Source: Larkinella rosea
Lineage (GTDB): Bacteria > Bacteroidota > Bacteroidia > Cytophagales > Spirosomataceae
Assembly (NCBI RefSeq): GCF_003858635.1
Contig: NZ_RQJO01000010.1
Location: 682,001-746,000, forward strand
Direction: 5' to 3'
Length of the DNA: 64,000 nt
A program made the translations under genes and the position numbers. This document shows positions 1 to 64,000 of this stretch, piece after piece (the stretch's first letter is position 1; every line of letters begins with the position of its first letter). The notes under the pieces were generated by a model. It was not told the DNA's origin and did not search any database. It was given only the letters and a program-made list of their open reading frames with translations.

Positions 1-250
1 CGACCTTCAGCCAGGTAACAAACGTGAAGAAAGTCGCTAAGGTGTACAGGGTATAAAACGCATAACTCACGAACATCGATCCCCAGTAGAATCCCGGTTC
101 CGGCGTGAGCACTTCACCACAATGCTCGCAGGTTTCGTGCATTTCGTCAAACCGGCGGCTGTAGGCGCTGCTGGTAATGAAAAAGTCGCCTTGATGGCAG
201 CGCGGGCATTTATTGAATACGACACTGTATAATCGATTGTCTTTCAGCAT
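1..250 (-). CDS. DUF983 family protein (C-terminus outside window)
   Basis: The first 83 residues read from an ATG at 250 down to the window edge. Two CxxC pairs (CPRC at residues 15-18 and CEHC at 41-44) form a likely zinc ribbon, followed by a PGFYWGSM turn and a hydrophobic helix from about residue 53. This order is typical of DUF983, a small inner-membrane family of unknown function common in Bacteroidota and Alphaproteobacteria. The stop lies outside the window. A TACCTTTG box on the minus strand at 289-296 is a good -7 promoter element for this start. The family call is from memory of its pattern; no function is assigned. Confidence 0.75.
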   Translation of the reverse strand, partial: MLKDNRLYSVVFNKCPRCHQGDFFITSSAYSRRFDEMHETCEHCGEVLTPEPGFYWGSMFVSYAFYTLYTLATFFTFVTWLKV

Positions 251-288
251 GGCTCAGGTACCCACCGCATTAGTTCGTGAGTACATGA

Positions 289-296
289 CAAAGGTA
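289..296 (-). promoter_or_regulatory. Bacteroidota -7 promoter element for the DUF983 gene
   Basis: Read on the minus strand this is TACCTTTG followed by TC, matching the Bacteroidota primary sigma consensus TANNTTTG. It lies 38 bases before the ATG at 250. I do not see a convincing TTTG -33 box at the usual spacing. Confidence 0.5.
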
Positions 297-354
297 CAAT
301 GTGTTTTTTCCCAACGAAAAGACAAAACCGGATAGGTATGGTACAAATCAACGA

Positions 355-1215
355 TCAGGCCGCCGACTGACGAAATTCGGCGGGGGTCTGGTGCGTGTGT
401 TTTTTGAAGAATCGGACGAAATACGAAGGATCTTCGAACCCCAGCCGAAACCCGATCTCCTTCACTGATTGCGCCGTGTGGGTCAGCAGACGCTGGGCTT
501 CAATCACCAGTCGTTCGTGCAAAAGCTGGCTGGCGGTTTTTCCAAGCACTTTTTTGCAGATGGCATTGAGGTAATTGGGGGTCAGGTGCATTTGTTCGGC
601 ATAGGACGCCACTTCCCGAACGGTCAGAAACTGCTGCTCGAGCAATTCTTCATACTGCCTTATTCGATCGAACAGGTTAGTATCGGTTTCCGTTTGCCGT
701 TCCGTATAAAGCCGGTTGGCGGTTTCCAGAATGAGGTGGACAAACGACAGAAAAACCTCCGGACGATTGGGTTGCTGCGAATCGTATTCCTGCCAGGCAT
801 ACCGAAACAAATCCTGAAAAAGAGCCGCCGAACTGGCCACTTCCAGCAACGGCTGGTGCTGGTGCGAATGGAAGAACGGATACTGAAATAAACGATTTGG
901 AAAGCGGCTCCGGAAAAAATTCGCTTCAAAAAACAGGTTGAACCCTTCCACATCCGCCGACAACTGCCAGCTATGCACTTGCCCCGGCGTCAGAAAATAG
1001 AGCTGATGGGGCGCGATGGCGTACGTTTTGAAGTCGATCGTGTGCGTGCCACTCCCTTTAATGATCCACATCACGAGGTAAAACGTGTGCGAGTGCGGTT
1101 TATCAATGCCCTTGAATTCCTGCACCAGTTTTTCCAGGCGCGTCATGTAAAAAAGCGCGTTGGGCTCGTGCCGAGGAAAAGCCTGAAGTTTGTAAACCGG
1201 AACCGGTGAGGACAT
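355..1215 (-). CDS. AraC family transcriptional regulator
   Basis: This 286-residue protein has the usual two-part AraC layout. An N-terminal cupin-like sensor domain covers about residues 30-110, with a KPHSHTFY motif and a following APHQLYFLTPGQVHSW strand that resemble the AraC arm and cupin. The C-terminal DNA-binding domain covers about residues 190-283 and has two helix-turn-helix units; the second carries the signature IGFRLGFEDPSYFVRFFKKHT. It probably binds a small ligand and activates a nearby or distant operon. No catabolic target sits beside it, so its regulon cannot be told from this window. It is separated from the upstream NlpC/P60 gene by a stuttered-word hairpin. Confidence 0.88.
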   Translation of the reverse strand: MSSPVPVYKLQAFPRHEPNALFYMTRLEKLVQEFKGIDKPHSHTFYLVMWIIKGSGTHTIDFKTYAIAPHQLYFLTPGQVHSWQLSADVEGFNLFFEANFFRSRFPNRLFQYPFFHSHQHQPLLEVASSAALFQDLFRYAWQEYDSQQPNRPEVFLSFVHLILETANRLYTERQTETDTNLFDRIRQYEELLEQQFLTVREVASYAEQMHLTPNYLNAICKKVLGKTASQLLHERLVIEAQRLLTHTAQSVKEIGFRLGFEDPSYFVRFFKKHTHQTPAEFRQSAA

Positions 1216-1237
1216 TTTTTGGATAGGGGTTAGAAAA

Positions 1238-1333
1238 GACTATTGACGATTGACCATCGACCATTGACAAAGGGTCATAAGCTTATCATTCCTTTGTTAA
1301 TGGTCAATCGTCGGTCGTCAATCGTCAATGGTC
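1238..1333. repeat. stuttered-word intergenic hairpin (TTGACGA / TTGACCATCGA words)
   Basis: The left arm (1238-1272) is made of near-repeats of the words ATTGACGATTGACC and ATCGACCATTGAC. The right arm (1290-1333) holds the same words as reverse complements with one extra word copy. The arms pair imperfectly over about 35 bp, with a 17-base loop that itself contains ATAAGCTTAT. It lies between the stop of the NlpC/P60 gene and the start of the AraC gene, both on the minus strand. The same word family forms the hairpin at 9219-9308. Confidence 0.75.
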
Positions 1334-1338
1334 TTTCA

Positions 1339-2454
1339 TCAATTCACCACCCGCTTCACCCGTAAAAACCGGTTCAGTTCGTACGCATCAAAATTGGGTG
1401 CGGTCGGATCAACGCTGGTGATGCGGATGTGGCCGGATGAATGAATAAACTCGTTGTTACCAATCCACATTCCCACGTGCACGACGCGTTCCGGTTTATC
1501 GGCGGTGGCGGGTTCGCCAAAGAAAAGCAGGTCGCCCGGTTTGAGCGAGGCAAAGTTCTTGCCCGGTGTCGCGATTTCTTCGCCGACGTTGACCTGTTGG
1601 GAGGCATCGCGCGGCAACATCTGCCCGTTGAGCAGGTAGACGGTTTTGGTAAAACCGCTGCAATCCATGCCTTTGACCGAGGTGCCGCCCCACAAATACG
1701 GAATACCAATGAACTGTTTTGCCGTGCTCACCAGTGCATCTTCCGTTGGTTTGGCCGCTGCCTGCCAGCGATCGAACCGCTGCGCTTCCCGTTTGGCGAC
1801 AAAACCGGTCCGGCCGTCGGGATACCGCACCTGAAAATACTGCCGTTGTTCATTGAGCAAAACCAGCGTGTTTCCGGCAACGATGTCGGATACGGTCTGG
1901 GAACGTTTGTCGGCCTGGCTGTAGACAAAACCAAAGGGGCGCGTAAAAATGATTTTTTCGGCCGACTGCCACTGTTCAAAGTCGGTTTTGGTCATGAGTT
2001 GAATGGCTCCCGCATCCGTCCAGGCAATGTATTGGTCGGGCGTTTGAACTTCGTACCAACTCCGATCTTTGTCCCAAACCTTCAACGGCATTCCCAACAA
2101 TGCCTGCGTCGACAATTCGGCGGCATTGCGGGCATTCGAACGCAGATTGGCGACCGACACATTGACAATCGCGTAGATTTTCTCCCCCAACGACGACGCG
2201 GGCAGCAATTGAATCTGATCGACAACGGCCCGATCGGCGGCTTTGAGCTGGGCAAGTAGCGCCTGTTTGGCTTCCGGCAAATTCGTAAAACCGGTTAGCT
2301 GTCCCGACGAATCAGCTTCCACGTTGAAGATCGCTACCCGCTTATCCGGCGCATACTGCTTCCGAACGGCATCGACAAATTGGCTGAGGGATTGCGAAAA
2401 ACCGTCGGCAGCAATCATATAGAGTAATAAAAAACTGATACCCGTTCGTTTCAT
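1339..2454 (-). CDS. secreted NlpC/P60 endopeptidase with SH3-like domains
   Basis: I start this gene at 2454, 20 codons inside the longest frame, because translation then begins with MKRTGISFLLLYMIAADGFSQ, a good signal peptide. The middle (about residues 115-235) contains two bacterial SH3-like segments. The C-terminal NlpC/P60 domain has the catalytic cysteine in GMDCSGF (residue 265) and histidines in VVHVGMW (326) and FIHSSG (338). Such enzymes cut the gamma-D-Glu-diaminopimelate bond of cell-wall peptides in the periplasm. The product fits the L-Ala-D/L-Glu epimerase at 9319, which processes the dipeptides released. A TACCTTTA box near 2476-2482 on the minus strand may be its -7 element and supports the shorter start. 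Confidence 0.9.
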   Translation of the reverse strand: MKRTGISFLLLYMIAADGFSQSLSQFVDAVRKQYAPDKRVAIFNVEADSSGQLTGFTNLPEAKQALLAQLKAADRAVVDQIQLLPASSLGEKIYAIVNVSVANLRSNARNAAELSTQALLGMPLKVWDKDRSWYEVQTPDQYIAWTDAGAIQLMTKTDFEQWQSAEKIIFTRPFGFVYSQADKRSQTVSDIVAGNTLVLLNEQRQYFQVRYPDGRTGFVAKREAQRFDRWQAAAKPTEDALVSTAKQFIGIPYLWGGTSVKGMDCSGFTKTVYLLNGQMLPRDASQQVNVGEEIATPGKNFASLKPGDLLFFGEPATADKPERVVHVGMWIGNNEFIHSSGHIRITSVDPTAPNFDAYELNRFLRVKRVVN

Positions 2455-2688
2455 GGTGCTTTTTAACTCGTCACTAAAGGTACTCCCCCGGTTTTTCGAT
2501 CTAAATACCGACATTCCCCGGATTCTTTCAGGAATTCAAATTTAGTAAAATCAGAAGTAATGCGGGATTAATCAAAGGACGGGATTTTTATAATTCGCCG
2601 TCGGAGATGGTTTTCCCTTCAGCAGGGCAGAAAACCGATGCCAGGTTTGCTCCATCACGAAAAGGATAAAAACCTGATAGACAAACCG

Positions 2689-3252
2689 TTAACCGGAAAT
2701 AGCATTCCGGTATTTCCAGATCCTTACATCACGAAGTAAATCGCTCAGCAGGGAAAGGTTAATGGAAATGTAACCAATCAATAAAACGGGAATTAGGTAA
2801 TTGAAATACATTTTCAGGGAGTAGGTGGCGATAATATACGTATCCCAATAGGTTGCCAAATCATAAACAGGAAAGTTAACCAGCAAATAGCGGACAGATT
2901 GCGTAATGGGATTGAAAAAGAAAAAGGCCAGCGCCATTACCGGTAAAAAAGTAATTTCATACCGCAGGATGGCTGATAATGAAAACCGGACGGTATAAAT
3001 TTTGAGTGCAGTATGCGTCAGCTCTACCAGAAATAGAACCATAATCAGGGTAACTAATTCGGGAAAGATACCCCCACGTAGCACGATATACAAATACGCG
3101 AGTGGTCCGCCAAAGTGACGAATCTGGGCCACCTTTTTTTCGAAATGCAACGTCCACCCGAACACTTCAAACAGGATTACGATGGACAAAAGAAGTGCAA
3201 TTGCTTTACCCGGTTTTCTGATGTACCGTTTTGTGAGGTAAATTTTTTCCAT
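2689..3252 (-). CDS. unrecognised four-helix integral membrane protein
   Basis: The 187-residue product has four clear hydrophobic helices at about residues 17-35, 50-78, 93-112 and 148-169, and a basic C-terminal tail. I see no catalytic motif. The layout recalls the membrane half of Bacteroidota LytTR or histidine kinase sensors, but no cytoplasmic output domain follows, so I assign no function. An 8-bp inverted repeat (TTGTTACG at 3253-3260, CGTAACAA at 3271-3278) abuts the start codon and could be an operator or a translation-blocking hairpin. Confidence 0.65.
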   Translation of the reverse strand: MEKIYLTKRYIRKPGKAIALLLSIVILFEVFGWTLHFEKKVAQIRHFGGPLAYLYIVLRGGIFPELVTLIMVLFLVELTHTALKIYTVRFSLSAILRYEITFLPVMALAFFFFNPITQSVRYLLVNFPVYDLATYWDTYIIATYSLKMYFNYLIPVLLIGYISINLSLLSDLLRDVRIWKYRNAISG

Positions 3253-3278
3253 TTGTTACGCGCAAAATTCCGTAACAA
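3253..3278. promoter_or_regulatory. inverted repeat touching the start of the four-helix membrane protein
   Basis: TTGTTACG and CGTAACAA form a perfect 8-bp inverted repeat with a 10-base spacer, ending directly at the ATG (3250-3252, minus strand). In RNA it would place a hairpin against the start codon; in DNA it resembles a dimer operator. The two cannot be told apart here. Confidence 0.4.
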
Positions 3279-3339
3279 GATAGAAGTTATATTCGAACAA
3301 TGCCTGCTAAAACGCTAATTAATAATCAGTTGTACCAAC

Positions 3340-4899
3340 TTATTCCAGCACCACACACCCATACGCCGGAACCCGCACGTTGCCGTCGTTCAGTAAGCTG
3401 GCGCCACCGACCGTATCGAGCACGATTTTTTGGCCTTCCGCCAGTTCCAGCGGATAAATTACCACATCCAGTCCGCGCTTCGTCAGGTTGTGAATCACCA
3501 GAACCGACCGGTTTCCCGATTTTCGGGTAAATGCAATCACGTTTTTGTGCTGAATTTGACTGGCTTCCAGCTTACTCAGGTTGTCGTTCAAAACCGGATG
3601 GCTGTTGCGAAAATGAATCAGCCGCCTGTAATGATTGTAGAGGGAACCGGGGTCGGTTTGCTGCGCTGCCAGTGGGACTACTGTCGAATCGGTTGAGAAT
3701 TTAGCCCGACGCCAGCGGCTTCGCATCCGGTCCTGCTTTTTTTCATCCCACAAAAACGGCTCCCGGATGTTTTCGTCGGGCTTTGCGCCCAGCATCCCAA
3801 TTTCTTCCCCGTAATATACGTACGGATTGCCGGGCAACGTCAGTAGTAAATTGGCGGCTACTTTCAGGTGGTTTTGATTTCCGTTCAGAAAACTTCCAAT
3901 CCGCGTCTGGTCGTGGTTTGAAAGCATAATTGCATCGATGAAATTCGGATTTACTTCCGCAAAAATGGTGTGATTCCGAACCAGCATCTGCACGATTTCC
4001 GCCGTATCCCGCTCCTTATACGGGATTTCCTGCAACGCCAGACTAAGGTCGAAGTTGAAATTGGCTTTCAGTCCCCGAAAATACGGGGCAATGCGTTCGG
4101 CCCGCGTCCAGACTTCGCCCACGGTATAAACGCCCGGTTTGGCGGCTTCCATCACCTGCCCGAACTCCTCCCAAAACTGGTGGTTTTTCGGTTCTTCCCA
4201 CTCCGGGTAAATGTGCCGGGCGGCATCGAGCCGAAAACCGTCGACGCCCACATCGGTTAGCCAGAATTTTCCGGCTTTGTAAATTTCTTCCCGCACCTCC
4301 GGATTGTCATAGTTCAGGTCGGGCATACCGCTCCAGAACAACGCGTAGTATTTCTCCGAAAAGGGGGCACCCGGAACACGGTGCCAGGGACTTTTTTCCT
4401 GCGAATCGGCGGTGATTTCCCGGGTGGCAATGTTCAGTGCATCGATGTCTTTTTGCGCCATCCAGACATACCAGTCGTGATACGGGTTGTCTTTGCTTTT
4501 GCAGGCTTCCACAAACCACGGATGCTGGCGGCTGGTGTGGTTGATCACAAAATCCAGGATGACCTTGATATTCCGCCGATGCGCTTCCGAAACCAGCCGC
4601 CGGAAGTCGTCCATCGTGCCGTATTCGGGGGCAATCCCGTAATAATCCGTCACATCGTACATGTGGTAACTGGGCGACGGATTGACGGGCATGAGCCAGA
4701 GGGCCGCAATTCCGAGGTCTTTCAGGTAGTCCAGTTTCGAGGTAACGCCGTTCAGGTCGCCAATGCCGTCGCCGTTGGAGTCGCAAAAAGCGCGGACGAA
4801 TACTTCGTAATGAACACCGGTTTGGCCGGTAGCGGTTTGATCAGAAATCGTTGGTTTTAACGTCAACGAAGTTGGTCCCGTGGATGCGTCGGCAGTCAT
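3340..4899 (-). CDS. GH13 alpha-amylase family glycosyl hydrolase
   Basis: The 519-residue protein carries the GH13 (beta/alpha)8 motifs: a DSNGDGIGD calcium-type loop near residues 40-48, DFVINH (116-121), the nucleophile Asp224 in GFRLDAARH, the acid/base Glu262 in GEVWT, and SNHD (327-330) with the third catalytic Asp. A C-terminal beta domain follows. The DGxGD loop and overall length match oligosaccharide-acting enzymes such as alpha-glucosidases more than large amylases. No signal peptide is visible at this start or at an obvious alternative, so the enzyme is probably cytoplasmic and acts on maltodextrins, isomaltose or trehalose-type substrates. The exact substrate is not readable from the sequence. 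Confidence 0.88.
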   Translation of the reverse strand: MTADASTGPTSLTLKPTISDQTATGQTGVHYEVFVRAFCDSNGDGIGDLNGVTSKLDYLKDLGIAALWLMPVNPSPSYHMYDVTDYYGIAPEYGTMDDFRRLVSEAHRRNIKVILDFVINHTSRQHPWFVEACKSKDNPYHDWYVWMAQKDIDALNIATREITADSQEKSPWHRVPGAPFSEKYYALFWSGMPDLNYDNPEVREEIYKAGKFWLTDVGVDGFRLDAARHIYPEWEEPKNHQFWEEFGQVMEAAKPGVYTVGEVWTRAERIAPYFRGLKANFNFDLSLALQEIPYKERDTAEIVQMLVRNHTIFAEVNPNFIDAIMLSNHDQTRIGSFLNGNQNHLKVAANLLLTLPGNPYVYYGEEIGMLGAKPDENIREPFLWDEKKQDRMRSRWRRAKFSTDSTVVPLAAQQTDPGSLYNHYRRLIHFRNSHPVLNDNLSKLEASQIQHKNVIAFTRKSGNRSVLVIHNLTKRGLDVVIYPLELAEGQKIVLDTVGGASLLNDGNVRVPAYGCVVLE

Positions 4900-5093
4900 T
4901 GTATTGAAAAATAGATTCAGAAGGTAAACGAGTAAGCGTCATCAGGAGTTTAAAAAGACGGTTTTTTCCCTGAATTCGGCAAATAAATCTGGAAATCGGG
5001 CAGAAAGCACCCGGTAAAATACGGGAAATACCCCATGTTATTTTATTCCTCCTCTGTTGACCTTAGCGAAAAGTTTACTCCCCTCCTCGCTTC

Positions 5094-5843
5094 ATGGCTC
5101 TCCTCGAATACAATTCAAATCCGAAAGCGCCGGAAAAACCCGTTGTTTCCGGTCAGGACACGATTCGGATCATCATCGGGTTGCTTGGTTTTTTCCTTCC
5201 ATTTATTTTGGTGGGTGGACTTTTCGTATATAGCTGTTATCCAAAGCCCCTCAGTTCAATCAGTCATTATTATTACACCCGTGTTGGCAGTATTTTTTGC
5301 AGCACATTAGGAATACTGGCGGTTGTTCTCCTTGCGTATAAAGGCAAGAAACTGATCGACTTTATATTCTCAACCACGGCGGCCGTATTTGCCATGCTGG
5401 TTGTGATTCTCCCCACGAACATCGGATATAAAGATGCCCGTCAGCTACCCCCGTATTTTGCGACGTTCATTGCGGATAATTGCACCCGCTCAACCGTGCA
5501 TTTTACATCAGCGGGAATCTTTTTAGGTAGCCTGGCTCTGATGTCTTTACTGCGTTTTCCCAAAGACGACTCTTCTGACGAGAAACCAAAACCGCTGGAT
5601 ATCTTCATGTACCGGGCCAGTGGCCTTGTCATGATCGTTTCCATGCTGATCATTTTGCTGGGCGCAAACGGCTGGCTGATCGATAAAAAATGGTTTGAAG
5701 ACCATCAGGGAATTTTCTGGGGTGAGGCCGTGGCCGTGTGTACGTTTGGTTATTCGTGGTTATTGAAGGCCGGTTTTTTTAGCAAAACCGCCAATCTGGC
5801 AAAAAACATCAAAAATTTTCACCTGGTCAACTATAACGAATAA
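5094..5843 (+). CDS. unrecognised polytopic membrane protein
   Basis: The 249-residue product has about six transmembrane helices. A SISHYYYT segment in the first loop and HFTSAG near the third or fourth helix give conserved-looking polar residues inside the membrane region, a pattern seen in CREST-type membrane hydrolases, but I cannot confirm the full set of ligands. The gene is transcribed divergently from the GH13 gene and stands alone before the pirin gene. It is probably a real gene because of its coherent helix pattern and codon use like its neighbours. Confidence 0.65.
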   Translation: MALLEYNSNPKAPEKPVVSGQDTIRIIIGLLGFFLPFILVGGLFVYSCYPKPLSSISHYYYTRVGSIFCSTLGILAVVLLAYKGKKLIDFIFSTTAAVFAMLVVILPTNIGYKDARQLPPYFATFIADNCTRSTVHFTSAGIFLGSLALMSLLRFPKDDSSDEKPKPLDIFMYRASGLVMIVSMLIILLGANGWLIDKKWFEDHQGIFWGEAVAVCTFGYSWLLKAGFFSKTANLAKNIKNFHLVNYNE

Positions 5844-5885
5844 CAAGCCGTTGGGAAAGCAATGCAATTGAACTTTCTTATCAAT

Positions 5886-5905
5886 TTTAATGTATATACA
5901 TTAAA
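5886..5905. promoter_or_regulatory. perfect 20-bp palindrome upstream of pirin gene
   Basis: TTTAATGTATATACATTAAA is identical to its own reverse complement over 20 bases and ends 27 bases before the pirin ATG at 5933. Its size and AT-rich symmetric form suit a dimeric repressor operator of the MarR, HxlR or TetR kind. No regulator gene lies beside it, so the protein that binds is unknown. Confidence 0.5.
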
Positions 5906-5932
5906 TGTTGATACTCTTAAACTCGGAATAAA

Positions 5933-6787
5933 ATGAAAACGGAACGCACCATCCAGCAATTGATACCGGCACCCCTAATGAGCATGGGAGAACTCCGGGT
6001 TCGCCAGCCGCTGCCTTCGGGACGCCTAAGCTACCTTGATCCATTTGTTTTACTGCACCACGGGCATAGCTTTCTGAAAGAAAATGAAAACCCTGATCAT
6101 TCGGGCGTTGGGCCGCATCCCCACCGGGGTTTTTCACCGGTTACGTTTGTCTTCAAAGGCGGGGTGCGCCACCGCGACAGTCGGGGCAACGACCGGAGCG
6201 TTTTCGAAGGCGGTACGCAATGGATGAACGCCGGCATGGGCATCATGCACAGCGAACGGCCACTTTCCGACGAGCTCGAAATCATTCAGATGTGGGTGAA
6301 TACGCCCCAATCCCATAAAAAGGATCAGCCAACTTATTATCCGCTGCTGAAAGAAGAAACACCGGTTTTTGAGAGCGAAGACGGAACCGTCACTGTCAAC
6401 GTCGTTTCGGGTGAGCTGCTGGGATTGAAAGGCCCGATTCCGACGTTTACTCCGATCAATTCGGCGACTTTACAGTTAAAAACCGGGGGAAAAATTTACC
6501 TGCCGCTGCCCGCCAGCCACAACGCATTTTTGTATCTGCTGGACGGAAAATTGCGCGTGGGCGATCAGACGGAGGTCAATGCCCGCTATATGGTGGTTCC
6601 GGAAAACGACGGAGCTGGCATCACCCTTGAAGCCCTCGAAGATACCCGGATTCTGCTCATGTCGGGCGAGCCCATTGGGGAGAAAATCATTGCCCAGGGA
6701 CCGTTTGTGTTGAACAATGAAGTGGAAGTGATGGAAGCCTACCGCGATTACCGGATGGGCAAAATGGGAATATTGATCGAGGACTAA
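5933..6787 (+). CDS. pirin family protein
   Basis: This 284-residue bicupin matches pirin. The four metal ligands are visible: His62 and His64 in GPHPHRGF, and His106 and Glu108 in GIMHSERP. In known pirins these bind iron, and some members open the ring of quercetin while others respond to redox state. The C-terminal cupin (about residues 150-280) lacks equivalent ligands, as in other pirins. The protein is cytoplasmic, with no signal peptide. A perfect palindrome just upstream suggests tight control by a repressor, which fits a stress or xenobiotic role. Whether it is an enzyme or a regulator cannot be read from the sequence. Confidence 0.92.
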   Translation: MKTERTIQQLIPAPLMSMGELRVRQPLPSGRLSYLDPFVLLHHGHSFLKENENPDHSGVGPHPHRGFSPVTFVFKGGVRHRDSRGNDRSVFEGGTQWMNAGMGIMHSERPLSDELEIIQMWVNTPQSHKKDQPTYYPLLKEETPVFESEDGTVTVNVVSGELLGLKGPIPTFTPINSATLQLKTGGKIYLPLPASHNAFLYLLDGKLRVGDQTEVNARYMVVPENDGAGITLEALEDTRILLMSGEPIGEKIIAQGPFVLNNEVEVMEAYRDYRMGKMGILIED

Positions 6788-6899
6788 AAGAAGTTGATCG
6801 AAAAACGCGGGTTGTGGGGTATTTACTAACATGCTGGTAAATTCCCGGCAATCCGCGTTATTGCGTTCACATCTTTCGTTTTCTTGTAAAAAACCGACC

Positions 6900-8096
6900 A
6901 TGCTTTCCGTTTCCGAAGCTTTTTCCCTCGTCCTTAATCATTCACTGGTGGTTTCCGCCGAGTCCATTCCGCTGACGCAGGCTGCCGGACGGGTTCTCCG
7001 CGAGCCATTGGTGGCCGACCGCGATCTGCCGCCGTTCGACCGCGTTTCGATGGATGGCATTGCGATTCAATACCGTGCCTTTGCCAATGGACAACGGAGG
7101 TTTCCGATCATTGGGACCCAGTTTGCCGGGCAACCCGCCCAGACGCTGACAAACGAAACCGCCTGTCTGGAAGTGATGACCGGCGCCATGTTACCCGCCG
7201 GCGCCGATGCGGTCATTCGGTATGAGGATATTCAGATGGTTGAAGGAACCGCCGAAATCCGACTCGAAACCATTCAGTTGGGCCAGAATATTCACCACCG
7301 GGCCGTGGATCGGAAACAGAACGAGGAGTTGGTTCCGGCGGGCGTCCGACTTGGTCCGGCCGAAATGGCCGTTGCTGCATCAGTCGGAAAAACATCGGTT
7401 TTGGTGAGTAAGCCGCCCCGAATTGCCCTGATTTCGACGGGGGACGAACTCGTCGACGTGTCCGAAAGCCCCAAACCGTATCAGATCCGCCGATCCAATA
7501 CCTATCTTTTACAAACCGTTCTACAAACCACCGGGGCTGAAACCGCCCTGTTTCATTTGCCCGACGACCCGCTGGCGATGGAAACCGAACTGAAAACGAT
7601 TCTGGCAGACTACGACGCGCTGGTATTGAGCGGTGGCGTTTCAGCCGGGAAAGCCGATTTTGTGCCAACAGTAATGGCAAAATTGGGCGTCAACCAAGTG
7701 TTTCATCAGGTAGCACAACGCCCTGGAAAACCCTTCTGGTTTGGTGCCTCCGACACTGGGAAAGTGGCTTTTGGTCTACCGGGAAATCCGGTTTCGACGT
7801 TTTTATGCGCCTACCGGTATCTGGTGCCGTGGCTGAAAGGGTCTATCGGTTTGCCGGTTTTGCCGCCATCCGTCGCGCAATTGGCCCAGGTGGTTTCTTT
7901 TCCGCCAAAATTAACGTATTTTTTACCGGTCAGTTTATCGGTCAACCCGGAAGGCGTGTGGCAAGCGAAACCTTTACCCGGCAGTGGATCAGCCGATTAC
8001 GCCAATTTGTTGCATTGCAACGGTTTTATGGAATTACCGCCCGAACGATCCGAATTTAACGAAAGCGAAGCGTTTCCGGTTTATACATTTCGTTAA
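6900..8096 (+). CDS. moeA: molybdopterin molybdenumtransferase MoeA
   Basis: The 398-residue protein starts at the ATG at 6900 with MLSVSEAFSLVL, the normal N-terminus of MoeA; an upstream in-frame ATG at 6831 would add 23 untypical residues. Visible signatures are PPFDRVSMDG (domain III), TGAMLPAGADAV, STGDELVD, LSGGVSAGKADFV (MPT-binding loop) and GLPGNPVS. MoeA inserts molybdate into adenylylated molybdopterin to finish molybdenum cofactor. No other moa/mob/mog gene is in the window, so this copy stands apart from any cofactor operon. It is followed after 14 bases by a DUF922-type protein and probably shares its transcript. Confidence 0.95.
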   Translation: MLSVSEAFSLVLNHSLVVSAESIPLTQAAGRVLREPLVADRDLPPFDRVSMDGIAIQYRAFANGQRRFPIIGTQFAGQPAQTLTNETACLEVMTGAMLPAGADAVIRYEDIQMVEGTAEIRLETIQLGQNIHHRAVDRKQNEELVPAGVRLGPAEMAVAASVGKTSVLVSKPPRIALISTGDELVDVSESPKPYQIRRSNTYLLQTVLQTTGAETALFHLPDDPLAMETELKTILADYDALVLSGGVSAGKADFVPTVMAKLGVNQVFHQVAQRPGKPFWFGASDTGKVAFGLPGNPVSTFLCAYRYLVPWLKGSIGLPVLPPSVAQLAQVVSFPPKLTYFLPVSLSVNPEGVWQAKPLPGSGSADYANLLHCNGFMELPPERSEFNESEAFPVYTFR

Positions 8097-8110
8097 CGCA
8101 TCCAACGAAC

Positions 8111-9214
8111 ATGAAACTCCTCTGGCTCACCTGGTTTTTGCTGGTTTTGCGGCCGTTGCCGGTACCGCAGGAACCGGTGTGGCTGGCATTCAAGAAAGAA
8201 CCCATTGTGTTGCGGTCCAGCACTTTTTCGTTGCTGCGGATTCTGGACGAACGCAGGGGAAAATCGCAGATCGGAGCCATTTTGTCCGCACCCAAAACCG
8301 CCATTCCGGTTCGGATTCAGGAGGAGCTGCGCGGTGTTTTCGACGATTTACTAAGCGTCGGATTTCGGCCCGATTCGATGCGCGTACCGGTGGTCATTCG
8401 CATCCAGGAATTGGCATTTACGGAAAAGCCCAAAACCGATAGTCAGGTCGACGGTACCTGCCGACTGGAACTGGCGTTCGACGTCATGCGGGAAGGAAAA
8501 CCCGTTCAGTTGACCACTTACACGGCCCGAACGATTTATACGCGCTCGTTTGGGCAGACGGATCGGCTGGAGTTTGTGGCCCGAAAAGCGCTGGAAAATG
8601 CCGTCCAGTACCTTTCCAACTGGATAAAAATCAACCGCGACAAAAGCCCGGCGCTGGTCAAAGGCATTAAGTTTGCGTTTATCGACCACAGCATTCAGCA
8701 GGCATCGGGCGATACGGTTTTTTATCATCCGCTCCGCCCGCTGACCTGGGACGATTTCCAGGCCGAACCCCGGCTGGGCAGTCGGAACGCAGCCGCCATT
8801 TTTCCGACGTTTTCCTACGAAGGCCACAGCCGGTGGGTGAACGGGTATATTCTGGTGGAGTTGACGTTCAAGACGTTCATGGTCAAAAACATGTCATGGG
8901 TGCGACCGGGCCACAAGGACGATTACGGGTTGCGGCACGAACAGAAACATTTCGATATTGCCAAATTGATCGTTGAACGGTTTAAACAGCGCATTGCCGC
9001 CGACGAACACATGGACCTCGACGATTACAACAGCCGGGTGCAGTTTCTGTATCTGGACGCGTACCGCGACATGAACCGCTGGCAGCAACAATACGACGAC
9101 GAAACCCAGCACGGCATCAACCAGGCGGAACAGGAACGCTGGAACCGGAAAATCGCGGAGGACCTGAAAAACGCCGAAGACCTGACGGCCATCATGATTT
9201 CAAACCGGCAGTGA
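8111..9214 (+). CDS. DUF922-like secreted HExxH protein
   Basis: The 367-residue product begins with a hydrophobic export signal (residues 1-20). The C-terminal part contains HEQKH (residues 276-280), the HExxH zinc protease motif, within a context (RPLTWDDF near 209-216 and RHEQKHFDIA) that matches DUF922, a family predicted to be secreted zinc proteases. The N-terminal half has no clear domain. The gene follows moeA by 14 bases, but there is no evident link with molybdenum cofactor. A periplasmic or surface role is likely; the substrate is unknown. Confidence 0.72.
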   Translation: MKLLWLTWFLLVLRPLPVPQEPVWLAFKKEPIVLRSSTFSLLRILDERRGKSQIGAILSAPKTAIPVRIQEELRGVFDDLLSVGFRPDSMRVPVVIRIQELAFTEKPKTDSQVDGTCRLELAFDVMREGKPVQLTTYTARTIYTRSFGQTDRLEFVARKALENAVQYLSNWIKINRDKSPALVKGIKFAFIDHSIQQASGDTVFYHPLRPLTWDDFQAEPRLGSRNAAAIFPTFSYEGHSRWVNGYILVELTFKTFMVKNMSWVRPGHKDDYGLRHEQKHFDIAKLIVERFKQRIAADEHMDLDDYNSRVQFLYLDAYRDMNRWQQQYDDETQHGINQAEQERWNRKIAEDLKNAEDLTAIMISNRQ

Positions 9215-9218
9215 GGGG

Positions 9219-9308
9219 TGGATTGCTGACGATTGACCATCGACGATTGACAAATGACAATGGACGATCGTCAATGGTCAATCGTCCATGGTCGATCCTC
9301 CATCATCC
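9219..9308. repeat. stuttered-word intergenic hairpin (same words as 1238-1333)
   Basis: Left-arm words (GCTGACGATTGACCATCGACG, then ATTGACAAATGACAATGG) are mirrored on the right by GTCAATGGTCAATCGTCC and ATGGTCGATCC. The centre is the short palindrome CGATCG. The arms pair imperfectly over about 40 bp. The element sits between the DUF922-like gene and the epimerase gene and uses the same TTGACxATxGAC vocabulary as the hairpin 8 kb away, although the two are not simple copies. Confidence 0.75.
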
Positions 9309-9318
9309 TTAAACGAAA

Positions 9319-10341
9319 ATGTACAACATGCCCATTTCACTCCGTTTTCACCGTTTCGACCTTCGACTGAAACACACCTTTACGATCGCTCACGATTCGC
9401 GCAACGTACAGCCGACGCTCATTGTCGAATTGCGGGATGGTCTGCTGAGCGGTTTTGGCGAAGCCACTTCCAACAAATATTACGGCATCACCATCGACCG
9501 AATGATTGAAGCCCTCGAAGAAATACGCGGGCTGATTGAAGCCAGTGAATGGAAAACCGCCGAAGAACTCTGGCAATGGAGTCATGCCCATCTGAAAGAT
9601 AACCCGTTCGCGCAGTGCGCTTTAGACGAAGCCGCGCACGATCTGGTGGCCAAACGGGCCGGACAACCGCTTTACCAACACTGGAATCTGGATGCCACCC
9701 ATAACCCGATTACGGATTACACGATCGGGATTGATTCGGTGGAAACGATGGTTCAGAAAATGCAGGAACTGCCCTGGCCGTTGTATAAAATAAAACTCGG
9801 CACGCCCGACGATCTGACCATTGTCCGCGAACTCCGGAAACACACCGATGCGGTTTTTCGGGTAGATGCCAACTGCGCCTGGACGGCCGAAACCGCCCTT
9901 CAGAACGCAGTCGTTTTGAAAGAGCTGGGCGTCGAATTCATCGAACAACCGCTCAAAGCCGATGATTGGGAAGGCATGAAACGCGTTTTTCAGGAGAGTG
10001 TGCTCCCGGTTATTGCCGATGAAAGCTGCATCGTGGAACATGATGTGGAACGTTGCGCGGGGTATTTTCACGGCATCAATATCAAACTGACCAAATGCGG
10101 AGGACTGACGCCCGCCCGGCGGATGATTGATACAGCGCGTCAGTTGGGGTTAAAAGTGATGGTGGGCTGCATGAACGAAACCAGTGTGGGTATCTCGGCC
10201 ATTGCGCAGTTGCTGCCCCTGCTCGATTACGTGGACATGGACGGTACACTGCTCATCGCCAACGACCCGGCCACGGGCGTGACCTTCGACTGGGGTCGGG
10301 TGATTTACGCGGCAGAAAACGGAACGGGCGCCAACCTATGA
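9319..10341 (+). CDS. L-Ala-D/L-Glu (dipeptide) epimerase
   Basis: This is a member of the enolase superfamily, 340 residues. The two catalytic lysines appear as KIK (157-159) and in IKLTK (256-259). Metal ligands are Asp183 in VDAN, Glu209 in EFIEQP and Asp234 in IADES. A DMD motif (306-308) in the last barrel strand is the specificity feature of dipeptide epimerases that act on L-Ala-D-Glu from peptidoglycan. The cytoplasmic enzyme converts it to L-Ala-L-Glu for peptidase breakdown. An alternative start at 9328 (MPISLRF) is equally possible. The next gene overlaps by four bases (ATGA), so the two are co-translated. Confidence 0.9.
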   Translation: MYNMPISLRFHRFDLRLKHTFTIAHDSRNVQPTLIVELRDGLLSGFGEATSNKYYGITIDRMIEALEEIRGLIEASEWKTAEELWQWSHAHLKDNPFAQCALDEAAHDLVAKRAGQPLYQHWNLDATHNPITDYTIGIDSVETMVQKMQELPWPLYKIKLGTPDDLTIVRELRKHTDAVFRVDANCAWTAETALQNAVVLKELGVEFIEQPLKADDWEGMKRVFQESVLPVIADESCIVEHDVERCAGYFHGINIKLTKCGGLTPARRMIDTARQLGLKVMVGCMNETSVGISAIAQLLPLLDYVDMDGTLLIANDPATGVTFDWGRVIYAAENGTGANL

Positions 10342-11399
10342 CGGAAAATTTTAAAATTGATCAACTTCCCGGCCGAACCATCGATCTCGACGGGCAGGAA
10401 TGTTTATTTTTCAGCGGTACGTCCTACCTCGGAATCGCCCAGAATGCCCACTTTCGGGCGTTGCTGATCGAAGGCATGGGGCAATACGGTACGGTTTTCG
10501 GTTCATCGCGCAACGGAAATTTCCAACTGCGAATCTACGAAGAAGCCGAAGCCAAACTCGCCGAATTTGCCCGCGCCGAAGCCGCCTTAACGGTCTCGTC
10601 GGGAATGTTGGCGGGGCAGGCCGTGGTGAACTGGCTCAAGGCACAGGATTTTGGCTTTATTTACGGCCCTAATGCACACCCGGCGATCTGGCAGGAACCG
10701 ACCCTAACCCTCCCCCAACAATCGTTCGACGCCTGGGCCCGGCAACTGCCCGGATTGGTGTCGGCTGCCACCACGCAACACATCGTCATTGCGGTGAACG
10801 CAGTCGATGCCCTGTTTTCGATCGATTACTCGTTCGACTGGGTTCATCAATTACCCGATAATCAGGAAATTACCCTATTGGTCGATGATTCGCACGGCCT
10901 TGGGGTTATAGGCCCGGGCGGTAGCGGAATCCGGGACCGAATTCCGGTTCGGCCCAACGTCCGGCTGATCATCACGGCTTCACTGGCGAAGGCGATGGGG
11001 ATGCCCGGCGGGGTTATTTTTGCCAATTCCGAAACCCTGAACGCCATTCGGCGCACGGCTTTTTTCGGTGCCTGTTCGCCCATGCCTCCGGCCTATCTGT
11101 ACGCCTATTGCCGGGCAACGGAAATCTACCGCTCGGCTTTTGAACGACTGCTGGCCAACATCCGCCGGTTCGAAAACCGGGTTGGTCATTCGGATTTATT
11201 CCAGCATATTCCTGATTATCCGGTCTTTTATACTGTGCAGGATCGGTTATATTCGTCCCTGTTAGCGAACCGGATTTTTGTTTATTCGTTTGCCTATCCA
11301 TCGCCCACCGACAAGCCCAACACCCGCATCGTCATCAATGCGCTGCACCAACCCGAGGACATCGAACAATTAGGCGACCAACTGTATGGAAAAACGTGA
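10338..11399 (+). CDS. PLP-dependent alpha-oxoamine synthase-like (BioF-like) enzyme
   Basis: The 353-residue protein is a fold-type I PLP enzyme. FGSSRNG (54-60) and GTSYLG (27-32) match the N-terminal signature of the BioF/KBL group; DDSHGLGV (183-190) provides the ring-nitrogen aspartate and the stacking histidine; ASLAKAMG carries the PLP lysine at residue 218. Known relatives join an acyl-CoA to an amino acid with loss of CO2. At 353 residues it is shorter than classical BioF (about 385). Overlap with the dipeptide epimerase upstream and the serine hydrolase downstream places it in cell-wall peptide metabolism rather than biotin synthesis, as no other bio gene is present. Its substrate is unknown. 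Confidence 0.82.
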   Translation: MTENFKIDQLPGRTIDLDGQECLFFSGTSYLGIAQNAHFRALLIEGMGQYGTVFGSSRNGNFQLRIYEEAEAKLAEFARAEAALTVSSGMLAGQAVVNWLKAQDFGFIYGPNAHPAIWQEPTLTLPQQSFDAWARQLPGLVSAATTQHIVIAVNAVDALFSIDYSFDWVHQLPDNQEITLLVDDSHGLGVIGPGGSGIRDRIPVRPNVRLIITASLAKAMGMPGGVIFANSETLNAIRRTAFFGACSPMPPAYLYAYCRATEIYRSAFERLLANIRRFENRVGHSDLFQHIPDYPVFYTVQDRLYSSLLANRIFVYSFAYPSPTDKPNTRIVINALHQPEDIEQLGDQLYGKT

Positions 11400-12681
11400 T
11401 GTACATAAGACATTCCGGAATAATTACCCGAAAATCAGCGGTTTACTTCTGTATTTCCTGCTTACCATTCCGGTTTTTCAGGCCGTTTACGCCCAGCATA
11501 CCGACAAGTTTCTGGAAGAACTGCTGAAAAAGAATCCGGAACTGTTCGGACGTATTCTCGAAAATCCGGCGAAATACGACGTTCAAATCCTGTATACGCA
11601 GATTAACCGCAACGAGCAAAACCGCCCGCTATTCAAAAGTTACCGCTACCGGCTCGACAAAGACCGGTATTTTTATCCGGCCAGCACCGTCAAATTCCCG
11701 GCGGTTTTGCTTGCCCTGGAGAAGATCAATCAGCTCAGTAAAAAACACCCCGGCCTGTCAATTTATACGCCAATGCTGACCGATTCGTCGGAGACTTACC
11801 AGACAACGGCCCGCAAAGATTTGTCGGCCGAAAATGGGTTACCTTCGGTGGCGCAGTATGCCAAAAAGATTTTTCTCGTTAGTGATAACAACGCCTTCAA
11901 CCGATTGTATGAGTTCATTGGGGCGTGTGATTTTAACGAAAAACTGCGCGATAAAGGTTACCGGAATCTCCGGATAGTTCACCGGCTTTCGCTGCCGTTA
12001 ACGCCCGAACAAAACCGCCATACAAACGCCATCTCGTTTGCGAAATCCGATACGGTTCTGTACCAGCAACCGGCGCAGGTTTGCGACAAAATCGTCGGGC
12101 CCGACAAACCGATTCGCCGGGGCGTCGGTTACATGAAGAATGGAACACTGGTGAAAGAATCGTTCGATTTTACCGAAAAAAACTACTTTTCGCTGGAAGA
12201 CCAACAGGAAATGCTGCGGGCGGTTTTGTTTCCGGACGATGTTCCGGCCCGCGAAAAATTTGACCTGACTTCCGACGACTACCGATTTTTGTACCGCTAC
12301 ATGTCGCAACTGCCGCGTGAATCCAACCACCCAAAATACGACACGACTTTCTACGACAGTATATCCAAATTCCTGGTGTTTGGCGATGCGAAAAGCAAGA
12401 TTCCTCCTTCCATCCGGATTTTCAATAAAATTGGTGGCGCTTACGGGTATCTGATCGACAATGCCTACATCGTGGATTTTGACAAAGGCGTGGAGTTTCT
12501 GTTGTCGGCGGTTATTTACTGCAACGAAGACGGTATTTTCAACGACGACAAATACGATTACCAGACCATTGGCTATCCCTTTCTGGCCAATCTCGGGCGC
12601 ATCATTTTTGACTATGAAGTGGAACGAAAACGGATTAATCCGCCGGATTTGAGCCGATTCCGGGTCAGCTACGAACCTTGA
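11386..12681 (+). CDS. secreted class A beta-lactamase-like serine hydrolase
   Basis: The 431-residue product starts inside the previous gene (14-base overlap) and has a signal peptide in residues 18-37 (ending QAVYAQ). Motifs of the serine beta-lactamase/transpeptidase fold are present: ASTVK with Ser100 and Lys103, SDN at 166-168, and KIGG in the last third. The order resembles class A enzymes, but the protein is much longer than the usual 290 residues and has about 60 extra residues before the SxxK box. It may be a periplasmic D,D-peptidase or amidase that supplies peptides to the upstream epimerase, rather than a resistance enzyme. That role is inferred only from the overlapping operon. 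Confidence 0.8.
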   Translation: MEKRDVHKTFRNNYPKISGLLLYFLLTIPVFQAVYAQHTDKFLEELLKKNPELFGRILENPAKYDVQILYTQINRNEQNRPLFKSYRYRLDKDRYFYPASTVKFPAVLLALEKINQLSKKHPGLSIYTPMLTDSSETYQTTARKDLSAENGLPSVAQYAKKIFLVSDNNAFNRLYEFIGACDFNEKLRDKGYRNLRIVHRLSLPLTPEQNRHTNAISFAKSDTVLYQQPAQVCDKIVGPDKPIRRGVGYMKNGTLVKESFDFTEKNYFSLEDQQEMLRAVLFPDDVPAREKFDLTSDDYRFLYRYMSQLPRESNHPKYDTTFYDSISKFLVFGDAKSKIPPSIRIFNKIGGAYGYLIDNAYIVDFDKGVEFLLSAVIYCNEDGIFNDDKYDYQTIGYPFLANLGRIIFDYEVERKRINPPDLSRFRVSYEP

Positions 12682-12690
12682 AAGAAAGAT

Positions 12691-12717
12691 GCCGGGCTTT
12701 TTCGAACCCGGTTTTTG
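12691..12717 (+). terminator. possible intrinsic terminator of the epimerase operon
   Basis: A short hairpin (CCGGG, loop, CCCGG) ends in GTTTTTGG ten bases after the stop at 12681. The stem is only five to six pairs, so the call is tentative. Confidence 0.4.
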
Positions 12718-12852
12718 GTCAGAATTGCAGCGTATAGCTAAACTAAGGAAAGGGGACCGGGCTATTCAAAAACCGCACGTTGCCATTGGACACCTTCAAT
12801 CGGGGTTGCTAACGGTTCAGGAGGGCAAATTGACGATTCATGTATTCATTGG

Positions 12853-12883
12853 TTGAGTTTCGGTGCATTCAACGCTAGGTTTG
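12853..12883 (+). promoter_or_regulatory. Bacteroidota promoter for the small lipoprotein gene
   Basis: TTGA at 12853-12856 and TAGGTTTGC beginning at 12876 are 19 bases apart, matching the Bacteroidota consensus TTG-N19-TANNTTTG well. The predicted transcript would begin near 12890, about 17 bases before the ATG at 12907, which supports that start over the frame opening at 12853. Confidence 0.65.
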
Positions 12884-12906
12884 CAGCGAACGAAACAACG
12901 CTACCA

Positions 12907-13374
12907 ATGAAAAAATTAGTCATTTTCCTGTTTGTCCTCGGAGCTTTTATCGCCTGTAAAAAAGACAATGATCCGAAACCCGACGAGCAGGAATCATTGA
13001 CCGAACCTGCGGCCAAAGTGGCGGGGACGTATAAACTAACTTCATTTCATTTCATAAACGGAGCCAATGAAGTTGAACTGGAAAAATTACCGGTTCTGGA
13101 AAGTGGCAAAACCGTTGCGTCAGGAACCGCTAAAATCACCCGAAAATCGGACGGAAAAGCCATATTGGACCTGTCGCTTTTTATCGAAGGCGAAGGCACG
13201 CTTCCCATTCTGGAGAAATTTGAGATCGAAGTGCAGGAATCCGGGAAAGTCTTCGGGCTTTATTCGGACGGCGAACGGATAGGCGACGCAGACGGCGGTT
13301 TCATCATTTTCAATGTTTCCGGAAAATCCGCAGCCGGTGACGATCTGCTGTTAGCGTTCAATGCAAATAAATAG
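12907..13374 (+). CDS. small lipoprotein of unknown function
   Basis: The 155-residue product begins MKKLVIFLFVLGAFIACKK, a lipoprotein signal with the lipidated cysteine at residue 17. The mature part is acidic at first (DNDPKPDEQ) and then rich in beta strands, like lipocalin-type Bacteroidota lipoproteins, although I see no defining motif. It has its own promoter just upstream and is followed by a strong hairpin, so it is a single-gene unit. The envelope location is well supported; the function is not known. Confidence 0.75.
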   Translation: MKKLVIFLFVLGAFIACKKDNDPKPDEQESLTEPAAKVAGTYKLTSFHFINGANEVELEKLPVLESGKTVASGTAKITRKSDGKAILDLSLFIEGEGTLPILEKFEIEVQESGKVFGLYSDGERIGDADGGFIIFNVSGKSAAGDDLLLAFNANK

Positions 13375-13461
13375 GATACGGTTTTCAGTATTCGATTTAC
13401 GGTAAAACGAGCTCGGAGCTACTCACCGAAACCCGTAAACCGAATACTGAAAACCGTATTA
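13374..13461. repeat. stuttered-word hairpin (GGTTTTCAGTATTCGGTTTACGG word), probable terminator
   Basis: The left arm (13374-13407) and right arm (13428-13461) pair over about 33 bases with four or so mismatches, around a 20-base loop. The words are GATACGGTTTTCAGTATTCG and ATTTACGGTAAAAC. The element fills the gap between convergent genes (lipoprotein stop 13374, DUF3592-like stop 13467), so it may end transcription from both sides. The same words return at 24968-25085. Confidence 0.75.
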
Positions 13462-13466
13462 CCCTC

Positions 13467-14414
13467 TCAACGCTTCGTTTTTGACCCGGAAACCGTATTC
13501 CAGAAAATGACGAGGAATAAAATCCAGAAGAAGAGCGGCACAATTACCTGCGAATAATTGCCCGGATAGGTAGCCGACATCAGATCATCCAGGTCCGCAT
13601 CGTAGAGCACCCGCAGCGATTCTTTCGGTTTTAGCGTTTCATATTCATTCTCCGTAATTGGAACGACCCGTTGGCCAGTCCGGTAGTTGACCGTGGCATC
13701 ATATTCATACAATTCAAAGGATGAAGCACTGCTGCCCCGGCCCACGCGATGCCGGTCTTTATCCAGCACCGTTACCTCCAGCGGCTGCCCATTGGCTTTG
13801 ATGTGTCGGTAATATTGAAAATAGACCCAGGTGTCGTACGAAAAAAACAATGCCGCTAAGCCCAGCACTATGACCAGCATAAACCGGGCGATGGTTTGCA
13901 GGATCGTCAAACCGGTTAAGGAAACCAGTACGCCCGAAGCAAAAAAGAATAAAAACGTGGATACTGCCAAAAAGCCAATCAGCAATTTATGCTCCTGGCT
14001 GAACCCGCCGACCGAACTCCAGTGAACCAGCCGGGACGTCACCCGGCCCGGTTTTCGCTCCATACGCTGCTGGCGAAACTCGTCGCGCTCCGGGTGATAA
14101 AGCAGCTTGACGCGGTCGCCGGAACTCACCCAGGCCGTGTCCCGAACCACCCGCGCACGGTAGTTTTTGTGCTGGTACGGGAACGTGATGTAGGTGACGT
14201 TACCCAGTATGTCGCGCCAGGAACGCTGTGAAATATCGGTGTCCGAAATCTGCACTTCAACAACCTTGCCTTCCTTCAAAAACTGATTTTGCAGTCGTTC
14301 TTCTTCGTAAAAATGCCACATTGCCCAGGCCCCCACGCTCAGAAGCGCCACCAGAACCAGCGAAACGAGAAGTTGGTATAGCTTTCCCAGAAAAGCGAAC
14401 ACGTCGCGGAGCAT
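13467..14414 (-). CDS. DUF3592-like membrane protein
   Basis: The 315-residue protein has one N-terminal helix (about residues 12-32), a soluble beta segment with VVEVQISDTDISQR and YQHKNYRARVV patterns, two central helices, a second similar soluble segment (EVTVLDKDRHR, YDATVNYRTGQ) and a C-terminal helix. Two copies of a DUF3592-type beta module thus alternate with membrane helices, suggesting internal duplication. The function of DUF3592 is unknown. It forms a minus-strand pair with the DoxX gene upstream but is separated from it by about 135 bases. Confidence 0.7.
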   Translation of the reverse strand: MLRDVFAFLGKLYQLLVSLVLVALLSVGAWAMWHFYEEERLQNQFLKEGKVVEVQISDTDISQRSWRDILGNVTYITFPYQHKNYRARVVRDTAWVSSGDRVKLLYHPERDEFRQQRMERKPGRVTSRLVHWSSVGGFSQEHKLLIGFLAVSTFLFFFASGVLVSLTGLTILQTIARFMLVIVLGLAALFFSYDTWVYFQYYRHIKANGQPLEVTVLDKDRHRVGRGSSASSFELYEYDATVNYRTGQRVVPITENEYETLKPKESLRVLYDADLDDLMSATYPGNYSQVIVPLFFWILFLVIFWNTVSGSKTKR

Positions 14415-14550
14415 ACGGGTATTACATCAAAAGTGTCTGATTAAAAGTAGGAAAAATCAGCCTGTCCGGACCAATTTCGCGGCACTTCTGTGTAAACGGT
14501 CATGGATTTCGTTTGCAGCAATAGCCCTTTTGGTTTTATCCGTCTTTCCA

Positions 14551-14970
14551 TCAACCAGGCCAGGTTTTGTTGCTTCGGCCATCCACCGAATGTTTGCCCG
14601 GCCCCACGAAATAGATGGTCAGGTAAATCAGGAAGAATAACAACGGCATTTCTTTTTTCCCAAATGGATCGGTGCCGTGGGCGAAAAAGGTGACCACCAG
14701 CATATTGATCATCAGGACAATAGCCGCCACCCGGGTCTGAAAACCGAGAAGGATGAGTAGGGAGCAGCCAAATTCTGCCAGAGTGGCCAGAATCAGCGAG
14801 GGAGCGCTACCGATACCGATGGGATCGCCAAAATTGAAATTGCCCGTTATGAGTTTAATGAATTTCGGCCAGCCGTGCGTCAACATCAATGCCGATACAC
14901 CGATCCGCAGCAAGAGCAGCGCGAAATGTACCATTGCCGGACTGGCTTTGGCTCCTAGTAGTGGTTTCAT
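14551..14970 (-). CDS. DoxX family membrane protein
   Basis: This 139-residue protein has four transmembrane helices. The signatures LLLRIGVSALMLTHGWPKF (first helix and loop) and LAEFGCSLLILLGFQTR (second and third helices) are typical of DoxX. The related DoxD/DoxX subunits belong to thiosulfate:quinone oxidoreductase in archaea, but most bacterial single-gene DoxX proteins have no proven role; some are linked to redox stress. There is no partner gene here. Confidence 0.88.
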   Translation of the reverse strand: MKPLLGAKASPAMVHFALLLLRIGVSALMLTHGWPKFIKLITGNFNFGDPIGIGSAPSLILATLAEFGCSLLILLGFQTRVAAIVLMINMLVVTFFAHGTDPFGKKEMPLLFFLIYLTIYFVGPGKHSVDGRSNKTWPG

Positions 14971-15416
14971 AGAAAGGCAGTTTGGTTATACTTTTAACGA
15001 CCTTTTTATGATTCTTGTTTTGACTTTAAAAATGAGACCGAAGCAGGTAAAAGAAAGACCGGGGTTTTCTGTCTGATTTCGCCCCTCGCTCCATTTTATC
15101 AAAATTACTCGGCAACCGCGCTCGTATACTGGAAAACGGGTGTTCAGGTGAATTACCGCACAAAATAAAACCGTTTATCAGTAGAATTGAATAAGAGCCT
15201 GGTTATCAATTATATTTGGGACTGGAGTCATCCTCATTTCCGAATCCAACCTCCCTAACACTATAACCCAGAAAACCGGACCATATAACCAGACTCCTGA
15301 TCAGGTAAAAAGCTACTAAAACAACTTTATTTAATTAACGTGTATACGAAGTTGTTCTAACGTTTTTTCATACTCAGGAAGCAGGGAATAATTGACTAGA
15401 AGGTTCTCATTAAATC
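14971..15416. other. gene-free AT-rich intergenic region
   Basis: These 446 bases separate the divergent DoxX and polytopic membrane protein genes. I see no credible open reading frame. TATATTTG at 15211-15218 on the plus strand fits the -7 consensus but would leave a leader of about 190 bases. An inverted repeat, AACAACTT at 15320-15327 and AAGTTGTT at 15349-15356, could be an operator or a leader hairpin for the downstream gene. Confidence 0.5.
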
Positions 15417-16949
15417 ATGTTCAAAGAAAAAAAATCGTTCGTCAATACCTTACGGATCTCATCCATTTTGTATCTCGCAATTCCGTCGGTATTATTTTTA
15501 TCAACCTGGCTTTCTTTTCCGTTTTCGCTGATCAATTCTGTTTTGGTTATAGGTATTATTTTTCAGCTCATTCGCCACATAAATGATTTTAATTTCAGTA
15601 GTTATTCCCTAACAATTCCGAAATTTATAATCATTTTAGTTGCGTCCTTATTTATTACAATTGTATTTGGCATTGGTGAATTCAATCAGCAGATACTGGA
15701 CTTCTTAACTAATAATTTTAAATATTATGATTTAAGTGTCTATAACTGGCCGGTCTACTATAAAGATTACGATGCTTATTTATGCTATTACACGGCCTAC
15801 TACTTACCCGTAGCCTTTTTGTGCAAATTAACGGGATTGGAATATGGTCGCTATTACGCTTTTTTCTGGAATTGGCTGGGTCTTCTGCTCGCTCTGGTCT
15901 GGATCGTTGTTCTGAGTCCTAAAAGAGCAGGATGGGTTGTCATGCTCATTTTACTTTTTAACGATAGCTGGTTTTTTATCCGCACACTCCGGGAATTGGG
16001 CATTACGACCTATTTACCGCCGAACTTCGTCAGCATCAATGGGTATCATTTGATCTATATGTCGCCTTTCTCCGACCAGATTGCCTGGGCACCGCAGCAC
16101 GTTCTACCTGCAATTATCGGCGCCTGGTATTTTTTATTTGTGTATACGAACTTTACAAAATGGCGGTTTATCGAGTTGACCATTGTCTGGTTGAGCTGCA
16201 TGATGTGGAGCCCTTTTGCCACAATTGGACTCACTCCTTTCATGGTTTTTATCAGCTGGAAATACCGTTTTGAGGTATTAAAAGATGGAAAAACGATTAT
16301 CCACTTACTGCTAACCGGTTTAGGTTTTTTGCCAATCGCCTTTTATCTAACCAGTTCCCAGGTGATTTCCAATAACAAAACAAATATGTTTATCTGGCAG
16401 GCCGGTGTGCCCGAGTGGCCGGTTTATTACCTTCTGTATGTTCTTTCAAATTTTATACTGTGGGTTTTCTTTCTCCGAAGAACGCTCGCGACCAACCTCC
16501 TGCCTATACTCTGGGTCACCTTAGCTACTTTATGTATTTTACCCCTTTATAAAATCGGCATGTGGAACGACTTGCAGATGAGAGCCAATGCCCCGGCCTT
16601 GTGTATATTGGGCTTATTTATCGTCCAACAACTAGTGAGCGAATCAATTACCCGGCACTGGATTTCCGTTGCCGCGGGACTATTATTTTTTATTAATTCT
16701 ATTTCGGTTTTTAAACTCTATGCCGGTTTTTTTCCGTTTGACAAGCCTCAGAATTCCATTGAAAAACCGTTCATTAAAGGCTGCACAAATACACTTGAGT
16801 TTTTAGCAAAAACCTACGGTGGACCCAAAGCCGCGAAGCAATACCTGATGCATGAAAACTCTGTTTTCCAGAAATACCTGCTAAAAAAACCGAATGCGTC
16901 ATTGCTTCAGGTCCGATCCGGCAAACTGACGGGGTCGTCCGGCAATTAA
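15417..16949 (+). CDS. low-GC polytopic membrane protein, GT-C-like
   Basis: The 510-residue product has about ten to twelve hydrophobic helices and a hydrophilic C-terminal tail. A periplasmic loop with acidic and aromatic residues after the second or third helix (YKDYDAYLCYYTAYYL) resembles the catalytic loop of GT-C glycosyltransferases, but no defined family motif is visible. The gene is clearly more AT-rich than its neighbours and is nearly free of the AAAACCG heptamer in its first 1.25 kb, which suggests transfer. It stands alone. A role in surface polysaccharide or glycoprotein synthesis is possible but unproven. Confidence 0.65.
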   Translation: MFKEKKSFVNTLRISSILYLAIPSVLFLSTWLSFPFSLINSVLVIGIIFQLIRHINDFNFSSYSLTIPKFIIILVASLFITIVFGIGEFNQQILDFLTNNFKYYDLSVYNWPVYYKDYDAYLCYYTAYYLPVAFLCKLTGLEYGRYYAFFWNWLGLLLALVWIVVLSPKRAGWVVMLILLFNDSWFFIRTLRELGITTYLPPNFVSINGYHLIYMSPFSDQIAWAPQHVLPAIIGAWYFLFVYTNFTKWRFIELTIVWLSCMMWSPFATIGLTPFMVFISWKYRFEVLKDGKTIIHLLLTGLGFLPIAFYLTSSQVISNNKTNMFIWQAGVPEWPVYYLLYVLSNFILWVFFLRRTLATNLLPILWVTLATLCILPLYKIGMWNDLQMRANAPALCILGLFIVQQLVSESITRHWISVAAGLLFFINSISVFKLYAGFFPFDKPQNSIEKPFIKGCTNTLEFLAKTYGGPKAAKQYLMHENSVFQKYLLKKPNASLLQVRSGKLTGSSGN

Positions 16950-16973
16950 ATCGTCGTTGGGTTAAATCGGTTT

Positions 16974-18530
16974 TTAGAACTGATACAGCAACCGCGCCCG
17001 CATACCAGCAGACGTGTGGTTCAGGCTAAATTGCGTCGACATCAATGGATTCGACAAATACGGACTGGCCTGGACCACCCAGTGACCCCACTGTTTCTCG
17101 ATGGCAACGTTCACCAGCCAGCTATTATAAACGTTGGGCGTGCATTTCTCCGAGAACTTTTTCTCGATGTAATCAAACGGGCCAACCTGATGCAGGTACG
17201 TAATTTTATCCTTTGCTTCCAGACTGAAACTAGCTCCTACAGAAGGTGTTAGCGTTACCGATTCGCCGAGCGGAATCCGGTAGCCGAACGTAATGGGCAA
17301 CTGCAGGGTCGATCCCCCCCGGTTGATGTCCAGAATCTGCGTGCGGATTTCGGGTGGCACTTTGCCCGGGTAATCCCGCCGAAAATCACTCCTGCGATTG
17401 AAGGAGTATTGAATCTCATTCACAAATTTTTCACCCGTTACTTTCAGCGTATTCAGGCCCAGACCAATGGTCAGGTGTTCGCCCATCAGCACTTCCGTCG
17501 CAAATCCAAAACCGGATTGACGCCCGCCAATCTGGGCGCTGGCTCCCGCCCGTACGTGTACAAACGGGCTTTTCGGTTTTTCAACCTCCGGTTTCAGAAG
17601 CGACGACGCAGCCAGGCGCGGAGAAGAAGCCCGCATGCGCCGGATTCGACGATCAAATCGTTCGGTGTAATAACTCGAATCAATTTCCAAAGGCCGGGTC
17701 GGCACCGGTTCCCAGGAAATCGAAGCCGATTCGGCCAAAGGCGAGCCCGATCCCGAACGATCCGATCCACTGCCGGAACCCGAATCGCCATTTCCATTGA
17801 ATGACAAAGGCCGCGTGGTTTCAAAACCGGTCGGTTTTTGCCGCCCCGAATACCGCGTTTCATCCTGTCGGTTCCAGCGGTCGCCCACCGAATTGGCCGG
17901 ATTCGACAACCGGGGATAATTCCGTTCCGATGACTCCGTTCTCCGATTTGAAGGATTCGGCCGTTCCCCTTCATTCAGGCGGTTTTCCAATTCAGAAAAC
18001 CGCTCTTTGGTCCCCGAACGCTCCGGAAAACCGTTGCTCCGGGGCCGATTTTCTCCCGTCCCCTGCGACTGCTCATCCGTTGAATTGGCGTTGTCCGAAG
18101 CAGATTCGCGTTCGTTCGTTTCCAGACGTTCCGCCAGGGTTCGATCATCCGAACGGTATTTCGGCGAAATGGGTACCAAACCAGGCACCGGAACTTCACG
18201 GGTAATGTAAACCGTATCGGTTTTCGGTGCCACTGCCACCGGCGTTTCCACCGGAAGTTGTTGAAGAATCGTCACCGAATCCCGGAGTGTCCGGACGGAT
18301 TGTTCCAGGTTTTGATTGGTGCGGTATTGCCACACCGTCAGAATAACCAGCCCGGCCACCGTGGCGGCACTCAACATCGGCATAAGCCACTGAGCAGCTC
18401 CACCGCCCATGGACGGTATGCCGTTGCGACGCAGAAAAGACCGGAGATGCAACCAATCTGATTCCTGGAACGGAGGGTCTATGCCCTCCAGCTTTTGTCG
18501 TATATTTTCCTCAAATTTATCAGTTTTCAT
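16974..18530 (-). CDS. anti-sigma-like membrane protein fused to an outer-membrane beta-barrel
   Basis: I start translation at 18530 (MKTDKFEENIRQKL), because this overlaps the end of the sigma factor gene by 11 bases and removes a long untypical leader. The 518-residue product has a short polar N-terminus (1-45), one transmembrane helix (about 47-67), a periplasmic coiled segment (70-92), a Ser/Asn/Arg/Gly-rich low-complexity linker (about 120-315) and a C-terminal domain (320-518) of alternating amphipathic strands ending in LLYQF, a terminal aromatic typical of outer-membrane barrels of about eight strands. Coupling to an ECF sigma gene suggests an anti-sigma role. One chain may therefore touch cytoplasm, inner membrane and outer membrane. 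Confidence 0.75.
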   Translation of the reverse strand: MKTDKFEENIRQKLEGIDPPFQESDWLHLRSFLRRNGIPSMGGGAAQWLMPMLSAATVAGLVILTVWQYRTNQNLEQSVRTLRDSVTILQQLPVETPVAVAPKTDTVYITREVPVPGLVPISPKYRSDDRTLAERLETNERESASDNANSTDEQSQGTGENRPRSNGFPERSGTKERFSELENRLNEGERPNPSNRRTESSERNYPRLSNPANSVGDRWNRQDETRYSGRQKPTGFETTRPLSFNGNGDSGSGSGSDRSGSGSPLAESASISWEPVPTRPLEIDSSYYTERFDRRIRRMRASSPRLAASSLLKPEVEKPKSPFVHVRAGASAQIGGRQSGFGFATEVLMGEHLTIGLGLNTLKVTGEKFVNEIQYSFNRRSDFRRDYPGKVPPEIRTQILDINRGGSTLQLPITFGYRIPLGESVTLTPSVGASFSLEAKDKITYLHQVGPFDYIEKKFSEKCTPNVYNSWLVNVAIEKQWGHWVVQASPYLSNPLMSTQFSLNHTSAGMRARLLYQF

Positions 18531-19125
18531 AGTAACGAATAGGAATCGCAGGATCGGATGGAAACAGGTGTGGATAAGCAGACTTGATAGCCTGCTGAAG
18601 GCGTTGCCGCGACCGCAGGAAATGCGAACGGATCGTGGCTTCGTTACTTTGCAACACCTCGGCAATTTCTCGGAGGCTGTAGCCATCTACTACATGCATC
18701 GAGAACACCGTTCGGTAAGCGGGCGGCAATTGCTGCACGAGTGCCAGAATTTCGTCGGCCGAAATCTGGCCAATCACATCGTCCTCAAATGCCACATCCT
18801 GACCGGCCTCCAACGCCATCGTGTCTAATTTGTGGTATTTGCGGTAGTAACTGATTGAGGTGTTGATCAGAATGGACCGAAGCCAGGCTTTGAAAGGATG
18901 CGAAGCGTCGTATTGGTGCAGCCGTTGAAATACCTTCAAAAAACTTTCATTCAATACTTCTTCTGCTTCCTCCGTATTGGCCGAATACCGCATGCAGATA
19001 CTTTTGGAATAACTATAAAATTTTTTAAACAAAACGCGCTGAGCCTGCGCATCATGGTTGCGGCAGGCTTCAATCACACTATCAATATCGTTTTCCGCGA
19101 AGGAAGGGCGCTTTCGGAAGAACAA
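18520..19125 (-). CDS. ECF RNA polymerase sigma factor
   Basis: The 201-residue protein has sigma region 2 (about 25-95; NTEEAEEVLNESFLKVFQRL is the core-binding segment, followed by HPFKAWLRSILINTSISYYRK) and region 4 (about 135-185; LPPAYRTVFSMHVVDGYSLREIAEVL helix-turn-helix). There is no region 3, which places it in the ECF (group 4) class. It is translationally coupled to the membrane anti-sigma/barrel gene downstream. By analogy with other ECF pairs the membrane protein would hold the sigma factor until an envelope signal arrives. The genes it controls are not identifiable from this window. Confidence 0.92.
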   Translation of the reverse strand: MFFRKRPSFAENDIDSVIEACRNHDAQAQRVLFKKFYSYSKSICMRYSANTEEAEEVLNESFLKVFQRLHQYDASHPFKAWLRSILINTSISYYRKYHKLDTMALEAGQDVAFEDDVIGQISADEILALVQQLPPAYRTVFSMHVVDGYSLREIAEVLQSNEATIRSHFLRSRQRLQQAIKSAYPHLFPSDPAIPIRYYEN

Positions 19126-19357
19126 GGCCGTAACGATTTAAGTAAATAATTCACGCATACACCGCCAATACGTCAAAAATCAGGCGACTGTTGCAGGAGC
19201 CAACGACTTTTTTTTATTTTTTCTTTTTCCTCAATTTCTGCCTTTTTTTTCGAATACCGCTGCAACGGTGCCAAATTCTCCGGCGTAATGGCAATTGTAT
19301 CGTTGGAAAACCGGGAGGCTTCCAGGCCAGCAAAACCGCTCCGACGCCGAACCTGAA

Positions 19358-20035
19358 ATGAATAAGGCAATGAAAATACATCTGTTGGTCATTGCGGATA
19401 GTCTCCATTACGACTCGGGGCTGAACACGCGGCAAAGCTACATCGATCAGTTCGTGCAGCAGTTGGAGCGCGGAGGACTGGAGGTCGTCGTCACTTACCA
19501 CGCTCCGATGGCGCTCTGCACCATTGCGGACGTGCTGCAACGGGTGCCCCTCCGCCGGTATGATCTGATCATTCTACAGATTGCCAACCGTCACCTGCGC
19601 GATGCCCGCATGGTGCTTCGGCCCAGCACGGGCGAAAAGCTAATCGAATACCTGAATGCCTGGAAATTACGGGGGCAGTCGTTCCTGGGCCGGGTCAAAC
19701 CGCTGCGCGAAATGTACAGTCACCTGACGCTGATCCTGGAAACCCTGCGGTTTCACCGGAGCCGGGTTATTCTGATGACACCTTTCCCCCACCGTGAACC
19801 GGTCAGCGGCTGGCTGCGCCGGAAAGGCAGTGCCATTCTAAAAAGTGAAGGCCACCACCGGGGTTTTCAGGTGTTCGATGTACAGGCGCTGGTTGATTCG
19901 CGGGAAGAGTTTTTCATCACCGGCGACCGCGAACGATTGAACGCCATCAGCCACGAACTGATCGGCCGTCGGCTCTATGATTTTTTCCGCACCGAACCCA
20001 GCATCACAACCGGCCATTTAAAACTGGACACCTAG
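19358..20035 (+). CDS. SGNH-hydrolase-like protein of unknown function
   Basis: I choose the ATG at 19358 (MNKAMKIHLLVIADSLHYD); 19370 (MKIHLL) is equally good. The 225-residue product begins with a beta strand and ADS, like block I of GDSL/SGNH esterases, then DLIILQIANRHLRD, which resembles the block III strand where a GxND motif would normally stand. The catalytic Asp/His pair near the C-terminus is not convincing. It has no signal peptide. The gene is divergent from the sigma factor gene. I treat the fold as a guess and the function as unknown. Confidence 0.6.
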   Translation: MNKAMKIHLLVIADSLHYDSGLNTRQSYIDQFVQQLERGGLEVVVTYHAPMALCTIADVLQRVPLRRYDLIILQIANRHLRDARMVLRPSTGEKLIEYLNAWKLRGQSFLGRVKPLREMYSHLTLILETLRFHRSRVILMTPFPHREPVSGWLRRKGSAILKSEGHHRGFQVFDVQALVDSREEFFITGDRERLNAISHELIGRRLYDFFRTEPSITTGHLKLDT

Positions 20036-20079
20036 TACTCACCAACTCATTACCAACCAATTATAACTATATCAAAACC

Positions 20080-20910
20080 ATGAAAAAATCCCTGTTAATT
20101 GCATTGACGGTTCTTGGCGCGTGCTTGTACGGATGTAATCAGAGTCAACAGTCGGTCGATCCGGCTTCTGATTCTTCCACGTTATCCATCAGTTCGGCCC
20201 GGCTGGCTTCCGACAGTTCCGGTTTTTTTTGCAAAAAGAAAGTAACGAAAATTGCGGTCACTGACCTCCCGGCGGGTGTTACCAGCTACATCTCTTCCCA
20301 TTACGCCGGTGCCACAACGGATTATGCCGCCAAAGACGATGCCGGAAATTTTCTGGTCGCCATCACGCAGAACGGCGAAGGGAAAGCCCTGTTATTCAAC
20401 GCGGACGGCACGTTTAACGAAGAGCTGGCGCTGAAAGGCGGACCCGGTGGCAAGGGTGGTGGTCCGCACGGAAAAGGCGGTCCCGGCAAAAAAGGCAGCC
20501 TGGAGCAAATCGCCGTTTCGGATCTGCCAGCTACAATTACCAGCTACGTCAGCGCGAATTATGCCGGAGCGGAAATCAAAACTGCGGCCAAGGACAGTAC
20601 CCGTGGCTACCTGGTCATGATTGTGGTGAGCAATCAGTCCAAAACTTTGCTGTTCAATACCGACGGCAGCTTCAACAAGGAAGTCACCAAACCGCTTCGG
20701 GGTAAACTGACGGCTGTGGCCGTGGCGGATCTGCCAGCCGCCGTGACAAAGTACGTGACGGATCATTACGCCGGTTCGACGGTGAAAGATGCCGCCAAAA
20801 CCCCGGAGGGCGAATTCATTGTGATGGTGAAAACGAGTGATGGCAAACCGGTTGCGCTTCTTTTTGCGGCTGATGGCACCTTCAAACAGGAGCTGAAGCC
20901 GAGGATGTAA
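20080..20910 (+). CDS. lipoprotein with three PepSY-like (DUF2874-type) repeats
   Basis: The 276-residue protein begins with a lipoprotein signal (MKKSLLIALTVLGACLYGC). It then holds three units of about 60-65 residues, near 57-122, 145-205 and 212-274, each with the pattern I/VAVxDLPAxxTxYxxxxYAGA/S, a KDA or KDS step, a strand, and a closing LLFxxDGxFxxEL. This is the PepSY-like/DUF2874 module with a BLIP-like fold. A Gly/Lys/His-rich hinge (about 126-143) separates units one and two. Such proteins are periplasmic or surface-exposed, and some PepSY-type domains inhibit proteases. An S41 protease gene follows about 115 bases later. Confidence 0.85.
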   Translation: MKKSLLIALTVLGACLYGCNQSQQSVDPASDSSTLSISSARLASDSSGFFCKKKVTKIAVTDLPAGVTSYISSHYAGATTDYAAKDDAGNFLVAITQNGEGKALLFNADGTFNEELALKGGPGGKGGGPHGKGGPGKKGSLEQIAVSDLPATITSYVSANYAGAEIKTAAKDSTRGYLVMIVVSNQSKTLLFNTDGSFNKEVTKPLRGKLTAVAVADLPAAVTKYVTDHYAGSTVKDAAKTPEGEFIVMVKTSDGKPVALLFAADGTFKQELKPRM

Positions 20911-20930
20911 GTTTCTCACCTTTCTTTTCC

Positions 20931-20969
20931 CCGGTTCGGCGATGAGATGGCATCGCTGCCGGGGGAAAC
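20931..20969. other. GC-rich hairpin between the PepSY-like and S41 genes
   Basis: TTTTCCCCGG..GGCGATG pairs with CATCGC..CCGGGGGAAA around a six-base loop (AGATGG), with one or two bulges. No U-tract follows on the plus strand, so it is more likely a processing or attenuating structure than a plain terminator. Confidence 0.45.
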
Positions 20970-21025
20970 GGGTGACTGTGTGTTTGAATGGGAGGAGTGA
21001 TACTGAATACAACCTGAAATAATCT

Positions 21026-22477
21026 ATGAAAAATACGTTGCGCCTAAAAACCGCCGGGTGGGGCATGGCCTTGCTGTCCATCTGGCTGCTGTCGTCGTGC
21101 AATAAACAAACCGATCTCGTAACGCCAACAGCGACCGGTACAACGTCGGATAATCAAACCGTCGATAACTGGATTCTGGAAAACATGCGGGAGTATTATT
21201 ATTGGAACGATAAAATTCCCGCCACCCCCGATCTGACGCTGGCTCCTTCGGATTTTTTTGAGTCGCTCCTGTACTCGTTTGACGCCACGTTGCGCCCCGA
21301 CGGCGACCGGTTTTCGTGGATCGAGGAAAATGCCGATGACCTGTCGGCTTCGCTGAGCGGAGAATCCACCACCACCGGTGTGGAATTTACGCTGTACCTG
21401 CGTTCCCAGGGTTCAACCAACGTCATTGCGCAGGTGTTGTATGTGCTACCCAACTCCCCGGCGGCCGCAGCTGGTTTTAAACGGGGCGACATCATCAGTA
21501 AAGTCAACGGACAAACCCTTACCACCAGCAACTACGCTTCGCTGCTGTATTCGGGCGGTACGTCTTTTGCCTTCGGCCTGGCCGAAGTGCAGAACAGTGC
21601 CCTTGTCGATACCGACAAATCCATTTCGGTTACGGCCACCACTTTCCAGGCCAATCCGGTTTTTATGGATTCGGTGTATAACGTCGGCGGAAAAACCGTC
21701 GGCTACCTGGTTTACAATCAGTTTGTTCCGGCGCCTAATAACAGCACCGGTTCCGAATACGACGATCAGATCGACGCCATTTTCAGCAATTTCAAAGCCA
21801 AAGGCGTCAACGAACTGGTTCTTGATCTGCGCTACAATCCGGGCGGTTATACGTCTTCTTCGGCCAATCTGGCCAGCCTGATCGGCAAGAATGTGGACCA
21901 AACGAAAGTGTATTTCCGGGAAGAATGGAACACCAGCCTGACGCCCTATCTCAAGCAGCAATACGGTGATGAGTTCTTTCTGCAACGGTTTGTCAACAAA
22001 TCGCAGAACATCGGCAGTAACCTCCAGCGGGTGTTCGTGCTGACGACAGAAGGAACCGCTTCGGCCAGCGAATTGATTATCAACGGCCTCCGACCTTATA
22101 TGACCGTTACAACCATCGGCACTACAACCTATGGCAAAAATGTGGGGTCTATTACGATTGTCGATGATTCCGGAAAAATAAAATGGGGCATGCAACCAAT
22201 CGTCTTCAAATCTTTTAATAGTCTGGGACAGTCCGATTATTCGTCCGGCTTCACGCCAAATGTGGAAGTACAGGAGCCCATTAACCTGCTGCCGCTCGGC
22301 GATGTGAACGAAGCGCTGCTGAATGAGGCTCTGTTTCAGATAGTTGGCAGCCGTACTGCCCGGCGGGCCGCGGCAGAGCCCAACCACCTGACCAGCCTCG
22401 GTTCGTCGTTCCAACGGAAAGCCGGAGGGGGTCGGATGATTAAAAACATGTTAAACGTTAAAACTTTCAAGCTATAA
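21026..22477 (+). CDS. S41 family C-terminal-processing-like peptidase lipoprotein
   Basis: The 483-residue product has a lipoprotein signal (lipidated cysteine in LLSSC at residue 25), an N-terminal cap with NMREYYYWNDKIP, a PDZ domain (about 118-205, SPAAAAGFKRGDIISKVNG) and an S41 protease domain (about 222-410). The catalytic serine lies in GTASASE (343-349) and the general base Lys371 in TYGKN. DLRYNPGG (267-274) forms the oxyanion-side strand. The protein is anchored in the envelope and likely trims or degrades exported proteins. It leads a run of surface-associated genes in the same direction with short gaps. Confidence 0.92.
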   Translation: MKNTLRLKTAGWGMALLSIWLLSSCNKQTDLVTPTATGTTSDNQTVDNWILENMREYYYWNDKIPATPDLTLAPSDFFESLLYSFDATLRPDGDRFSWIEENADDLSASLSGESTTTGVEFTLYLRSQGSTNVIAQVLYVLPNSPAAAAGFKRGDIISKVNGQTLTTSNYASLLYSGGTSFAFGLAEVQNSALVDTDKSISVTATTFQANPVFMDSVYNVGGKTVGYLVYNQFVPAPNNSTGSEYDDQIDAIFSNFKAKGVNELVLDLRYNPGGYTSSSANLASLIGKNVDQTKVYFREEWNTSLTPYLKQQYGDEFFLQRFVNKSQNIGSNLQRVFVLTTEGTASASELIINGLRPYMTVTTIGTTTYGKNVGSITIVDDSGKIKWGMQPIVFKSFNSLGQSDYSSGFTPNVEVQEPINLLPLGDVNEALLNEALFQIVGSRTARRAAAEPNHLTSLGSSFQRKAGGGRMIKNMLNVKTFKL

Positions 22478-22504
22478 GCAACACGTCTAAGCAGGCCATC
22501 TCTC

Positions 22505-23476
22505 ATGAAAACCGCTCTCACCACGTTCTGGCTTTCCGTTATTGTTTGCCCGGCATTGGGCCAGGGAATCAGCGACTACTATCGTCCATCGGTGGAGTCC
22601 ATCGATGCCTACAACCCGGTCGAGCGATCGGCAAAAACGCGCCGAACCGACATGAAACAGCTGGTGGCCCGCTATGGAGAAGCGTATATCCGTGAACGTT
22701 GGTACGTGGGTGCCGACGGTTTTTTCCGAATGGACAAGAGTCAGCTCGACCAGACTTTCAACGGCTTGATCAGTACCAAAGCCACCACCCGGTCCGGCTG
22801 GAGCGCCGTGGTGGGCTGGGTCAGCAACGAACGCTGGGCAGTTGAAGGTGGTTATGCCCGCTCACCCATCCACAACACACTGGTTGTTGGCAGCGGTTCA
22901 AACGCCCTTGACCTGCGGTTCGAGAACAACAAAAACGGATTGGTGCTGCGGGGCAAAAGGCTCCTGCGGTTTGGCCGCCGGGCTCCCGGACGATCCGGTT
23001 TTTGGCTCGGTGCCGGGGTCTGGGCGGTTCCAAACAACGGCCGGCAGGTGAGCAGCTTTTTAGTAGAAGGATATAATTACAGCGGTTCGGGGGGTGGATT
23101 CGGGCGCACCAACCGCGCCCGGCTCGACACCATCCAGATTTTCGGTGAAACCCGTTTGAGTTCCGCCCTCAGCACGATGGCCGAAGCCTCGGCGGAATAC
23201 ACCGTCCGACTCGGTGGACGCGCCGAACTCAGTTTTTTTACCCGAAAAATCTGGGGACTTAGTAACTCAATCACCACCAACCTAATGTACAGCGTCAATC
23301 GCGGAGAGTCGCAGGCAGCCGCTCTGCAGAGCAACGGCAGCGGCTGGAGCGTAGGCATTTCCCTGCGCTATGTTTACGCCCTCCGGTATGACCTGCGCAC
23401 CATGCCGGGGATTTTTAATCTGCGGGGCAATCGCGCCGGTTCGGCCAGTGAAAAACGACGAAATAATCAACTCTAA
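22505..23476 (+). CDS. outer-membrane-like protein of the S41/Kelch/DUF4270 cluster
   Basis: The 323-residue product has a signal peptide (MKTALTTFWLSVIVCPALGQ) and then many alternating hydrophobic strands with glycine/aromatic turns (GWSAVVGWVSNERWAVEGGY, FWLGAGVWAVPN), which points to an outer-membrane beta-barrel. I recognise no family by motif. It follows the S41 protease by 27 bases and is probably co-transcribed. The C-terminal basic, asparagine-rich tail is unlike a classic terminal aromatic strand. Confidence 0.65.
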   Translation: MKTALTTFWLSVIVCPALGQGISDYYRPSVESIDAYNPVERSAKTRRTDMKQLVARYGEAYIRERWYVGADGFFRMDKSQLDQTFNGLISTKATTRSGWSAVVGWVSNERWAVEGGYARSPIHNTLVVGSGSNALDLRFENNKNGLVLRGKRLLRFGRRAPGRSGFWLGAGVWAVPNNGRQVSSFLVEGYNYSGSGGGFGRTNRARLDTIQIFGETRLSSALSTMAEASAEYTVRLGGRAELSFFTRKIWGLSNSITTNLMYSVNRGESQAAALQSNGSGWSVGISLRYVYALRYDLRTMPGIFNLRGNRAGSASEKRRNNQL

Positions 23477-23625
23477 ATTCATGATCAATACCAGACAACA
23501 TCTTTCAGTACCCGGTTCCCCATTCCGTTGCCAGTCCGGCAACGGCTTTTCCGTTTATTCACTTTCCCCTTTTTTCTATGAAAAGTTCATTCAAGCCCTG
23601 GCCGCGCAATCCGTTCTCAACAACA

Positions 23626-24633
23626 ATGAAATTTATTCAAAACCGCCGTTCTGCTACACTTACCTTCGTTTTTTACGCCTTGATCTGGGCCTTATGGGGG
23701 AGTGTGCTCACCAGCTGTAAAAATGAAGATACAGCTGACGTGCTGGGTGACTGGAACCGCCGATCCGATTTTGAAGGGGTGGCCCGAAATGCCGTAGCCG
23801 GTTTTGTTCTCGATAACATCGCCTACATGGGTACGGGAACCAACGCCGACAACGACCGGCTGAAAGATTTCTGGTCGTACAACCCCGCCAAAAATACCTG
23901 GACCCAACTCGCTGATTTTGGGGGAGAAGCCCGCAACACGGCGGTCGGTTTTACGGCTGGCACGAAAGGTTACATTGGTACGGGACTGAACGTCAACAGC
24001 GAACGGCTGAAAGATTTCTGGGAGTTTAACCCGGCGACCAATTCCTGGAAACGCATTGCCGACTTTGGTGGCACCGCCCGGCGGAATGCCGTAGCGTTTT
24101 CGGTAGGCACCAAAGGATACGTCGGCACCGGTTTCGACGGAAATTACCTGAAAGACTTCTGGGCGTATGACCCTTCCAAGGATTCCTGGGAAAAAATTGC
24201 CAGCTACGGCGGGGCAAAGCGGCTGGGCGCGATTTCCTTCGTTATCAACGGTCTGGCGTATGTCGGTACCGGTAACAACAATGGCTCGGCCGAAAAAGAC
24301 TGGTGGGCCTACGATGCCGCCAATGACACCTGGATTGAAAAAGGAGACTTCGAAAGCGACGAACTGGTGCAGCGCAGCTACGCCGTCGGATTTGCCATCG
24401 GCACAAAAGGGTACGTAACCGTTGGGGATGGCAGCAATGCCGTCTGGGTCTATGACTCCGCCACCGATGACTGGTACGAGCAGGGCACGTTTGAGGGCAC
24501 CGGCCGCCAGTATGCCTTTGGTTTCGCCATCAATGGCAAGGGATACATCACCACCGGCAGCAGCGGTTCCGGCCGTTTCGACGATTTGTGGGAATACGAC
24601 CCAACGCTTGTGCAGGATACATCAACGAACTAA
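23626..24633 (+). CDS. Kelch-repeat lipoprotein
   Basis: I start at 23626 (MKFIQNRRSATLTF) because the lipoprotein signal ending LTSC follows at a normal distance; an upstream ATG at 23578 would add 16 residues. The rest of the 335-residue product is six or so repeats of about 45-50 residues with the Kelch/galactose-oxidase pattern: GKGYIGTG, a DFWxYNP or DLWEYDP segment, and NTWTQLADFGG. They form one beta-propeller on the cell surface or in the periplasm. Kelch proteins of this type occur beside DUF4907 and DUF4270 genes in other Bacteroidota, as here. Confidence 0.9.
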   Translation: MKFIQNRRSATLTFVFYALIWALWGSVLTSCKNEDTADVLGDWNRRSDFEGVARNAVAGFVLDNIAYMGTGTNADNDRLKDFWSYNPAKNTWTQLADFGGEARNTAVGFTAGTKGYIGTGLNVNSERLKDFWEFNPATNSWKRIADFGGTARRNAVAFSVGTKGYVGTGFDGNYLKDFWAYDPSKDSWEKIASYGGAKRLGAISFVINGLAYVGTGNNNGSAEKDWWAYDAANDTWIEKGDFESDELVQRSYAVGFAIGTKGYVTVGDGSNAVWVYDSATDDWYEQGTFEGTGRQYAFGFAINGKGYITTGSSGSGRFDDLWEYDPTLVQDTSTN

Positions 24634-24637
24634 GTCG

Positions 24638-24961
24638 ATGAGAACCACACAGTTTCGATCACTCACGACCTTACTGGTTGGGTTGGCGCTGATAACGGTC
24701 TACAGTCTTTTTTTTCGAAAACCGGACTATGAGCTCCAGACAAGGGCCACCGGAAACGGCTGGGGTTACCAAATCGTTCACAATGGCAAAACCGTGATTG
24801 ATCAGCCAACCGTGCCGGGCCAGCCGGGCCAGCACGGTTTTCCCACGGAGATGCTGGCCCGAAAAGTCGGCGAGCGCGTCGTTTCCAAACTACGTCAGGG
24901 GCAATTTCCGCCCACGCTCAATCCGTCGGAGCTCAGCCAGTTGGGCATTACAGTGCAGTAA
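24638..24961 (+). CDS. DUF4907 family small exported protein
   Basis: The 107-residue product begins four bases after the Kelch gene stop. A short N-terminal helix (RSLTTLLVGLALITVYSLFF) is a signal or anchor, followed by a beta-rich domain with GWGYQIVHNGKTVIDQP and GFPTEMLARKVGERVVSKL, the hallmark segments of DUF4907. The function is unknown. Tight linkage with the Kelch and DUF4270 genes makes a shared surface complex likely. Confidence 0.82.
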   Translation: MRTTQFRSLTTLLVGLALITVYSLFFRKPDYELQTRATGNGWGYQIVHNGKTVIDQPTVPGQPGQHGFPTEMLARKVGERVVSKLRQGQFPPTLNPSELSQLGITVQ

Positions 24962-24967
24962 CGAGTT

Positions 24968-25085
24968 TATGGTTTGCGGTTTACCATTTTCGGTATACCG
25001 TATACGTTTTTTGGTAAACCGCGACACGCCATTGGCATGCGCCAGCAACCGAAAACCGTATACTGAAAACGGTAAACCGTAAACC
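24968..25085. repeat. stuttered-word hairpin (GGTTTACCATTTTCGGTATACCGTATACG words)
   Basis: The left arm (24968-25021) carries words GGTTTGCGGTTTACC, ATTTTCGGTATACCG and TATACG; the right arm (25048-25085) returns CGAAAACCGTATACTG, AAAACGGTAAACC and GTAAACC. The central loop contains its own small inverted repeat (GGCATGCGCC). The element lies between DUF4907 and DUF4270. Its words match those of the hairpin at 13374-13461, 11.5 kb away. Confidence 0.72.
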
Positions 25086-25120
25086 CATTCTACCTGATTT
25101 ATTTTTCCGAGAACTATTCT

Positions 25121-26437
25121 ATGCGAACACTATTGCGCTTTTTTGCGCTACCGATCCTGGCCGGGGTCCTGTTTTCGGCCTGTATGTCGGGAGACCTGGA
25201 CGTCGGTCAGGGGGTGGTTAAACCCGACGAAATGCTGCTTCAATACATCGATACGGTGAGCGTCAATCTGTCAACCATCATGGTGCCGGATTCGTTTGTA
25301 ACCTCTTCCGACAGCAGCATTCTGGTCGGTCGCTGGTCCGATTCGCAAACCGGGCTGATGTCGGCCCGCGGTTTTGCCTCTTTATCGTACGTCACCAACG
25401 ATTTGCCCGACCAAAAAGGCATTCGATTCGATTCACTCGTTCTGGAGGTCGTTCACGCTTATTCGGTCGGCGACACCCTCCGTCCGTTTACCCTCCAGGT
25501 GCATCAACTCCGGCAACCCATCGAACCCGGGGCGGTTCATTACAATACGCAATCGGTGGCCTACAATCCCACACCATTGCTTCAAACCACCCTTGTTCCC
25601 CAGTTCAAAGAGGAAATCCGGCAGGTTCGGATCCGGATTCCGGAAGCACTGGCGAAGTCGTTTTACGACAAGTTGATCAGCAAAGAAATCAACAGCCTCG
25701 AAACCATGGGGGATTTCTGGAAGGGAATGGCTTTTCTGAGTTCGTCGACCAACAATGTTTTTCTCGGGTTGAACCTGACGTCGTCGCTGTCCGGAATCCG
25801 GCTTTATTACCGCAGCAATGACATCAACCAAACGAATCACAACCTGCTTTTTCCGTTTGTGGCTTCGCAATTTACGCAGTTAACCAACAACCGGACCGGC
25901 ACCCCATTGCAGTCGCTGCAACGGGCGTCGGATGCGGTTTCCAGTCGATTGACGCAAAACACCTCGTTTGTGGTTCCGGGCGCTTTCCTCAGTACGCGGA
26001 TTGAAATACCGTCGTTGACCGAATTCATCAAACCGGAGAAGTTCATTGGGTTGAATCTGGCCGAACTGATCATCGAACCCGTTCGAAAGGATGTGCGCGA
26101 CAATGCTGCCCCCCCATCCAGTCTCGGTCTCTATTTTACCAACAACCAGAATGAAACCACGGATGCGGTTCCGGGCACCAGTACCGGCGCGACCTCGGCC
26201 GTGGCCACCTACGCGTTTTTACCCAACGCCATTGAACTGGAAGATGCGTACGTATTCAACATCACGCATTACGTCAATCAGGTCATGAAAGGTCAGGCGG
26301 TCAACCGACCGATGCTGCTGCGGGTTCCGATTGGGCAAGCCACGATGAAGACCATGTTGCAACGGGCAACGCTCGGCAACCGGCAAAATACGACCGATCG
26401 CATCCGGCTGAAATTGTACGTCACGTCGGACACCTGA
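25121..26437 (+). CDS. DUF4270 family lipoprotein
   Basis: The 438-residue product opens with a lipoprotein signal (LAGVLFSAC, lipidation near residue 21), then the DUF4270-type start GDLDVGQGVVKPDEMLLQYIDTV and repeated beta segments. DUF4270 is a Bacteroidota-specific family of surface lipoproteins with no proven function, often located with Kelch-type and outer-membrane genes. It closes the plus-strand envelope run that begins with the PepSY-like lipoprotein and is convergent with the oxidoreductase gene 18 bases away. Confidence 0.82.
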   Translation: MRTLLRFFALPILAGVLFSACMSGDLDVGQGVVKPDEMLLQYIDTVSVNLSTIMVPDSFVTSSDSSILVGRWSDSQTGLMSARGFASLSYVTNDLPDQKGIRFDSLVLEVVHAYSVGDTLRPFTLQVHQLRQPIEPGAVHYNTQSVAYNPTPLLQTTLVPQFKEEIRQVRIRIPEALAKSFYDKLISKEINSLETMGDFWKGMAFLSSSTNNVFLGLNLTSSLSGIRLYYRSNDINQTNHNLLFPFVASQFTQLTNNRTGTPLQSLQRASDAVSSRLTQNTSFVVPGAFLSTRIEIPSLTEFIKPEKFIGLNLAELIIEPVRKDVRDNAAPPSSLGLYFTNNQNETTDAVPGTSTGATSAVATYAFLPNAIELEDAYVFNITHYVNQVMKGQAVNRPMLLRVPIGQATMKTMLQRATLGNRQNTTDRIRLKLYVTSDT

Positions 26438-26455
26438 GCGCGTGTGTGAAAACCG

Positions 26456-27736
26456 CTAGATCAAGTCCCATTTACGCCGGTATTCCCGCGAGAGATAGGC
26501 GTTGGCTTCCCGGTCGTGGACAAATTTTTCCTTTCGGGCATTCCATTCCAGCTTTTTACCCAGCCGGTAGGAAATGAGTCCCAGGTGCATCGGCATCGTC
26601 ATTTGCCGGGCGTATTCGAGATTGGATTCGGGCTGCGAGCGGGATTTGACGGCGTCGACAAAGTTCTGCTGGTGGCCGGGGGAACGTTGAATGGTTTGTG
26701 GAATCTCGGCAATATCCGTCATGATCACCCCGTTGATGGTGATTTCCCGGGAGCCATAATCGCACAGCAACGTTCCCTTATCGCCTTCGAAATAGGCTCC
26801 AATGCCCTTTTTAGCGGCCCCCGGCACGTTGGGCGGCTCGGAAGTCCAATGGAGTTTCAGGTTTTCGAATTCGTAATCAATAGTAATCGACTTGGGCGCG
26901 TCGGCAATTCCGTCCGGTGCTTCCCCGGTCGCGCTGACGCTTTTCAGGTTTTTCGGCTGAATCGACCACCAGACCACGTCGGCAATGTGGCACCAGAAAT
27001 CCTGAAAAAACCCGCCCGAATAATCCAGAAAATACCGGTACGTAAAATGGCACCGCTGGGGCGTATACAGCGACTGCGGGGCCGGCCCGAGCCACATATC
27101 CCAGTTCAGCGTCGAAGGTGGCGTCTGGTAATTAGCCGGACCCAGATCGGGTGGCAAACCGGTTTTCCACAAACGAACCGTATGCACCTTGCCGATGGCT
27201 CCGCCCCGAATCAGCTCGACTACGCGGTGGTAGTTATCACCGGCGTGAATCTGGGTTCCGAGCTGAAAAACCCGCTTGTGCCGATTCAGGTTCTTCAACA
27301 TTTTCTGCCCCTCACGCACGTCGAACGAGAGCGGTTTTTCGCCATACACGTCCTTATCGGCCTGGAAAGCCAGAATGGCGATCTGGGCATGCCAGTGGTC
27401 GGGCGTGGCCACAGTAATGGCGTCGATGTCTTTCCGGTCCAGAATGTGGCGAAAATCCCCGTAGCCCTGCGCCTTTGTTCCGGGATTCAGTTCCGACAAG
27501 CGTTTCAGGCTGCCGTTCAGGTGGTCCTGATCCAGGTCGCACAGCGCCACAATTTCAACTTCGGGCAGTTTGGCAAACCAGCCCATGTGGTTGTTGCCCA
27601 TTCCGCCCAGACCAATGTGGGCGATGCGCAGGCGGTCGCTGGGGGCCACTTTCCGAAGGGTTGGAAATAAAGCGAATCCGAGGGCTCCCGCGCTGCTCTG
27701 CTTCAGGAACTCCCGGCGGTTAAGAGGATGATTCAT
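26456..27736 (-). CDS. Gfo/Idh/MocA family oxidoreductase with Tat-like signal
   Basis: I start at 27736 (MNHPLNRREFLKQSS), which gives a twin-arginine-like signal (RREFLKQ) and removes 13 leader residues. In the 426-residue protein the Rossmann motif IGLGGMGNNH follows at about 43-52, then ATPDHWHA and GEKPLSFDV, the EKP motif with the catalytic lysine. The C-terminal alpha/beta domain has the KLHWTSEPPN strand. Exported members of this family act on sugars or cyclitols in the periplasm with tightly bound NAD(P). The substrate cannot be deduced. It is a single minus-strand gene divergent from the phosphatase-type gene. Confidence 0.9.
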   Translation of the reverse strand: MNHPLNRREFLKQSSAGALGFALFPTLRKVAPSDRLRIAHIGLGGMGNNHMGWFAKLPEVEIVALCDLDQDHLNGSLKRLSELNPGTKAQGYGDFRHILDRKDIDAITVATPDHWHAQIAILAFQADKDVYGEKPLSFDVREGQKMLKNLNRHKRVFQLGTQIHAGDNYHRVVELIRGGAIGKVHTVRLWKTGLPPDLGPANYQTPPSTLNWDMWLGPAPQSLYTPQRCHFTYRYFLDYSGGFFQDFWCHIADVVWWSIQPKNLKSVSATGEAPDGIADAPKSITIDYEFENLKLHWTSEPPNVPGAAKKGIGAYFEGDKGTLLCDYGSREITINGVIMTDIAEIPQTIQRSPGHQQNFVDAVKSRSQPESNLEYARQMTMPMHLGLISYRLGKKLEWNARKEKFVHDREANAYLSREYRRKWDLI

Positions 27737-27822
27737 ACGGTTATCAGGGTCGGAAATTGAATTTTCAAGGTACAAATTTTTTCAAGTCTTCACGAAAAAT
27801 TAACAGCCACCATGCGGAAGAG

Positions 27823-27851
27823 TTTGCTGGCTTTTTGCTATTTTACCTTTC
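27823..27851 (+). promoter_or_regulatory. Bacteroidota promoter for the alkaline-phosphatase-superfamily gene
   Basis: TTTG at 27823-27826 and TACCTTTC at 27844-27851 are 17 bases apart, close to the TTTG-N19-TANNTTTG consensus. Transcription would begin near 27858, after the frame opening at 27812, which favours the start at 27887. Confidence 0.5.
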
Positions 27852-27886
27852 CATCTATCCCCCACCCAAGCTTTATTCTACCTGGC

Positions 27887-28987
27887 ATGAACCAATCCTT
27901 ACGTCATTTTTGTCGGATTCTTTTGCTGATGCTGAGCGGTTTTTCGCTCGCGAATGCGCAGCAAACCCAAAACGTCATTCTGGTCACGCTCGACGGCGTC
28001 CGCTGGCAGGAAGTCTTCACCGGAGCGGATTCGACGCTGTTATTCGATCCGGTTTATTCGCCGGACACCTCGGCGGCCCGCAAAAACTTCTGGGCTTCGA
28101 CGCAGCAGCAACGACGCCAGTTGGTTTTCCCTTTTCTCTGGAACACGGTTTCCAGGCAGGGCCAGCTTTATGGCAACCGACTGAAAAACAACCGGGTCAA
28201 TAATTCGAATCCGTTCTGGTTCAGTTATCCGGGCTACAACGAAATTCTGTCCGGTTACGCCGACGATCGCATCAAATCGAACGATAAAATCGATAACCCC
28301 AATACCACCGTTCTCGAATTCTTACACAACCAACCCGACTACAAAGGCAGAATTGCGGCTTTTTCGTCCTGGGATGTGATTGAAGCGGCCGTGAATGAGA
28401 AGAAAACCGGTATTTACGCCAACTCCGGCAACGAGCCGATTCCATCACCAAAAACCGCTGCGGATTCGCTGCTCAACAGCATGATGTCCACCATTCCTCC
28501 GCAAGTCTGGGATAAAACGGTCCGCAGTGATTTCCTGACCTATTACATGGCGAAGAATTACCTACTCCAAAACCGCCCGAAAGTGCTGTTCATGCAATTC
28601 GATGAAACCGACGGGCTGGCCCACGCCGGTCGCTACGCCGACGATCTGCGGATGGTCCATGCCGTGGATGCGTTCCTGGCCGACCTCTGGAAAACCGTGC
28701 AGCAAATTCCGCAATACGCCGGAAAAACGACGCTGATTGTCACTACCGACCACGGGCGGGGTCATACGCCCAAAGCAACCTGGAAAGGCCACGGCACGAA
28801 AACGCCGGATTCGTACCAGATGTGGTTTGCCGTGATCGGTCCCGACACCCCGCCCACGGGCGAACAGTCCGGCGGCCCGGTACTGTATCAGAACCAGTTG
28901 GCGGCTACCGTAGCCCGGTTACTGGGGCAGGATTTCAAGTGTGAACACCCGGTTGGGCCGCCGGTTTTGACGGTATTGAAACCGTAG
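27887..28987 (+). CDS. secreted alkaline phosphatase superfamily (phosphodiesterase-like) protein
   Basis: The 366-residue product starts at 27887 with a signal peptide (MNQSLRHFCRILLLML..ANA). Superfamily motifs follow: VTLDGVRWQEVF with the first metal aspartate, FTGADSTL around the expected Thr/Ser nucleophile, FDETDGLAHAGRY, and TTDHGRGHTPKATWKGHG with further metal ligands. The pattern is closest to the family that contains nucleotide pyrophosphatase/phosphodiesterases and phosphopentomutase-type enzymes. It acts in the periplasm. Its exact substrate is unknown. Confidence 0.88.
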   Translation: MNQSLRHFCRILLLMLSGFSLANAQQTQNVILVTLDGVRWQEVFTGADSTLLFDPVYSPDTSAARKNFWASTQQQRRQLVFPFLWNTVSRQGQLYGNRLKNNRVNNSNPFWFSYPGYNEILSGYADDRIKSNDKIDNPNTTVLEFLHNQPDYKGRIAAFSSWDVIEAAVNEKKTGIYANSGNEPIPSPKTAADSLLNSMMSTIPPQVWDKTVRSDFLTYYMAKNYLLQNRPKVLFMQFDETDGLAHAGRYADDLRMVHAVDAFLADLWKTVQQIPQYAGKTTLIVTTDHGRGHTPKATWKGHGTKTPDSYQMWFAVIGPDTPPTGEQSGGPVLYQNQLAATVARLLGQDFKCEHPVGPPVLTVLKP

Positions 28988-29034
28988 AAAATGAAAAAGG
29001 ATCTCTGAGCTTTTCAGAGATCCTTTTTCATTTT
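28988..29034. terminator. bidirectional intrinsic terminator
   Basis: A perfect 21-bp stem (28988-29008 with 29014-29034) encloses a five-base loop GCTTT. Its outer part is AAAATGAAAAAGG against CCTTTTTCATTTT, giving U-rich tails in both directions. It lies between the convergent phosphatase-type and vanZ genes and should stop both transcripts. Confidence 0.9.
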
Positions 29035-29049
29035 GGTTCTTAGTATAAC

Positions 29050-29397
29050 TCAGCCCTTCATCAACCGTCGTATCACCAGTGTGCCAGCCACCAGCCCCAA
29101 AACGATACCAACGGCATCAGCGGCCAGGTCCAGCCATTCGAAATCCCGGTTGATGGGCATTACCAACTGGTAAATCTCGATCAGAAAACCGTAGATGACG
29201 CCAATTACGAACAGGCGCGCCGGAAACCGGTAAATCGTTACCCAAAGCAAAGCCCACAGGCCAAAAATACTGATGTGCATCAGCTTATCATTCACCGTTA
29301 GCCCCGGCGAGGGGTAATCGCTCGGCCAGGCACAGCCGATAAAAATAATGATTGTCCAGGCAATGGCGGCCCATTTGATCAGAACTTCCAGTCGCAT
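29050..29397 (-). CDS. VanZ family membrane protein
   Basis: The 115-residue protein has four helices and the VanZ signature: WTIIIFIGCAWPS in the first helix and LTVNDKLMHISIFGLWALLW, with the conserved NDKxxH segment, in the second, then FLIEIYQLVMPINRDFEWLDLAADAVG with the conserved Asp before the last helix. VanZ confers low-level teicoplanin resistance in enterococci; most relatives are uncharacterised. It begins one base after the gldF stop and is surely co-transcribed. I recall vanZ and gcvH genes near sprA in other Bacteroidota; here both are near sprA but not adjacent. Confidence 0.92.
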   Translation of the reverse strand: MRLEVLIKWAAIAWTIIIFIGCAWPSDYPSPGLTVNDKLMHISIFGLWALLWVTIYRFPARLFVIGVIYGFLIEIYQLVMPINRDFEWLDLAADAVGIVLGLVAGTLVIRRLMKG

Positions 29398-29398
29398 A

Positions 29399-30127
29399 TC
29401 AGCGGGTGAGGGCGGTCATTCGCCACTCGGTCAGAAATAAAAAAACCATTATTACACTGATTAAATAAAGCACATTCCGGGAGTCGATCAAGCCCCGGCC
29501 CAGCGCCTGGTATTGCTCATCGAGCGCAAGCCACGTCAGCGGGTAGGCCAGCGAACCCCAAAACTCCAGACCAGCTACCGAACTGATGCCAACGTACAGC
29601 AGAAAACACAGAAATACGCCCAAAACGAACGCAACTACCTGATTTTCATTGATGGATGAGGCAAACAGGCCCACCGCCACAAACACGCCCCCCAGCAACA
29701 GCAACCCCACGTACGATCCGAAAACCGATGCCGAATCCAGGTTGCCGGGCGGGTTACCGAGTTGGTAAACCGAATAATAATATACCAGCGTTGGCAGCAA
29801 TAACAGTACCACTAATAGCCAGTTGGCCAGAAATTTAGCGAGCACCAGTTGCCAGCGGGTCAGCGGTTTGGTAAGCAGCCATTCGATGGTTCCGGCCCGC
29901 ACTTCCTCGGCAATAGAGCGCATGGTAATGGCCGGAATCAGAAACAGCATGACGTAGGGTGTCAGGTTGAAAAAAACGCCCAGATCAGCATATCCATAGT
30001 CCAGCAAACTCGTATCGGGAAAGACCCACAGCATCAGCCCCACCGCCGTCAGAAACACGATCATGATGACGTAAGCAACTGGAGAGCTGAAAAAACCGTT
30101 GATTTCTTTCCGAAAAACTGGAAGCAT
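29399..30127 (-). CDS. gldF: gliding motility ABC transporter permease GldF
   Basis: The 242-residue ABC-2 type permease starts MLPVFRKEINGFFSSPVAYV and contains PAITMRSIAEEVRAGTIEWLLTKPL, the GldF core motif, with six helices. In gliding Bacteroidota GldA (ATPase), GldF and GldG form an ABC transporter needed for motility. GldG normally follows GldF at once, but here vanZ occupies that position and neither gldG nor gldA is in the window. A stuttered-word hairpin lies directly upstream (30134-30235). Confidence 0.92.
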   Translation of the reverse strand: MLPVFRKEINGFFSSPVAYVIMIVFLTAVGLMLWVFPDTSLLDYGYADLGVFFNLTPYVMLFLIPAITMRSIAEEVRAGTIEWLLTKPLTRWQLVLAKFLANWLLVVLLLLPTLVYYYSVYQLGNPPGNLDSASVFGSYVGLLLLGGVFVAVGLFASSINENQVVAFVLGVFLCFLLYVGISSVAGLEFWGSLAYPLTWLALDEQYQALGRGLIDSRNVLYLISVIMVFLFLTEWRMTALTR

Positions 30128-30133
30128 GTTCAG

Positions 30134-30235
30134 GAGACTAAAAGAGAATAGACAAGAGATAAAAGATAAAATAACTCATTCAGTAATCAATTTATTGCAT
30201 GTCTCACTTCTCTTGTCAAACATCTCACCTCTCAC
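30134..30235. repeat. stuttered-word intergenic hairpin (AGACAAGAGATAAAAG words)
   Basis: Left-arm words (GAGACTAAAAGAGAATAGAC, AAGAGATAAAAGATAAAAT) are mirrored by CATGTCTCACTTCTCTTGTC and AAACATCTCACCTCTC on the right. Pairing is imperfect, about 30 bp, around a 30-base AT-rich loop. It separates the DUF4199 gene (stop 30238) from gldF (start 30127). The word differs from other loci but the architecture is the same. Confidence 0.6.
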
Positions 30236-30237
30236 TA

Positions 30238-30765
30238 TTAATTCTGAAAATCGGAGAAGGGAGGGCGATTCCGGCGGAGAAAGGCGGCTACAACGAGGGA
30301 AATCAGGACCCCGAAAATGGCCGCAAACAAAATACCGATTCCAAACTGCAACCCGGGGCTTTGCACTTTCTCGGTAATCTCCATCGCTTTTTCGATGTCG
30401 CTATCCGCCATGCCCCGGTTTTCGAGTTGCTCGCGGGCATTGTCCAGCATTTGCTGGCGGATGGTGGTATCGATAAAATTCGTATAGATCAGGTTATAGG
30501 TAATCGAGATCAGGCCGGAAACGACCGATAGCAAGGTTCCCAAACCAACTCCTTCGCCGAAACTCATAAAACCGCCATTCAACGTGCGGTATTCGCGCAT
30601 GGCCATGATAATGACCACAATGGAGATGATCAGGCTTACCCATTGGACGGATTGATTGGTGTACAGAGCCGCCACGTTGATGATGGTGGTCCAGATCATA
30701 AAAACAACCCCGGAAATGAGACCCCATTTCAGGGCAAGGCGGGCGGTAGACGGTTTTTCTTCCAT
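30238..30765 (-). CDS. DUF4199 membrane protein
   Basis: The 175-residue product has four hydrophobic helices and the DUF4199 pattern ALKWGLISGVVFMIW, YRTLNGGFMSFGEGVGLGTLLSVVSGLISITYNLIYTNFID and an amphipathic charged segment (REQLENRGMADSDIEKAM) before the last helix. The function of DUF4199 is unknown. It is the second of two tandem DUF4199 genes, 20 bases after the first, in an operon with the dihydroorotase-like gene. Confidence 0.88.
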   Translation of the reverse strand: MEEKPSTARLALKWGLISGVVFMIWTTIINVAALYTNQSVQWVSLIISIVVIIMAMREYRTLNGGFMSFGEGVGLGTLLSVVSGLISITYNLIYTNFIDTTIRQQMLDNAREQLENRGMADSDIEKAMEITEKVQSPGLQFGIGILFAAIFGVLISLVVAAFLRRNRPPFSDFQN

Positions 30766-30785
30766 GTCAATACACGTTTAGTTAA

Positions 30786-31379
30786 TTACGATTTAGGGGA
30801 TTTTGAAGGGTTGGGTGCGTCGGGCGCCGGATTATACAGGCTGTAATCCTGCTTCCGAAAAAGTAACGAAATAACCAATACGGGCAAAATGGCCAGTACG
30901 GTTTTCTTGCTGATTTCGTCGCCTACCAGCGTTTCCAGCGTAATCCGGTCAACGCCTTTGAGCACACTCAGGTACTCCTTCTGCCCCAGCGTTTCAACCA
31001 GCCGCCCTTTCGTTGAGACGATTAACTGCCGCATTTCGTCAAGGTATTGCGTAAAAACGGCAGGATCAACGTATTTCAGGAACAAATAAATCAGCCAGGC
31101 CGTCAGCAACGCGCCCACCGTATTGACCACGTAACAGATGGTGAGAGCTTCCCAGAGGTGCAGAAAACCGTGCCCAATGTTCTTCCGGTAATACCAGACA
31201 GCCGCTACCATCATGATGATCTGAAATCCGAAATCCAGTACTTTTTTATTCCCTAACGGCATGATATTCAGGGAAGACAGCACCAGAAAATACACAAAAC
31301 ACAATACACCCGCCAGCAGCCCGAAAAAAACGGGGAGCTTTAGCAAGGGATGGTTAAAAAATGCAAAAAGTTGTTTCAC
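30786..31379 (-). CDS. DUF4199-like membrane protein (GTG start)
   Basis: The 197-residue product starts at a GTG (31377-31379), six bases after the dihydroorotase-like gene stop. Four helices are placed as in the next gene (FGLLAGVLCFVYFLVL, IIMMVAAVWYYRK, CYVVNTVGALLTAWLIYLFLKY and a final helix VLAILPVLVISLLFRK), and LHLWEALTICYVVNTV matches the F-x-E-G segment of DUF4199 only loosely. It is most likely a diverged duplicate of its neighbour. The polar loop between helices three and four is longer. Confidence 0.78.
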   Translation of the reverse strand: MKQLFAFFNHPLLKLPVFFGLLAGVLCFVYFLVLSSLNIMPLGNKKVLDFGFQIIMMVAAVWYYRKNIGHGFLHLWEALTICYVVNTVGALLTAWLIYLFLKYVDPAVFTQYLDEMRQLIVSTKGRLVETLGQKEYLSVLKGVDRITLETLVGDEISKKTVLAILPVLVISLLFRKQDYSLYNPAPDAPNPSKSPKS

Positions 31380-31385
31380 CGGGTT

Positions 31386-32681
31386 TTATAAATGGTCAAC
31401 AAAACCTTTGTTTATAATTCCTAACGCCTTGCCTCGCAACGTCTTGCCAAAAAAAGGCGAGTTTTTTGACCGCGAAGCCGTGCGTTCATACGTCCATTCC
31501 ACCTCCGGATCGAACAACGTCAGCGTCGCCGGTTGGTTTTCACCGATGGTCAGCGCGGGCAGCCGCAGAATTTCACGCGGCCGATTCGTCCATTTATCGA
31601 TCAAATCCTCCAGTGGCAGTTCCGGAAAATGCGTTCGGACCAGCGCAAAAGCGGTTTCCAGCCCAATGATGCCAAATTCAGCGTGATCGAACTCGATGTT
31701 TTTGCTCTCGTCGTCCTGCGGATTGTGGTCCGAAACGATGGCGTCGATGGTTCCGTCGGCCAATCCCTGCTTCAGGGCTTCAACGTCCGCGGGCAGCCGG
31801 AATGGTGGATTTACCTTCAAATTGGTATCGAAACCCATCAGGGCCGAGTCGGTAAACGCCAGTTGGTGAGCCGCAATGTCGCAGCTTACCGGCAACCCCT
31901 GCGCCTTCGCCTGCCGAATCAGTTCCACGGAACGTGCCGTCGAAATGGTCGAAAAGTGTAAAACCGTCCCCACAGACCGCCCGGTGGCCCCGGGATACGT
32001 GTATTCCAGAAGCCGCAGATCGCGCTCGATCATCATTTCTTCGGCCATCGCGGGCATTCCTTTCAGGCCCAAAAGGGTGCTGGAAAGTCCCTCGTTCATT
32101 TGCCCGAAATGCGTCAGGTTCTGCTCTTCCGGTCGGTTCATCAGCAACCCGTTGAACGGCCGCAGGTATTGCAAAGTTTTCAGTAGCAGGTCGGGATGCG
32201 TCAACGGCAGTTCACCATCCGAGAAGGCCACTGCTCCGGCATGGTGCAAATCGATCATGTCCGTAAAATCCTGACCTTCCGTCCGTTTGGTAATGGCCGC
32301 GATGGGGTGCACGTTGACCGCATGGCCCTGCGCGGCCTGTCGGATGTAGCCCAGCGTATCTTTTGAATCGAGCGCCGGTTTGGTGTTGGGCAAAACCGCA
32401 ATGTCGGTAAAACCGCCCAGCATGGCCGCCCGGCAAACCGTGCTCAGGTCTTCTTTCTGCTCATAACCGGGGTCTTTCGCCGAAACCCGCATATCGACCC
32501 AACCCGGCGAAATACACAGCCCGTCCCGTTCGATAAGCTGAATCGGGCCGTCGGATTCCTCAACGGTGAGCGACTCGCCGATCTGGCGGATGAGACCATT
32601 TTCAATTAACACGTCACGAACATGTCCATTCAAGGGCGACTGGGCGTCTACGATTCGGGCGGCACGGATAAGTACTTTCAT
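31386..32681 (-). CDS. dihydroorotase-like protein lacking the HxH metal ligands
   Basis: The 431-residue protein aligns by eye with class I dihydroorotases: an N-terminal beta domain, then ISPGWVDMRVSAKDPG at 58-72, AAMLGGFTDIAVLPNTKPAL, a GAVAFSDGELP strand, VLHFSTISTARSVELI, CDIAAHQL and VSDHNPQDDE. In active enzymes the first motif is DxHxHxRxPG. Here the two metal histidines are Arg65 and Ser67, and the substrate arginine is Lys69. The enzyme is therefore probably inactive or altered, like the pseudo-dihydroorotase chains that support aspartate transcarbamoylase. Similar proteins annotated as dihydroorotase occur in other Bacteroidota. It leads an operon with two DUF4199 genes. Confidence 0.85.
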   Translation of the reverse strand: MKVLIRAARIVDAQSPLNGHVRDVLIENGLIRQIGESLTVEESDGPIQLIERDGLCISPGWVDMRVSAKDPGYEQKEDLSTVCRAAMLGGFTDIAVLPNTKPALDSKDTLGYIRQAAQGHAVNVHPIAAITKRTEGQDFTDMIDLHHAGAVAFSDGELPLTHPDLLLKTLQYLRPFNGLLMNRPEEQNLTHFGQMNEGLSSTLLGLKGMPAMAEEMMIERDLRLLEYTYPGATGRSVGTVLHFSTISTARSVELIRQAKAQGLPVSCDIAAHQLAFTDSALMGFDTNLKVNPPFRLPADVEALKQGLADGTIDAIVSDHNPQDDESKNIEFDHAEFGIIGLETAFALVRTHFPELPLEDLIDKWTNRPREILRLPALTIGENQPATLTLFDPEVEWTYERTASRSKNSPFFGKTLRGKALGIINKGFVDHL

Positions 32682-32690
32682 GGAAAATGC

Positions 32691-32715
32691 AAAAAAAAAG
32701 CCCCGGGTGGAGCTT
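32691..32715 (-). terminator. intrinsic terminator of gcvH
   Basis: Read on the minus strand, AAGCTCC and GGGGCTT pair (with one G-U) around the loop ACCC and are followed by nine T residues (32691-32699). It lies between the gcvH stop at 32734 and the start of the dihydroorotase-like gene at 32681, so the two genes are probably separate units. Confidence 0.8.
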
Positions 32716-32733
32716 CCTGATTAAATCGGTGGC

Positions 32734-33114
32734 TTAAGCACCCACCAAATCTTTATAGGCTTCGACCGACAACAGGTCATCGGTTTCGGCACCATCGGTC
32801 AATTTCAAACGGATAATCCAACCCCGGCCATAGGGGTCATCGTTGACCAGTTCGGGCGATTTTTCAACTTCCGGATTAATTTCAAGTACGTCGCCGGCAA
32901 TCGGCAAAAAGAGATCCGAGACAGTTTTAACGGCTTCGATCGATCCAAATACCTCGCCTTTCGCCAAACTCTGACCCACGCTCGTAATGTCCACAAAGAC
33001 GATGTCACCTAATTCACTCTGGGCAAAATCCGTAATTCCAACAACGGCAGTGTCACCCTCGATGCGAATCCACTCGTGATCCTGCGTATACTTTAATTCT
33101 CCGGGAAAATTCAT
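32734..33114 (-). CDS. gcvH: glycine cleavage system H protein
   Basis: The 126-residue protein has the H-protein barrel: [25 protein letters not shown] at the start, then [14 protein letters not shown] with the lipoylated lysine at residue 63, and [18 protein letters not shown]. It shuttles the aminomethyl group between the P, T and L proteins. None of those genes is in the window, which is common when gcvH sits alone. In other Bacteroidota gcvH is often next to sprA; here the two are 4.6 kb apart, with the PQQ dehydrogenase and three other genes between them. Confidence 0.97.
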
Positions 33115-33191
33115 ACGTAACGTTTCGTTTAGCGCTGCAATTTACACAGGTAAACCGGTTTTACAAACCCCCGAACCGGCGTTGTTAGTAC

Positions 33192-35336
33192 TCATTTGAG
33201 AGCAAAGGCCACGTACCGGTCGCCGGAGCGGGTTTTCAGTTTTCCACCACCGCAGGCAATCACGACATATTGTTTGCCGCGCACCGAATACGTTGCGGGA
33301 GTTGCGTAGCCAGCCGCCGGTAGCTGCGTTTCCCAGAGCAGTTTGCCGGTTTGTCGGTCGAAGACCCGGAATTTCTCGTCGGGGGTTGCGGCAATAAAAA
33401 GCAAGCCGCTGGCCGTTACAACGGGGCCGCCGTAGTTATCGGTTCCGGTCGGTGGCAGTCCCTGTTGGGTCAGCGCCGGAAATTCACCCAGCGGAATTTG
33501 CCAGCGGTGATCGCCGGTGTTCAGGTCGATGGCCGTCAGCGTTCCCCAGGGCGGGCGGCTGACCGGAAACCCGTTTCGGTCGTACCAACGGTTATAACCC
33601 GTGTGCGTGTACGGCACCCAGGTGAGTGTTTTCGTGGTCGCTACGGCCTCCTGACCGGTTTTTGCCCCGGAAATAAAATCGACAATGGCCGTGCGTTCGG
33701 CCGCCGACAAATGCGAAAAAGCGGGCATCATGCCCCGCCCTTTCTGCAACAGCTGATGAATCGCTTCCGGTTTCATCCGATCGGCAATCCCCAGCAACGA
33801 CGGATAGGCTCCGCTGTGATCACCCCGGCGGTCGGCGCCGTGGCAGGCCCCGCAATTCGTTGCGTACAATTTCTCCGCACTGCTCACCGCCGTTGGTTTC
33901 GGGGCGTCCACCAGTGATGAATAAACCGGTATTTCCTTGGCCGGAATATAGATAATGCCATTCGGGTCAACGGCGGCTCCCCCCCATTGCGCTCCGCCAT
34001 CGGTTCCCGGAAAAAAGATCGTTCGCTGTCGGCCCAGCGGATTATACGGCGTTCCGGTTCGGCTGGCCCGCAGTTGACCTACAATCTCGTCCCGGTCGGC
34101 TACGGTTTCGTTGATGTCTTTTTCGGTAAAAATCTGCCGGGTAAACGGCGCTGGTTTCAGGGGTATTGGCTGGGTTAGACTCGCCTTTTCGCCGGGAATA
34201 TCGGAAGCGGGAAACGGTTTTTCCTCGATCGGAAACAGCGGTTTTCCGGTTACCCGATCAAACACAAAAACCTGTCCCTGTTTGGTGATTTGGGCCACCG
34301 CATCAATTTTTCGGGGCCGACCGTCGGGGCCCGTATGAGTCACCGTCAGCAGATTCGGCGGAGCGGGCGGATCACGGTCCCAGATGTCGTGGTGGACGAG
34401 CTGGTAATGCCAGATCCGTTGCCCGGTTCGGGCGTTAAGCGCCAGCAAACAATTGGCAAACAGATTGTTGCCCAGGCGATTTCCGCCGTAAAAGTCGAAT
34501 GCAGCCGAACCGGTGGGCGCATACACGATCCCGCGTTTCCGGTCGATCGCCATGCCCATCCAGTTGTTGGCACCGCCCACGTTCCGGTAGCCATCTTTGG
34601 GCCAGGTGTTGTAGCCAAATTCGCCCGGTTCCGGAATCGTTCGGAACGTCCAGACCAATTGCCCCGTTCGAACGTCGTAGGCCCGAATATCGCCTTTCAG
34701 CGCCGTCGGCCCTTCCGATACCCGGGTCCCGACGATGATGCGGTTTTCAAAAATGATGCCCGGTGTATTGGAAATCACGTAATCGTCGGCGCCGGTTCGG
34801 GTCAGGCCATCGCGCAGGCTGATTTTTCCCGCCCGCCCAAAGGTCGGTACCGGTTTTCCGGTCGCGGCATCGAGCGCATACAGCCAGTGTCCGAAGGAGA
34901 AGAAAATACGTTTATCCGCCCCATTGGCCCAGTAGGTAACGCCCCGGCTGTTCATTTTAAAGGTTTCGTCGTTCAGGGCGGTTTTCCAGCGTTCCTGTCC
35001 GGTGGCCGCATCCAGGGCAAACGCCTGCGAACCCGCCGAAACGCCGTACAAAATACCGTCGATCACGATCGGGTTACACTGCATCTGCGTCTGATTGCGT
35101 ACCGAATCGGCACCTCCGGAAGCGTATTCCCAGGCCTTCGTCAGTTGGCTGACGTTTTCGGGCGTGATCTGATGGAGCGACGAGTAATGATTTTTTTCGG
35201 CATTGCCGTTGTATTCGCGCCAGTCGGTATCGGGTGAATCCGGGAAAGGGACTGGTACAAAGGCAACAATCAATGCGATTAATAAACTGGCGGGCCACCA
35301 GGCAGCAAAGTTCCGGAGCATCTGACTTGGATTCAA
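33192..35336 (-). CDS. PQQ-dependent dehydrogenase with cytochrome c domain
   Basis: The 714-residue product has an N-terminal membrane anchor or signal (about 14-28) and an eight-bladed quinoprotein propeller: WREYNGNAEKNHYSSLHQI, FALDAATGQERWKTAL, WTFRTIPEPGEFGYNTWP, and GGAQWGGAAVDPNG. A cytochrome c domain is inserted about two thirds along, with the haem motif CGACHG and a likely methionine ligand in GMMPAF. Propeller sequence then resumes to the C-terminus. The pattern matches quinoprotein glucose/alcohol dehydrogenases that oxidise sugars or alcohols in the periplasm. No PQQ biosynthesis gene is present. A start five codons downstream (35321) is also possible. Confidence 0.92.
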   Translation of the reverse strand: MNPSQMLRNFAAWWPASLLIALIVAFVPVPFPDSPDTDWREYNGNAEKNHYSSLHQITPENVSQLTKAWEYASGGADSVRNQTQMQCNPIVIDGILYGVSAGSQAFALDAATGQERWKTALNDETFKMNSRGVTYWANGADKRIFFSFGHWLYALDAATGKPVPTFGRAGKISLRDGLTRTGADDYVISNTPGIIFENRIIVGTRVSEGPTALKGDIRAYDVRTGQLVWTFRTIPEPGEFGYNTWPKDGYRNVGGANNWMGMAIDRKRGIVYAPTGSAAFDFYGGNRLGNNLFANCLLALNARTGQRIWHYQLVHHDIWDRDPPAPPNLLTVTHTGPDGRPRKIDAVAQITKQGQVFVFDRVTGKPLFPIEEKPFPASDIPGEKASLTQPIPLKPAPFTRQIFTEKDINETVADRDEIVGQLRASRTGTPYNPLGRQRTIFFPGTDGGAQWGGAAVDPNGIIYIPAKEIPVYSSLVDAPKPTAVSSAEKLYATNCGACHGADRRGDHSGAYPSLLGIADRMKPEAIHQLLQKGRGMMPAFSHLSAAERTAIVDFISGAKTGQEAVATTKTLTWVPYTHTGYNRWYDRNGFPVSRPPWGTLTAIDLNTGDHRWQIPLGEFPALTQQGLPPTGTDNYGGPVVTASGLLFIAATPDEKFRVFDRQTGKLLWETQLPAAGYATPATYSVRGKQYVVIACGGGKLKTRSGDRYVAFALK

Positions 35337-35580
35337 ACCGTTCTATCTGATCTTTTGAAAGGCTTTTACCCCGCTTTATTACTCCTTCGCCGGAAGGATC
35401 GTGACCGAAAAATTGAAGTTGATACCACTTTGTTACCGTTTACAAAAAAAGCACCCTTCATATACCGCATCAATTGCCATCTTTTTCTATCTTTCAATCC
35501 GCTATCTTTCCCTACGACGGAGCGGATTGATTGCCATCCCATTCAGTATCAATCCCAAAACCGCTACTTACTTTTTCTAC

Positions 35581-36114
35581 ATGAAACAATATTACTACCT
35601 GGAGGGCAACCAACAGCTGGGCCCGTTTACGCTGGAAGAATTACGGTCAAAACCGATCAAGCCCGACACCAAAGTCTGGACGCAGGGATTGCCCGACTGG
35701 GTGGCTGCCAGCACGGTTCCCGAAATCAACGAATGGCTTTCCGGCGCTCCGGTGCCACCGTATAATCCGTCGCTGCCCCCCGTCCAGGGCCAGCCCGCCA
35801 GCCGACCGTTTCAGGAGTCGTATACGCCCAATCAACCATTGGTCGGCGGTTCCCAGCGGCCTAAAACCTGGCTGGTCGAATCGATCCTGGTGACGCTTTT
35901 CTGTTGTTTGCCCTTTGGAATTGCCGGTATTGTCAATGCCTCCAACGTCGACTCCCGTTACGGCAACGGCGATTTTGCCGGTGCGCAGCGGGCTTCCGAC
36001 GAAGCCGCCAAATGGACCAAAGTTGGTTTTTTTGTCTCGATCGGTTTCTGGGTCTTATACATCATCGCGATTGTTGTCGGCGTTTTCAGTGGGTTTACCA
36101 ATTCCTATTTCTAA
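35581..36114 (+). CDS. GYF-domain/CD225-dispanin membrane protein
   Basis: The 177-residue product starts at 35581. An N-terminal GYF_2 (DUF4339) domain covers residues 1-58: YYYLEGNQQLGPFTLEEL and KVWTQGLPDWVAA. A Pro/Gln-rich linker (60-95) follows, then two helices of the CD225/dispanin type, with WLVESILVTLFCCLPFGIAGIVNASNVDSRY and a final helix. The pairing of GYF_2 with CD225 is frequent in Bacteroidota; the function is unknown, though GYF domains bind proline-rich peptides. The DUF2752 gene begins 10 bases after its stop. Confidence 0.85.
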   Translation: MKQYYYLEGNQQLGPFTLEELRSKPIKPDTKVWTQGLPDWVAASTVPEINEWLSGAPVPPYNPSLPPVQGQPASRPFQESYTPNQPLVGGSQRPKTWLVESILVTLFCCLPFGIAGIVNASNVDSRYGNGDFAGAQRASDEAAKWTKVGFFVSIGFWVLYIIAIVVGVFSGFTNSYF

Positions 36115-36124
36115 AAAACCGGGG

Positions 36125-36481
36125 ATGGTGATCGGCGCGCTGGTGCTGCTGGGAATGGCTTCGGTCTATTTCTGGTTCGACCCCAGCCGGGTGTCGTTCT
36201 TTCCGCCCTGCCCCTTTCGGCTGCTCACCGGGCTCGAATGTCCGGGCTGCGGTTCGCAACGCTGTTTTCATCAACTCTTGCACGGCAACCTGCGGCAGGC
36301 GTATCACCATAATCCGTTGATGGTGATCTCCCTGCCGTATGTATTGACCGGTTTGGTAATGGAGTACACGCCTTTGCGGGAAACACAGGCGGCTTTCCAC
36401 CAGCGGTTTTACGGAAAAACAGCCAGTCTGGTTGTCTTTGGAATCGTGGTTGTTTATTGGATCGGGCGCAATATCGGGTGA
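36125..36481 (+). CDS. DUF2752 membrane protein
   Basis: The 118-residue product starts at 36125, right after the GYF-CD225 gene. It contains FPPCPFRLLTGLECPGCGSQRCFHQLLHG, the DUF2752 signature with its cysteine pairs (Cx6Cx2C pattern near 29-43) and the AYHHNP motif near residue 60, with three membrane helices. This small family is often linked with GYF/CD225 genes. Its role is unknown; the conserved cysteines suggest metal or disulfide chemistry. The gene ends one base before the barrel-protein gene of the opposite strand, so the two are convergent. Confidence 0.85.
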   Translation: MVIGALVLLGMASVYFWFDPSRVSFFPPCPFRLLTGLECPGCGSQRCFHQLLHGNLRQAYHHNPLMVISLPYVLTGLVMEYTPLRETQAAFHQRFYGKTASLVVFGIVVVYWIGRNIG

Positions 36482-37618
36482 TCAGAATGCTTCGCCCAGC
36501 GAGATGTATAGGCCCGTTCCTTCGCGCGTAATGCCCAGATCGGCCCGGAGAAACACATCTTTTTTCTGGAAAAATAAAAACCGCACTCCCCCGCCCGCAG
36601 CCCAGCGAATGTGATTGAGCTGGACGGCCCCCACCGAGGGCGCAACGGTCCCCATTGCGGCAAACACCGTTCCACCCCAGCGTTTACTGAATCCAAACGG
36701 TAACCAGCGGAGTTCGGCCTGCGTGGCCAGCACATTTTTGTCACGGTAGCGCCCCAGGTAATAACCCCGCATCAGCGATTCGCCCCCGATCAGGCCCAGG
36801 TTATTGAACGGAATCTGCCCGGTCATGAACGTTCCGGCCAGTTGCACCGCCAGCACCCGGCTGGGGCGGCCCAGTGGCCGGTATAACCGCCCGTCGAGCA
36901 CCACGCTCCGGTACCTGAAATCGCTGCCCAACCCGGGTTGGTACCACAAAATTCCGGTTTCCAGAAACTGTCCTTTGCGAACATTCAGGACATTTTTTCG
37001 ATCGTCGTAGACCAGCGCCAGCCCCAGTCCTGTTGTTTCAGAACCCGTTCCGCCCACCGGTAATTCAAAGTTTGGCGTTTCCTCGGATTCAAAATTCACC
37101 CGCCGAATGCTTTGGAAATCGGCTTCAATGCCTGCATACCAGTTGTTTTTGACCTTGCGGAGAATGCGCTGGCGGATTTGAAAATAAACCGAATTGACCA
37201 ACACCGGACTGGACTTGGAGGTGGCGGGACCAATGCCGTAATAGAGCAGCGGAAACTGCTGGTAGCGCGCCCGACCCAGAAAAAAATACGTATTCCGGTT
37301 GGTATAAACGGCATTTTCGAGCAAGGCACCAAACTGGCCTTTCAGCGTTACGAAGGTATTGAGATTGACTTCGCTCAGGCGGTTGACGACCGTATCGCCC
37401 TTCGCATAAAATAACGAGAACGTCCGGATGCCTACTTCCAGACTGGTTTCGGGCGAAAAACCGAGCGTCGGAAACACCAGCAGTTTTGATGTAGCTGCCG
37501 ATGAGGTGTCGTTCAGCACTTTTTTCACAAACCGCACCACCTGTCCCTGAGCCCAAACCGGCGAAAACAAGCCTCCGTGAAGCACTATCAGTAGAAGTAT
37601 TCGCAGGCGAATTTCCAT
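36482..37618 (-). CDS. BamA/TamA-like surface antigen (D15) barrel without POTRA domains
   Basis: The 378-residue product has a signal peptide (LLLIVLHGGLFSPVWAQ) and immediately enters a beta-barrel: FPTLGFSPETSLEVG, TFVTLKGQFGALLENAVYTN, PLLYYGIGPAT, and the conserved GGESLMRGYYLGRYRD loop (the VRGY/F-like barrel-lumen motif of Omp85) before the last strands and C-terminal GEAF. A full BamA has five POTRA domains and about 800 residues; here only the 16-strand barrel part remains. The gene follows sprA by 83 bases, with a terminator between them. Confidence 0.85.
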   Translation of the reverse strand: MEIRLRILLLIVLHGGLFSPVWAQGQVVRFVKKVLNDTSSAATSKLLVFPTLGFSPETSLEVGIRTFSLFYAKGDTVVNRLSEVNLNTFVTLKGQFGALLENAVYTNRNTYFFLGRARYQQFPLLYYGIGPATSKSSPVLVNSVYFQIRQRILRKVKNNWYAGIEADFQSIRRVNFESEETPNFELPVGGTGSETTGLGLALVYDDRKNVLNVRKGQFLETGILWYQPGLGSDFRYRSVVLDGRLYRPLGRPSRVLAVQLAGTFMTGQIPFNNLGLIGGESLMRGYYLGRYRDKNVLATQAELRWLPFGFSKRWGGTVFAAMGTVAPSVGAVQLNHIRWAAGGGVRFLFFQKKDVFLRADLGITREGTGLYISLGEAF

Positions 37619-37676
37619 GGTTCGTCATCTAGTCAGAATCACAACTGGAAAAACCGCCCGATTGATTTGACTGCTT

Positions 37677-37701
37677 CCAAAAAACGCCCGGAAAAACCGG
37701 G
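37677..37701 (-). terminator. probable intrinsic terminator after sprA
   Basis: On the minus strand AACCCGG, loop TTTTT and CCGGGCGTT form a short GC-rich stem followed by T-rich sequence (six T residues at 37679-37684). It begins one base after the sprA stop and lies before the barrel-protein gene. Confidence 0.6.
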
Positions 37702-40700
37702 TTATTCGGCCAGATTAAACCGCACCTGGACCCCACCGGCTGTGGTGGCCCGGCGGAACGAGTTGGAAACCAGCGGATCGTTAAACGTCCGGTCGAAATA
37801 AACCTGCACGTTTAACCGGCGGCTGACCACATAACTCACCTGCGGCCGCAACTGGAAGTTGACGTTCCCGGCCGTAATGATCTGTTCGCCAACGCCGTTT
37901 TCACTCGTCGGAGCCGAGACCGACGAATCGTCAAATTTCCGCTGAACCGTCCGCGTATCGCGGAAGGTCAGGTTGCAATTGAAGGTCAGATCATTTTTCA
38001 GGCGTTTGTAGGCTCCGTTGATCTTAAAGGGAATTTTGAAGTTTGTTTTCGTGAAACCAAACCGGAAGGTGATGTCTTTGTTGCTCAGTTCGGCTACCTG
38101 CGCGTTGGACAGGTTCAAGGCCACACTGCGGTCCTGATTGTATTCCAATCCTCCGCTGATTTTGCTCTGGGTCCGGAACGTAACTCCGACCAGGGGCGCA
38201 AACCGCTCCGTCATCGTGATCGTACTCATGACAAAAATCGGAACGTACTGAAACTGTGTATTGTAACGCGAAGCCAGCGGGTAGCCCATCACAGCCAGGT
38301 TGACATATGCTGATTCGTAATCGAGGGATGACGTAAAGTTCCCGACGCTGTAGGTCGAGTTGTAACTGTGGGTAAGTGTGAAGGCGCTGAACAGTTTTTT
38401 AAACCCATTCAGTTGCGACAATCCGTTGTAATCGATGCGCCAGTTGGGCAAGGGGAAGCGCAGAAACGGATTGAATTTCACCGTATTGGGATCTTTTCCG
38501 CTGTAGGCTGCGAAGAAGGCCGGAATCAGTACATCCTGCGATGTCAGATTGTATTGTCCCCCATTTCCTGATGCAGGGTTATCCCGAATCAGGCGATTCA
38601 GAATGATCTTACGATACTCGGCAAACTTGTCGAAAATCGGCGATGAATTATCCTTGTTCAACTTGGAAAAAGCGGTTTTGAACGACAGGAACGACATACT
38701 GAACTGCCCGTTGCGGTACGGGCTCAGGCTTCTGAATGACCCACCGACCGTATCCACCCGGTACGTTTCCTGGTAACTATCCTGCCGGGTCAGCCGGGCT
38801 TCGACCGTAATCCGGAAATCTTTGAAAGGCTCCAGCGTGGTTCGGGCGTCGAATTTCACCCCGCGTGTTTGCGTAAACGGCTGATTGAGCACCGTGCTTT
38901 TCGACAGCCAGCCCCGTTCGGCGGCTTTGCGGTTGATGTTCCGATCCTGACTTCCGAGCACAAACGGCAAACCGGGGGCATTTTCGCGCGAAAGGCCAAA
39001 GAACCGGGGCGTGGGCAGAAAACCGGGCAATATCGTCGATTCCTGAACTGTATAATTAAAGTTGATGCCGCGGATGGTCAGCAACGTGCGGACAAAACTT
39101 TTCAGCAACCGGCTTTCCGTTCGCTGAATATCTTCAACATCTCCGGGGTTTCGGGTGAAGTTTTTTCGCGGAACCGACGGCGTATTGGCAAACCGCAGCG
39201 ATTTGATTTTATTATACAGCCGGATGAAATCCACCCGTCCCTGCACCCCCCAATCCCGGCTGTTCCGGATGATATTGCCAAACGGAACATTCAGTGTATC
39301 GGTAATCCCAAACGAGTTGGCCTGAAACTGATAGTTTATATTGTAGGTCAGATCAGCAGCGATCCAATCGAGCAAAGGCAGCTTGTCGAGCGGCATCCGG
39401 TAGGTTGTCCGAATGTCCTGCTCGTAATTTTTCGTTCGGCCAAACCGTTTGGCATTGGCCCAGACCGAGTCGATTTTTGCCTGCGTATTCAGATCCCCGG
39501 CGGGTTCGTCGATGATCGCGTTCGTATGTGCCCGGTAAGTCAAAATCAGATTTCGGGTCAAATTCCACTGCAAATTGTAGTCTCGATTGAACCAGAAGTA
39601 TTTTTCAAACTGCGGCACCATCCCTGCGGTGGTCAATTCCGAATTGCGGAGCTGGGTTTTTACGAAACTACGGTCCACTTCCCCCCGAATGCTCACCTGC
39701 GTTGGCAACAACGTCAGGTTAAAATCCTTCAGCCACCGCAAATAAGGCCGTTCCAGAGACTGGAACTGCTTAAACGGTTCGAACGGTTTGGGTTGGGCGC
39801 TGTACACATAAGCCAAACTGCCCCGGGTTTGCTTCTGCACAAACTGCTCGGTCAGAATATTGGTGCGGGTCGCTTCGTTGAACGCATACGTAAATGCCAG
39901 GTTTTCAACGTCATAGAAGTGATTCCTGGCGTTCGGATTGGTTTTCACCTTCCGCAGATTCGAAAGATTAAAACCGCGCCGGACCGAGTTGTCCTCCACC
40001 AGCCGCCGGTATTTTTCCCGTTCATTTTCGTTCAGTGTCGACAGCGTCGTTTCCAGTGGCGTGTCGGGATCGAGCGGGTTAAAATGGGGCTGAATCAGCC
40101 GTTTGTCGTAATTGACAAACAGGGGAATCCGCAATCCCCATTTTTCGGGCAACAGCTTATCAACCGAAATCTGGGATTGGATACCGTATTCCGTGGAGGT
40201 CTCCCGCGAACGCTCGGCAATCCGTTGCTGGACTCCGCCAAACCCAAACGTGGTGATTTTGCCCGAAGCCGTTACCGTCGCTACATCGGCGAGTTTGGCA
40301 TTCAGCACCCCGACCGCAGCTCGCCCGGCGGTTTGGTCAAATCCGTTGGCCCGGAATTCGTCCACCCAAATCGTAAAACTCTTGGCCTGTTCGTCGGGTG
40401 ATTTGGGGTTCCGCACCCCGATCATGATCACCTGCACCGCGCTCAAATCCGGATTTCCGACCACCGTCAGGTTATACCGCCCGTCGAGACTCAGCATGGA
40501 AAAGGGTTGCGCCGACGTTCGCGTAAACTGGCGGTTTTTCTCCGCCTTGAGGTTAATCAGTTCATCGATCGCAATGTCCAGGTCGTTGGCGGCTGGCCAA
40601 ACCTCATCGTCCGGCAAGTTTCCATCGCGGGTATTGACCAGTTTCGGAATTTCGATTTCGTAGTAGTTATCCGTAAAATCCGTTCCCAACCGAATAAACG

Positions 40701-43700
40701 CCGACACCTGACCGCTTTCGTTCTGTTCATTGTGCATATGAATGAACATCTTCAGGCGTTCCCGAAACAGCAGATCGGTATTGGTGTTTTTAAAAGCCGC
40801 CCGCGAATCGCCATCGCGCAAATTCGTGACGCTCAGGCTCATCGACTGCTCATTCAGCTCCACCTGGTTGATCTGCGTAAAATCACGGTCACGCTGAAAA
40901 CCGGGGGGAACTTTGTACACGTATTTGTTAGTACCCGGGGCGCTGTTCTCTTCAATGTTTACCGCCGTCACCTTAAACTGCGCATCATAGGGTTCCGGCA
41001 CTTCCTGCAAGCCCCGGGCCGACAGATCGCCGGTGTATTTCCGGTATTGGTTGGAGGTCATCTGCAACTGCGCAAACCGCAACACAACCGGTTGTTCAAA
41101 ATCCGTCAGGTACATCCGCGCAAACCGCATGGATTTGAACCCGTTGATGTTGCCGACTTTCTTCGGATTATCGCGCACCGGAACCCGGAACAAATACCAG
41201 GTTACCGCTTTTCCGGCTTTGGTCTGCACGTCCACTTTATCGACAATATAGCCTTTCCCAACCGCCAGCTGACCCGGTCTCAGGTCGACTTCGTATTCGT
41301 AATAGGCTTCGTTGTCGTTGATGGTATTGTCGGTGTTCAAGTCTTCAATGTCGGGCAAGGTCGTCGATGCGGGGGTCACCAGCTGGTTGCGGTCCTGCAA
41401 CTCGGGCGAGTTGTTTTCCATCCCCATGTATTGTTTATACCGACTGACAATGTGCTGGACGGAATCGGCCCGCTGGCCGTAGTAGAAAATAAAGTCATCG
41501 TTGGCCGGATCACTCAGCAGCCGTTCACGGGCCACCGCGTTCAGTCGGGGCGAAACCTGATCGATGTAACTCTTGAAAAACCGGTTTTCTTCGCGGTTAC
41601 TCAACCCATCCAGACCGACATCCTGCTGCGGCCGGGCGACGTTATCGAAAGCCTGGGTCACAAACTGCGAACGCGTGACACGCCCCCAGGCTGTTGAGTC
41701 GGGAGACAGGCCATTCGGAACCGATAGACCATTTTCAAAACCGTACCGACCGTCTTTGATCACGTCTTCCGAAAGGTCGCCGAGGTTAAACACCAGTTTT
41801 CCACCGGTGGAGTTGGGCTTGTTCTCGAAACCGTCGTTAATCACTGCATATTTGGCATCCGTTGGTCCTAAAAAGGGGTCCATCAACCAGAATTCGATGT
41901 TTTCGATGTTGGCATTGTCAAAATCCGCATCCGACGAAATGGCGCGCATCACCGAACCAAAGTTCTTTTTCGGATCGCCAGCCAGCCGCCCATCCGCCGT
42001 CAGGTTCGGGTTGAAATTATACATCCCGCGCTCCCGTGGGAAATAGGCAACGTCCAGAATGTTTTCCGGCAGGTTGACCAGTCGCGCCGAACGCCCTTTG
42101 AAGAGTTCGTTGGAAAGGAAAAACTGCTCGTAAAAATTCTTTAGATCTTCGTCCGTCAACGTACTCTGCGGCACCCGGTTATTGGCAATACCAGTCGATG
42201 TGCTGAAGGTGTTATCCACCGTATAGACCGAGATCCGGGCGCGGTTGTAGGCAAACGCCAGCGGTTCGGCAAATGTCCCCTGCGGAAAAGCCCGCTCCGG
42301 CGTCGTTGGAGTCGAGCCCAGCCGCCAGCGGGTCGGTTGGCGGGTCAGGTCATAAAGGGTTCGGGCAGCTTCGAAGTCGTCGATGAACGCATTGTTGTTC
42401 ACCCGCGGAGCCACACCGGGAAACAACTGCGCCACTTCGCCCTGAAACGCAATGCTCGACAATTCCTTGGTTTGAATCAGTGGCAGGCCATCGAGCAGCT
42501 TGGTTAAAAACCGCGAATCTTTCCGGATGGTGGCGTCAAAACCCAGAATGGTGTTGTTCACCGGCTCGTTGCCAATGGCGACGCGCGTCAGGAAACCGGC
42601 CGGGGTTTCCCGCATGTTCATGGCGGTCATCCCGATGTTCACTTCCGGACTCATTTTGTAGTCCAGACGCGTCCCGACCAACCGCCGGATCTGGTTCTGG
42701 AACAGATCCGGCCGCTCGTATTTCACCTTGATTTCCTGGCCCGAGTTCATCATGCTCTCGTTCAGGAAGCGAACCCGGCCAATCTGCGACTCGACCACAA
42801 AGTCGGTTCCGGGCGACAACGGCACTCCGCCCGCCGTTACCTGCACCGATTTTTCGTCGACACCATACGGCAAGGTCACCTCGCCCGCCGTGGCCGACTG
42901 GTAACTGCCTTTCAGGAAAAATTTATTCTTACCCGCCACCTGCTGGGCGTCGACCAGGGTGTTGCGGTACAACTCATTGTAGACGTACTTGGCCTGTAAG
43001 GCGTCATTCTTCAATTGGTTGGCCAGATACGATCCGAAGGGTTCCAGAACCGGGAAAATAACCCGGCCATAGCGACTATCGACCGTGACGCCTTCAATGT
43101 AATCGAAATTACCGTCCTTCTGCGGATCGAGCTGGGCGTTCACCTGGTCCATGTTGAACACCTGAACGAGTGGAATGTCCTTCACACCACCCGGTCCTTC
43201 TTGCAAATTCGGGTTATCGATCCCGGTCAGGTCGTCCTTGTAAATGATCCGCAGCTGAAAATTCTGTTTGTTGATCTGGGTGGTGTTGAGGGAATAGATG
43301 TTTTTCATCATCAGATTCCACATCGGCAACTGCGTGTTGTTCCGGATCGTTGCCGACTTCAACAGCTTCAGAATCAGCACTTCGTTATCCTGGCGGTTTT
43401 GGTAATCTTCCGTCAGTTCCCCCACTTTGTATTTTCGCCCCTGGTAGGTATACTCATAGGAAACGGCCAGCACTTCGTCGTTGCGCAGGGGCGTTACCAG
43501 CGAGATGTAGCCCAGTTCCGACTGAAATTTATACTCGGTTTCGGTCAGGCGTTTGGCCCCCCGCAGCAGTTCATAATCGATTCCTTTGGCAAACCCGAAG
43601 GTTCCATCCAGCAAAAAACCGGCCTGATCGACCTGGCGGATGCCCGTATTGGCAGACACTTTGGCAAACAGACCGTTGCCGGTCGCATTGTCTGCGGCAG

Positions 43701-45207
43701 CGTTGGCATCCGGGTTAACGGGCTGCACGTTCGGATTGGCGGTGTTGTAAGGTCGTGGTTCGCCCAGGTCCGCAAAACCGACGATGTTCCGCAGGGTCGT
43801 CGTGGTATTGGTCCGGTTGGTCACGTATACTTCTAAACGCGTAATCGTAACCCCCGACATGATCTGGGGCAGGCGTTTCAGCGACCGCTCGTAATTGTTA
43901 CGGAAAAACTGCGACAGGAAGAAGTGGCGGTTTTCATCGTAGGTATCGACGCGGATTTCGTAATTTTTCTGCAGATTACCGCCTTTGATGGTGATTTCCT
44001 CCTGCTTCGAACGCTGTTGGGAAGCCACCAGCGTAGCGTATAATTTCCCAAACCGGAGCTGGGTTTTCACCCCAAACAGGTTCTGCACACCCGGAATTAA
44101 CTGGCTGCTGAGCGGCCAGCTGATGTTACCGGCTTCCAGGCCCTGAATAATGCTGGGATCCTGCGGTTGAAACGGCGGAACCGTTGGCTGCATCAGACTG
44201 CCCGTCGATGGCAATCCATTGGGCAAACCGCCCGGGCTGGGCAAACCGGGCAGTCCGCTGGTCAGGCCATTTGCATTGGGCAGGTTCGGAACCGGAGGAC
44301 GGTAATTCAGTTTCAGGACATTCTCAAAATTGAAACTGGATTTGGTATCGTAGTTGGCCGTTACGCCCAACCGTTCCCCAATCTTCCCGTTGAAGTTGAT
44401 GTTGATCTGTTCGTTAAAGATAAAATTCCCGTTTCGACGCTGCAAAACCGGGATAATGGGGTTATCGATAAACTGGTAGAGATACCCGAAATCGAGCATC
44501 ACAAACCCATTCGGCTTGAAATCGACCAGATTCCCGCCAAACAGGCGATCGAAAACCGGCGGCAGTTCCAGCTTCGGCAGCAGGCCCCGGCCACTGACAG
44601 CGCTTTGCCCGTCCGTACGCGCGCTGTATTCCCGCCACAAACTTTTTTGAACACGTTGGTTCTGTAAGCGGTTATAGTCTCCGTAGGACATGGTCTCGGC
44701 CGGCCGGTAGGGCAAACCCGGCGAGGGTCGGGTCGGCGAACCCGGAATACCCGGTGTTGGAGCAATGGCACCCGTCGTAGCTGCGGGTAGTGTGGCGGTT
44801 GCCGATGTGGGTCGCGATGATTCCGGTTGGCCGCCGATTCGTTCCAATACCGAAATCTGATCAGGACCATTGAGCTGTACTTCGGTGGAAACCGCCCGCG
44901 GATCGCGCAGTAAAAAAGGGGATTTGGGGGTAACGACGGAAAACGGGCTCACGTACCGGTCCCGCCAACGGATAATGGGTCGGCGCTCCGCCGAACGGGT
45001 CGCCCGAATGCTGTCCTGACGCGCCCGCGCAATGGAGTCGGCCAATGACACAGGGCGCCGACGGGCGGGAGTTTGCGCGGCTACCGGGTTCATCCAGGTC
45101 GATCCTAATATTAACGCACACAACACAATCAGCCCAGGCCCAAGCCGGTCATATACTAACCTCAGCCGGGTCAATCGGTGGGACTCAACACATTCCAAGA
45201 GAAGCAC
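37702..45207 (-). CDS. sprA: type IX secretion outer-membrane translocon SprA
   Basis: This 2501-residue protein is the largest gene of the window. A long N-terminal signal (about 22-45, ending NPVAAQ) is followed by an Arg/Pro-rich stretch, the SprA N-terminal domain (YLYQFIDNPIIPVLQRRNGNF, INLNFNGKIGERLGVTANYDTKSSFNFEN) and several thousand bases of repeated barrel strands and plug segments, ending in VRFNLAE. SprA (also called Sov) is the 36-strand channel through which type IX cargo crosses the outer membrane; it is also needed for gliding. A Pro/Gly/Leu-rich insert (about 305-345) looks like a local expansion. The gene lies between ruvA and a barrel protein. No cargo gene with a recognisable C-terminal secretion domain is in the window. 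Confidence 0.96.
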   Translation of the reverse strand: MLLLECVESHRLTRLRLVYDRLGPGLIVLCALILGSTWMNPVAAQTPARRRPVSLADSIARARQDSIRATRSAERRPIIRWRDRYVSPFSVVTPKSPFLLRDPRAVSTEVQLNGPDQISVLERIGGQPESSRPTSATATLPAATTGAIAPTPGIPGSPTRPSPGLPYRPAETMSYGDYNRLQNQRVQKSLWREYSARTDGQSAVSGRGLLPKLELPPVFDRLFGGNLVDFKPNGFVMLDFGYLYQFIDNPIIPVLQRRNGNFIFNEQININFNGKIGERLGVTANYDTKSSFNFENVLKLNYRPPVPNLPNANGLTSGLPGLPSPGGLPNGLPSTGSLMQPTVPPFQPQDPSIIQGLEAGNISWPLSSQLIPGVQNLFGVKTQLRFGKLYATLVASQQRSKQEEITIKGGNLQKNYEIRVDTYDENRHFFLSQFFRNNYERSLKRLPQIMSGVTITRLEVYVTNRTNTTTTLRNIVGFADLGEPRPYNTANPNVQPVNPDANAAADNATGNGLFAKVSANTGIRQVDQAGFLLDGTFGFAKGIDYELLRGAKRLTETEYKFQSELGYISLVTPLRNDEVLAVSYEYTYQGRKYKVGELTEDYQNRQDNEVLILKLLKSATIRNNTQLPMWNLMMKNIYSLNTTQINKQNFQLRIIYKDDLTGIDNPNLQEGPGGVKDIPLVQVFNMDQVNAQLDPQKDGNFDYIEGVTVDSRYGRVIFPVLEPFGSYLANQLKNDALQAKYVYNELYRNTLVDAQQVAGKNKFFLKGSYQSATAGEVTLPYGVDEKSVQVTAGGVPLSPGTDFVVESQIGRVRFLNESMMNSGQEIKVKYERPDLFQNQIRRLVGTRLDYKMSPEVNIGMTAMNMRETPAGFLTRVAIGNEPVNNTILGFDATIRKDSRFLTKLLDGLPLIQTKELSSIAFQGEVAQLFPGVAPRVNNNAFIDDFEAARTLYDLTRQPTRWRLGSTPTTPERAFPQGTFAEPLAFAYNRARISVYTVDNTFSTSTGIANNRVPQSTLTDEDLKNFYEQFFLSNELFKGRSARLVNLPENILDVAYFPRERGMYNFNPNLTADGRLAGDPKKNFGSVMRAISSDADFDNANIENIEFWLMDPFLGPTDAKYAVINDGFENKPNSTGGKLVFNLGDLSEDVIKDGRYGFENGLSVPNGLSPDSTAWGRVTRSQFVTQAFDNVARPQQDVGLDGLSNREENRFFKSYIDQVSPRLNAVARERLLSDPANDDFIFYYGQRADSVQHIVSRYKQYMGMENNSPELQDRNQLVTPASTTLPDIEDLNTDNTINDNEAYYEYEVDLRPGQLAVGKGYIVDKVDVQTKAGKAVTWYLFRVPVRDNPKKVGNINGFKSMRFARMYLTDFEQPVVLRFAQLQMTSNQYRKYTGDLSARGLQEVPEPYDAQFKVTAVNIEENSAPGTNKYVYKVPPGFQRDRDFTQINQVELNEQSMSLSVTNLRDGDSRAAFKNTNTDLLFRERLKMFIHMHNEQNESGQVSAFIRLGTDFTDNYYEIEIPKLVNTRDGNLPDDEVWPAANDLDIAIDELINLKAEKNRQFTRTSAQPFSMLSLDGRYNLTVVGNPDLSAVQVIMIGVRNPKSPDEQAKSFTIWVDEFRANGFDQTAGRAAVGVLNAKLADVATVTASGKITTFGFGGVQQRIAERSRETSTEYGIQSQISVDKLLPEKWGLRIPLFVNYDKRLIQPHFNPLDPDTPLETTLSTLNENEREKYRRLVEDNSVRRGFNLSNLRKVKTNPNARNHFYDVENLAFTYAFNEATRTNILTEQFVQKQTRGSLAYVYSAQPKPFEPFKQFQSLERPYLRWLKDFNLTLLPTQVSIRGEVDRSFVKTQLRNSELTTAGMVPQFEKYFWFNRDYNLQWNLTRNLILTYRAHTNAIIDEPAGDLNTQAKIDSVWANAKRFGRTKNYEQDIRTTYRMPLDKLPLLDWIAADLTYNINYQFQANSFGITDTLNVPFGNIIRNSRDWGVQGRVDFIRLYNKIKSLRFANTPSVPRKNFTRNPGDVEDIQRTESRLLKSFVRTLLTIRGINFNYTVQESTILPGFLPTPRFFGLSRENAPGLPFVLGSQDRNINRKAAERGWLSKSTVLNQPFTQTRGVKFDARTTLEPFKDFRITVEARLTRQDSYQETYRVDTVGGSFRSLSPYRNGQFSMSFLSFKTAFSKLNKDNSSPIFDKFAEYRKIILNRLIRDNPASGNGGQYNLTSQDVLIPAFFAAYSGKDPNTVKFNPFLRFPLPNWRIDYNGLSQLNGFKKLFSAFTLTHSYNSTYSVGNFTSSLDYESAYVNLAVMGYPLASRYNTQFQYVPIFVMSTITMTERFAPLVGVTFRTQSKISGGLEYNQDRSVALNLSNAQVAELSNKDITFRFGFTKTNFKIPFKINGAYKRLKNDLTFNCNLTFRDTRTVQRKFDDSSVSAPTSENGVGEQIITAGNVNFQLRPQVSYVVSRRLNVQVYFDRTFNDPLVSNSFRRATTAGGVQVRFNLAE

Positions 45208-45291
45208 GTATAATTTAGTTCGGTGGAATAGGTAGTTAGATTAATTCATAGTCATCTCAATACACCAAACGGCGAAAACCCTGCCAATATT

Positions 45292-45381
45292 TTAGTTATG
45301 AATGATGAGTTATGCGTTATGCGTTAAAAAGCAAATACCTGTTTACCAGGCATTCATCATTTATAACCCATAATTACTTAA
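45292..45381. repeat. stuttered-word intergenic hairpin (ATTATGAATGATGAGTTATGCG words)
   Basis: Left-arm words TTAGTTATGAATGATGAG, TTATGCG, TTATGCG are answered on the right by CATTCATCATTTATAACCC and ATAATTACTTAA. The arms pair imperfectly over about 30 bp. The element lies between ruvA (stop 45374) and sprA (start 45207) and its right end overlaps the last codons of ruvA. Confidence 0.6.
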
Positions 45382-45967
45382 GAGCCAGACGAATAAGCTG
45401 TTCAACACTGAGATCCTCACCTTCCCGTTTGAGGATGGTATCGAGACTTTTCTCGGCCGTTGGTTTGGGAATTCCCAGGGTGACGAGTGCCGCCAGGGCT
45501 TCATCACGAACGGGGTTGATGGCCATCCGGTAATTGGGCGTACCGGCCTGGGCCAGAATGCCCGCTTTCTTCATCTTATCCCGCAATTCCAATATAACCC
45601 GTTGAGCGGTTTTACTGCCGATCCCTTTGATTTTCTGCACGGCTCCCACGTTTTCCATCAGAATGGCCTGACGGAGTTCGACGGGCGTCATGGTCGACAG
45701 CATGGTCAGGGCGGTGTTGGGTCCAATTCCCGACACACCGATCAGATCCATAAAAAGGATTTTCTCGTCCAGATCGCCGAAGCCGTAAAGCGTCTGGGCG
45801 TCCTCACGAATATGTTGATACGTATACAATTTGGACGGTTCCCCGAGCTTCGGCAAAACCGTCGAGGTATACAGCGAGATATGGATTTCATAGCCGACCC
45901 CATTGGCTTCCAAAATAACGAGTGTGGGATCTTTATGGGTAATCTTTCCGGAAATATACGCAATCAT
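45374..45967 (-). CDS. ruvA: Holliday junction branch migration protein RuvA
   Basis: The 197-residue protein has the three RuvA domains: the OB fold (1-65; MIAYISGKITHKDPTLVILEANGVGYEIHIS), two helix-hairpin-helix motifs (GVSGIGPNTALTMLS and IKGIGSKTAQRVILELRDKM) and the C-terminal RuvB-binding helix bundle (about 150-197). It binds four-way junctions and loads RuvB. The length is normal. No ruvB or ruvC lies nearby. Location directly upstream of sprA matches gene order I recall from other Bacteroidota. A CAAATATA box at 46009-46016 is a plausible promoter. Confidence 0.97.
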   Translation of the reverse strand: MIAYISGKITHKDPTLVILEANGVGYEIHISLYTSTVLPKLGEPSKLYTYQHIREDAQTLYGFGDLDEKILFMDLIGVSGIGPNTALTMLSTMTPVELRQAILMENVGAVQKIKGIGSKTAQRVILELRDKMKKAGILAQAGTPNYRMAINPVRDEALAALVTLGIPKPTAEKSLDTILKREGEDLSVEQLIRLALK

Positions 45968-46008
45968 AGATAGCTATTTCAACCGATTACAAACCGGTCT
46001 TAAACAGA

Positions 46009-46016
46009 CAAATATA
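46009..46016 (-). promoter_or_regulatory. -7 promoter element upstream of ruvA
   Basis: On the minus strand this reads TATATTTG followed by TC, matching TANNTTTG. It lies 41 bases before the ruvA ATG. No clear -33 box is seen. Confidence 0.5.
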
Positions 46017-46126
46017 CGAATTAAGGTTGATTTATGCGGTCATGCAACGGCTTATTTCCTCACCGGCAGCAAGCAGTTCGCCCGTTTCTGCCAGGCGGTT
46101 TTCACGACCGGTTTTTCTTTATAAAT

Positions 46127-46158
46127 CGACCCGCATTCCGAAGCTGAAACGCGGGTCG
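46127..46158 (-). terminator. possible terminator after the lytic transglycosylase gene
   Basis: CGACCCGC (46127-46134) and GCGGGTCG (46151-46158) form a perfect 8-bp stem with a 16-base loop, 23 bases past the stop at 46182. The tail on the minus strand is ATTTATAAAG, so the U-tract is weak. Confidence 0.45.
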
Positions 46159-46181
46159 TCATTGGTAACCGGAATCTGGCG

Positions 46182-47762
46182 TTACCCTACAATCAAGCGC
46201 TGGCCGGGCTTGAGCGAATTTCCTTTAATTTTATTCAGTTTTTTCAATTGATCAACGGTCAGGTCGCTGTAGCGCTGCGAGATATTCCAGAGGGTATCGC
46301 CATCCTGAACCCGGTGGTATTTGGGTTTATACGTTTTGGTGCGTTTCGCAACTTCCGGTTTGCTGCTGCGGTTTTTTGTCGATTTGGCCAGACGGCTGGC
46401 GGTTTCCGGTGCGGGCGTTTCGCGCAGGATCACCAGTTTCTGCCCCCGCTGGATGCGGGTTGAACGCAGATGGTTCCATTTTTTCAGGTCGTAAACGTCC
46501 ACATCGTATTTCTCGGCAATCCGCGAAAGCGCTTCCCCTTTTTTGACGACATAAACTACTTTTTTGGGGTTTCGCCGGACAACCTTCTCAATATCATCAT
46601 CTTCCGATGAAATGGCATTGGCCGCTACGACGGGCTGAGATTCCCGCGCCTGTTCTTCATTGGCGTTCGTAAACGGAAAATAATCCCGTTTTTTGGAGGA
46701 GTCTGACGTATAGGTTACGCTTTCGGTCGACGCCAGTAGCATATTGGTCGAAAGCGAGGGCGTGCGCCCGGCCGAATCGAGAATGGCGCGACGGTTGGCG
46801 GCAAAATAATCAAAATGGGCCTTCGGAACGCGAAGCACAAAACTGCGGGTTTGGTCCGACAAAATACCGGTCATAATCGACGGATTCATTTTCTGTACCT
46901 CGGCCAGCGGCACCCCGCTGTATTGGCAAAACCGCTCGATCGACAGATAACCGTTCACGTGAATGGTATCGCAGGGAATAGGGTATTCAGGTTGTTCAGC
47001 GTAAATCCCGTGGTCGTTGGCGTAGTTCATCATGTAGGTCAACGCAATGAACTGCGGCACATAGGCGCGGGTTTCTTTGGGCAGAAAATTGTAGATCGTC
47101 CAGAAAGAGTCGCCCCCGGAACGTCGCATGGCGCGTTTCACCGTTCCCGGCCCGCTGTTGTAAGCCGCCAGTGCCAGGTGCCAGTCACCAAATATCCGAT
47201 ACAGATCTTTCAGATACCGACAGGCCGCATCCGTCGACTTCACCGGGTCCATGCGCTCATCAATGTACTCATCCTGATACAGTTTGAAGTCCGCGCCCGT
47301 ATACGGCATGAACTGCCACAAACCGCCTGCACCAACGCGCGAAACCGCTTTCGGGTCGAGCGACGACTCCACGATTGAGAGGTATTTCAGTTCGTCGGGG
47401 ATTTCGTGCTGCGCCAGCAGGCGCTCATACAAAGGGAAGAACATCGGCATCCGTTCCATTACCTTTTTGGTATAACTCGGACGGCGGAATGTAAAATAAT
47501 CGATAAAACCGTGGACGGTTTTGTTGTAATTCAGGGGAATGCTCTGCTCCAGTTTGGCCAGTCGATCACGCAGAACGGCTTCCGGAACGGACAAAATATC
47601 CGGAACATCCACTATTTCAATCGGTTCCTGGGTTGTGTCGGCTCTGACTCCGTTGGTGTCGGCCTGAAAATAGGCTCCCCAACTGTGGGGAACAATGCAA
47701 ACAAAGATCAGTACGGTGCAAGCCAATCGGAGGCCGTGAAGGGTCGTCTTCAGGTTCGACAT
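46182..47762 (-). CDS. LysM-type membrane lytic murein transglycosylase (MltD-like)
   Basis: The 526-residue product has an N-terminal signal (about 8-30), a transglycosylase SLT domain (about 110-270) with the catalytic Glu132 in SIVESSLDPKAVS, then GAGGLWQFMPYTG and LALAAYNSGPGTVKRAM, and two C-terminal LysM modules (about 403-446 and 480-526) that bind glycan. It resembles E. coli MltD and cleaves peptidoglycan strands with 1,6-anhydro product. It may help make room in the cell wall for envelope machines; here it is the gene before ruvA and sprA. No lipidation cysteine of the LxxC type is obvious near the signal end. Confidence 0.93.
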   Translation of the reverse strand: MSNLKTTLHGLRLACTVLIFVCIVPHSWGAYFQADTNGVRADTTQEPIEIVDVPDILSVPEAVLRDRLAKLEQSIPLNYNKTVHGFIDYFTFRRPSYTKKVMERMPMFFPLYERLLAQHEIPDELKYLSIVESSLDPKAVSRVGAGGLWQFMPYTGADFKLYQDEYIDERMDPVKSTDAACRYLKDLYRIFGDWHLALAAYNSGPGTVKRAMRRSGGDSFWTIYNFLPKETRAYVPQFIALTYMMNYANDHGIYAEQPEYPIPCDTIHVNGYLSIERFCQYSGVPLAEVQKMNPSIMTGILSDQTRSFVLRVPKAHFDYFAANRRAILDSAGRTPSLSTNMLLASTESVTYTSDSSKKRDYFPFTNANEEQARESQPVVAANAISSEDDDIEKVVRRNPKKVVYVVKKGEALSRIAEKYDVDVYDLKKWNHLRSTRIQRGQKLVILRETPAPETASRLAKSTKNRSSKPEVAKRTKTYKPKYHRVQDGDTLWNISQRYSDLTVDQLKKLNKIKGNSLKPGQRLIVG

Positions 47763-48207
47763 GAGCAGGGAATGGGGTTACATAATGGTTAAGTATTCTT
47801 CAAGGTAAGTACGGTATGGTCGATAAAAATAGGACAAAAAATAGTTTTCGTCAAACTTTTAGGCAAAAATGGTCGTAAAACTGATTGATCCACCCGGCAA
47901 ATCTGACGTAGTATTTTGTAAATAAGCGGTTTATACCTAATCCCGGTTTTTGACTATTTTTACCCTTTAAAAACGAGAAAACCGCCCACTTCCGTATTTT
48001 CTTTAAGACTTTTTCAGCGGAAATGAGTCACAAATTCCGTCGTATAACTTTCTTTCAAGGCCGCCAGCCAAACGCTTTTACCTCGTCTTGAGCCAATAAA
48101 AAACGTCCCGATTTCGGTTCTGTTAAGGCTGGATTAGTCCGGCGCAAATCGAACCGAAATCGGGACGCACACCCCGAGCTTAGGAAAACCGGGTGCCTGT
48201 TCGAACC
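47763..48207. other. gene-free region upstream of the lytic transglycosylase gene
   Basis: These 445 bases hold no credible gene. A TACCTTGA-like box on the minus strand near 47799-47806 could serve the transglycosylase gene. The middle is unstructured. The right part contains the strong terminator at 48094-48167. Confidence 0.55.
48094..48167 (-). terminator. strong intrinsic terminator with 17-bp stem
   Basis: CGTCCCGATTTCGGTTC (48104-48120) and its exact reverse complement (48151-48167) enclose a 30-base loop. On the minus strand the stem is followed by TTTTTTATT. It lies about 40 bases after the stop of the lipoprotein gene at 48208 and should end its transcript. Confidence 0.85.
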
Positions 48208-49116
48208 TTAAAAGCTCTCGTAGGTATAGGTCAACGTTTCCTGGGGCCTATTGGGATCGGTGGTTATGCGGGTTGCCGGCAGGTTGCCGTTGTAGGTGTA
48301 CGCATAGGTAATCGTTCCCCCGGCGACGGTTGCGGCCGAGGTTACATTGTTCTGGCTCAGGTGGAGCACATTGTCAACTCCGCCGTAGTACGTATAGAAA
48401 TCCACGATTCCGTTGAAGGGCGTAGACACCCCGGCGGTGGCATAAGGTGCCGGAATAACGGCGACATTGTAAAACGGGTTTATTTTCGCGTCGTGCGTAA
48501 AGGTGGTGGTAAATGTACCTCCCCCGGGGCCTGGCGATTGTTGCACCGTCGTATTAACGGAGGTCAGGTTGTTTCCGGTAAAGAAGTAATCACTGTCTTC
48601 GGTATAGGATGCCCCCCCGGTTGCGAAGGTTTTATGGCTACTTTTCACCTTAAAATCAGGATTGTAGGTAAATGTCAGATTCCAGACGTTGTCATCCCGT
48701 CCGTCTTTATCATTGGTATAATACAGCCGGGTCATCTGGCTGTTGACGTACGTGTAGGAATAGGTTTCCGTAATTTTTGCCTGACCCGAAGGCGTAATTT
48801 CGCGCTTGAGCTGCGTGACCTGGTTCTGGTCGTTGTAGGTCAAAGCGCTGACTTCGACCGGCGCATCCTGACTGGGATTCTGGGTAGTCGTAATCGCGTT
48901 CAAACGCCCCTGCCCATCGTAACCGAACGTGCTGATGTACTGCGTCAACATGCCCCGGGCAGTAGGATCGCCGATTTCCTGCGTTAACGTCTTAATCCGC
49001 AGGTGTTCCGTTGGAGAACCCGGTGAAACGTTCGGCATGAGGTGGTCGCCACAACTATAAAAGGCAACAATGACGGATAAATAAAGTAATCCACGAAGTA
49101 AGTACGTCTTTTTCAT
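48208..49116 (-). CDS. lipoprotein with YD-repeat-like strands, function unknown
   Basis: The 302-residue protein starts with a lipoprotein signal (LLYLSVIVAFYSC, lipidation near residue 22). The body is beta-rich with repeated pairs of the type FGYDGQGRLNAIT and LTYNDQNQVTQLKR, as in Rhs/YD repeats and in DUF4595-type Bacteroidota lipoproteins; it ends in AYTYNGNLPATRI..LTYTYESF. Such proteins are exposed on the surface or in the periplasm. The gene is monocistronic, with a strong terminator downstream. Confidence 0.7.
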   Translation of the reverse strand: MKKTYLLRGLLYLSVIVAFYSCGDHLMPNVSPGSPTEHLRIKTLTQEIGDPTARGMLTQYISTFGYDGQGRLNAITTTQNPSQDAPVEVSALTYNDQNQVTQLKREITPSGQAKITETYSYTYVNSQMTRLYYTNDKDGRDDNVWNLTFTYNPDFKVKSSHKTFATGGASYTEDSDYFFTGNNLTSVNTTVQQSPGPGGGTFTTTFTHDAKINPFYNVAVIPAPYATAGVSTPFNGIVDFYTYYGGVDNVLHLSQNNVTSAATVAGGTITYAYTYNGNLPATRITTDPNRPQETLTYTYESF

Positions 49117-49552
49117 AAGGGTGCAGGCGGTTTTGTTGTTAAATATCAGGTAAAGTATAACTATAAATATAAAAAAAACAACTTATTGACGTATATACTT
49201 ACTAAACGTTTCACTAACCTGTTTTTTTTAGTAATACCCTAACAATCAATGAGTTTTTCAGATTCCGTTTCTCTCCCAATTTCCCTGAAAGGAAGCCCTC
49301 CGTTAGCTGCGCAAACCGCCCGATGTAAGCGGTTTTTATTCGCCCCGAATTGCCTTCGCTCCTTCGTTTTTCCTGATACGATTCCTTAAAAAACTGGTCG
49401 GATTCAACGCACCAGCCATTCCTTTCGGAAAGCGGTCGGGCTCTTTCCTTTCTTTTTTCATGATGGGTATCTACCAAAAACACGAAAATATATACCCGAC
49501 TTTACCGGAAAATCCGGTATACTTTTGCGTCCAATCAAAATCATTCACCCAA
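49117..49552. other. gene-free divergent control region
   Basis: This 436-base gap between divergent genes contains an inverted repeat TTACTAAA (49199-49206) / TTTAGTAA (49227-49234), a long AT-rich tract near the lipoprotein start, and at the right end an operator-like repeat and -7 box for the oxidoreductase gene. A minus-strand frame of 89 codons (49214-49483) looks non-coding. Confidence 0.5.
49503..49527 (+). promoter_or_regulatory. operator-like repeat joined to a -7 box for the oxidoreductase gene
   Basis: TACCGGA and TCCGGTA (49503-49519) form a perfect 7-bp inverted repeat with a three-base spacer, overlapping by one base the -7 motif TACTTTTG (49520-49527). The ATG follows at 49553. 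A dimer bound there would block the promoter. Confidence 0.5.
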
Positions 49553-50494
49553 ATGAAAGCAATAACGTTAAACGGTTCCGGTGGCGTTGAGCACCTGGTT
49601 CTGCAGGACATTCCCAAACCCGTGATCGCCAACCACGAAGTTTTGATCCGGACCAAAGCGATCAGTATCAATCCGGTAGACGTAAAAACCAGGGTTGGAA
49701 AAGGGGTTACCGGACTACTCCGGGAGTTTGACCCGATTATTTTGGGTTGGGACGTTTCCGGCATTGTTGCCGAAATCGGAAAAGATGTAACCCATTTCCG
49801 GGTGGGCGATGCGGTTTTTGGGATGGTGAATTTTCCCGGCCACGGAAAAGCCTATGCCGAATACGTAGCTGCCCCGGCCGATCAGCTCGCCCTGAAACCC
49901 GCGACGATCTCGCATGAAGAAGCCGCTGCCGCAACCCTGGCCGCACTCACGGCCTGGCAGGGGCTGGTGCATCACGCCAACATTCAGGCAGGCCAGCGGG
50001 TGCTGATCCATGCCGCAGCCGGTGGTGTGGGGCATTTTGCCGTGCAGTTCGCCCACCAATTAGGTACCTACGTGATCGGGACATCGTCGGCAGAGAACCG
50101 CGATTTTGTGCTCAGTCTGGGGGCCGATGAACACGTCGATTACAAAGCCCGGCCGTTTGAAGCGGTCGTTTCCGGGATTGACTTTGTGCTGGATACCCTT
50201 GGCGGAGAGAACATCGACCGTTCGCTGGAGGTGATCAAGCCGGGCGGCACCATCATCAGTATTCCGAGCGGTTTGAATGAACTGGTAACCGAAAAAGCCA
50301 AAGCGAAGGGCATCAACGGCTACACATTTCGGGTTAAATCCAGTGGTGACGACATGCAAACACTCGCCAATCAGTTGGAAAAAGGCCAGTTGAAAGCACG
50401 CGTTTTCAAAACGTTTCCGTTCGATCAAATGGCAGAAGCCCACGTACAGGTCGAAACGGGTAAAACCGCCGGGAAAGTGGTGGTTACGATCTAA
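49553..50494 (+). CDS. zinc-independent quinone oxidoreductase-like MDR family protein
   Basis: The start at 49553 (MKAITLNGSGGVEHLVLQD) is chosen over an upstream ATG because a promoter and operator lie just before it. The 313-residue protein is of the medium-chain dehydrogenase type: NPVDVKTRVGKG in the catalytic domain, VGDAVFGMVNFPGHG, VHHANIQAGQRVLIHAAAGGVGHFAVQFAHQLG (the NADPH-binding AxxGxxG), and GGTIISIPSG. The zinc-binding Cys/His set is missing, as in quinone oxidoreductases (QOR, YhdH-like). It probably reduces quinones or enones with NADPH. It is followed by a cupin gene. Confidence 0.92.
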   Translation: MKAITLNGSGGVEHLVLQDIPKPVIANHEVLIRTKAISINPVDVKTRVGKGVTGLLREFDPIILGWDVSGIVAEIGKDVTHFRVGDAVFGMVNFPGHGKAYAEYVAAPADQLALKPATISHEEAAAATLAALTAWQGLVHHANIQAGQRVLIHAAAGGVGHFAVQFAHQLGTYVIGTSSAENRDFVLSLGADEHVDYKARPFEAVVSGIDFVLDTLGGENIDRSLEVIKPGGTIISIPSGLNELVTEKAKAKGINGYTFRVKSSGDDMQTLANQLEKGQLKARVFKTFPFDQMAEAHVQVETGKTAGKVVVTI

Positions 50495-50563
50495 GAAATC
50501 AGCAAGCACACTGGGCTACCCGGTTTTTTAAACTGGACTACTACATTGGCCCAGGAACCGGTT

Positions 50564-50599
50564 ATTTTGCGGGCGTTCACCCTTAAACGCCCGCAAAAT
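50564..50599. promoter_or_regulatory. 14-bp hairpin ending on the start codon of the cupin gene
   Basis: ATTTTGCGGGCGTT (50564-50577) and AACGCCCGCAAAAT (50586-50599) are exact reverse complements with an eight-base loop. The last two bases of the right arm are the A and T of the cupin ATG (50598-50600). In RNA the start would be half buried in a strong stem. No U-tract follows, so a simple terminator is less likely. Confidence 0.6.
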
Positions 50600-51053
50600 G
50601 TTCTTCAAAATCCTTCCAATCAAAACAGGGATTGTTCTTATTCTTAGCATCCTCCGGATTTCGACCGGTTTTTCGCAGCACCAGCACGCTACACAAATGG
50701 AGAAAAAACCGGATCCGCTGAGTTTTGCCCCGGTTTTTGCGACAATGCTCACCGACCCGGAATTAAAGGACTATAAAATGGAGTCGTCGCTGATGACGGT
50801 TGCGCCGGGTGGCCAGGATACCGTAGCCCATCGGCACGACGCCGAACTTTTTGGGTATATCGTGGAAGGAAAAGTAGAAATCGGGCTCGACAAAGGTGTC
50901 CCGAAAACCTATACCGCCGGGCAAATGTTTTACGAGAAACGAAACGTAATGCACTCATTGACCCGCAATCCGGACCCAACAACGCCCGCCAGCGTGTTGA
51001 TCATTTTTATCATTAAAAATGGTCGGCCAGGTTATACAAAGGAATATAAATAG
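50598..51053 (+). CDS. secreted cupin-domain protein
   Basis: The 151-residue product has a signal peptide (MFFKILPIKTGIVLILSILR..FSQ) and one cupin domain (about 55-140): PGGQDTVAHRHDAELFGYIVEGKVEIG with the metal-type H, H and E ligands, and QMFYEKRNVMHSL with a further histidine. Small exported cupins often bind metal and act on or sense small ligands; the function is unknown. Translation may be controlled by the hairpin at its start codon. Confidence 0.85.
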   Translation: MFFKILPIKTGIVLILSILRISTGFSQHQHATQMEKKPDPLSFAPVFATMLTDPELKDYKMESSLMTVAPGGQDTVAHRHDAELFGYIVEGKVEIGLDKGVPKTYTAGQMFYEKRNVMHSLTRNPDPTTPASVLIIFIIKNGRPGYTKEYK

Positions 51054-51069
51054 CATACGCAAATAGATC

Positions 51070-51117
51070 AAAAGTGCTCAGCTATTGAATAAAACAGCAT
51101 CGCTACCGAGCACTTTT
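51070..51117. terminator. candidate bidirectional terminator
   Basis: AAAAGTGCTC (51070-51079) and GAGCACTTTT (51108-51117) form a perfect 10-bp stem with a 28-base loop between convergent genes (stops at 51053 and 51126). The A/T ends give short U-tracts in both directions. Confidence 0.55.
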
Positions 51118-51125
51118 GCAGGTGT

Positions 51126-52349
51126 TCAATTTTTAGTAATAATCATTTCAATCTGTTCCGACAACCGTTGAAATCCCGTCAATCCTTCGTCTTTAAAAAC
51201 AATTTTTCCGGAAGGGTCAATAACAATAAAGGTTGGATAGGATGATACCGAAAATTGTATCGCATAGATACTGTTCGTTTGTGAATCAAATAACTGAGTC
51301 CAGTCAATTTCTCTTTTCTTCAGGAAGTTTTCTACGATTCCAATATTTTTATCGTAACACACCCCAATCATCGTTATTTTTTGTTTATCGAGCGTTGTAT
51401 GCAGTTTCTTCAAATCCGGCAGGATTTTTAGGCAGGGCGCGCACCAAGTGCCCCAAAAATCCAGTAAAATGTACTTTCCCTTCAATTTTTGCGACAAAAC
51501 CGGTGCGTTCGACATTACATCGCTTCCCGAAAAATCAGCCGCCAGAAAGCCAACCTTGCTTCCGTAAACATCTGATTTCAAATTCATTGATTCCAGATAA
51601 ATGGAATCTCCGGCTGGAGATATCTTTTCAAACAGAAACTTACTATTCCCGACTAAAATAATATCTCCTTTTACGTACTTGTTATCGGCTTTATACGTGC
51701 TTTTTATTGTTTTGATGTCAATCCGATCCGGAACAACAAGCAGATACGAAGAGGTTTTTGAGAAATCAAAAATGTTTTTTGAAAACAAAACCAGCTTATA
51801 CGAGGCTGTATCCACTTTTAGTTGAGTATACCGGTACTGGTAAGGTCGCACCATAAAATGAATCTTATTTTCCAGCGGATCACCATGATCAATGTTTAGC
51901 TGAACGGGTTTAATGATTGAATAATCAAATTGGATTGGCAGCGTTTTTCCGGCTATTTTTAAATCGGTTGTAAATCGTTTGTAATTACCCTTCGTAGGAC
52001 TTTTTAACGTATCCGGAAAATACACTACCTGATCGTCCGACAGGTCCTGATTAAAATTCGCATCAATGATAATATAATCCACATTTGACGTAGTTCTTCC
52101 AATCAAAACGGCAATTTCTGTATTAAAATCAGGGAGTTTTATACTCCGGGATAAGGAATAATATTTCGACTCAAGCTTTGGTAGTTTTACATTGATGTGG
52201 TTCTTGGCGGGATGGATATACGTAAAGGAATTCGCCGTAGAATCAAACACGCTGGTAAGCAGGTAGGCTTGTGATTGATGCTGTGAAAATGCGTCAAGTG
52301 AGCTGCCTATCAGAAATTGAATGCATGTAATCAACAGCCAGTTTTTCAT
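51126..52349 (-). CDS. TlpA-like thioredoxin-fold exported protein
   Basis: The 407-residue product has a signal-like N-terminus (ITCIQFLIGSSLDAFSQ), a large beta-rich N-terminal domain (about 25-260) without a recognised family, and a C-terminal thioredoxin-like domain (about 275-405) with WGTWCAPCLKILPDLKKL, the active-site CxxC. The fusion is common in Bacteroidota TlpA-type proteins, which reduce or form disulfides in the periplasm. The gene is clearly AT-rich compared with its flanks and holds only one AAAACCG heptamer, so it may be acquired. Confidence 0.85.
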   Translation of the reverse strand: MKNWLLITCIQFLIGSSLDAFSQHQSQAYLLTSVFDSTANSFTYIHPAKNHINVKLPKLESKYYSLSRSIKLPDFNTEIAVLIGRTTSNVDYIIIDANFNQDLSDDQVVYFPDTLKSPTKGNYKRFTTDLKIAGKTLPIQFDYSIIKPVQLNIDHGDPLENKIHFMVRPYQYRYTQLKVDTASYKLVLFSKNIFDFSKTSSYLLVVPDRIDIKTIKSTYKADNKYVKGDIILVGNSKFLFEKISPAGDSIYLESMNLKSDVYGSKVGFLAADFSGSDVMSNAPVLSQKLKGKYILLDFWGTWCAPCLKILPDLKKLHTTLDKQKITMIGVCYDKNIGIVENFLKKREIDWTQLFDSQTNSIYAIQFSVSSYPTFIVIDPSGKIVFKDEGLTGFQRLSEQIEMIITKN

Positions 52350-52560
52350 GAAAGTCGGAAGCTAGTTGGTACTATTTTGGCGGATTTACTCCTATTGACT
52401 GAAATTTATCAGCCGATCTTCGTCAAAATCCGCCAGACAACCCAAAGTAACTAACAAATAAGTTTAATAACTAATTTATTAGTTATTCTTTTCACTAAAA
52501 AGCTTACTTCTTTCTGATGATATTTGTTTTTTGCTACCAAATCGGCCCATCCTGACCTTT

Positions 52561-55371
52561 ATGAAGTTAGTTTGCCATTGCCTTTTCTATTTTTTGCTGC
52601 TCAGCTTGAATGCCTGGGCCGTCAAAAACGCCCCTCCCACGCTAACCCGACTCCGGTGCGACTACCGTGATAATCCGCTGGGTATCGAGCGTCGTCAGCC
52701 CCGGTTAAGCTGGCAGCTGGTGTCGGATATTCGGGGGCAAAAACAAACCGCCTACCGGATTCTGGTGTCCGATAATCCAAAGTTACTAGCGGCCAATCAG
52801 GGCGATTTCTGGGATTCGGGCAAACAGGTTTCCGACCAGTCCATTCAGGTGGTTTACGAGGGAAAACCGCTGCGGGCCAGTCGGCTGTATTTCTGGAAGG
52901 TGCAGACCTGGGACAAGGACGGCCAACCCTCGGCCTGGAGTAAAACCGCATCCTGGCAAATGGGTTTGCTGACGCCAGCCGATTGGGGAAAGGCGCAGTG
53001 GATTGCCCTGGAAGACCTGCCCGCGTCGGAGCGAATTGTTCCGTTTGTTCACAATCCCGTGTCGAAAAAACCGCTCGGAGACCGGAAATCGGCGCAGAAC
53101 GCACTGCCGCAATTCCGCAAAGAGTTTACGCTAAAAAAACCGCTGAAACGGGCCACCGCCTTTATTTCTGGTTTAGGTCATTATGAATTGAGTCTCAACG
53201 GACAGCGGGTGAAAGATCACTTCATCGATCCCGGCTGGACCAATTACGACCAATACGCCCTGTATGCTACCTACGATTTGACGCCCTCACTCGCTAAAGG
53301 CACCAATGTGGTAAGCGTACTGCTCGGCAACGGTTTTTACAACATTCCCGTGGAGCGATACCGGAAAATTGTGGGCTCGTTTGGTTATCCGAAACTGATT
53401 TGCAAGCTCCAGCTGGAATATATCGACGGCACGCAGGAAGAAGTTGTTACCGATCAGTCCTGGAAAGTAACCAAAAGTCCGATCACGTATTCCAGCATTT
53501 ACGGCGGAGAAGACTGGAATGCCACGCTGGAGCAGACCGGCTGGATGTCAGCCGGTTATGATGATTCGAACTGGCAAATCCCGCTCGTCGTTCAGGGGCC
53601 GCCCCGGTTGCATTCGCAAACCGCTCCGCCCGTAAAAATCATGGAAACGTTTGCGCCCGTGCGGATAACGGAGCCGAAAGCGGGTATTTTCGTTGTCGAT
53701 CTGGGACAGAATATGTCTGGTATTCCGCAGATTTCGGTACGGGGAAAAACCGGCTCGGTCGTCAGAATTACACCCGGCGAATTGCTGGGCAACGATAGTC
53801 TGGTGACCCAGCAGGCCACCGGCGATCCGCATTTTTATCAATACACGCTAAAGGGAAGCGGTACCGAAACCTGGCAGCCGCGCTTTACGTACTACGGTTT
53901 TCGGTACCTGCAAATTGAAGGAGCGGTTCCCGATCAACGTTTGGTCAGTACGGTTTCAAACCCGCCAGGCGATTTACCGGTGCTGACCGCCGTGAAAGGG
54001 TTGCACATCCGGGGTTCGGCCGAAACCGTCGGGACGTTTTCGTGTTCGAACGAGCTCTTCAACCGCATCGACCGACTGATTGACTGGGCCATTAAAAGCA
54101 ACATGGTCAGCACGTTAACGGACTGTCCGCACCGCGAAAAACTGGGCTGGCTGGAAGAAACCCACCTCATGAGCGGTTCGGCCCGCTACACCTACGATCT
54201 GGCAACGCTATTGCCAAAAATTATCCAAGATATGCAGTCGGCACAGCTGGCAAACGGCCTGATTCCGGACATTGCGCCGGAATACACTGCTTTTGTGAGC
54301 GGTTTTCGCGATTCGCCCGAATGGGGCAGCGCGGGGGCGATTCTTCCCTGGTATACGTACCAATGGTACGGCGATAAAAGCATTCTGCTGGACAGTTACG
54401 ACATGATGAAAAAGTACGTAAACTACCTGGGGACCAAAGCCAGTGACCACATTCTGACCCACGGATTGGGCGATTGGTGCGATCTGGGGCCAAAACCGCC
54501 CGGCGAATCGCAGCTGACGCCGAAAGGCATTACAGCGACGGCTACGTATTACTATGACCTGACGATTCTGGAAAAAACCGCCCGTTTGCTCAGAAAAACC
54601 GCCGATGCCGATCACTATCGCCAACTGGCCGAAAGCGTCAAACAGGCGTTCAACAGAAAATATTACGATGCAGAGAAAGGCTACTATGGCTCTGGGAGTC
54701 AGACCTCTAACGCCATGCCGATTTACATGAATCTGGTGACGCCCGAAAATAAAGCCGCTGTTACGGCGAGTTTGCTGAAGAGTCTCCAAGAAAACAACTA
54801 TAGCCTGACGGCGGGCGGCATCGGGTTCCGGTATCTGCTGCTGGCGCTGACGAAAGTCGATGCGTCGGACGCCATTTATGCCATGAACAACCGCTCGGAT
54901 GTGCCCGGCTACGGTTACCAACTGGCCCACGGCGCCACCGCACTGACCGAATCCTGGCCCGCGCTGCGGTTTGTATCCAACAATCATTTCATGCTCGGGC
55001 ACCTCATGGAATGGCTCTACAGCGGTCTGGGTGGCATTCAGCAGGACGAAAACGTGCCGGGTTTCAAAGCCATCGTGATCAAACCGGAGGTGGTGGGCGA
55101 CATCACGCACACCAACGTTCGGTACGTTTCGCCCTACGGCCCGATCCGGAGCGAATGGAAGAAAACCGGTTCGCAACTCGAGCTAACGGTGAGCATTCCG
55201 GCCAACACAACGGCAACGGTTTTTCTGCCGGCATCGACTGCCGACCGGATTTCCGAAAGCGGAAAATCGCTTGAAAACCGCAATGACATCAAGGTTCTTC
55301 GGACTGAAAATGGCAAATCCGGGCTGGGCATTGGCTCGGGGACATACGTATTTTCGGTGAAGGGACAATAA
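52561..55371 (+). CDS. alpha-L-rhamnosidase, GH78
   Basis: The ATG at 52561 gives a signal peptide (MKLVCHCLFYFLLLSLNAWA); the frame opens 10 codons earlier. The 936-residue product follows the GH78 plan: an N-terminal fibronectin-like domain (LRCDYRDNPLGIERRQPRLSW), the carbohydrate-binding beta domain (ALFISGLGHYELSLNGQRV-like), and the (alpha/alpha)6 barrel with TLTDCPHREKLGWLEETHLM, where the acidic catalytic residues lie, and RFVSNNHFMLGHLMEWLYSGLGGI; a final beta domain follows. It removes terminal alpha-L-rhamnose from plant polysaccharides or glycosides in the periplasm. Neighbouring GH2 and GH36-like genes suggest a shared substrate. Confidence 0.94.
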   Translation: MKLVCHCLFYFLLLSLNAWAVKNAPPTLTRLRCDYRDNPLGIERRQPRLSWQLVSDIRGQKQTAYRILVSDNPKLLAANQGDFWDSGKQVSDQSIQVVYEGKPLRASRLYFWKVQTWDKDGQPSAWSKTASWQMGLLTPADWGKAQWIALEDLPASERIVPFVHNPVSKKPLGDRKSAQNALPQFRKEFTLKKPLKRATAFISGLGHYELSLNGQRVKDHFIDPGWTNYDQYALYATYDLTPSLAKGTNVVSVLLGNGFYNIPVERYRKIVGSFGYPKLICKLQLEYIDGTQEEVVTDQSWKVTKSPITYSSIYGGEDWNATLEQTGWMSAGYDDSNWQIPLVVQGPPRLHSQTAPPVKIMETFAPVRITEPKAGIFVVDLGQNMSGIPQISVRGKTGSVVRITPGELLGNDSLVTQQATGDPHFYQYTLKGSGTETWQPRFTYYGFRYLQIEGAVPDQRLVSTVSNPPGDLPVLTAVKGLHIRGSAETVGTFSCSNELFNRIDRLIDWAIKSNMVSTLTDCPHREKLGWLEETHLMSGSARYTYDLATLLPKIIQDMQSAQLANGLIPDIAPEYTAFVSGFRDSPEWGSAGAILPWYTYQWYGDKSILLDSYDMMKKYVNYLGTKASDHILTHGLGDWCDLGPKPPGESQLTPKGITATATYYYDLTILEKTARLLRKTADADHYRQLAESVKQAFNRKYYDAEKGYYGSGSQTSNAMPIYMNLVTPENKAAVTASLLKSLQENNYSLTAGGIGFRYLLLALTKVDASDAIYAMNNRSDVPGYGYQLAHGATALTESWPALRFVSNNHFMLGHLMEWLYSGLGGIQQDENVPGFKAIVIKPEVVGDITHTNVRYVSPYGPIRSEWKKTGSQLELTVSIPANTTATVFLPASTADRISESGKSLENRNDIKVLRTENGKSGLGIGSGTYVFSVKGQ

Positions 55372-55470
55372 CCTGAAATTACCTAAAACCAACTAACTGC
55401 TAATCCCCTTTTCGATAACGCTGGAAATATCTCCTACCCCGCTTGTAGAAAATCGTTTGTTATAGCTGTG

Positions 55471-56535
55471 TTATTTCTGATTAAAATAAGGCATTATGTA
55501 TTTTATCAGTAAATCAAAAGGCAGTTTTGATTTTGAAGAATTGTAGCTGTTTCCCGTAAATGTTACCACCAGATCTAAATCTCGGATCACCATAATATAC
55601 TGTCCACCATTTCCGGAAGCAAAAACAACCGAGTGTTTGAATTTTTCGGTCTTTATTTCTTCAGAATACCAGGCATAACCATAATATGTAGGCTGTGGGA
55701 AAGCGGTTTTATTTTTAGAAATCCGCACATTTGAAAAGTTTTCGATTTTTATAAGTCCCTTTGTCATTCTTTTTATCCATTTCGCGGCAACAACCCTTTT
55801 GTTATTAAAAACACCCTCATTTAAAACTAATTGCCCAATTTTGTTCATATCTCTCGGAGAAATATAAAAAGAACCCGCCGTCATTTCGTGGCCAACCGGA
55901 TCTTTAGTCCACCTGTATTTGGTAATGCCCAAAGGCTTGAATAGATAGTTATCTGCAAAATCTGAAACCGTCATGTGTGTAGCATGAGCAATGATACCCC
56001 CTAACAGCATTGAGTTAATTGATGTATAATCCCACTGAGTACCTGGTTTATTTTTTATTGGTAGATCAAGGCAAAACTTTATCCAGTCTTGTGTATTTGC
56101 CATGTCGTCTTCACAATCTTTGCTTCCTTCCCATTCTTCGCAATCAAAACCAGACTTCATCTCCAGCAAGTGCTCAATGGTCATGCTGTCTTTTAAAGTA
56201 TTCCAGTTTCCATATGGCTTATATTCCGGAAAAAAAGTATATACTTTTTCATGCACATTTTTAATAAATCCTTTGTCAATGGCAATACCAATCAAAATTG
56301 CCGTAACTGATTTAAAAGAAGAGCGGGAATCATGCAGACTATCTTTATTTAACTGATGAAAATAATTCTCGAAAATAAGTTTGCCACGTTGGGTTATCGT
56401 AATTCCTTCAAGGTTAGGATAAGTGCCATTACTCCCTGCAATCGCAATACTATCCAGGAGATTTGCACGAATTTGTTGGGCACTTCCGGATGAGCAAAAT
56501 AGCAGTAGTGGCATTAGAATCTTAAATAAGTTCAT
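55471..56535 (-). CDS. serine hydrolase, class C beta-lactamase family
   Basis: The 354-residue product has a signal peptide (LLLFCSSGSAQQ). Motifs are DSRSSFKSVTAILIG with the SxxK nucleophile pair, YTSINSMLLG as the YxN-like motif, and ASGNGGQYIMVI as the HxG-like end box. This is the class C/esterase branch (DUF302-free AmpC-like), whose members cleave D-amino acid peptides or esters as well as beta-lactams. It is AT-rich, has only one copy of the local AAAACCG word and sits among AT-rich genes, which points to acquisition. Substrate unknown. Confidence 0.88.
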   Translation of the reverse strand: MNLFKILMPLLLFCSSGSAQQIRANLLDSIAIAGSNGTYPNLEGITITQRGKLIFENYFHQLNKDSLHDSRSSFKSVTAILIGIAIDKGFIKNVHEKVYTFFPEYKPYGNWNTLKDSMTIEHLLEMKSGFDCEEWEGSKDCEDDMANTQDWIKFCLDLPIKNKPGTQWDYTSINSMLLGGIIAHATHMTVSDFADNYLFKPLGITKYRWTKDPVGHEMTAGSFYISPRDMNKIGQLVLNEGVFNNKRVVAAKWIKRMTKGLIKIENFSNVRISKNKTAFPQPTYYGYAWYSEEIKTEKFKHSVVFASGNGGQYIMVIRDLDLVVTFTGNSYNSSKSKLPFDLLIKYIMPYFNQK

Positions 56536-56693
56536 TAATTAGTTGCGTTTGGGGAAAGAATACGGATCCTGGTGCTTTATAAATTACGCAGCGGTATTAA
56601 CAAAAATAAAGCAATTCTAATGGTGGTATATGCGGGTGTTGGGGTTCCATTTCACTGATCAATTTCCAACATAAATTTTCTCACTCATAAGGT

Positions 56694-56723
56694 AAAAAAG
56701 TGCCGGATTTTCGAATCCGGCAC
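56694..56723 (-). terminator. intrinsic terminator of the lipocalin-like lipoprotein gene
   Basis: GTGCCGGATT and AATCCGGCAC form a perfect 10-bp stem with a four-base loop (CGAA on the minus strand), followed on that strand by six T residues (56694-56699). It lies 18 bases past the stop at 56741. Confidence 0.9.
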
Positions 56724-56740
56724 CAATAATGACTTCCGGC

Positions 56741-57289
56741 TTACAGCGCTTTGCCCTTTGCCAGAATCTGAAGCGTTTTATACTCCGGTTCCTTCGTGAA
56801 ATCAATCGTACCTCCTGCATCTTTATCCAGTGTATACAACAGGTATTCGCCAACAAACCCAACGACCATTTCATCGAGCGTAGGATTCGTTTTTGTAATA
56901 TCCGCATTGGCACTGGCAAGGTCGATGGCTGTGCTGGTCAGACTATTGATGGTCATGTTAATGGTCGTATTATCTGCATCGGTTATCGAAAGCATTTTAT
57001 CGCTGTTTGACAATTTCCATTTACCCGATACGGTTTTTCCCCCATCAAGATAGGATATGGTATTGTCTTTATTAAATGTAATGACATTATCATCGCCAAA
57101 TAAAGCGCCACTTTTGGTGGGAATTGAATACGTTTTGGCGTTTGTTTTAACGCTGATGTCAGTGAATGACCATTTACGAACCAGTAAACTTGCGGTGTCG
57201 GGCGCTACGGATTCTTCTTCGGATTTGGAACAGCCAAACAACGTCAGCGTAAACAGGCAGGTAACGAATAGATAAATTTTAATTTTCAT
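56741..57289 (-). CDS. lipocalin-like lipoprotein
   Basis: The 182-residue product begins with a lipoprotein signal (YLFVTCLFTLTLFGC, lipidation near residue 20) followed by an acidic Ser/Glu stretch. The core (about 35-140) has LLVRKWSFTDISVKTNAK, GDDNVITFNKDNTISYLDGGKTVSGKWKLSNSDKMLSI, the usual pattern of Bacteroidota lipocalin-like (calycin) lipoproteins. A charged C-terminal segment follows. It is AT-rich like its neighbour at 55471. It may bind a small hydrophobic ligand at the cell surface. Confidence 0.78.
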   Translation of the reverse strand: MKIKIYLFVTCLFTLTLFGCSKSEEESVAPDTASLLVRKWSFTDISVKTNAKTYSIPTKSGALFGDDNVITFNKDNTISYLDGGKTVSGKWKLSNSDKMLSITDADNTTINMTINSLTSTAIDLASANADITKTNPTLDEMVVGFVGEYLLYTLDKDAGGTIDFTKEPEYKTLQILAKGKAL

Positions 57290-57440
57290 TTTGAATAGAA
57301 TAAAGAAGTTATAAAAATGATTAAAAATGCCTTAAATGTACAATCAATAATTAATATTATATAGTGTACAACTAAATGAATTCAGAAGTAGCAATTCCGG
57401 TCACAATTAATTAATCCGGGAAGTATTGATTTACTGCCAT

Positions 57441-59867
57441 TTACCGCACAGAAACCGTAATCTCCCCCGCCAGCAAACCCGGCGCCGTGGCCTTCAACGT
57501 CAGGATTCCCGGTTTGCCATTCGGGCGCAGAATCGCCAGACAACGGCCCCGGAACGTTGATTTTTGTGGTTTCTGAAAACTGCTCAGATCCGTCGGATTG
57601 GCGTTGCCGACCCCCGCCAGCTGGCCTTCCCCGCTGAACTGAAACGAAACCGGAACCGCTGCCGACGGAATCCGATTACCGTTTTCATCGACCACCTCCA
57701 CGGCGACGTACGACAAATCGTTGCGATCGGCGCGGACGACCGAACGGTCGGCTTTGAGCCGAAGACGATGCGGTTTTCCGGCGGTCTTCAGCTCAACCGA
57801 ACCGACTGGTTTGCCGTTTTCAAAACCGGTTGCTTTCAAAACACCCGGCTGATAGGGAACCGTAAATGTGGCCGTAACAGACGTGTCCGGTATCGTTTGC
57901 TCACCGATCACTTTCCCGTTTAACTCCAGTTTTACCAACGGACTGCGCGAAAAAACCCGCACCTGCAGCGGTTGTCCTTCCGCGCCCGCCCAGGTCCAGC
58001 TCGGCTGTTCGTCCGGCCAGCCCCAATTGGTGACGGTTTCTTTCATGCCGGCCGGAATCGGGCTGTGCACTGCCAGTTCGATTGGACTGTTCCGCCAGAC
58101 CACATCCCGGTAATGCGACTGCGGTTTTTTGAAACCGATCAGGTCGAGATCCCCGCAATAGGCGTTGAACCACGGCCACGGAAAAACCGCAATCGTGCTG
58201 TCTTTGTCGGTTTTCGGCTGCAAAAGCGAATGCCCGATGGCGGTTTCGCCCATGTAATCCATCGCCGTCCAGACAAAATCACCGATGACATAGGGGTGTT
58301 TTTCCACCATCTGCCAGTTCTGGAAAGCTTCTTTGGCGAACGTTTCCGTTCCGACCATCACCCGATCCGGATGGCGCTGGTGGTCCGATTCGTAATTTTT
58401 CCACTCGTAATTGTAACCGCCAATGTCCAGCAGCGCGAAAGCCGGGTCGGAGTCGGTCCAGACCTTGCCGGGATGTTCCCAAAACACGCAAAGCGCTTCC
58501 GTTACGGGTCGGGTGGGGTCCAGCCGACGGGCTTCCTCGGTCAACTTTTTCGTGATGGCCAGCCCCGACGGTTCGGCGCGTTCGTTGATTTCGTTGCCAA
58601 TACTCCAGATCACCACCGACGGATGGTTGCGGTCGCGGTGAATCATGGCCTGCAAATCCCGCTGCCACCATTCATCGAAAAACCGGTGGTAATCCTGCGG
58701 TTTTTTGGGCCGCTGCCACATGTCGAACGCTTCGTCGATGACGAGCAGCCCCAGCCGGTCGCAGGCATCCAGAAACGCCGTCGACGGTGGATTGTGGCTC
58801 GTCCGAACGGCATTGAATCCGTTGGCTTTCAGGAGTTCCACCTTGCGTTCCTCGGCCCGGTCGATGGCCACGGCACCCAGCGGCCCGTTGTCGTGGTGAA
58901 CACAACCGCCTTTCATCAAAAACCGCTTCCCGTTCAGCAGAAAACCGGTTTGGGCACTGTAGGCAATCGACCGGATGCCGGTGGCCGTCGTCACGCTGTC
59001 GAGCCGTTTTTTACCGGCAAGAAGCACGACTTTGGTTTGGTACAAGCGGGGCGTCGCGGGCGACCAGCGTTGCGGATTGGCAATCGTAATCAGTTGCTTT
59101 CCCTCAGTTTGTCCGTTGGCTCTTACGGTAATCGTTTGCTGATTTTTGCCGACGGTTTTCCCATTCGGCGCGATCAACGAAGTTTGTAAAGTGATTGGAA
59201 CCGGTTTTCCGGACGGGTTTTCGACAGTGGTAACAACCTGTATCTGAGCGGCTTTCTCGGAAACCTGCGGTGTGGTAATCGAAATACCGAAAGGTGCAAT
59301 GTGAACCGGTTCGGCAACGGTCAGCCAGACGTGCCGGTAAATACCCGAACCGGTGTACCAGCGGCTGTTTTTGCCGCTATTTTTTACCCGAACCGCCAGC
59401 ACATTTTCCTGCCCCGGCGGCAGCAAATGGGGTGTCAAATCGTAAAAAAAGGGCGTATACCCGTACGCATGGTAGCCCAGGTGATGCCCGTTCAGCCAAA
59501 CGTCGGTTTCCATGTGAACGCCATCGAAATAAATGGATACGGTTTTCCCTTTTTCAGATGGACCGATTTTGAACGCCTTCCGGTACCAGCCCGTGCCGCC
59601 AACCGTATAACCGGTGGATGTGGCCCCGACGCTGGCCCGCGAAAACGGCCCGGCTACCTGGTCCGGGCTTTGGTTCGGCAGATCTTCGATGCTCCAGTCG
59701 TGGGGTAAATCGAGTTTTCGCCAGCTGGCGTCGTTGAAGTCGCGGCTTTCGGCGGTTACGGTGCTGTCTTTCAAAAACCGCCAGTCCGCGTCGAAAAGCC
59801 GGGTTCGTGATTGGGCGAAGGCGTGGATTGTAGACAGAAAACTACAGGTTATTAGTAGAAATTTCAT
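57441..59867 (-). CDS. beta-galactosidase family GH2 glycosidase
   Basis: The 808-residue product has a signal peptide (FLLITCSFLSTIHAFAQ). Domain order is GH2 sugar-binding (WRKLDLPHDWSIEDL, VWLNGHHLGYHAYGYTPF), Ig-like, (beta/alpha)8 catalytic (GGCVHHDNGPLGA, NAVRTSHNPPS, VIWSIGNEINERAEPSG, with the acid/base Glu in GNEIN, and the nucleophile Glu in GTETF) and a C-terminal beta part that ends early, near LRLKADRSVVRADRNDLSYVAVEV. Such exported GH2 enzymes remove beta-linked galactose or related sugars. It follows the GH36-like gene across a 33-bp perfect hairpin. Confidence 0.93.
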   Translation of the reverse strand: MKFLLITCSFLSTIHAFAQSRTRLFDADWRFLKDSTVTAESRDFNDASWRKLDLPHDWSIEDLPNQSPDQVAGPFSRASVGATSTGYTVGGTGWYRKAFKIGPSEKGKTVSIYFDGVHMETDVWLNGHHLGYHAYGYTPFFYDLTPHLLPPGQENVLAVRVKNSGKNSRWYTGSGIYRHVWLTVAEPVHIAPFGISITTPQVSEKAAQIQVVTTVENPSGKPVPITLQTSLIAPNGKTVGKNQQTITVRANGQTEGKQLITIANPQRWSPATPRLYQTKVVLLAGKKRLDSVTTATGIRSIAYSAQTGFLLNGKRFLMKGGCVHHDNGPLGAVAIDRAEERKVELLKANGFNAVRTSHNPPSTAFLDACDRLGLLVIDEAFDMWQRPKKPQDYHRFFDEWWQRDLQAMIHRDRNHPSVVIWSIGNEINERAEPSGLAITKKLTEEARRLDPTRPVTEALCVFWEHPGKVWTDSDPAFALLDIGGYNYEWKNYESDHQRHPDRVMVGTETFAKEAFQNWQMVEKHPYVIGDFVWTAMDYMGETAIGHSLLQPKTDKDSTIAVFPWPWFNAYCGDLDLIGFKKPQSHYRDVVWRNSPIELAVHSPIPAGMKETVTNWGWPDEQPSWTWAGAEGQPLQVRVFSRSPLVKLELNGKVIGEQTIPDTSVTATFTVPYQPGVLKATGFENGKPVGSVELKTAGKPHRLRLKADRSVVRADRNDLSYVAVEVVDENGNRIPSAAVPVSFQFSGEGQLAGVGNANPTDLSSFQKPQKSTFRGRCLAILRPNGKPGILTLKATAPGLLAGEITVSVR

Positions 59868-59884
59868 ATTTATGGTAAGAGTTA

Positions 59885-59960
59885 TTTCGCGGAGTTAAGC
59901 GGAGGTTAGCAGAGTTTAACAGAGAAAAAACTCTGCTAACCTCCGCTTAACTCCGCGAAA
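59885..59960. repeat. perfect 33-bp stuttered-word hairpin
   Basis: The left arm (59885-59917) and right arm (59928-59960) are exact reverse complements over 33 bases around a 10-base loop. Each arm consists of three variants of a ten-base word (GCGGAGTTAA, GCGGAGGTTA, GCAGAGTTTA). It is the only one of these elements with no mismatch. It lies between the GH36-like stop (59973) and the GH2 start (59867). No long U-tract follows on the minus strand. Confidence 0.92.
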
Positions 59961-59972
59961 CAATTTACTTTC

Positions 59973-62189
59973 TCATTTATAAACCAGAAAACCATTCAAG
60001 GAAGGATTGCTCTGCAACGAGTGGGCATCGATTCGGAGTTTTCCGGCTTTCCACTCCCAAAGTTTGAACGGTTTTTCCTCTTTGTTGAAAACCGCGACCA
60101 CTTTCGACGGCGCTTTTCCGAATGGCATTTCTACAAAACCGCCATCGAATGGCACCAACGCCACTTTTTTTGCATCAAAAATACTCTGATCGTCCTGCGA
60201 AATGATGGCCCAGCGGCCCCGAAACTGAATATTCCGAATCAGCGACCGGTCGAACGGAACCGAACTTTCGCGCAGGGCCAGCGCCGTTAACCGGTTATTT
60301 TCCAGCCGCCCCCAGCAGTTGGGTTTCGGTTCCTGCAAAAAATCGCCTTTCGGACTGTTCAGCCAGAGAGGAGTCCAGCCCACCGACCGCCGGTGCCAGC
60401 GCGCCAGTGCCACCCGGCGACTGATTTTCCGGGCCGGAACCGCCGAACCATCGTTCAGCTTTCGGGGTAAAACCGCCCCTTGCGACCCGATAATGGCCGT
60501 ATTGAGCAACACTTCGTCGTCGGCATTCCAGTCGTAACCGCTCGACGCCATGATGGCCATGCCCTGTCGCCCCGCCAGCGAGCTCCAGATGCTCCACTGG
60601 CCGTGGCCTTCCGCTTCCCGCCCACCGGCGTCGCCCAGATCATCGAGCGCGAGCAGGTTCTGAATATCCCGAAAAAGCGGATGGATGGAATAATACTGCA
60701 CCGTGATGGTCGGATTGATTTCGCGGGCGGCATCCGCAATCAGTTTGATGAGCGTGTACGCCAGTTTCTCCCCCCGAAACGCCGGGTTGCGGGCCGTTGC
60801 CAGGTTCGGGCTCGGAACGCCGTAGCCGAAATCCAGCTTCAACAAATCCGGCTTTAACTCCCTGACAATCTTCCGTGTACGGTTCTGAATCAAGGCGACG
60901 GCTTTGGCCGAACTGGGGTCGAGGCAGTAATTTCCGCTGCCGTGCGGATTCATGTTCCAGGACGTTTTGACGGGTTGGCCATCGGTTCCGCAGAGCAGAT
61001 CGTCGGCCGTCAGCCCGAATTGCTCCGGTTTGTCGATCCAGACCACGTTCTGCCAATACCCGGTTTTCAGTCCCTTCGAACGAGCATAGTCCAGATCGGC
61101 CCGGTAATTCGGAAACCGCTGTTCAAACCACAATCCGCTGCCCTGCGAGCTTTCCCAGGAATCGTCGATGGCGAGCACATCGGCCTTAAAATCAAGAGCT
61201 TTGTCGGTAATGGCTTTCAGGTTGAAGTCCCGGTTTTTGAAGTCGCCCCAGGTGTTCCAGACGTTGAGCTGGTGCGTTTCGGAAACCGGTGTGAAGGGAC
61301 CAAATGAATTAAAATACGCTTCGTACGCATCGTAAGCGGTTGCGGACCAGGCGATTCGGAGCGGTTCCGTCCAGACACGCTGCGATCCGGCCGGTTTGTT
61401 CCACAGATCCTCCCGATACAAATATTGCAAACTACCGTTGGACGACTGAATCTGGAAAACCATGGCCGCATCCGGAATCGAACCTGCGCCCAGCACCAGC
61501 CAGCCGGGATCGTTGCCCATCGCGCAGCTGTAAATCGGGCGGGGATAGGCGGCCGCGTAAGGCGTTCCCAGACTCGGCCCGAAACTCCCCAGCGGCAGGG
61601 TGGCCTGACCAAAATCCCACATCCGGAAAAAACTCTGAATCGGGTTTCCTTTGGCACTCGGAATGCAGACCCCGGCGGCTTCCCAATCCGGCCAGAACGG
61701 TTGTTCCGGACTCGGTGCCCGGTTTTTCTCGGCGGTTTTCAGGGGCGAGGTGCCGAAATGCATCGAAATCAGTTTCGGCACATCGCCTTTCCAGTTTACC
61801 GTCAGCTTCCTGATCCGAAAAATACCCTGACTGTAATCAAGTTCGAGAACGCCCGTGCCAACGGTACCAAAAGCAAGTTGAACAGAACCACCGTCTCCGC
61901 GCAGACTGGCCGCGTCGGAAACGGTGGCTTTTACGTACTGATTTTCGCCGGATGCCGTCTGAAGCGAGAAAGCGGGCAATAAACTCCCCTTCCAGAGCAT
62001 GGCGACCGGTTTTTCTTTCGTCAAAACCGCCGAGTCTTTTGCCAGATCCCAGGAAAACCGGTAGCCGCCGGACTGCACCGAAAAGACGGTTTCGGCCCGT
62101 AAAACCGTAAAATGCAACAGAAAAAAACTCAGGCAAAGGAAGCCGGATCGGTTCGAATACGTTTTAAAAGCAGGGTTCAGGAATGGCAT
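59973..62189 (-). CDS. GH36-like alpha-galactosidase family protein
   Basis: The 738-residue product has a signal peptide (FLCLSFFLLHFTVLRAE) and a beta-supersandwich N-terminal domain. The (beta/alpha)8 domain shows clan GH-D landmarks: NVWNTWGDFKNRDFN, LAIDDSWESSQGSGLWFEQRFPN, GLKTGYWQNVVWI and LLKLDFGYG, in which the aspartate of KLDF is the expected nucleophile. A later acid/base aspartate lies near LALDDLGDAGG. The enzyme likely releases alpha-galactose, but members of this clan also act on alpha-N-acetylgalactosamine or raffinose-type sugars. The gene pairs with the GH2 gene downstream. Confidence 0.86.
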   Translation of the reverse strand: MPFLNPAFKTYSNRSGFLCLSFFLLHFTVLRAETVFSVQSGGYRFSWDLAKDSAVLTKEKPVAMLWKGSLLPAFSLQTASGENQYVKATVSDAASLRGDGGSVQLAFGTVGTGVLELDYSQGIFRIRKLTVNWKGDVPKLISMHFGTSPLKTAEKNRAPSPEQPFWPDWEAAGVCIPSAKGNPIQSFFRMWDFGQATLPLGSFGPSLGTPYAAAYPRPIYSCAMGNDPGWLVLGAGSIPDAAMVFQIQSSNGSLQYLYREDLWNKPAGSQRVWTEPLRIAWSATAYDAYEAYFNSFGPFTPVSETHQLNVWNTWGDFKNRDFNLKAITDKALDFKADVLAIDDSWESSQGSGLWFEQRFPNYRADLDYARSKGLKTGYWQNVVWIDKPEQFGLTADDLLCGTDGQPVKTSWNMNPHGSGNYCLDPSSAKAVALIQNRTRKIVRELKPDLLKLDFGYGVPSPNLATARNPAFRGEKLAYTLIKLIADAAREINPTITVQYYSIHPLFRDIQNLLALDDLGDAGGREAEGHGQWSIWSSLAGRQGMAIMASSGYDWNADDEVLLNTAIIGSQGAVLPRKLNDGSAVPARKISRRVALARWHRRSVGWTPLWLNSPKGDFLQEPKPNCWGRLENNRLTALALRESSVPFDRSLIRNIQFRGRWAIISQDDQSIFDAKKVALVPFDGGFVEMPFGKAPSKVVAVFNKEEKPFKLWEWKAGKLRIDAHSLQSNPSLNGFLVYK

Positions 62190-62284
62190 TGGTTTGGCTG
62201 CGTGTCAATAGCTAATAGCCCAATCGGCGGGCCAGATACTGCCCCGATCGACGGTTTTTATCAGTAAGACAGCCCAACCGGCTA

Positions 62285-62324
62285 AACATACCCGGTTCGG
62301 TTCGTGAATAAAACCGGGTATGTT
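62285..62324. other. 13-bp hairpin downstream of the SRPBCC-SnoaL gene
   Basis: AACATACCCGGTT (62285-62297) and AACCGGGTATGTT (62312-62324) are exact reverse complements with a 14-base loop. They lie 25 bases past the stop of the minus-strand gene at 62349, but no U-tract follows on that strand. It may be a transcription barrier or an RNA 3'-end protector. Confidence 0.55.
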
Positions 62325-62348
62325 GCATCCCTGAAATTGAAATGAGGT

Positions 62349-63155
62349 CTAATAGAAGAATTGCTCGGAGACAATCTGGCCGTTTTTCACTTCGTAGAGC
62401 ATGATTTCGTTGATCTGGACGCGGCCGTGTCCCTCCACCGTAATATCGACTTCCCGGCCGACCGCAAAATGATTGCCGCCCACGACGGGCGCGGTGGTGT
62501 GCAGCCGATGACCGGCGGCAATGCGTTTCACCCAATCTTCCCCTTTTTGCCGAACCGATACTTTGCCCTGCGTGCTTTGAAAATACGGCGAATTAGCCGG
62601 TTCCAGGCTCTTGACTTCGTTCGCAAAAAGTTCGTCCTGAATTTCAAACCACTTCTCCTGCTGGGCCAGTTCGTGGAAACGGGCGGCTACTTCGTGAACC
62701 GTGTAAGCGGTTTTGCTGGTGTTGGGCTGCCCTTTCCCGATGGTGATCAGGCTGAACAGGCTGCGATCGATGTATTGTGTCCATCCGTGCACACAGGCGT
62801 TGTAGCATTCGTAGTCGGGAACCAGGCCTTCGTGCGTAAAGCGGAGCTGCGTTTGGTTATCCTGCTTCAGGATTTCAAAAATGACGTTCGTGCCGATCCA
62901 CTCGGTTTTGTCTTCGGTAAAACTGAAATAATTGTCCAGCACCTGCCAAACCACTTTTTTCGCCGGAACGACTTCGATCAGTTTCATTTTGCAGCGGTGA
63001 ACGTCCTGATACTGGTAAGAAAATTCATCGTTGAGGTTTGCGGTATGGCCCACAATTTCTTCGGACCACCAGCCGCGAACGTTCGTGATGGCGTCGAAAA
63101 CCGCTTTCGGAGACTGGTCGACGGTCAGGGTGGTTGTAAAACTTTGCTTGTTCAT
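62349..63155 (-). CDS. SRPBCC (AHSA1-type) domain fused to a SnoaL-like domain
   Basis: The 268-residue product has two parts. Residues 1-145 are an SRPBCC/START-like domain (TTLTVDQSPKAVFDAITNVRGWWSEE, FRFTHEGLVPD-like segment, YECYNACVHGWTQYI). Residues 150-268 form a SnoaL/NTF2-like domain (YTVHEVAARFHELAQQEKWFEIQDELF..IVSEQFFY), which binds small polar molecules in polyketide and degradation enzymes. Both are hydrophobic-pocket folds, so the fusion may carry two ligands. The SRPBCC part is clearly similar to the separate gene at 63375, so one is probably a duplicate of the other with a SnoaL domain added. Confidence 0.85.
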   Translation of the reverse strand: MNKQSFTTTLTVDQSPKAVFDAITNVRGWWSEEIVGHTANLNDEFSYQYQDVHRCKMKLIEVVPAKKVVWQVLDNYFSFTEDKTEWIGTNVIFEILKQDNQTQLRFTHEGLVPDYECYNACVHGWTQYIDRSLFSLITIGKGQPNTSKTAYTVHEVAARFHELAQQEKWFEIQDELFANEVKSLEPANSPYFQSTQGKVSVRQKGEDWVKRIAAGHRLHTTAPVVGGNHFAVGREVDITVEGHGRVQINEIMLYEVKNGQIVSEQFFY

Positions 63156-63292
63156 CGTATGCGTTGTTTCGTAGTGTATCCGTTTTAGTTGAGTTAAAAA
63201 AATAGGGACGTGGCTGAATCTATGTCGATTACGTGCTGTAGGTACGACATGTTTGTAGCAAGGTAGATTTCCAAATTCTATCGCGTGCCGTC

Positions 63293-63329
63293 AGGTACGC
63301 AATCGATGCGGGTGACGTGTTGCGTACCT
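63293..63329. repeat. perfect 10-bp hairpin with repeated AGGTACG words
   Basis: AGGTACGCAA (63293-63302) and TTGCGTACCT (63320-63329) are exact reverse complements with a 17-base loop. A similar word ACGTGCTGTAGGTACGAC occurs earlier at 63231-63248 and GCGTGCCGTCAGGTACGC at 63283-63300. It lies between the two minus-strand SRPBCC genes. Confidence 0.6.
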
Positions 63330-63374
63330 ATTTACATCAACACCAATTGACACGTTACCGAACAGATCCGAAAC

Positions 63375-63824
63375 TCAGGCCTGGCTCACCAGATTCGGCT
63401 GCCCGACCCCGGTTGTGATCCAATTCTGTAAACTTCCCAGGTAAAACCGCCAGCCGCTGGAACAGTCGTTAAAACATTCAATTCCGGGCACCAGGCCCAG
63501 GTGCGTGAAGAGAATTTGGGTTTGGGGCCCGACGGTGGAAATCTCAAAATGGATACGGGTGCCGGTCCACTCGCTTTTGTCCTGCAGGAAATTCAGCTGG
63601 CTGTCCGTCACCAGCCAGCCGATTTGCTGATCCGGGATGACCTCGACCAGTTTCTGGCGGGAATAATGCACATCGCCGAACCGGACCGAAAACTCGTCGT
63701 TCAGCTTCTGGGAGTCGCCTTCAAAATCTTCGGACCACCAGCCGCGAACATCATTGATGGCCTTGAAAACTTCGCCCGCCGTTTGGTCAACCAACAGGGT
63801 TTTGGTGAAATCAGATGTTGTCAT
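63375..63824 (-). CDS. SRPBCC (AHSA1-type) domain protein
   Basis: The 149-residue protein starts at 63824 ([19 protein letters not shown]), because the -7 box at 63852-63859 lies between it and an upstream in-frame ATG. It is a single SRPBCC domain: [67 protein letters not shown]. It is a close match to the first domain of the 62349 gene. Members of this group respond to or bind hydrophobic ligands; the function is unknown. It is divergent from a GlxA-type regulator gene, which may control it. Confidence 0.88.
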
Positions 63825-63851
63825 TGTTGATTTGTTGTCAAATTTGTCCTG

Positions 63852-63859
63852 CAAATGTA
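63852..63859 (-). promoter_or_regulatory. -7 promoter element of the SRPBCC gene
   Basis: On the minus strand this reads TACATTTG, matching TANNTTTG, 27 bases before the ATG at 63824. Confidence 0.55.
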
Positions 63860-63911
63860 TGGTCTTATTTGTACTTCGAGAGGGTGTAAAATGGACTTTG
63901 TAACGGGTTGA

Positions 63912-63939
63912 TTTGGACGCAATCGAATGACTATCTTTG
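63912..63939 (+). promoter_or_regulatory. promoter of the GlxA-type regulator gene
   Basis: TTTG at 63912-63915 and TATCTTTG at 63932-63939 are 16 bases apart; the ATG follows at 63953, 14 bases from the -7 box. Together with the -7 box at 63852 this makes a compact divergent control region. Confidence 0.55.
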
Positions 63940-63952
63940 AGAAAAAAAGCCG

Positions 63953-64000
63953 ATGAAACAGTTGACGATCATTGTTCCGGACGGACAGAGCAACCTGAGC
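63953..64000 (+). CDS. GlxA family AraC-type transcriptional regulator (N-terminus only)
   Basis: Only the first 16 codons lie in the window: [16 protein letters not shown]. The opening strand and the PDGQSNLS turn are typical of the DJ-1/PfpI-like sensor domain of Bacteroidota GlxA-type AraC regulators. The divergent position next to the SRPBCC gene is the usual arrangement for control of a neighbour. The rest of the gene is not visible, so this is a tentative call. Confidence 0.5.

What the first reader, a model, noticed from the sequence alone, without database searches (positions are those of the whole stretch)
1..64000. The heptamer AAAACCG/CGGTTTT is hugely over-represented across the window
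I counted by hand: about 10 copies in 1-2650, 14 in the GH78 gene (52561-55371) and 13 in the GH2 gene (57441-59867), both strands together. Length alone predicts one per 8.2 kb (2 in 16384), so the excess is about 30-40 fold. In GH78 it occurs in all three frames (for example AAA CCG, AAA ACC G, GAA AAC CGC, GGT TTT CGG), so one codon pair cannot explain it. In the GH2 gene both orientations are about equal (7 and 6). This density exceeds that recalled for known uptake or Chi-like words.
Basis: partly seen in the sequence, partly recalled or inferred. Interest (0 to 1): 0.72.

Follow-up and report, generated by a model that had tools for sequence, protein, structure and literature searches.

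The report
Larkinella's genome-wide seven-letter DNA word
A seven-letter DNA word occurs about once every 420 bases across this bacterium's genome, far more than its proteins, codons or base composition explain; all nine sampled species of its genus share the excess and compared species tend to keep the same copies, which suggests that some unidentified cell machine reads it.

Summary
AAAACCG/CGGTTTT occurs 196 times in the window and 19,544 times in the 8.17 Mb Larkinella genome; the reversed word occurs 2,984 times. Shuffles keeping protein and codon usage give 48 against 170 in the window's ORFs; shuffles also keeping every dinucleotide give 432 against 1,328 in 524 ORFs. Intergenic density is at least as high. 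Samples of all 9 Larkinella genomes are enriched over shuffles; 12 Spirosoma loci are not. The word is AAWACCG with a nearly strict CCG core; AATACCG is the relatively stronger form in four species. Copies are kept between own and L. terrae beyond codon expectation (82 of 123 against 45). Where one species lacks a copy, the change can be at any of the seven positions, arguing against a one-substitution mutation bias. Spacing is random; no strong strand bias was seen. The closest analogues, Neisserial uptake sequences and cyanobacterial HIP words, reach similar densities, so 'exceeds known words' is wrong. Best guess: a self-recognition word spread by biased uptake or recombination (0.4). No reading protein was found; Chi-like or HIP-like origins remain open.

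The parts
1..64000 (.). 196 copies of AAAACCG (104 on +, 92 on -), about one per 327 bases, in coding and intergenic DNA
1..2650 (.). 11 copies (7 + / 4 -); AraC-type regulator (355-1215) and NlpC/P60 (1339-2514) ORFs
   Evidence: Pfam
52531..55371 (+). GH78 alpha-L-rhamnosidase ORF; 14 copies (10 + / 4 -) within 52561-55371
   Evidence: Pfam
57441..59867 (-). GH2 ORF with 13 copies (6 + / 7 -)
   Evidence: Pfam
37702..45207 (-). 2501-aa ORF used to name the genus and, with others, to align Larkinella species
46182..47762 (-). LysM/SLT transglycosylase ORF used as synteny anchor in the 9 Larkinella genomes

Best explanation
AAAACCG is the main form of a genus-wide DNA word of Larkinella, AAWACCG, with a nearly strict CCG core, a graded A/T tail and A avoided just after it. 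A cell component recognises it as DNA in either orientation. Shown: the excess is at DNA level, concentrated in one genus, beyond codon and dinucleotide effects, with copies retained between species. Inferred: its spread comes from a fixation bias for segments that carry the word, most likely sequence-biased uptake and/or recombination of conspecific DNA (uptake-sequence-like self-recognition). Repeated replacement by word-bearing segments would sprinkle copies at random wherever protein function permits, let the preferred form drift between species (AATACCG against AAAACCG), and let copies decay in lineages where the bias weakens. The reader protein is unknown.
For: Whole genome: 9,738 + 9,806 against a reversed-word control of 1,501 + 1,483. 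Own ORFs 1,328 against 432 +- 16 (12 shuffles keeping protein, codon usage and all dinucleotides); Spirosoma loci 89 against 85. Synonymous-shuffle fold in samples (100-633 kb) of 9 of 9 Larkinella 2.1-3.7; Spirosoma loci 1.1, G010 1.0, G025 1.2, G036 1.8. Intergenic 2.82 per kb against coding 2.42. Near-exponential spacing (CV 1.05), neighbour orientations 294/292/285/267. Near-uniform over ORFs (chi2/df 1.10, 492 ORFs). Retention: own-terrae 192 of 276 (96 shared sites, each counted from both sides) against 830 of 1,986 for permuted words; codon-matched 82 of 123 against 45.2 expected, z 7.1. Mismatch positions spread 13,8,4,9,4,11,5. Two forms: whole-genome AATACCG 5,061 and 5,934 in arboricola and knui against 3,990 in own. 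The 20-kb stretch L005, with a tape measure protein and T6SS- and Pycsar-related domains, has 12 copies where about 48 are expected. A ComEC-type competence protein is in 9 of 9 Larkinella.
Against: No uptake, recombination or binding was tested. PilT, the usual retraction ATPase of type IV pilus uptake (recalled), gives no match in 9 of 9 Larkinella. ComEC is in all 15 genomes searched, so it does not explain genus specificity. No excess of close inverted pairs, the arrangement seen at Neisserial terminators. The fall from the exact word to its one-base neighbours is shallow, whereas passages in PMC1939737 report 82- to 92-fold drops for uptake words, though with longer words and another null. 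Intergenic retention was not above control (10 of 19 against 38 of 79). In the punicea/humicola/C7 trio copies are being lost on balance, and loss and gain ratios there are close to those of permuted words. Permuted words were also retained slightly above codon expectation (362 against 319, z 3.1). One sister genome (G036) shows a weak 1.8-fold excess. Only one motif-poor island was seen, and it is also low in GC.
Confidence: 0.4

Rival explanations
1. Chi-like word: AAAACCG regulates an AddAB/RecBCD-type nuclease and marks self DNA, so copies are selected everywhere.
For: Short, non-palindromic, genus-centred, dense word. Chi differs between species (statement seen in PMC3630211). Retained sites.
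Against: Known Chi words usually favour the leading strand (recalled). Here 737 copies lie on the G-rich strand and 806 on the C-rich strand of 62 10-kb windows (binomial p 0.08; Spearman -0.32, p 0.011): a slight lean the other way. GC skew is weak here, so this proxy is weak too, and replichores were not mapped. AddAB/RecBCD was not searched.
Confidence: 0.2
2. HIP1-like ratchet: an orphan methyltransferase together with mismatch repair favours mutations that create the word, so it accumulates without function of its own.
For: Density and clade-wide spread resemble HIP words. A published model explains such words as a possible by-product of repair (PMC4390886 passages).
Against: The word is not palindromic. 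PF01555 methyltransferases do not track it: none in terrae or knui, only a sub-cut-off match in own. Other methyltransferase families (PF00145, PF02384, PF02086, PF07669) were not searched.
Confidence: 0.2
3. Binding site of an abundant nucleoid or chromosome-organising protein, kept by selection.
For: A/T-tolerant tail plus nearly strict CCG core looks like a protein footprint. Retained copies.
Against: Spacing is random, no phasing. Copies are about equally dense in genes and between them. Copies are lost on balance in one clade. Why selection should act on some 20,000 sites is unclear.
Confidence: 0.13
4. Context-dependent mutation or very-short-patch (Vsr-like) T:G repair bias producing CCG after A-runs.
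For: Enrichment is graded around the word (AAACCG 2.6-fold, AAAACCG 3.7-fold). A Vsr homologue is in own, punicea and soli.
Against: The T-bearing precursors AAAATCG (1.10) and AAAACTG (1.16) are not depleted. Mismatches facing non-shared copies are spread over all seven positions. Vsr gives no match in 6 of 9 Larkinella.
Confidence: 0.05
5. Codon usage, amino-acid pairs or base composition alone.
For: Codon usage itself raises the expectation (270 in 409 kb of ORFs). Markov models of order 4-5 come near the window's count.
Against: Both shuffles leave a 3- to 3.7-fold excess in own. All six frame-orientation classes are enriched and intergenic DNA is as rich.
Confidence: 0.02

Closest known systems
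DNA uptake sequence (DUS) dialects of Neisseriaceae
   Same: Highly iterated, non-palindromic, coding and intergenic, similar top density, 3-base core required with graded influence of the bases around it, lineage dialects, suggested decay when specificity is lost (PMC3630211: passages, section)
   Different: 7-8 bases rather than about 10; in Bacteroidota; no PilT found; no excess of close inverted pairs; uptake untested
HIP1 and related highly iterated palindromes of cyanobacteria
   Same: Genome-wide word at about 1-2 per kb, clade-wide with exceptional variants (PMC4390886: passages; section)
   Different: Not palindromic; no methyltransferase linked; PF01555 does not track it
Chi sequences
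   Same: Short asymmetric over-represented word that differs between lineages
   Different: No strong strand bias by GC-skew proxy; nuclease not examined

Membership tests
DNA uptake sequence (DUS/USS) | Far above chance in the genome, beyond codon effects | tested here: met
DNA uptake sequence (DUS/USS) | Both orientations, coding and intergenic | tested here: met
DNA uptake sequence (DUS/USS) | Clade-specific forms (dialects) around a constant core | tested here: met
   AAAACCG and AATACCG proportions differ among the 9 species; CCG kept in both forms, with only a mild excess of AAAACCA
DNA uptake sequence (DUS/USS) | Preferential uptake of DNA carrying the word | not testable with these tools
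   needs cultures
DNA uptake sequence (DUS/USS) | Type IV pilus machine, tested by its PilT ATPase only | tested here: not met
   TIGR01420 no match in 9 of 9 Larkinella; ComEC-type PF03772 present in 9 of 9; other pilus parts not searched
DNA uptake sequence (DUS/USS) | Close inverted pairs (terminator-like) | tested here: not met
   no excess of close inverted pairs in 1,138 gaps of 464 kb; terminators themselves not mapped
HIP1-type word | Palindromic octamer | tested here: not met
   AAAACCG is asymmetric; the merged palindrome AAAACCGGTTTT occurs 99 times in the genome
HIP1-type word | Clade-wide orphan methyltransferase for the word | tested here: inconclusive
   PF01555 does not track the word; other families not searched
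Chi | Strand bias with replication | tested here: inconclusive
   737 against 806 by a weak GC-skew proxy; replichores not mapped
Chi | Alters AddAB/RecBCD activity | not testable with these tools
   biochemical
Vsr / mutation-bias word | T precursors depleted and enzyme present wherever the word is rich | tested here: not met

The most novel reading that the evidence does not exclude
AAWACCG is the first self-recognition (uptake- or recombination-steering) word in Bacteroidota, read by a receptor that does not need a PilT-driven pilus, that shifted its preferred form within one genus and lost strength in one of its clades.
Probability: 0.28. Interest if true: 0.82.

Novelty: new variant of a known kind. 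Interest (0 to 1): 0.62.

Why it matters
As far as I recall, few bacterial lineages are known to carry a short word at more than two copies per kilobase, and the known cases (uptake sequences, HIP words) exposed or hinted at mechanisms of DNA exchange or repair. Here nine sampled species with graded strength, two forms and net loss in one clade give a natural series in which the driver can be sought by comparing gene content and tested in cultured environmental bacteria.

Tried and rejected
Codon usage and codon pairs: rejected by two kinds of shuffle. Markov models of order 4-5 come near the count (112 and 169 of 196) because they contain the word's own 5- and 6-mers; judged uninformative. 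Vsr-like repair: rejected. PF01555 methyltransferase as driver: does not track the word. Strong strand bias: not seen, by a weak proxy. Regular spacing or close inverted pairs: absent. A first trio count with a majority base per column gave 59 losses and 18 gains (permuted words 798 and 628); against a trinucleotide-context expectation the loss ratio was 0.67 for the motif and 0.79 for permuted words, the gain ratio 0.67 against 0.68, so turnover there is near neutral. The tip-only recount gave 91 sites in three species, 48 in two and 31 in one, against 757, 577 and 955 for permuted words, Fisher p 7e-5 for 48:31 against 577:955. Both point to net loss; I rely on the second. ORFs were called by longest open frame, not by a trained gene finder. 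One soli locus (L118) was dropped because it overlaps later stretches. 'Spirosoma' means 12 loci of 27 kb around one gene. Literature: the word itself was found in 2 papers whose titles are unrelated, its complement in none; searches listed no report of such a word in Larkinella (listings only; one search found no paper).
Full report
What was checked. Within the 51 ORFs of at least 80 aa, 170 copies stand against 48.4 +- 5.6 when synonymous codons are shuffled inside each gene (200 shuffles, maximum 67), and 25 copies lie in 5,847 intergenic bases. Length alone gives 25-fold, a first-order Markov model about 7-fold, the codon-aware control about 3.5-fold; Markov models of order 4 and 5 come near the count because they hold the word's own pieces.

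Whole genome and genus. The window lies in a genome of 8,174,678 bases. The word occurs 9,738 + 9,806 times there, one per 418 bases; read backwards it occurs 1,501 + 1,483 times. Seven named Larkinella loci are the best matches to the window's 2501-aa ORF (81-90% identity). In one search (59 genomes) the 9 same-genus genomes, own included, have 0.78-2.39 per kb; the 28 genomes of other genera in the family and the 22 of the order have at most about 0.45 per kb. In 296 genomes drawn from the phylum, own included, the highest other density is about 0.77 per kb (G064), so the poorest Larkinella (L. soli, 0.78) only equals the richest outsider, while own stands three-fold above it. In that scan some outsiders also exceed their reversed control about four- to six-and-a-half-fold (e.g. 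G059, G073, G098) at 0.5-0.6 per kb; the reversed word is a rough control.

What the word is. In 464 kb of own sequence (386 ORFs) AAAACCG is the top 7-mer over synonymous shuffles (992 against 270 in coding, 156 in 55 kb intergenic). Of the 21 one-base neighbours, CAAACCG (2.6), AATACCG (2.3) and ATAACCG (2.2) are clearly raised, six more are raised 1.3- to 1.8-fold, G at positions 2 or 3 is lowered (0.67, 0.70), and changes within CCG are near 1 (0.76-1.24) except AAAACCA (1.41). A is avoided at the next base (0.10 against 0.25); beyond one base upstream and two downstream the flanks are flat. Across samples of the species the AAAACCG fold is 3.7 own, 3.5 terrae, 3.1 knui and punicea, 2.9 humicola and C7, 2.3 arboricola and soli, 2.1 G001; AATACCG is the larger fold in knui (3.6), arboricola (2.8), G001 (2.8) and soli (2.7). 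Whole-genome AATACCG counts are 3,279-5,934 in the 9 Larkinella and 127-1,946 in the 14 other genomes searched. A stricter shuffle that keeps protein, codon usage and every dinucleotide (12 shuffles) still leaves 3.07-fold in own, 3.02 in terrae, 2.07 in arboricola, 1.75 in soli and 1.04 in the 12 Spirosoma loci. One sister genome, G036, shows a weak 1.8-fold excess over the plain synonymous shuffle (42 against 23).

How it is laid out. Gaps between copies are near-exponential (mean 388, CV 1.05) except for gaps under 7 bases; neighbour orientations are equal. Counts per ORF are almost Poisson (chi2/df 1.10 over 492 ORFs); 5-kb windows range from 2 to 24 copies (125 windows, variance/mean 1.49). 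Orientation against GC skew: 737 copies on the G-rich and 806 on the C-rich strand of 62 windows (p 0.08; Spearman -0.32, p 0.011); skew is weak, so this is a weak proxy for replichores. The poorest 20-kb stretch, G000:C10:1-20000 (L005), has 12 copies where about 48 are expected and carries a tape measure protein, an NS-type endonuclease, a Tdi1-type immunity domain and a Pycsar effector domain, at lower GC: a foreign-looking island poor in the word.

How it evolves. Own against L. terrae over 53.8 aligned kb at 85% identity: 96 shared sites, that is 192 of 276 counted from both sides, against 830 of 1,986 for permuted words. Predicting retention from the same codons outside the word, 82 of 123 coding copies are kept where 45.2 are expected (z 7.1); permuted words give 362 of 873 against 318.7 (z 3.1); intergenic copies show no difference (10 of 19 against 38 of 79). 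Single mismatches facing a copy are spread over the seven positions (13, 8, 4, 9, 4, 11, 5) and many base changes. A one-substitution mutation bias would concentrate them; recognition of the whole word would not. In the closer trio punicea/humicola/C7 (74 kb) copies shared by three, two and one species number 91, 48 and 31, against 757, 577 and 955 for permuted words: relative to controls this clade loses copies on balance, in line with its lower density (1.7-1.8 against 2.4 per kb).

ComEC-type PF03772 is in 15 of 15 genomes searched, 9 of 9 Larkinella, so uptake is possible but not genus-specific. PilT TIGR01420 gives no match in 9 of 9 Larkinella and none over its cut-off in the 21 genomes searched. 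Vsr is in 3 of 9 Larkinella, 6 of 23 genomes. PF01555 methyltransferases are patchy: none in terrae and knui and only a sub-cut-off match in own. No protein was identified; AddAB/RecBCD and other methyltransferase families were not searched.

Judgement. That the word is a DNA-level feature of Larkinella, favoured as a whole by something that recognises it, I hold at about 0.85-0.9. Which machine does so is open; uptake or recombination bias fits the two forms, the three-base core, the random sprinkling and the loss in one clade best (0.4), with Chi-like and HIP-like readings next. Density is not a record: kingDUS of K. oralis is as dense. It is not filed as a member of the DUS family: uptake is untested, and the PilT and inverted-pair features were tested and not met.

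Noticed in passing
whole own genome; G000:C10:11656, 14925, 21744 among the 16 survivors: CGCCGC is almost absent: 16 copies in 8.17 Mb; in 464 kb at 50% GC, 3 against 371 expected in coding, and CGCCTC 1 against 142. The 9 Larkinella have 7-121 copies each, two other genera of the family (G010, G012) 8 and 11, the other 18 relatives searched 21 to 7,227. Near-lethal avoidance of CGCCKC/GMGGCG, like an unprotected restriction target; three survivors lie in the first 22 kb of C10, two of them inside the foreign-looking stretch L005.
   Followed up: partly
12 Spirosoma loci between L030 and L093; G025: Another word, ACGTAGC, is over-represented in the Spirosoma loci (111 against 29 by synonymous shuffle, ACGTAGCA 36 against 5) and in one family genome of unnamed genus, G025 (3,135 against 882 reversed): possibly each genus has its own word.
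   Followed up: partly
G000:C10:1-20000 (L005): Low-GC stretch with tape measure protein, NS endonuclease next to a Tdi1-like immunity domain, a Pycsar effector domain and a PAS histidine kinase; poor in AAAACCG.
   Followed up: partly
G011 stretches L149-L153: GGTACC is 4.4-fold over a first-order Markov expectation, unusual for a palindrome.
   Followed up: no
own 464 kb: Palindromes GCCGGC, CCGCGG and CTGCAG are depleted about four-fold over synonymous shuffle, and similarly in terrae and the Spirosoma loci.
   Followed up: no
G000:C10:751135-751347: A Vsr endonuclease gene in own, punicea and soli but with no match in the other six Larkinella; a weak PF01555 match lies about 13 kb away.
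   Followed up: no
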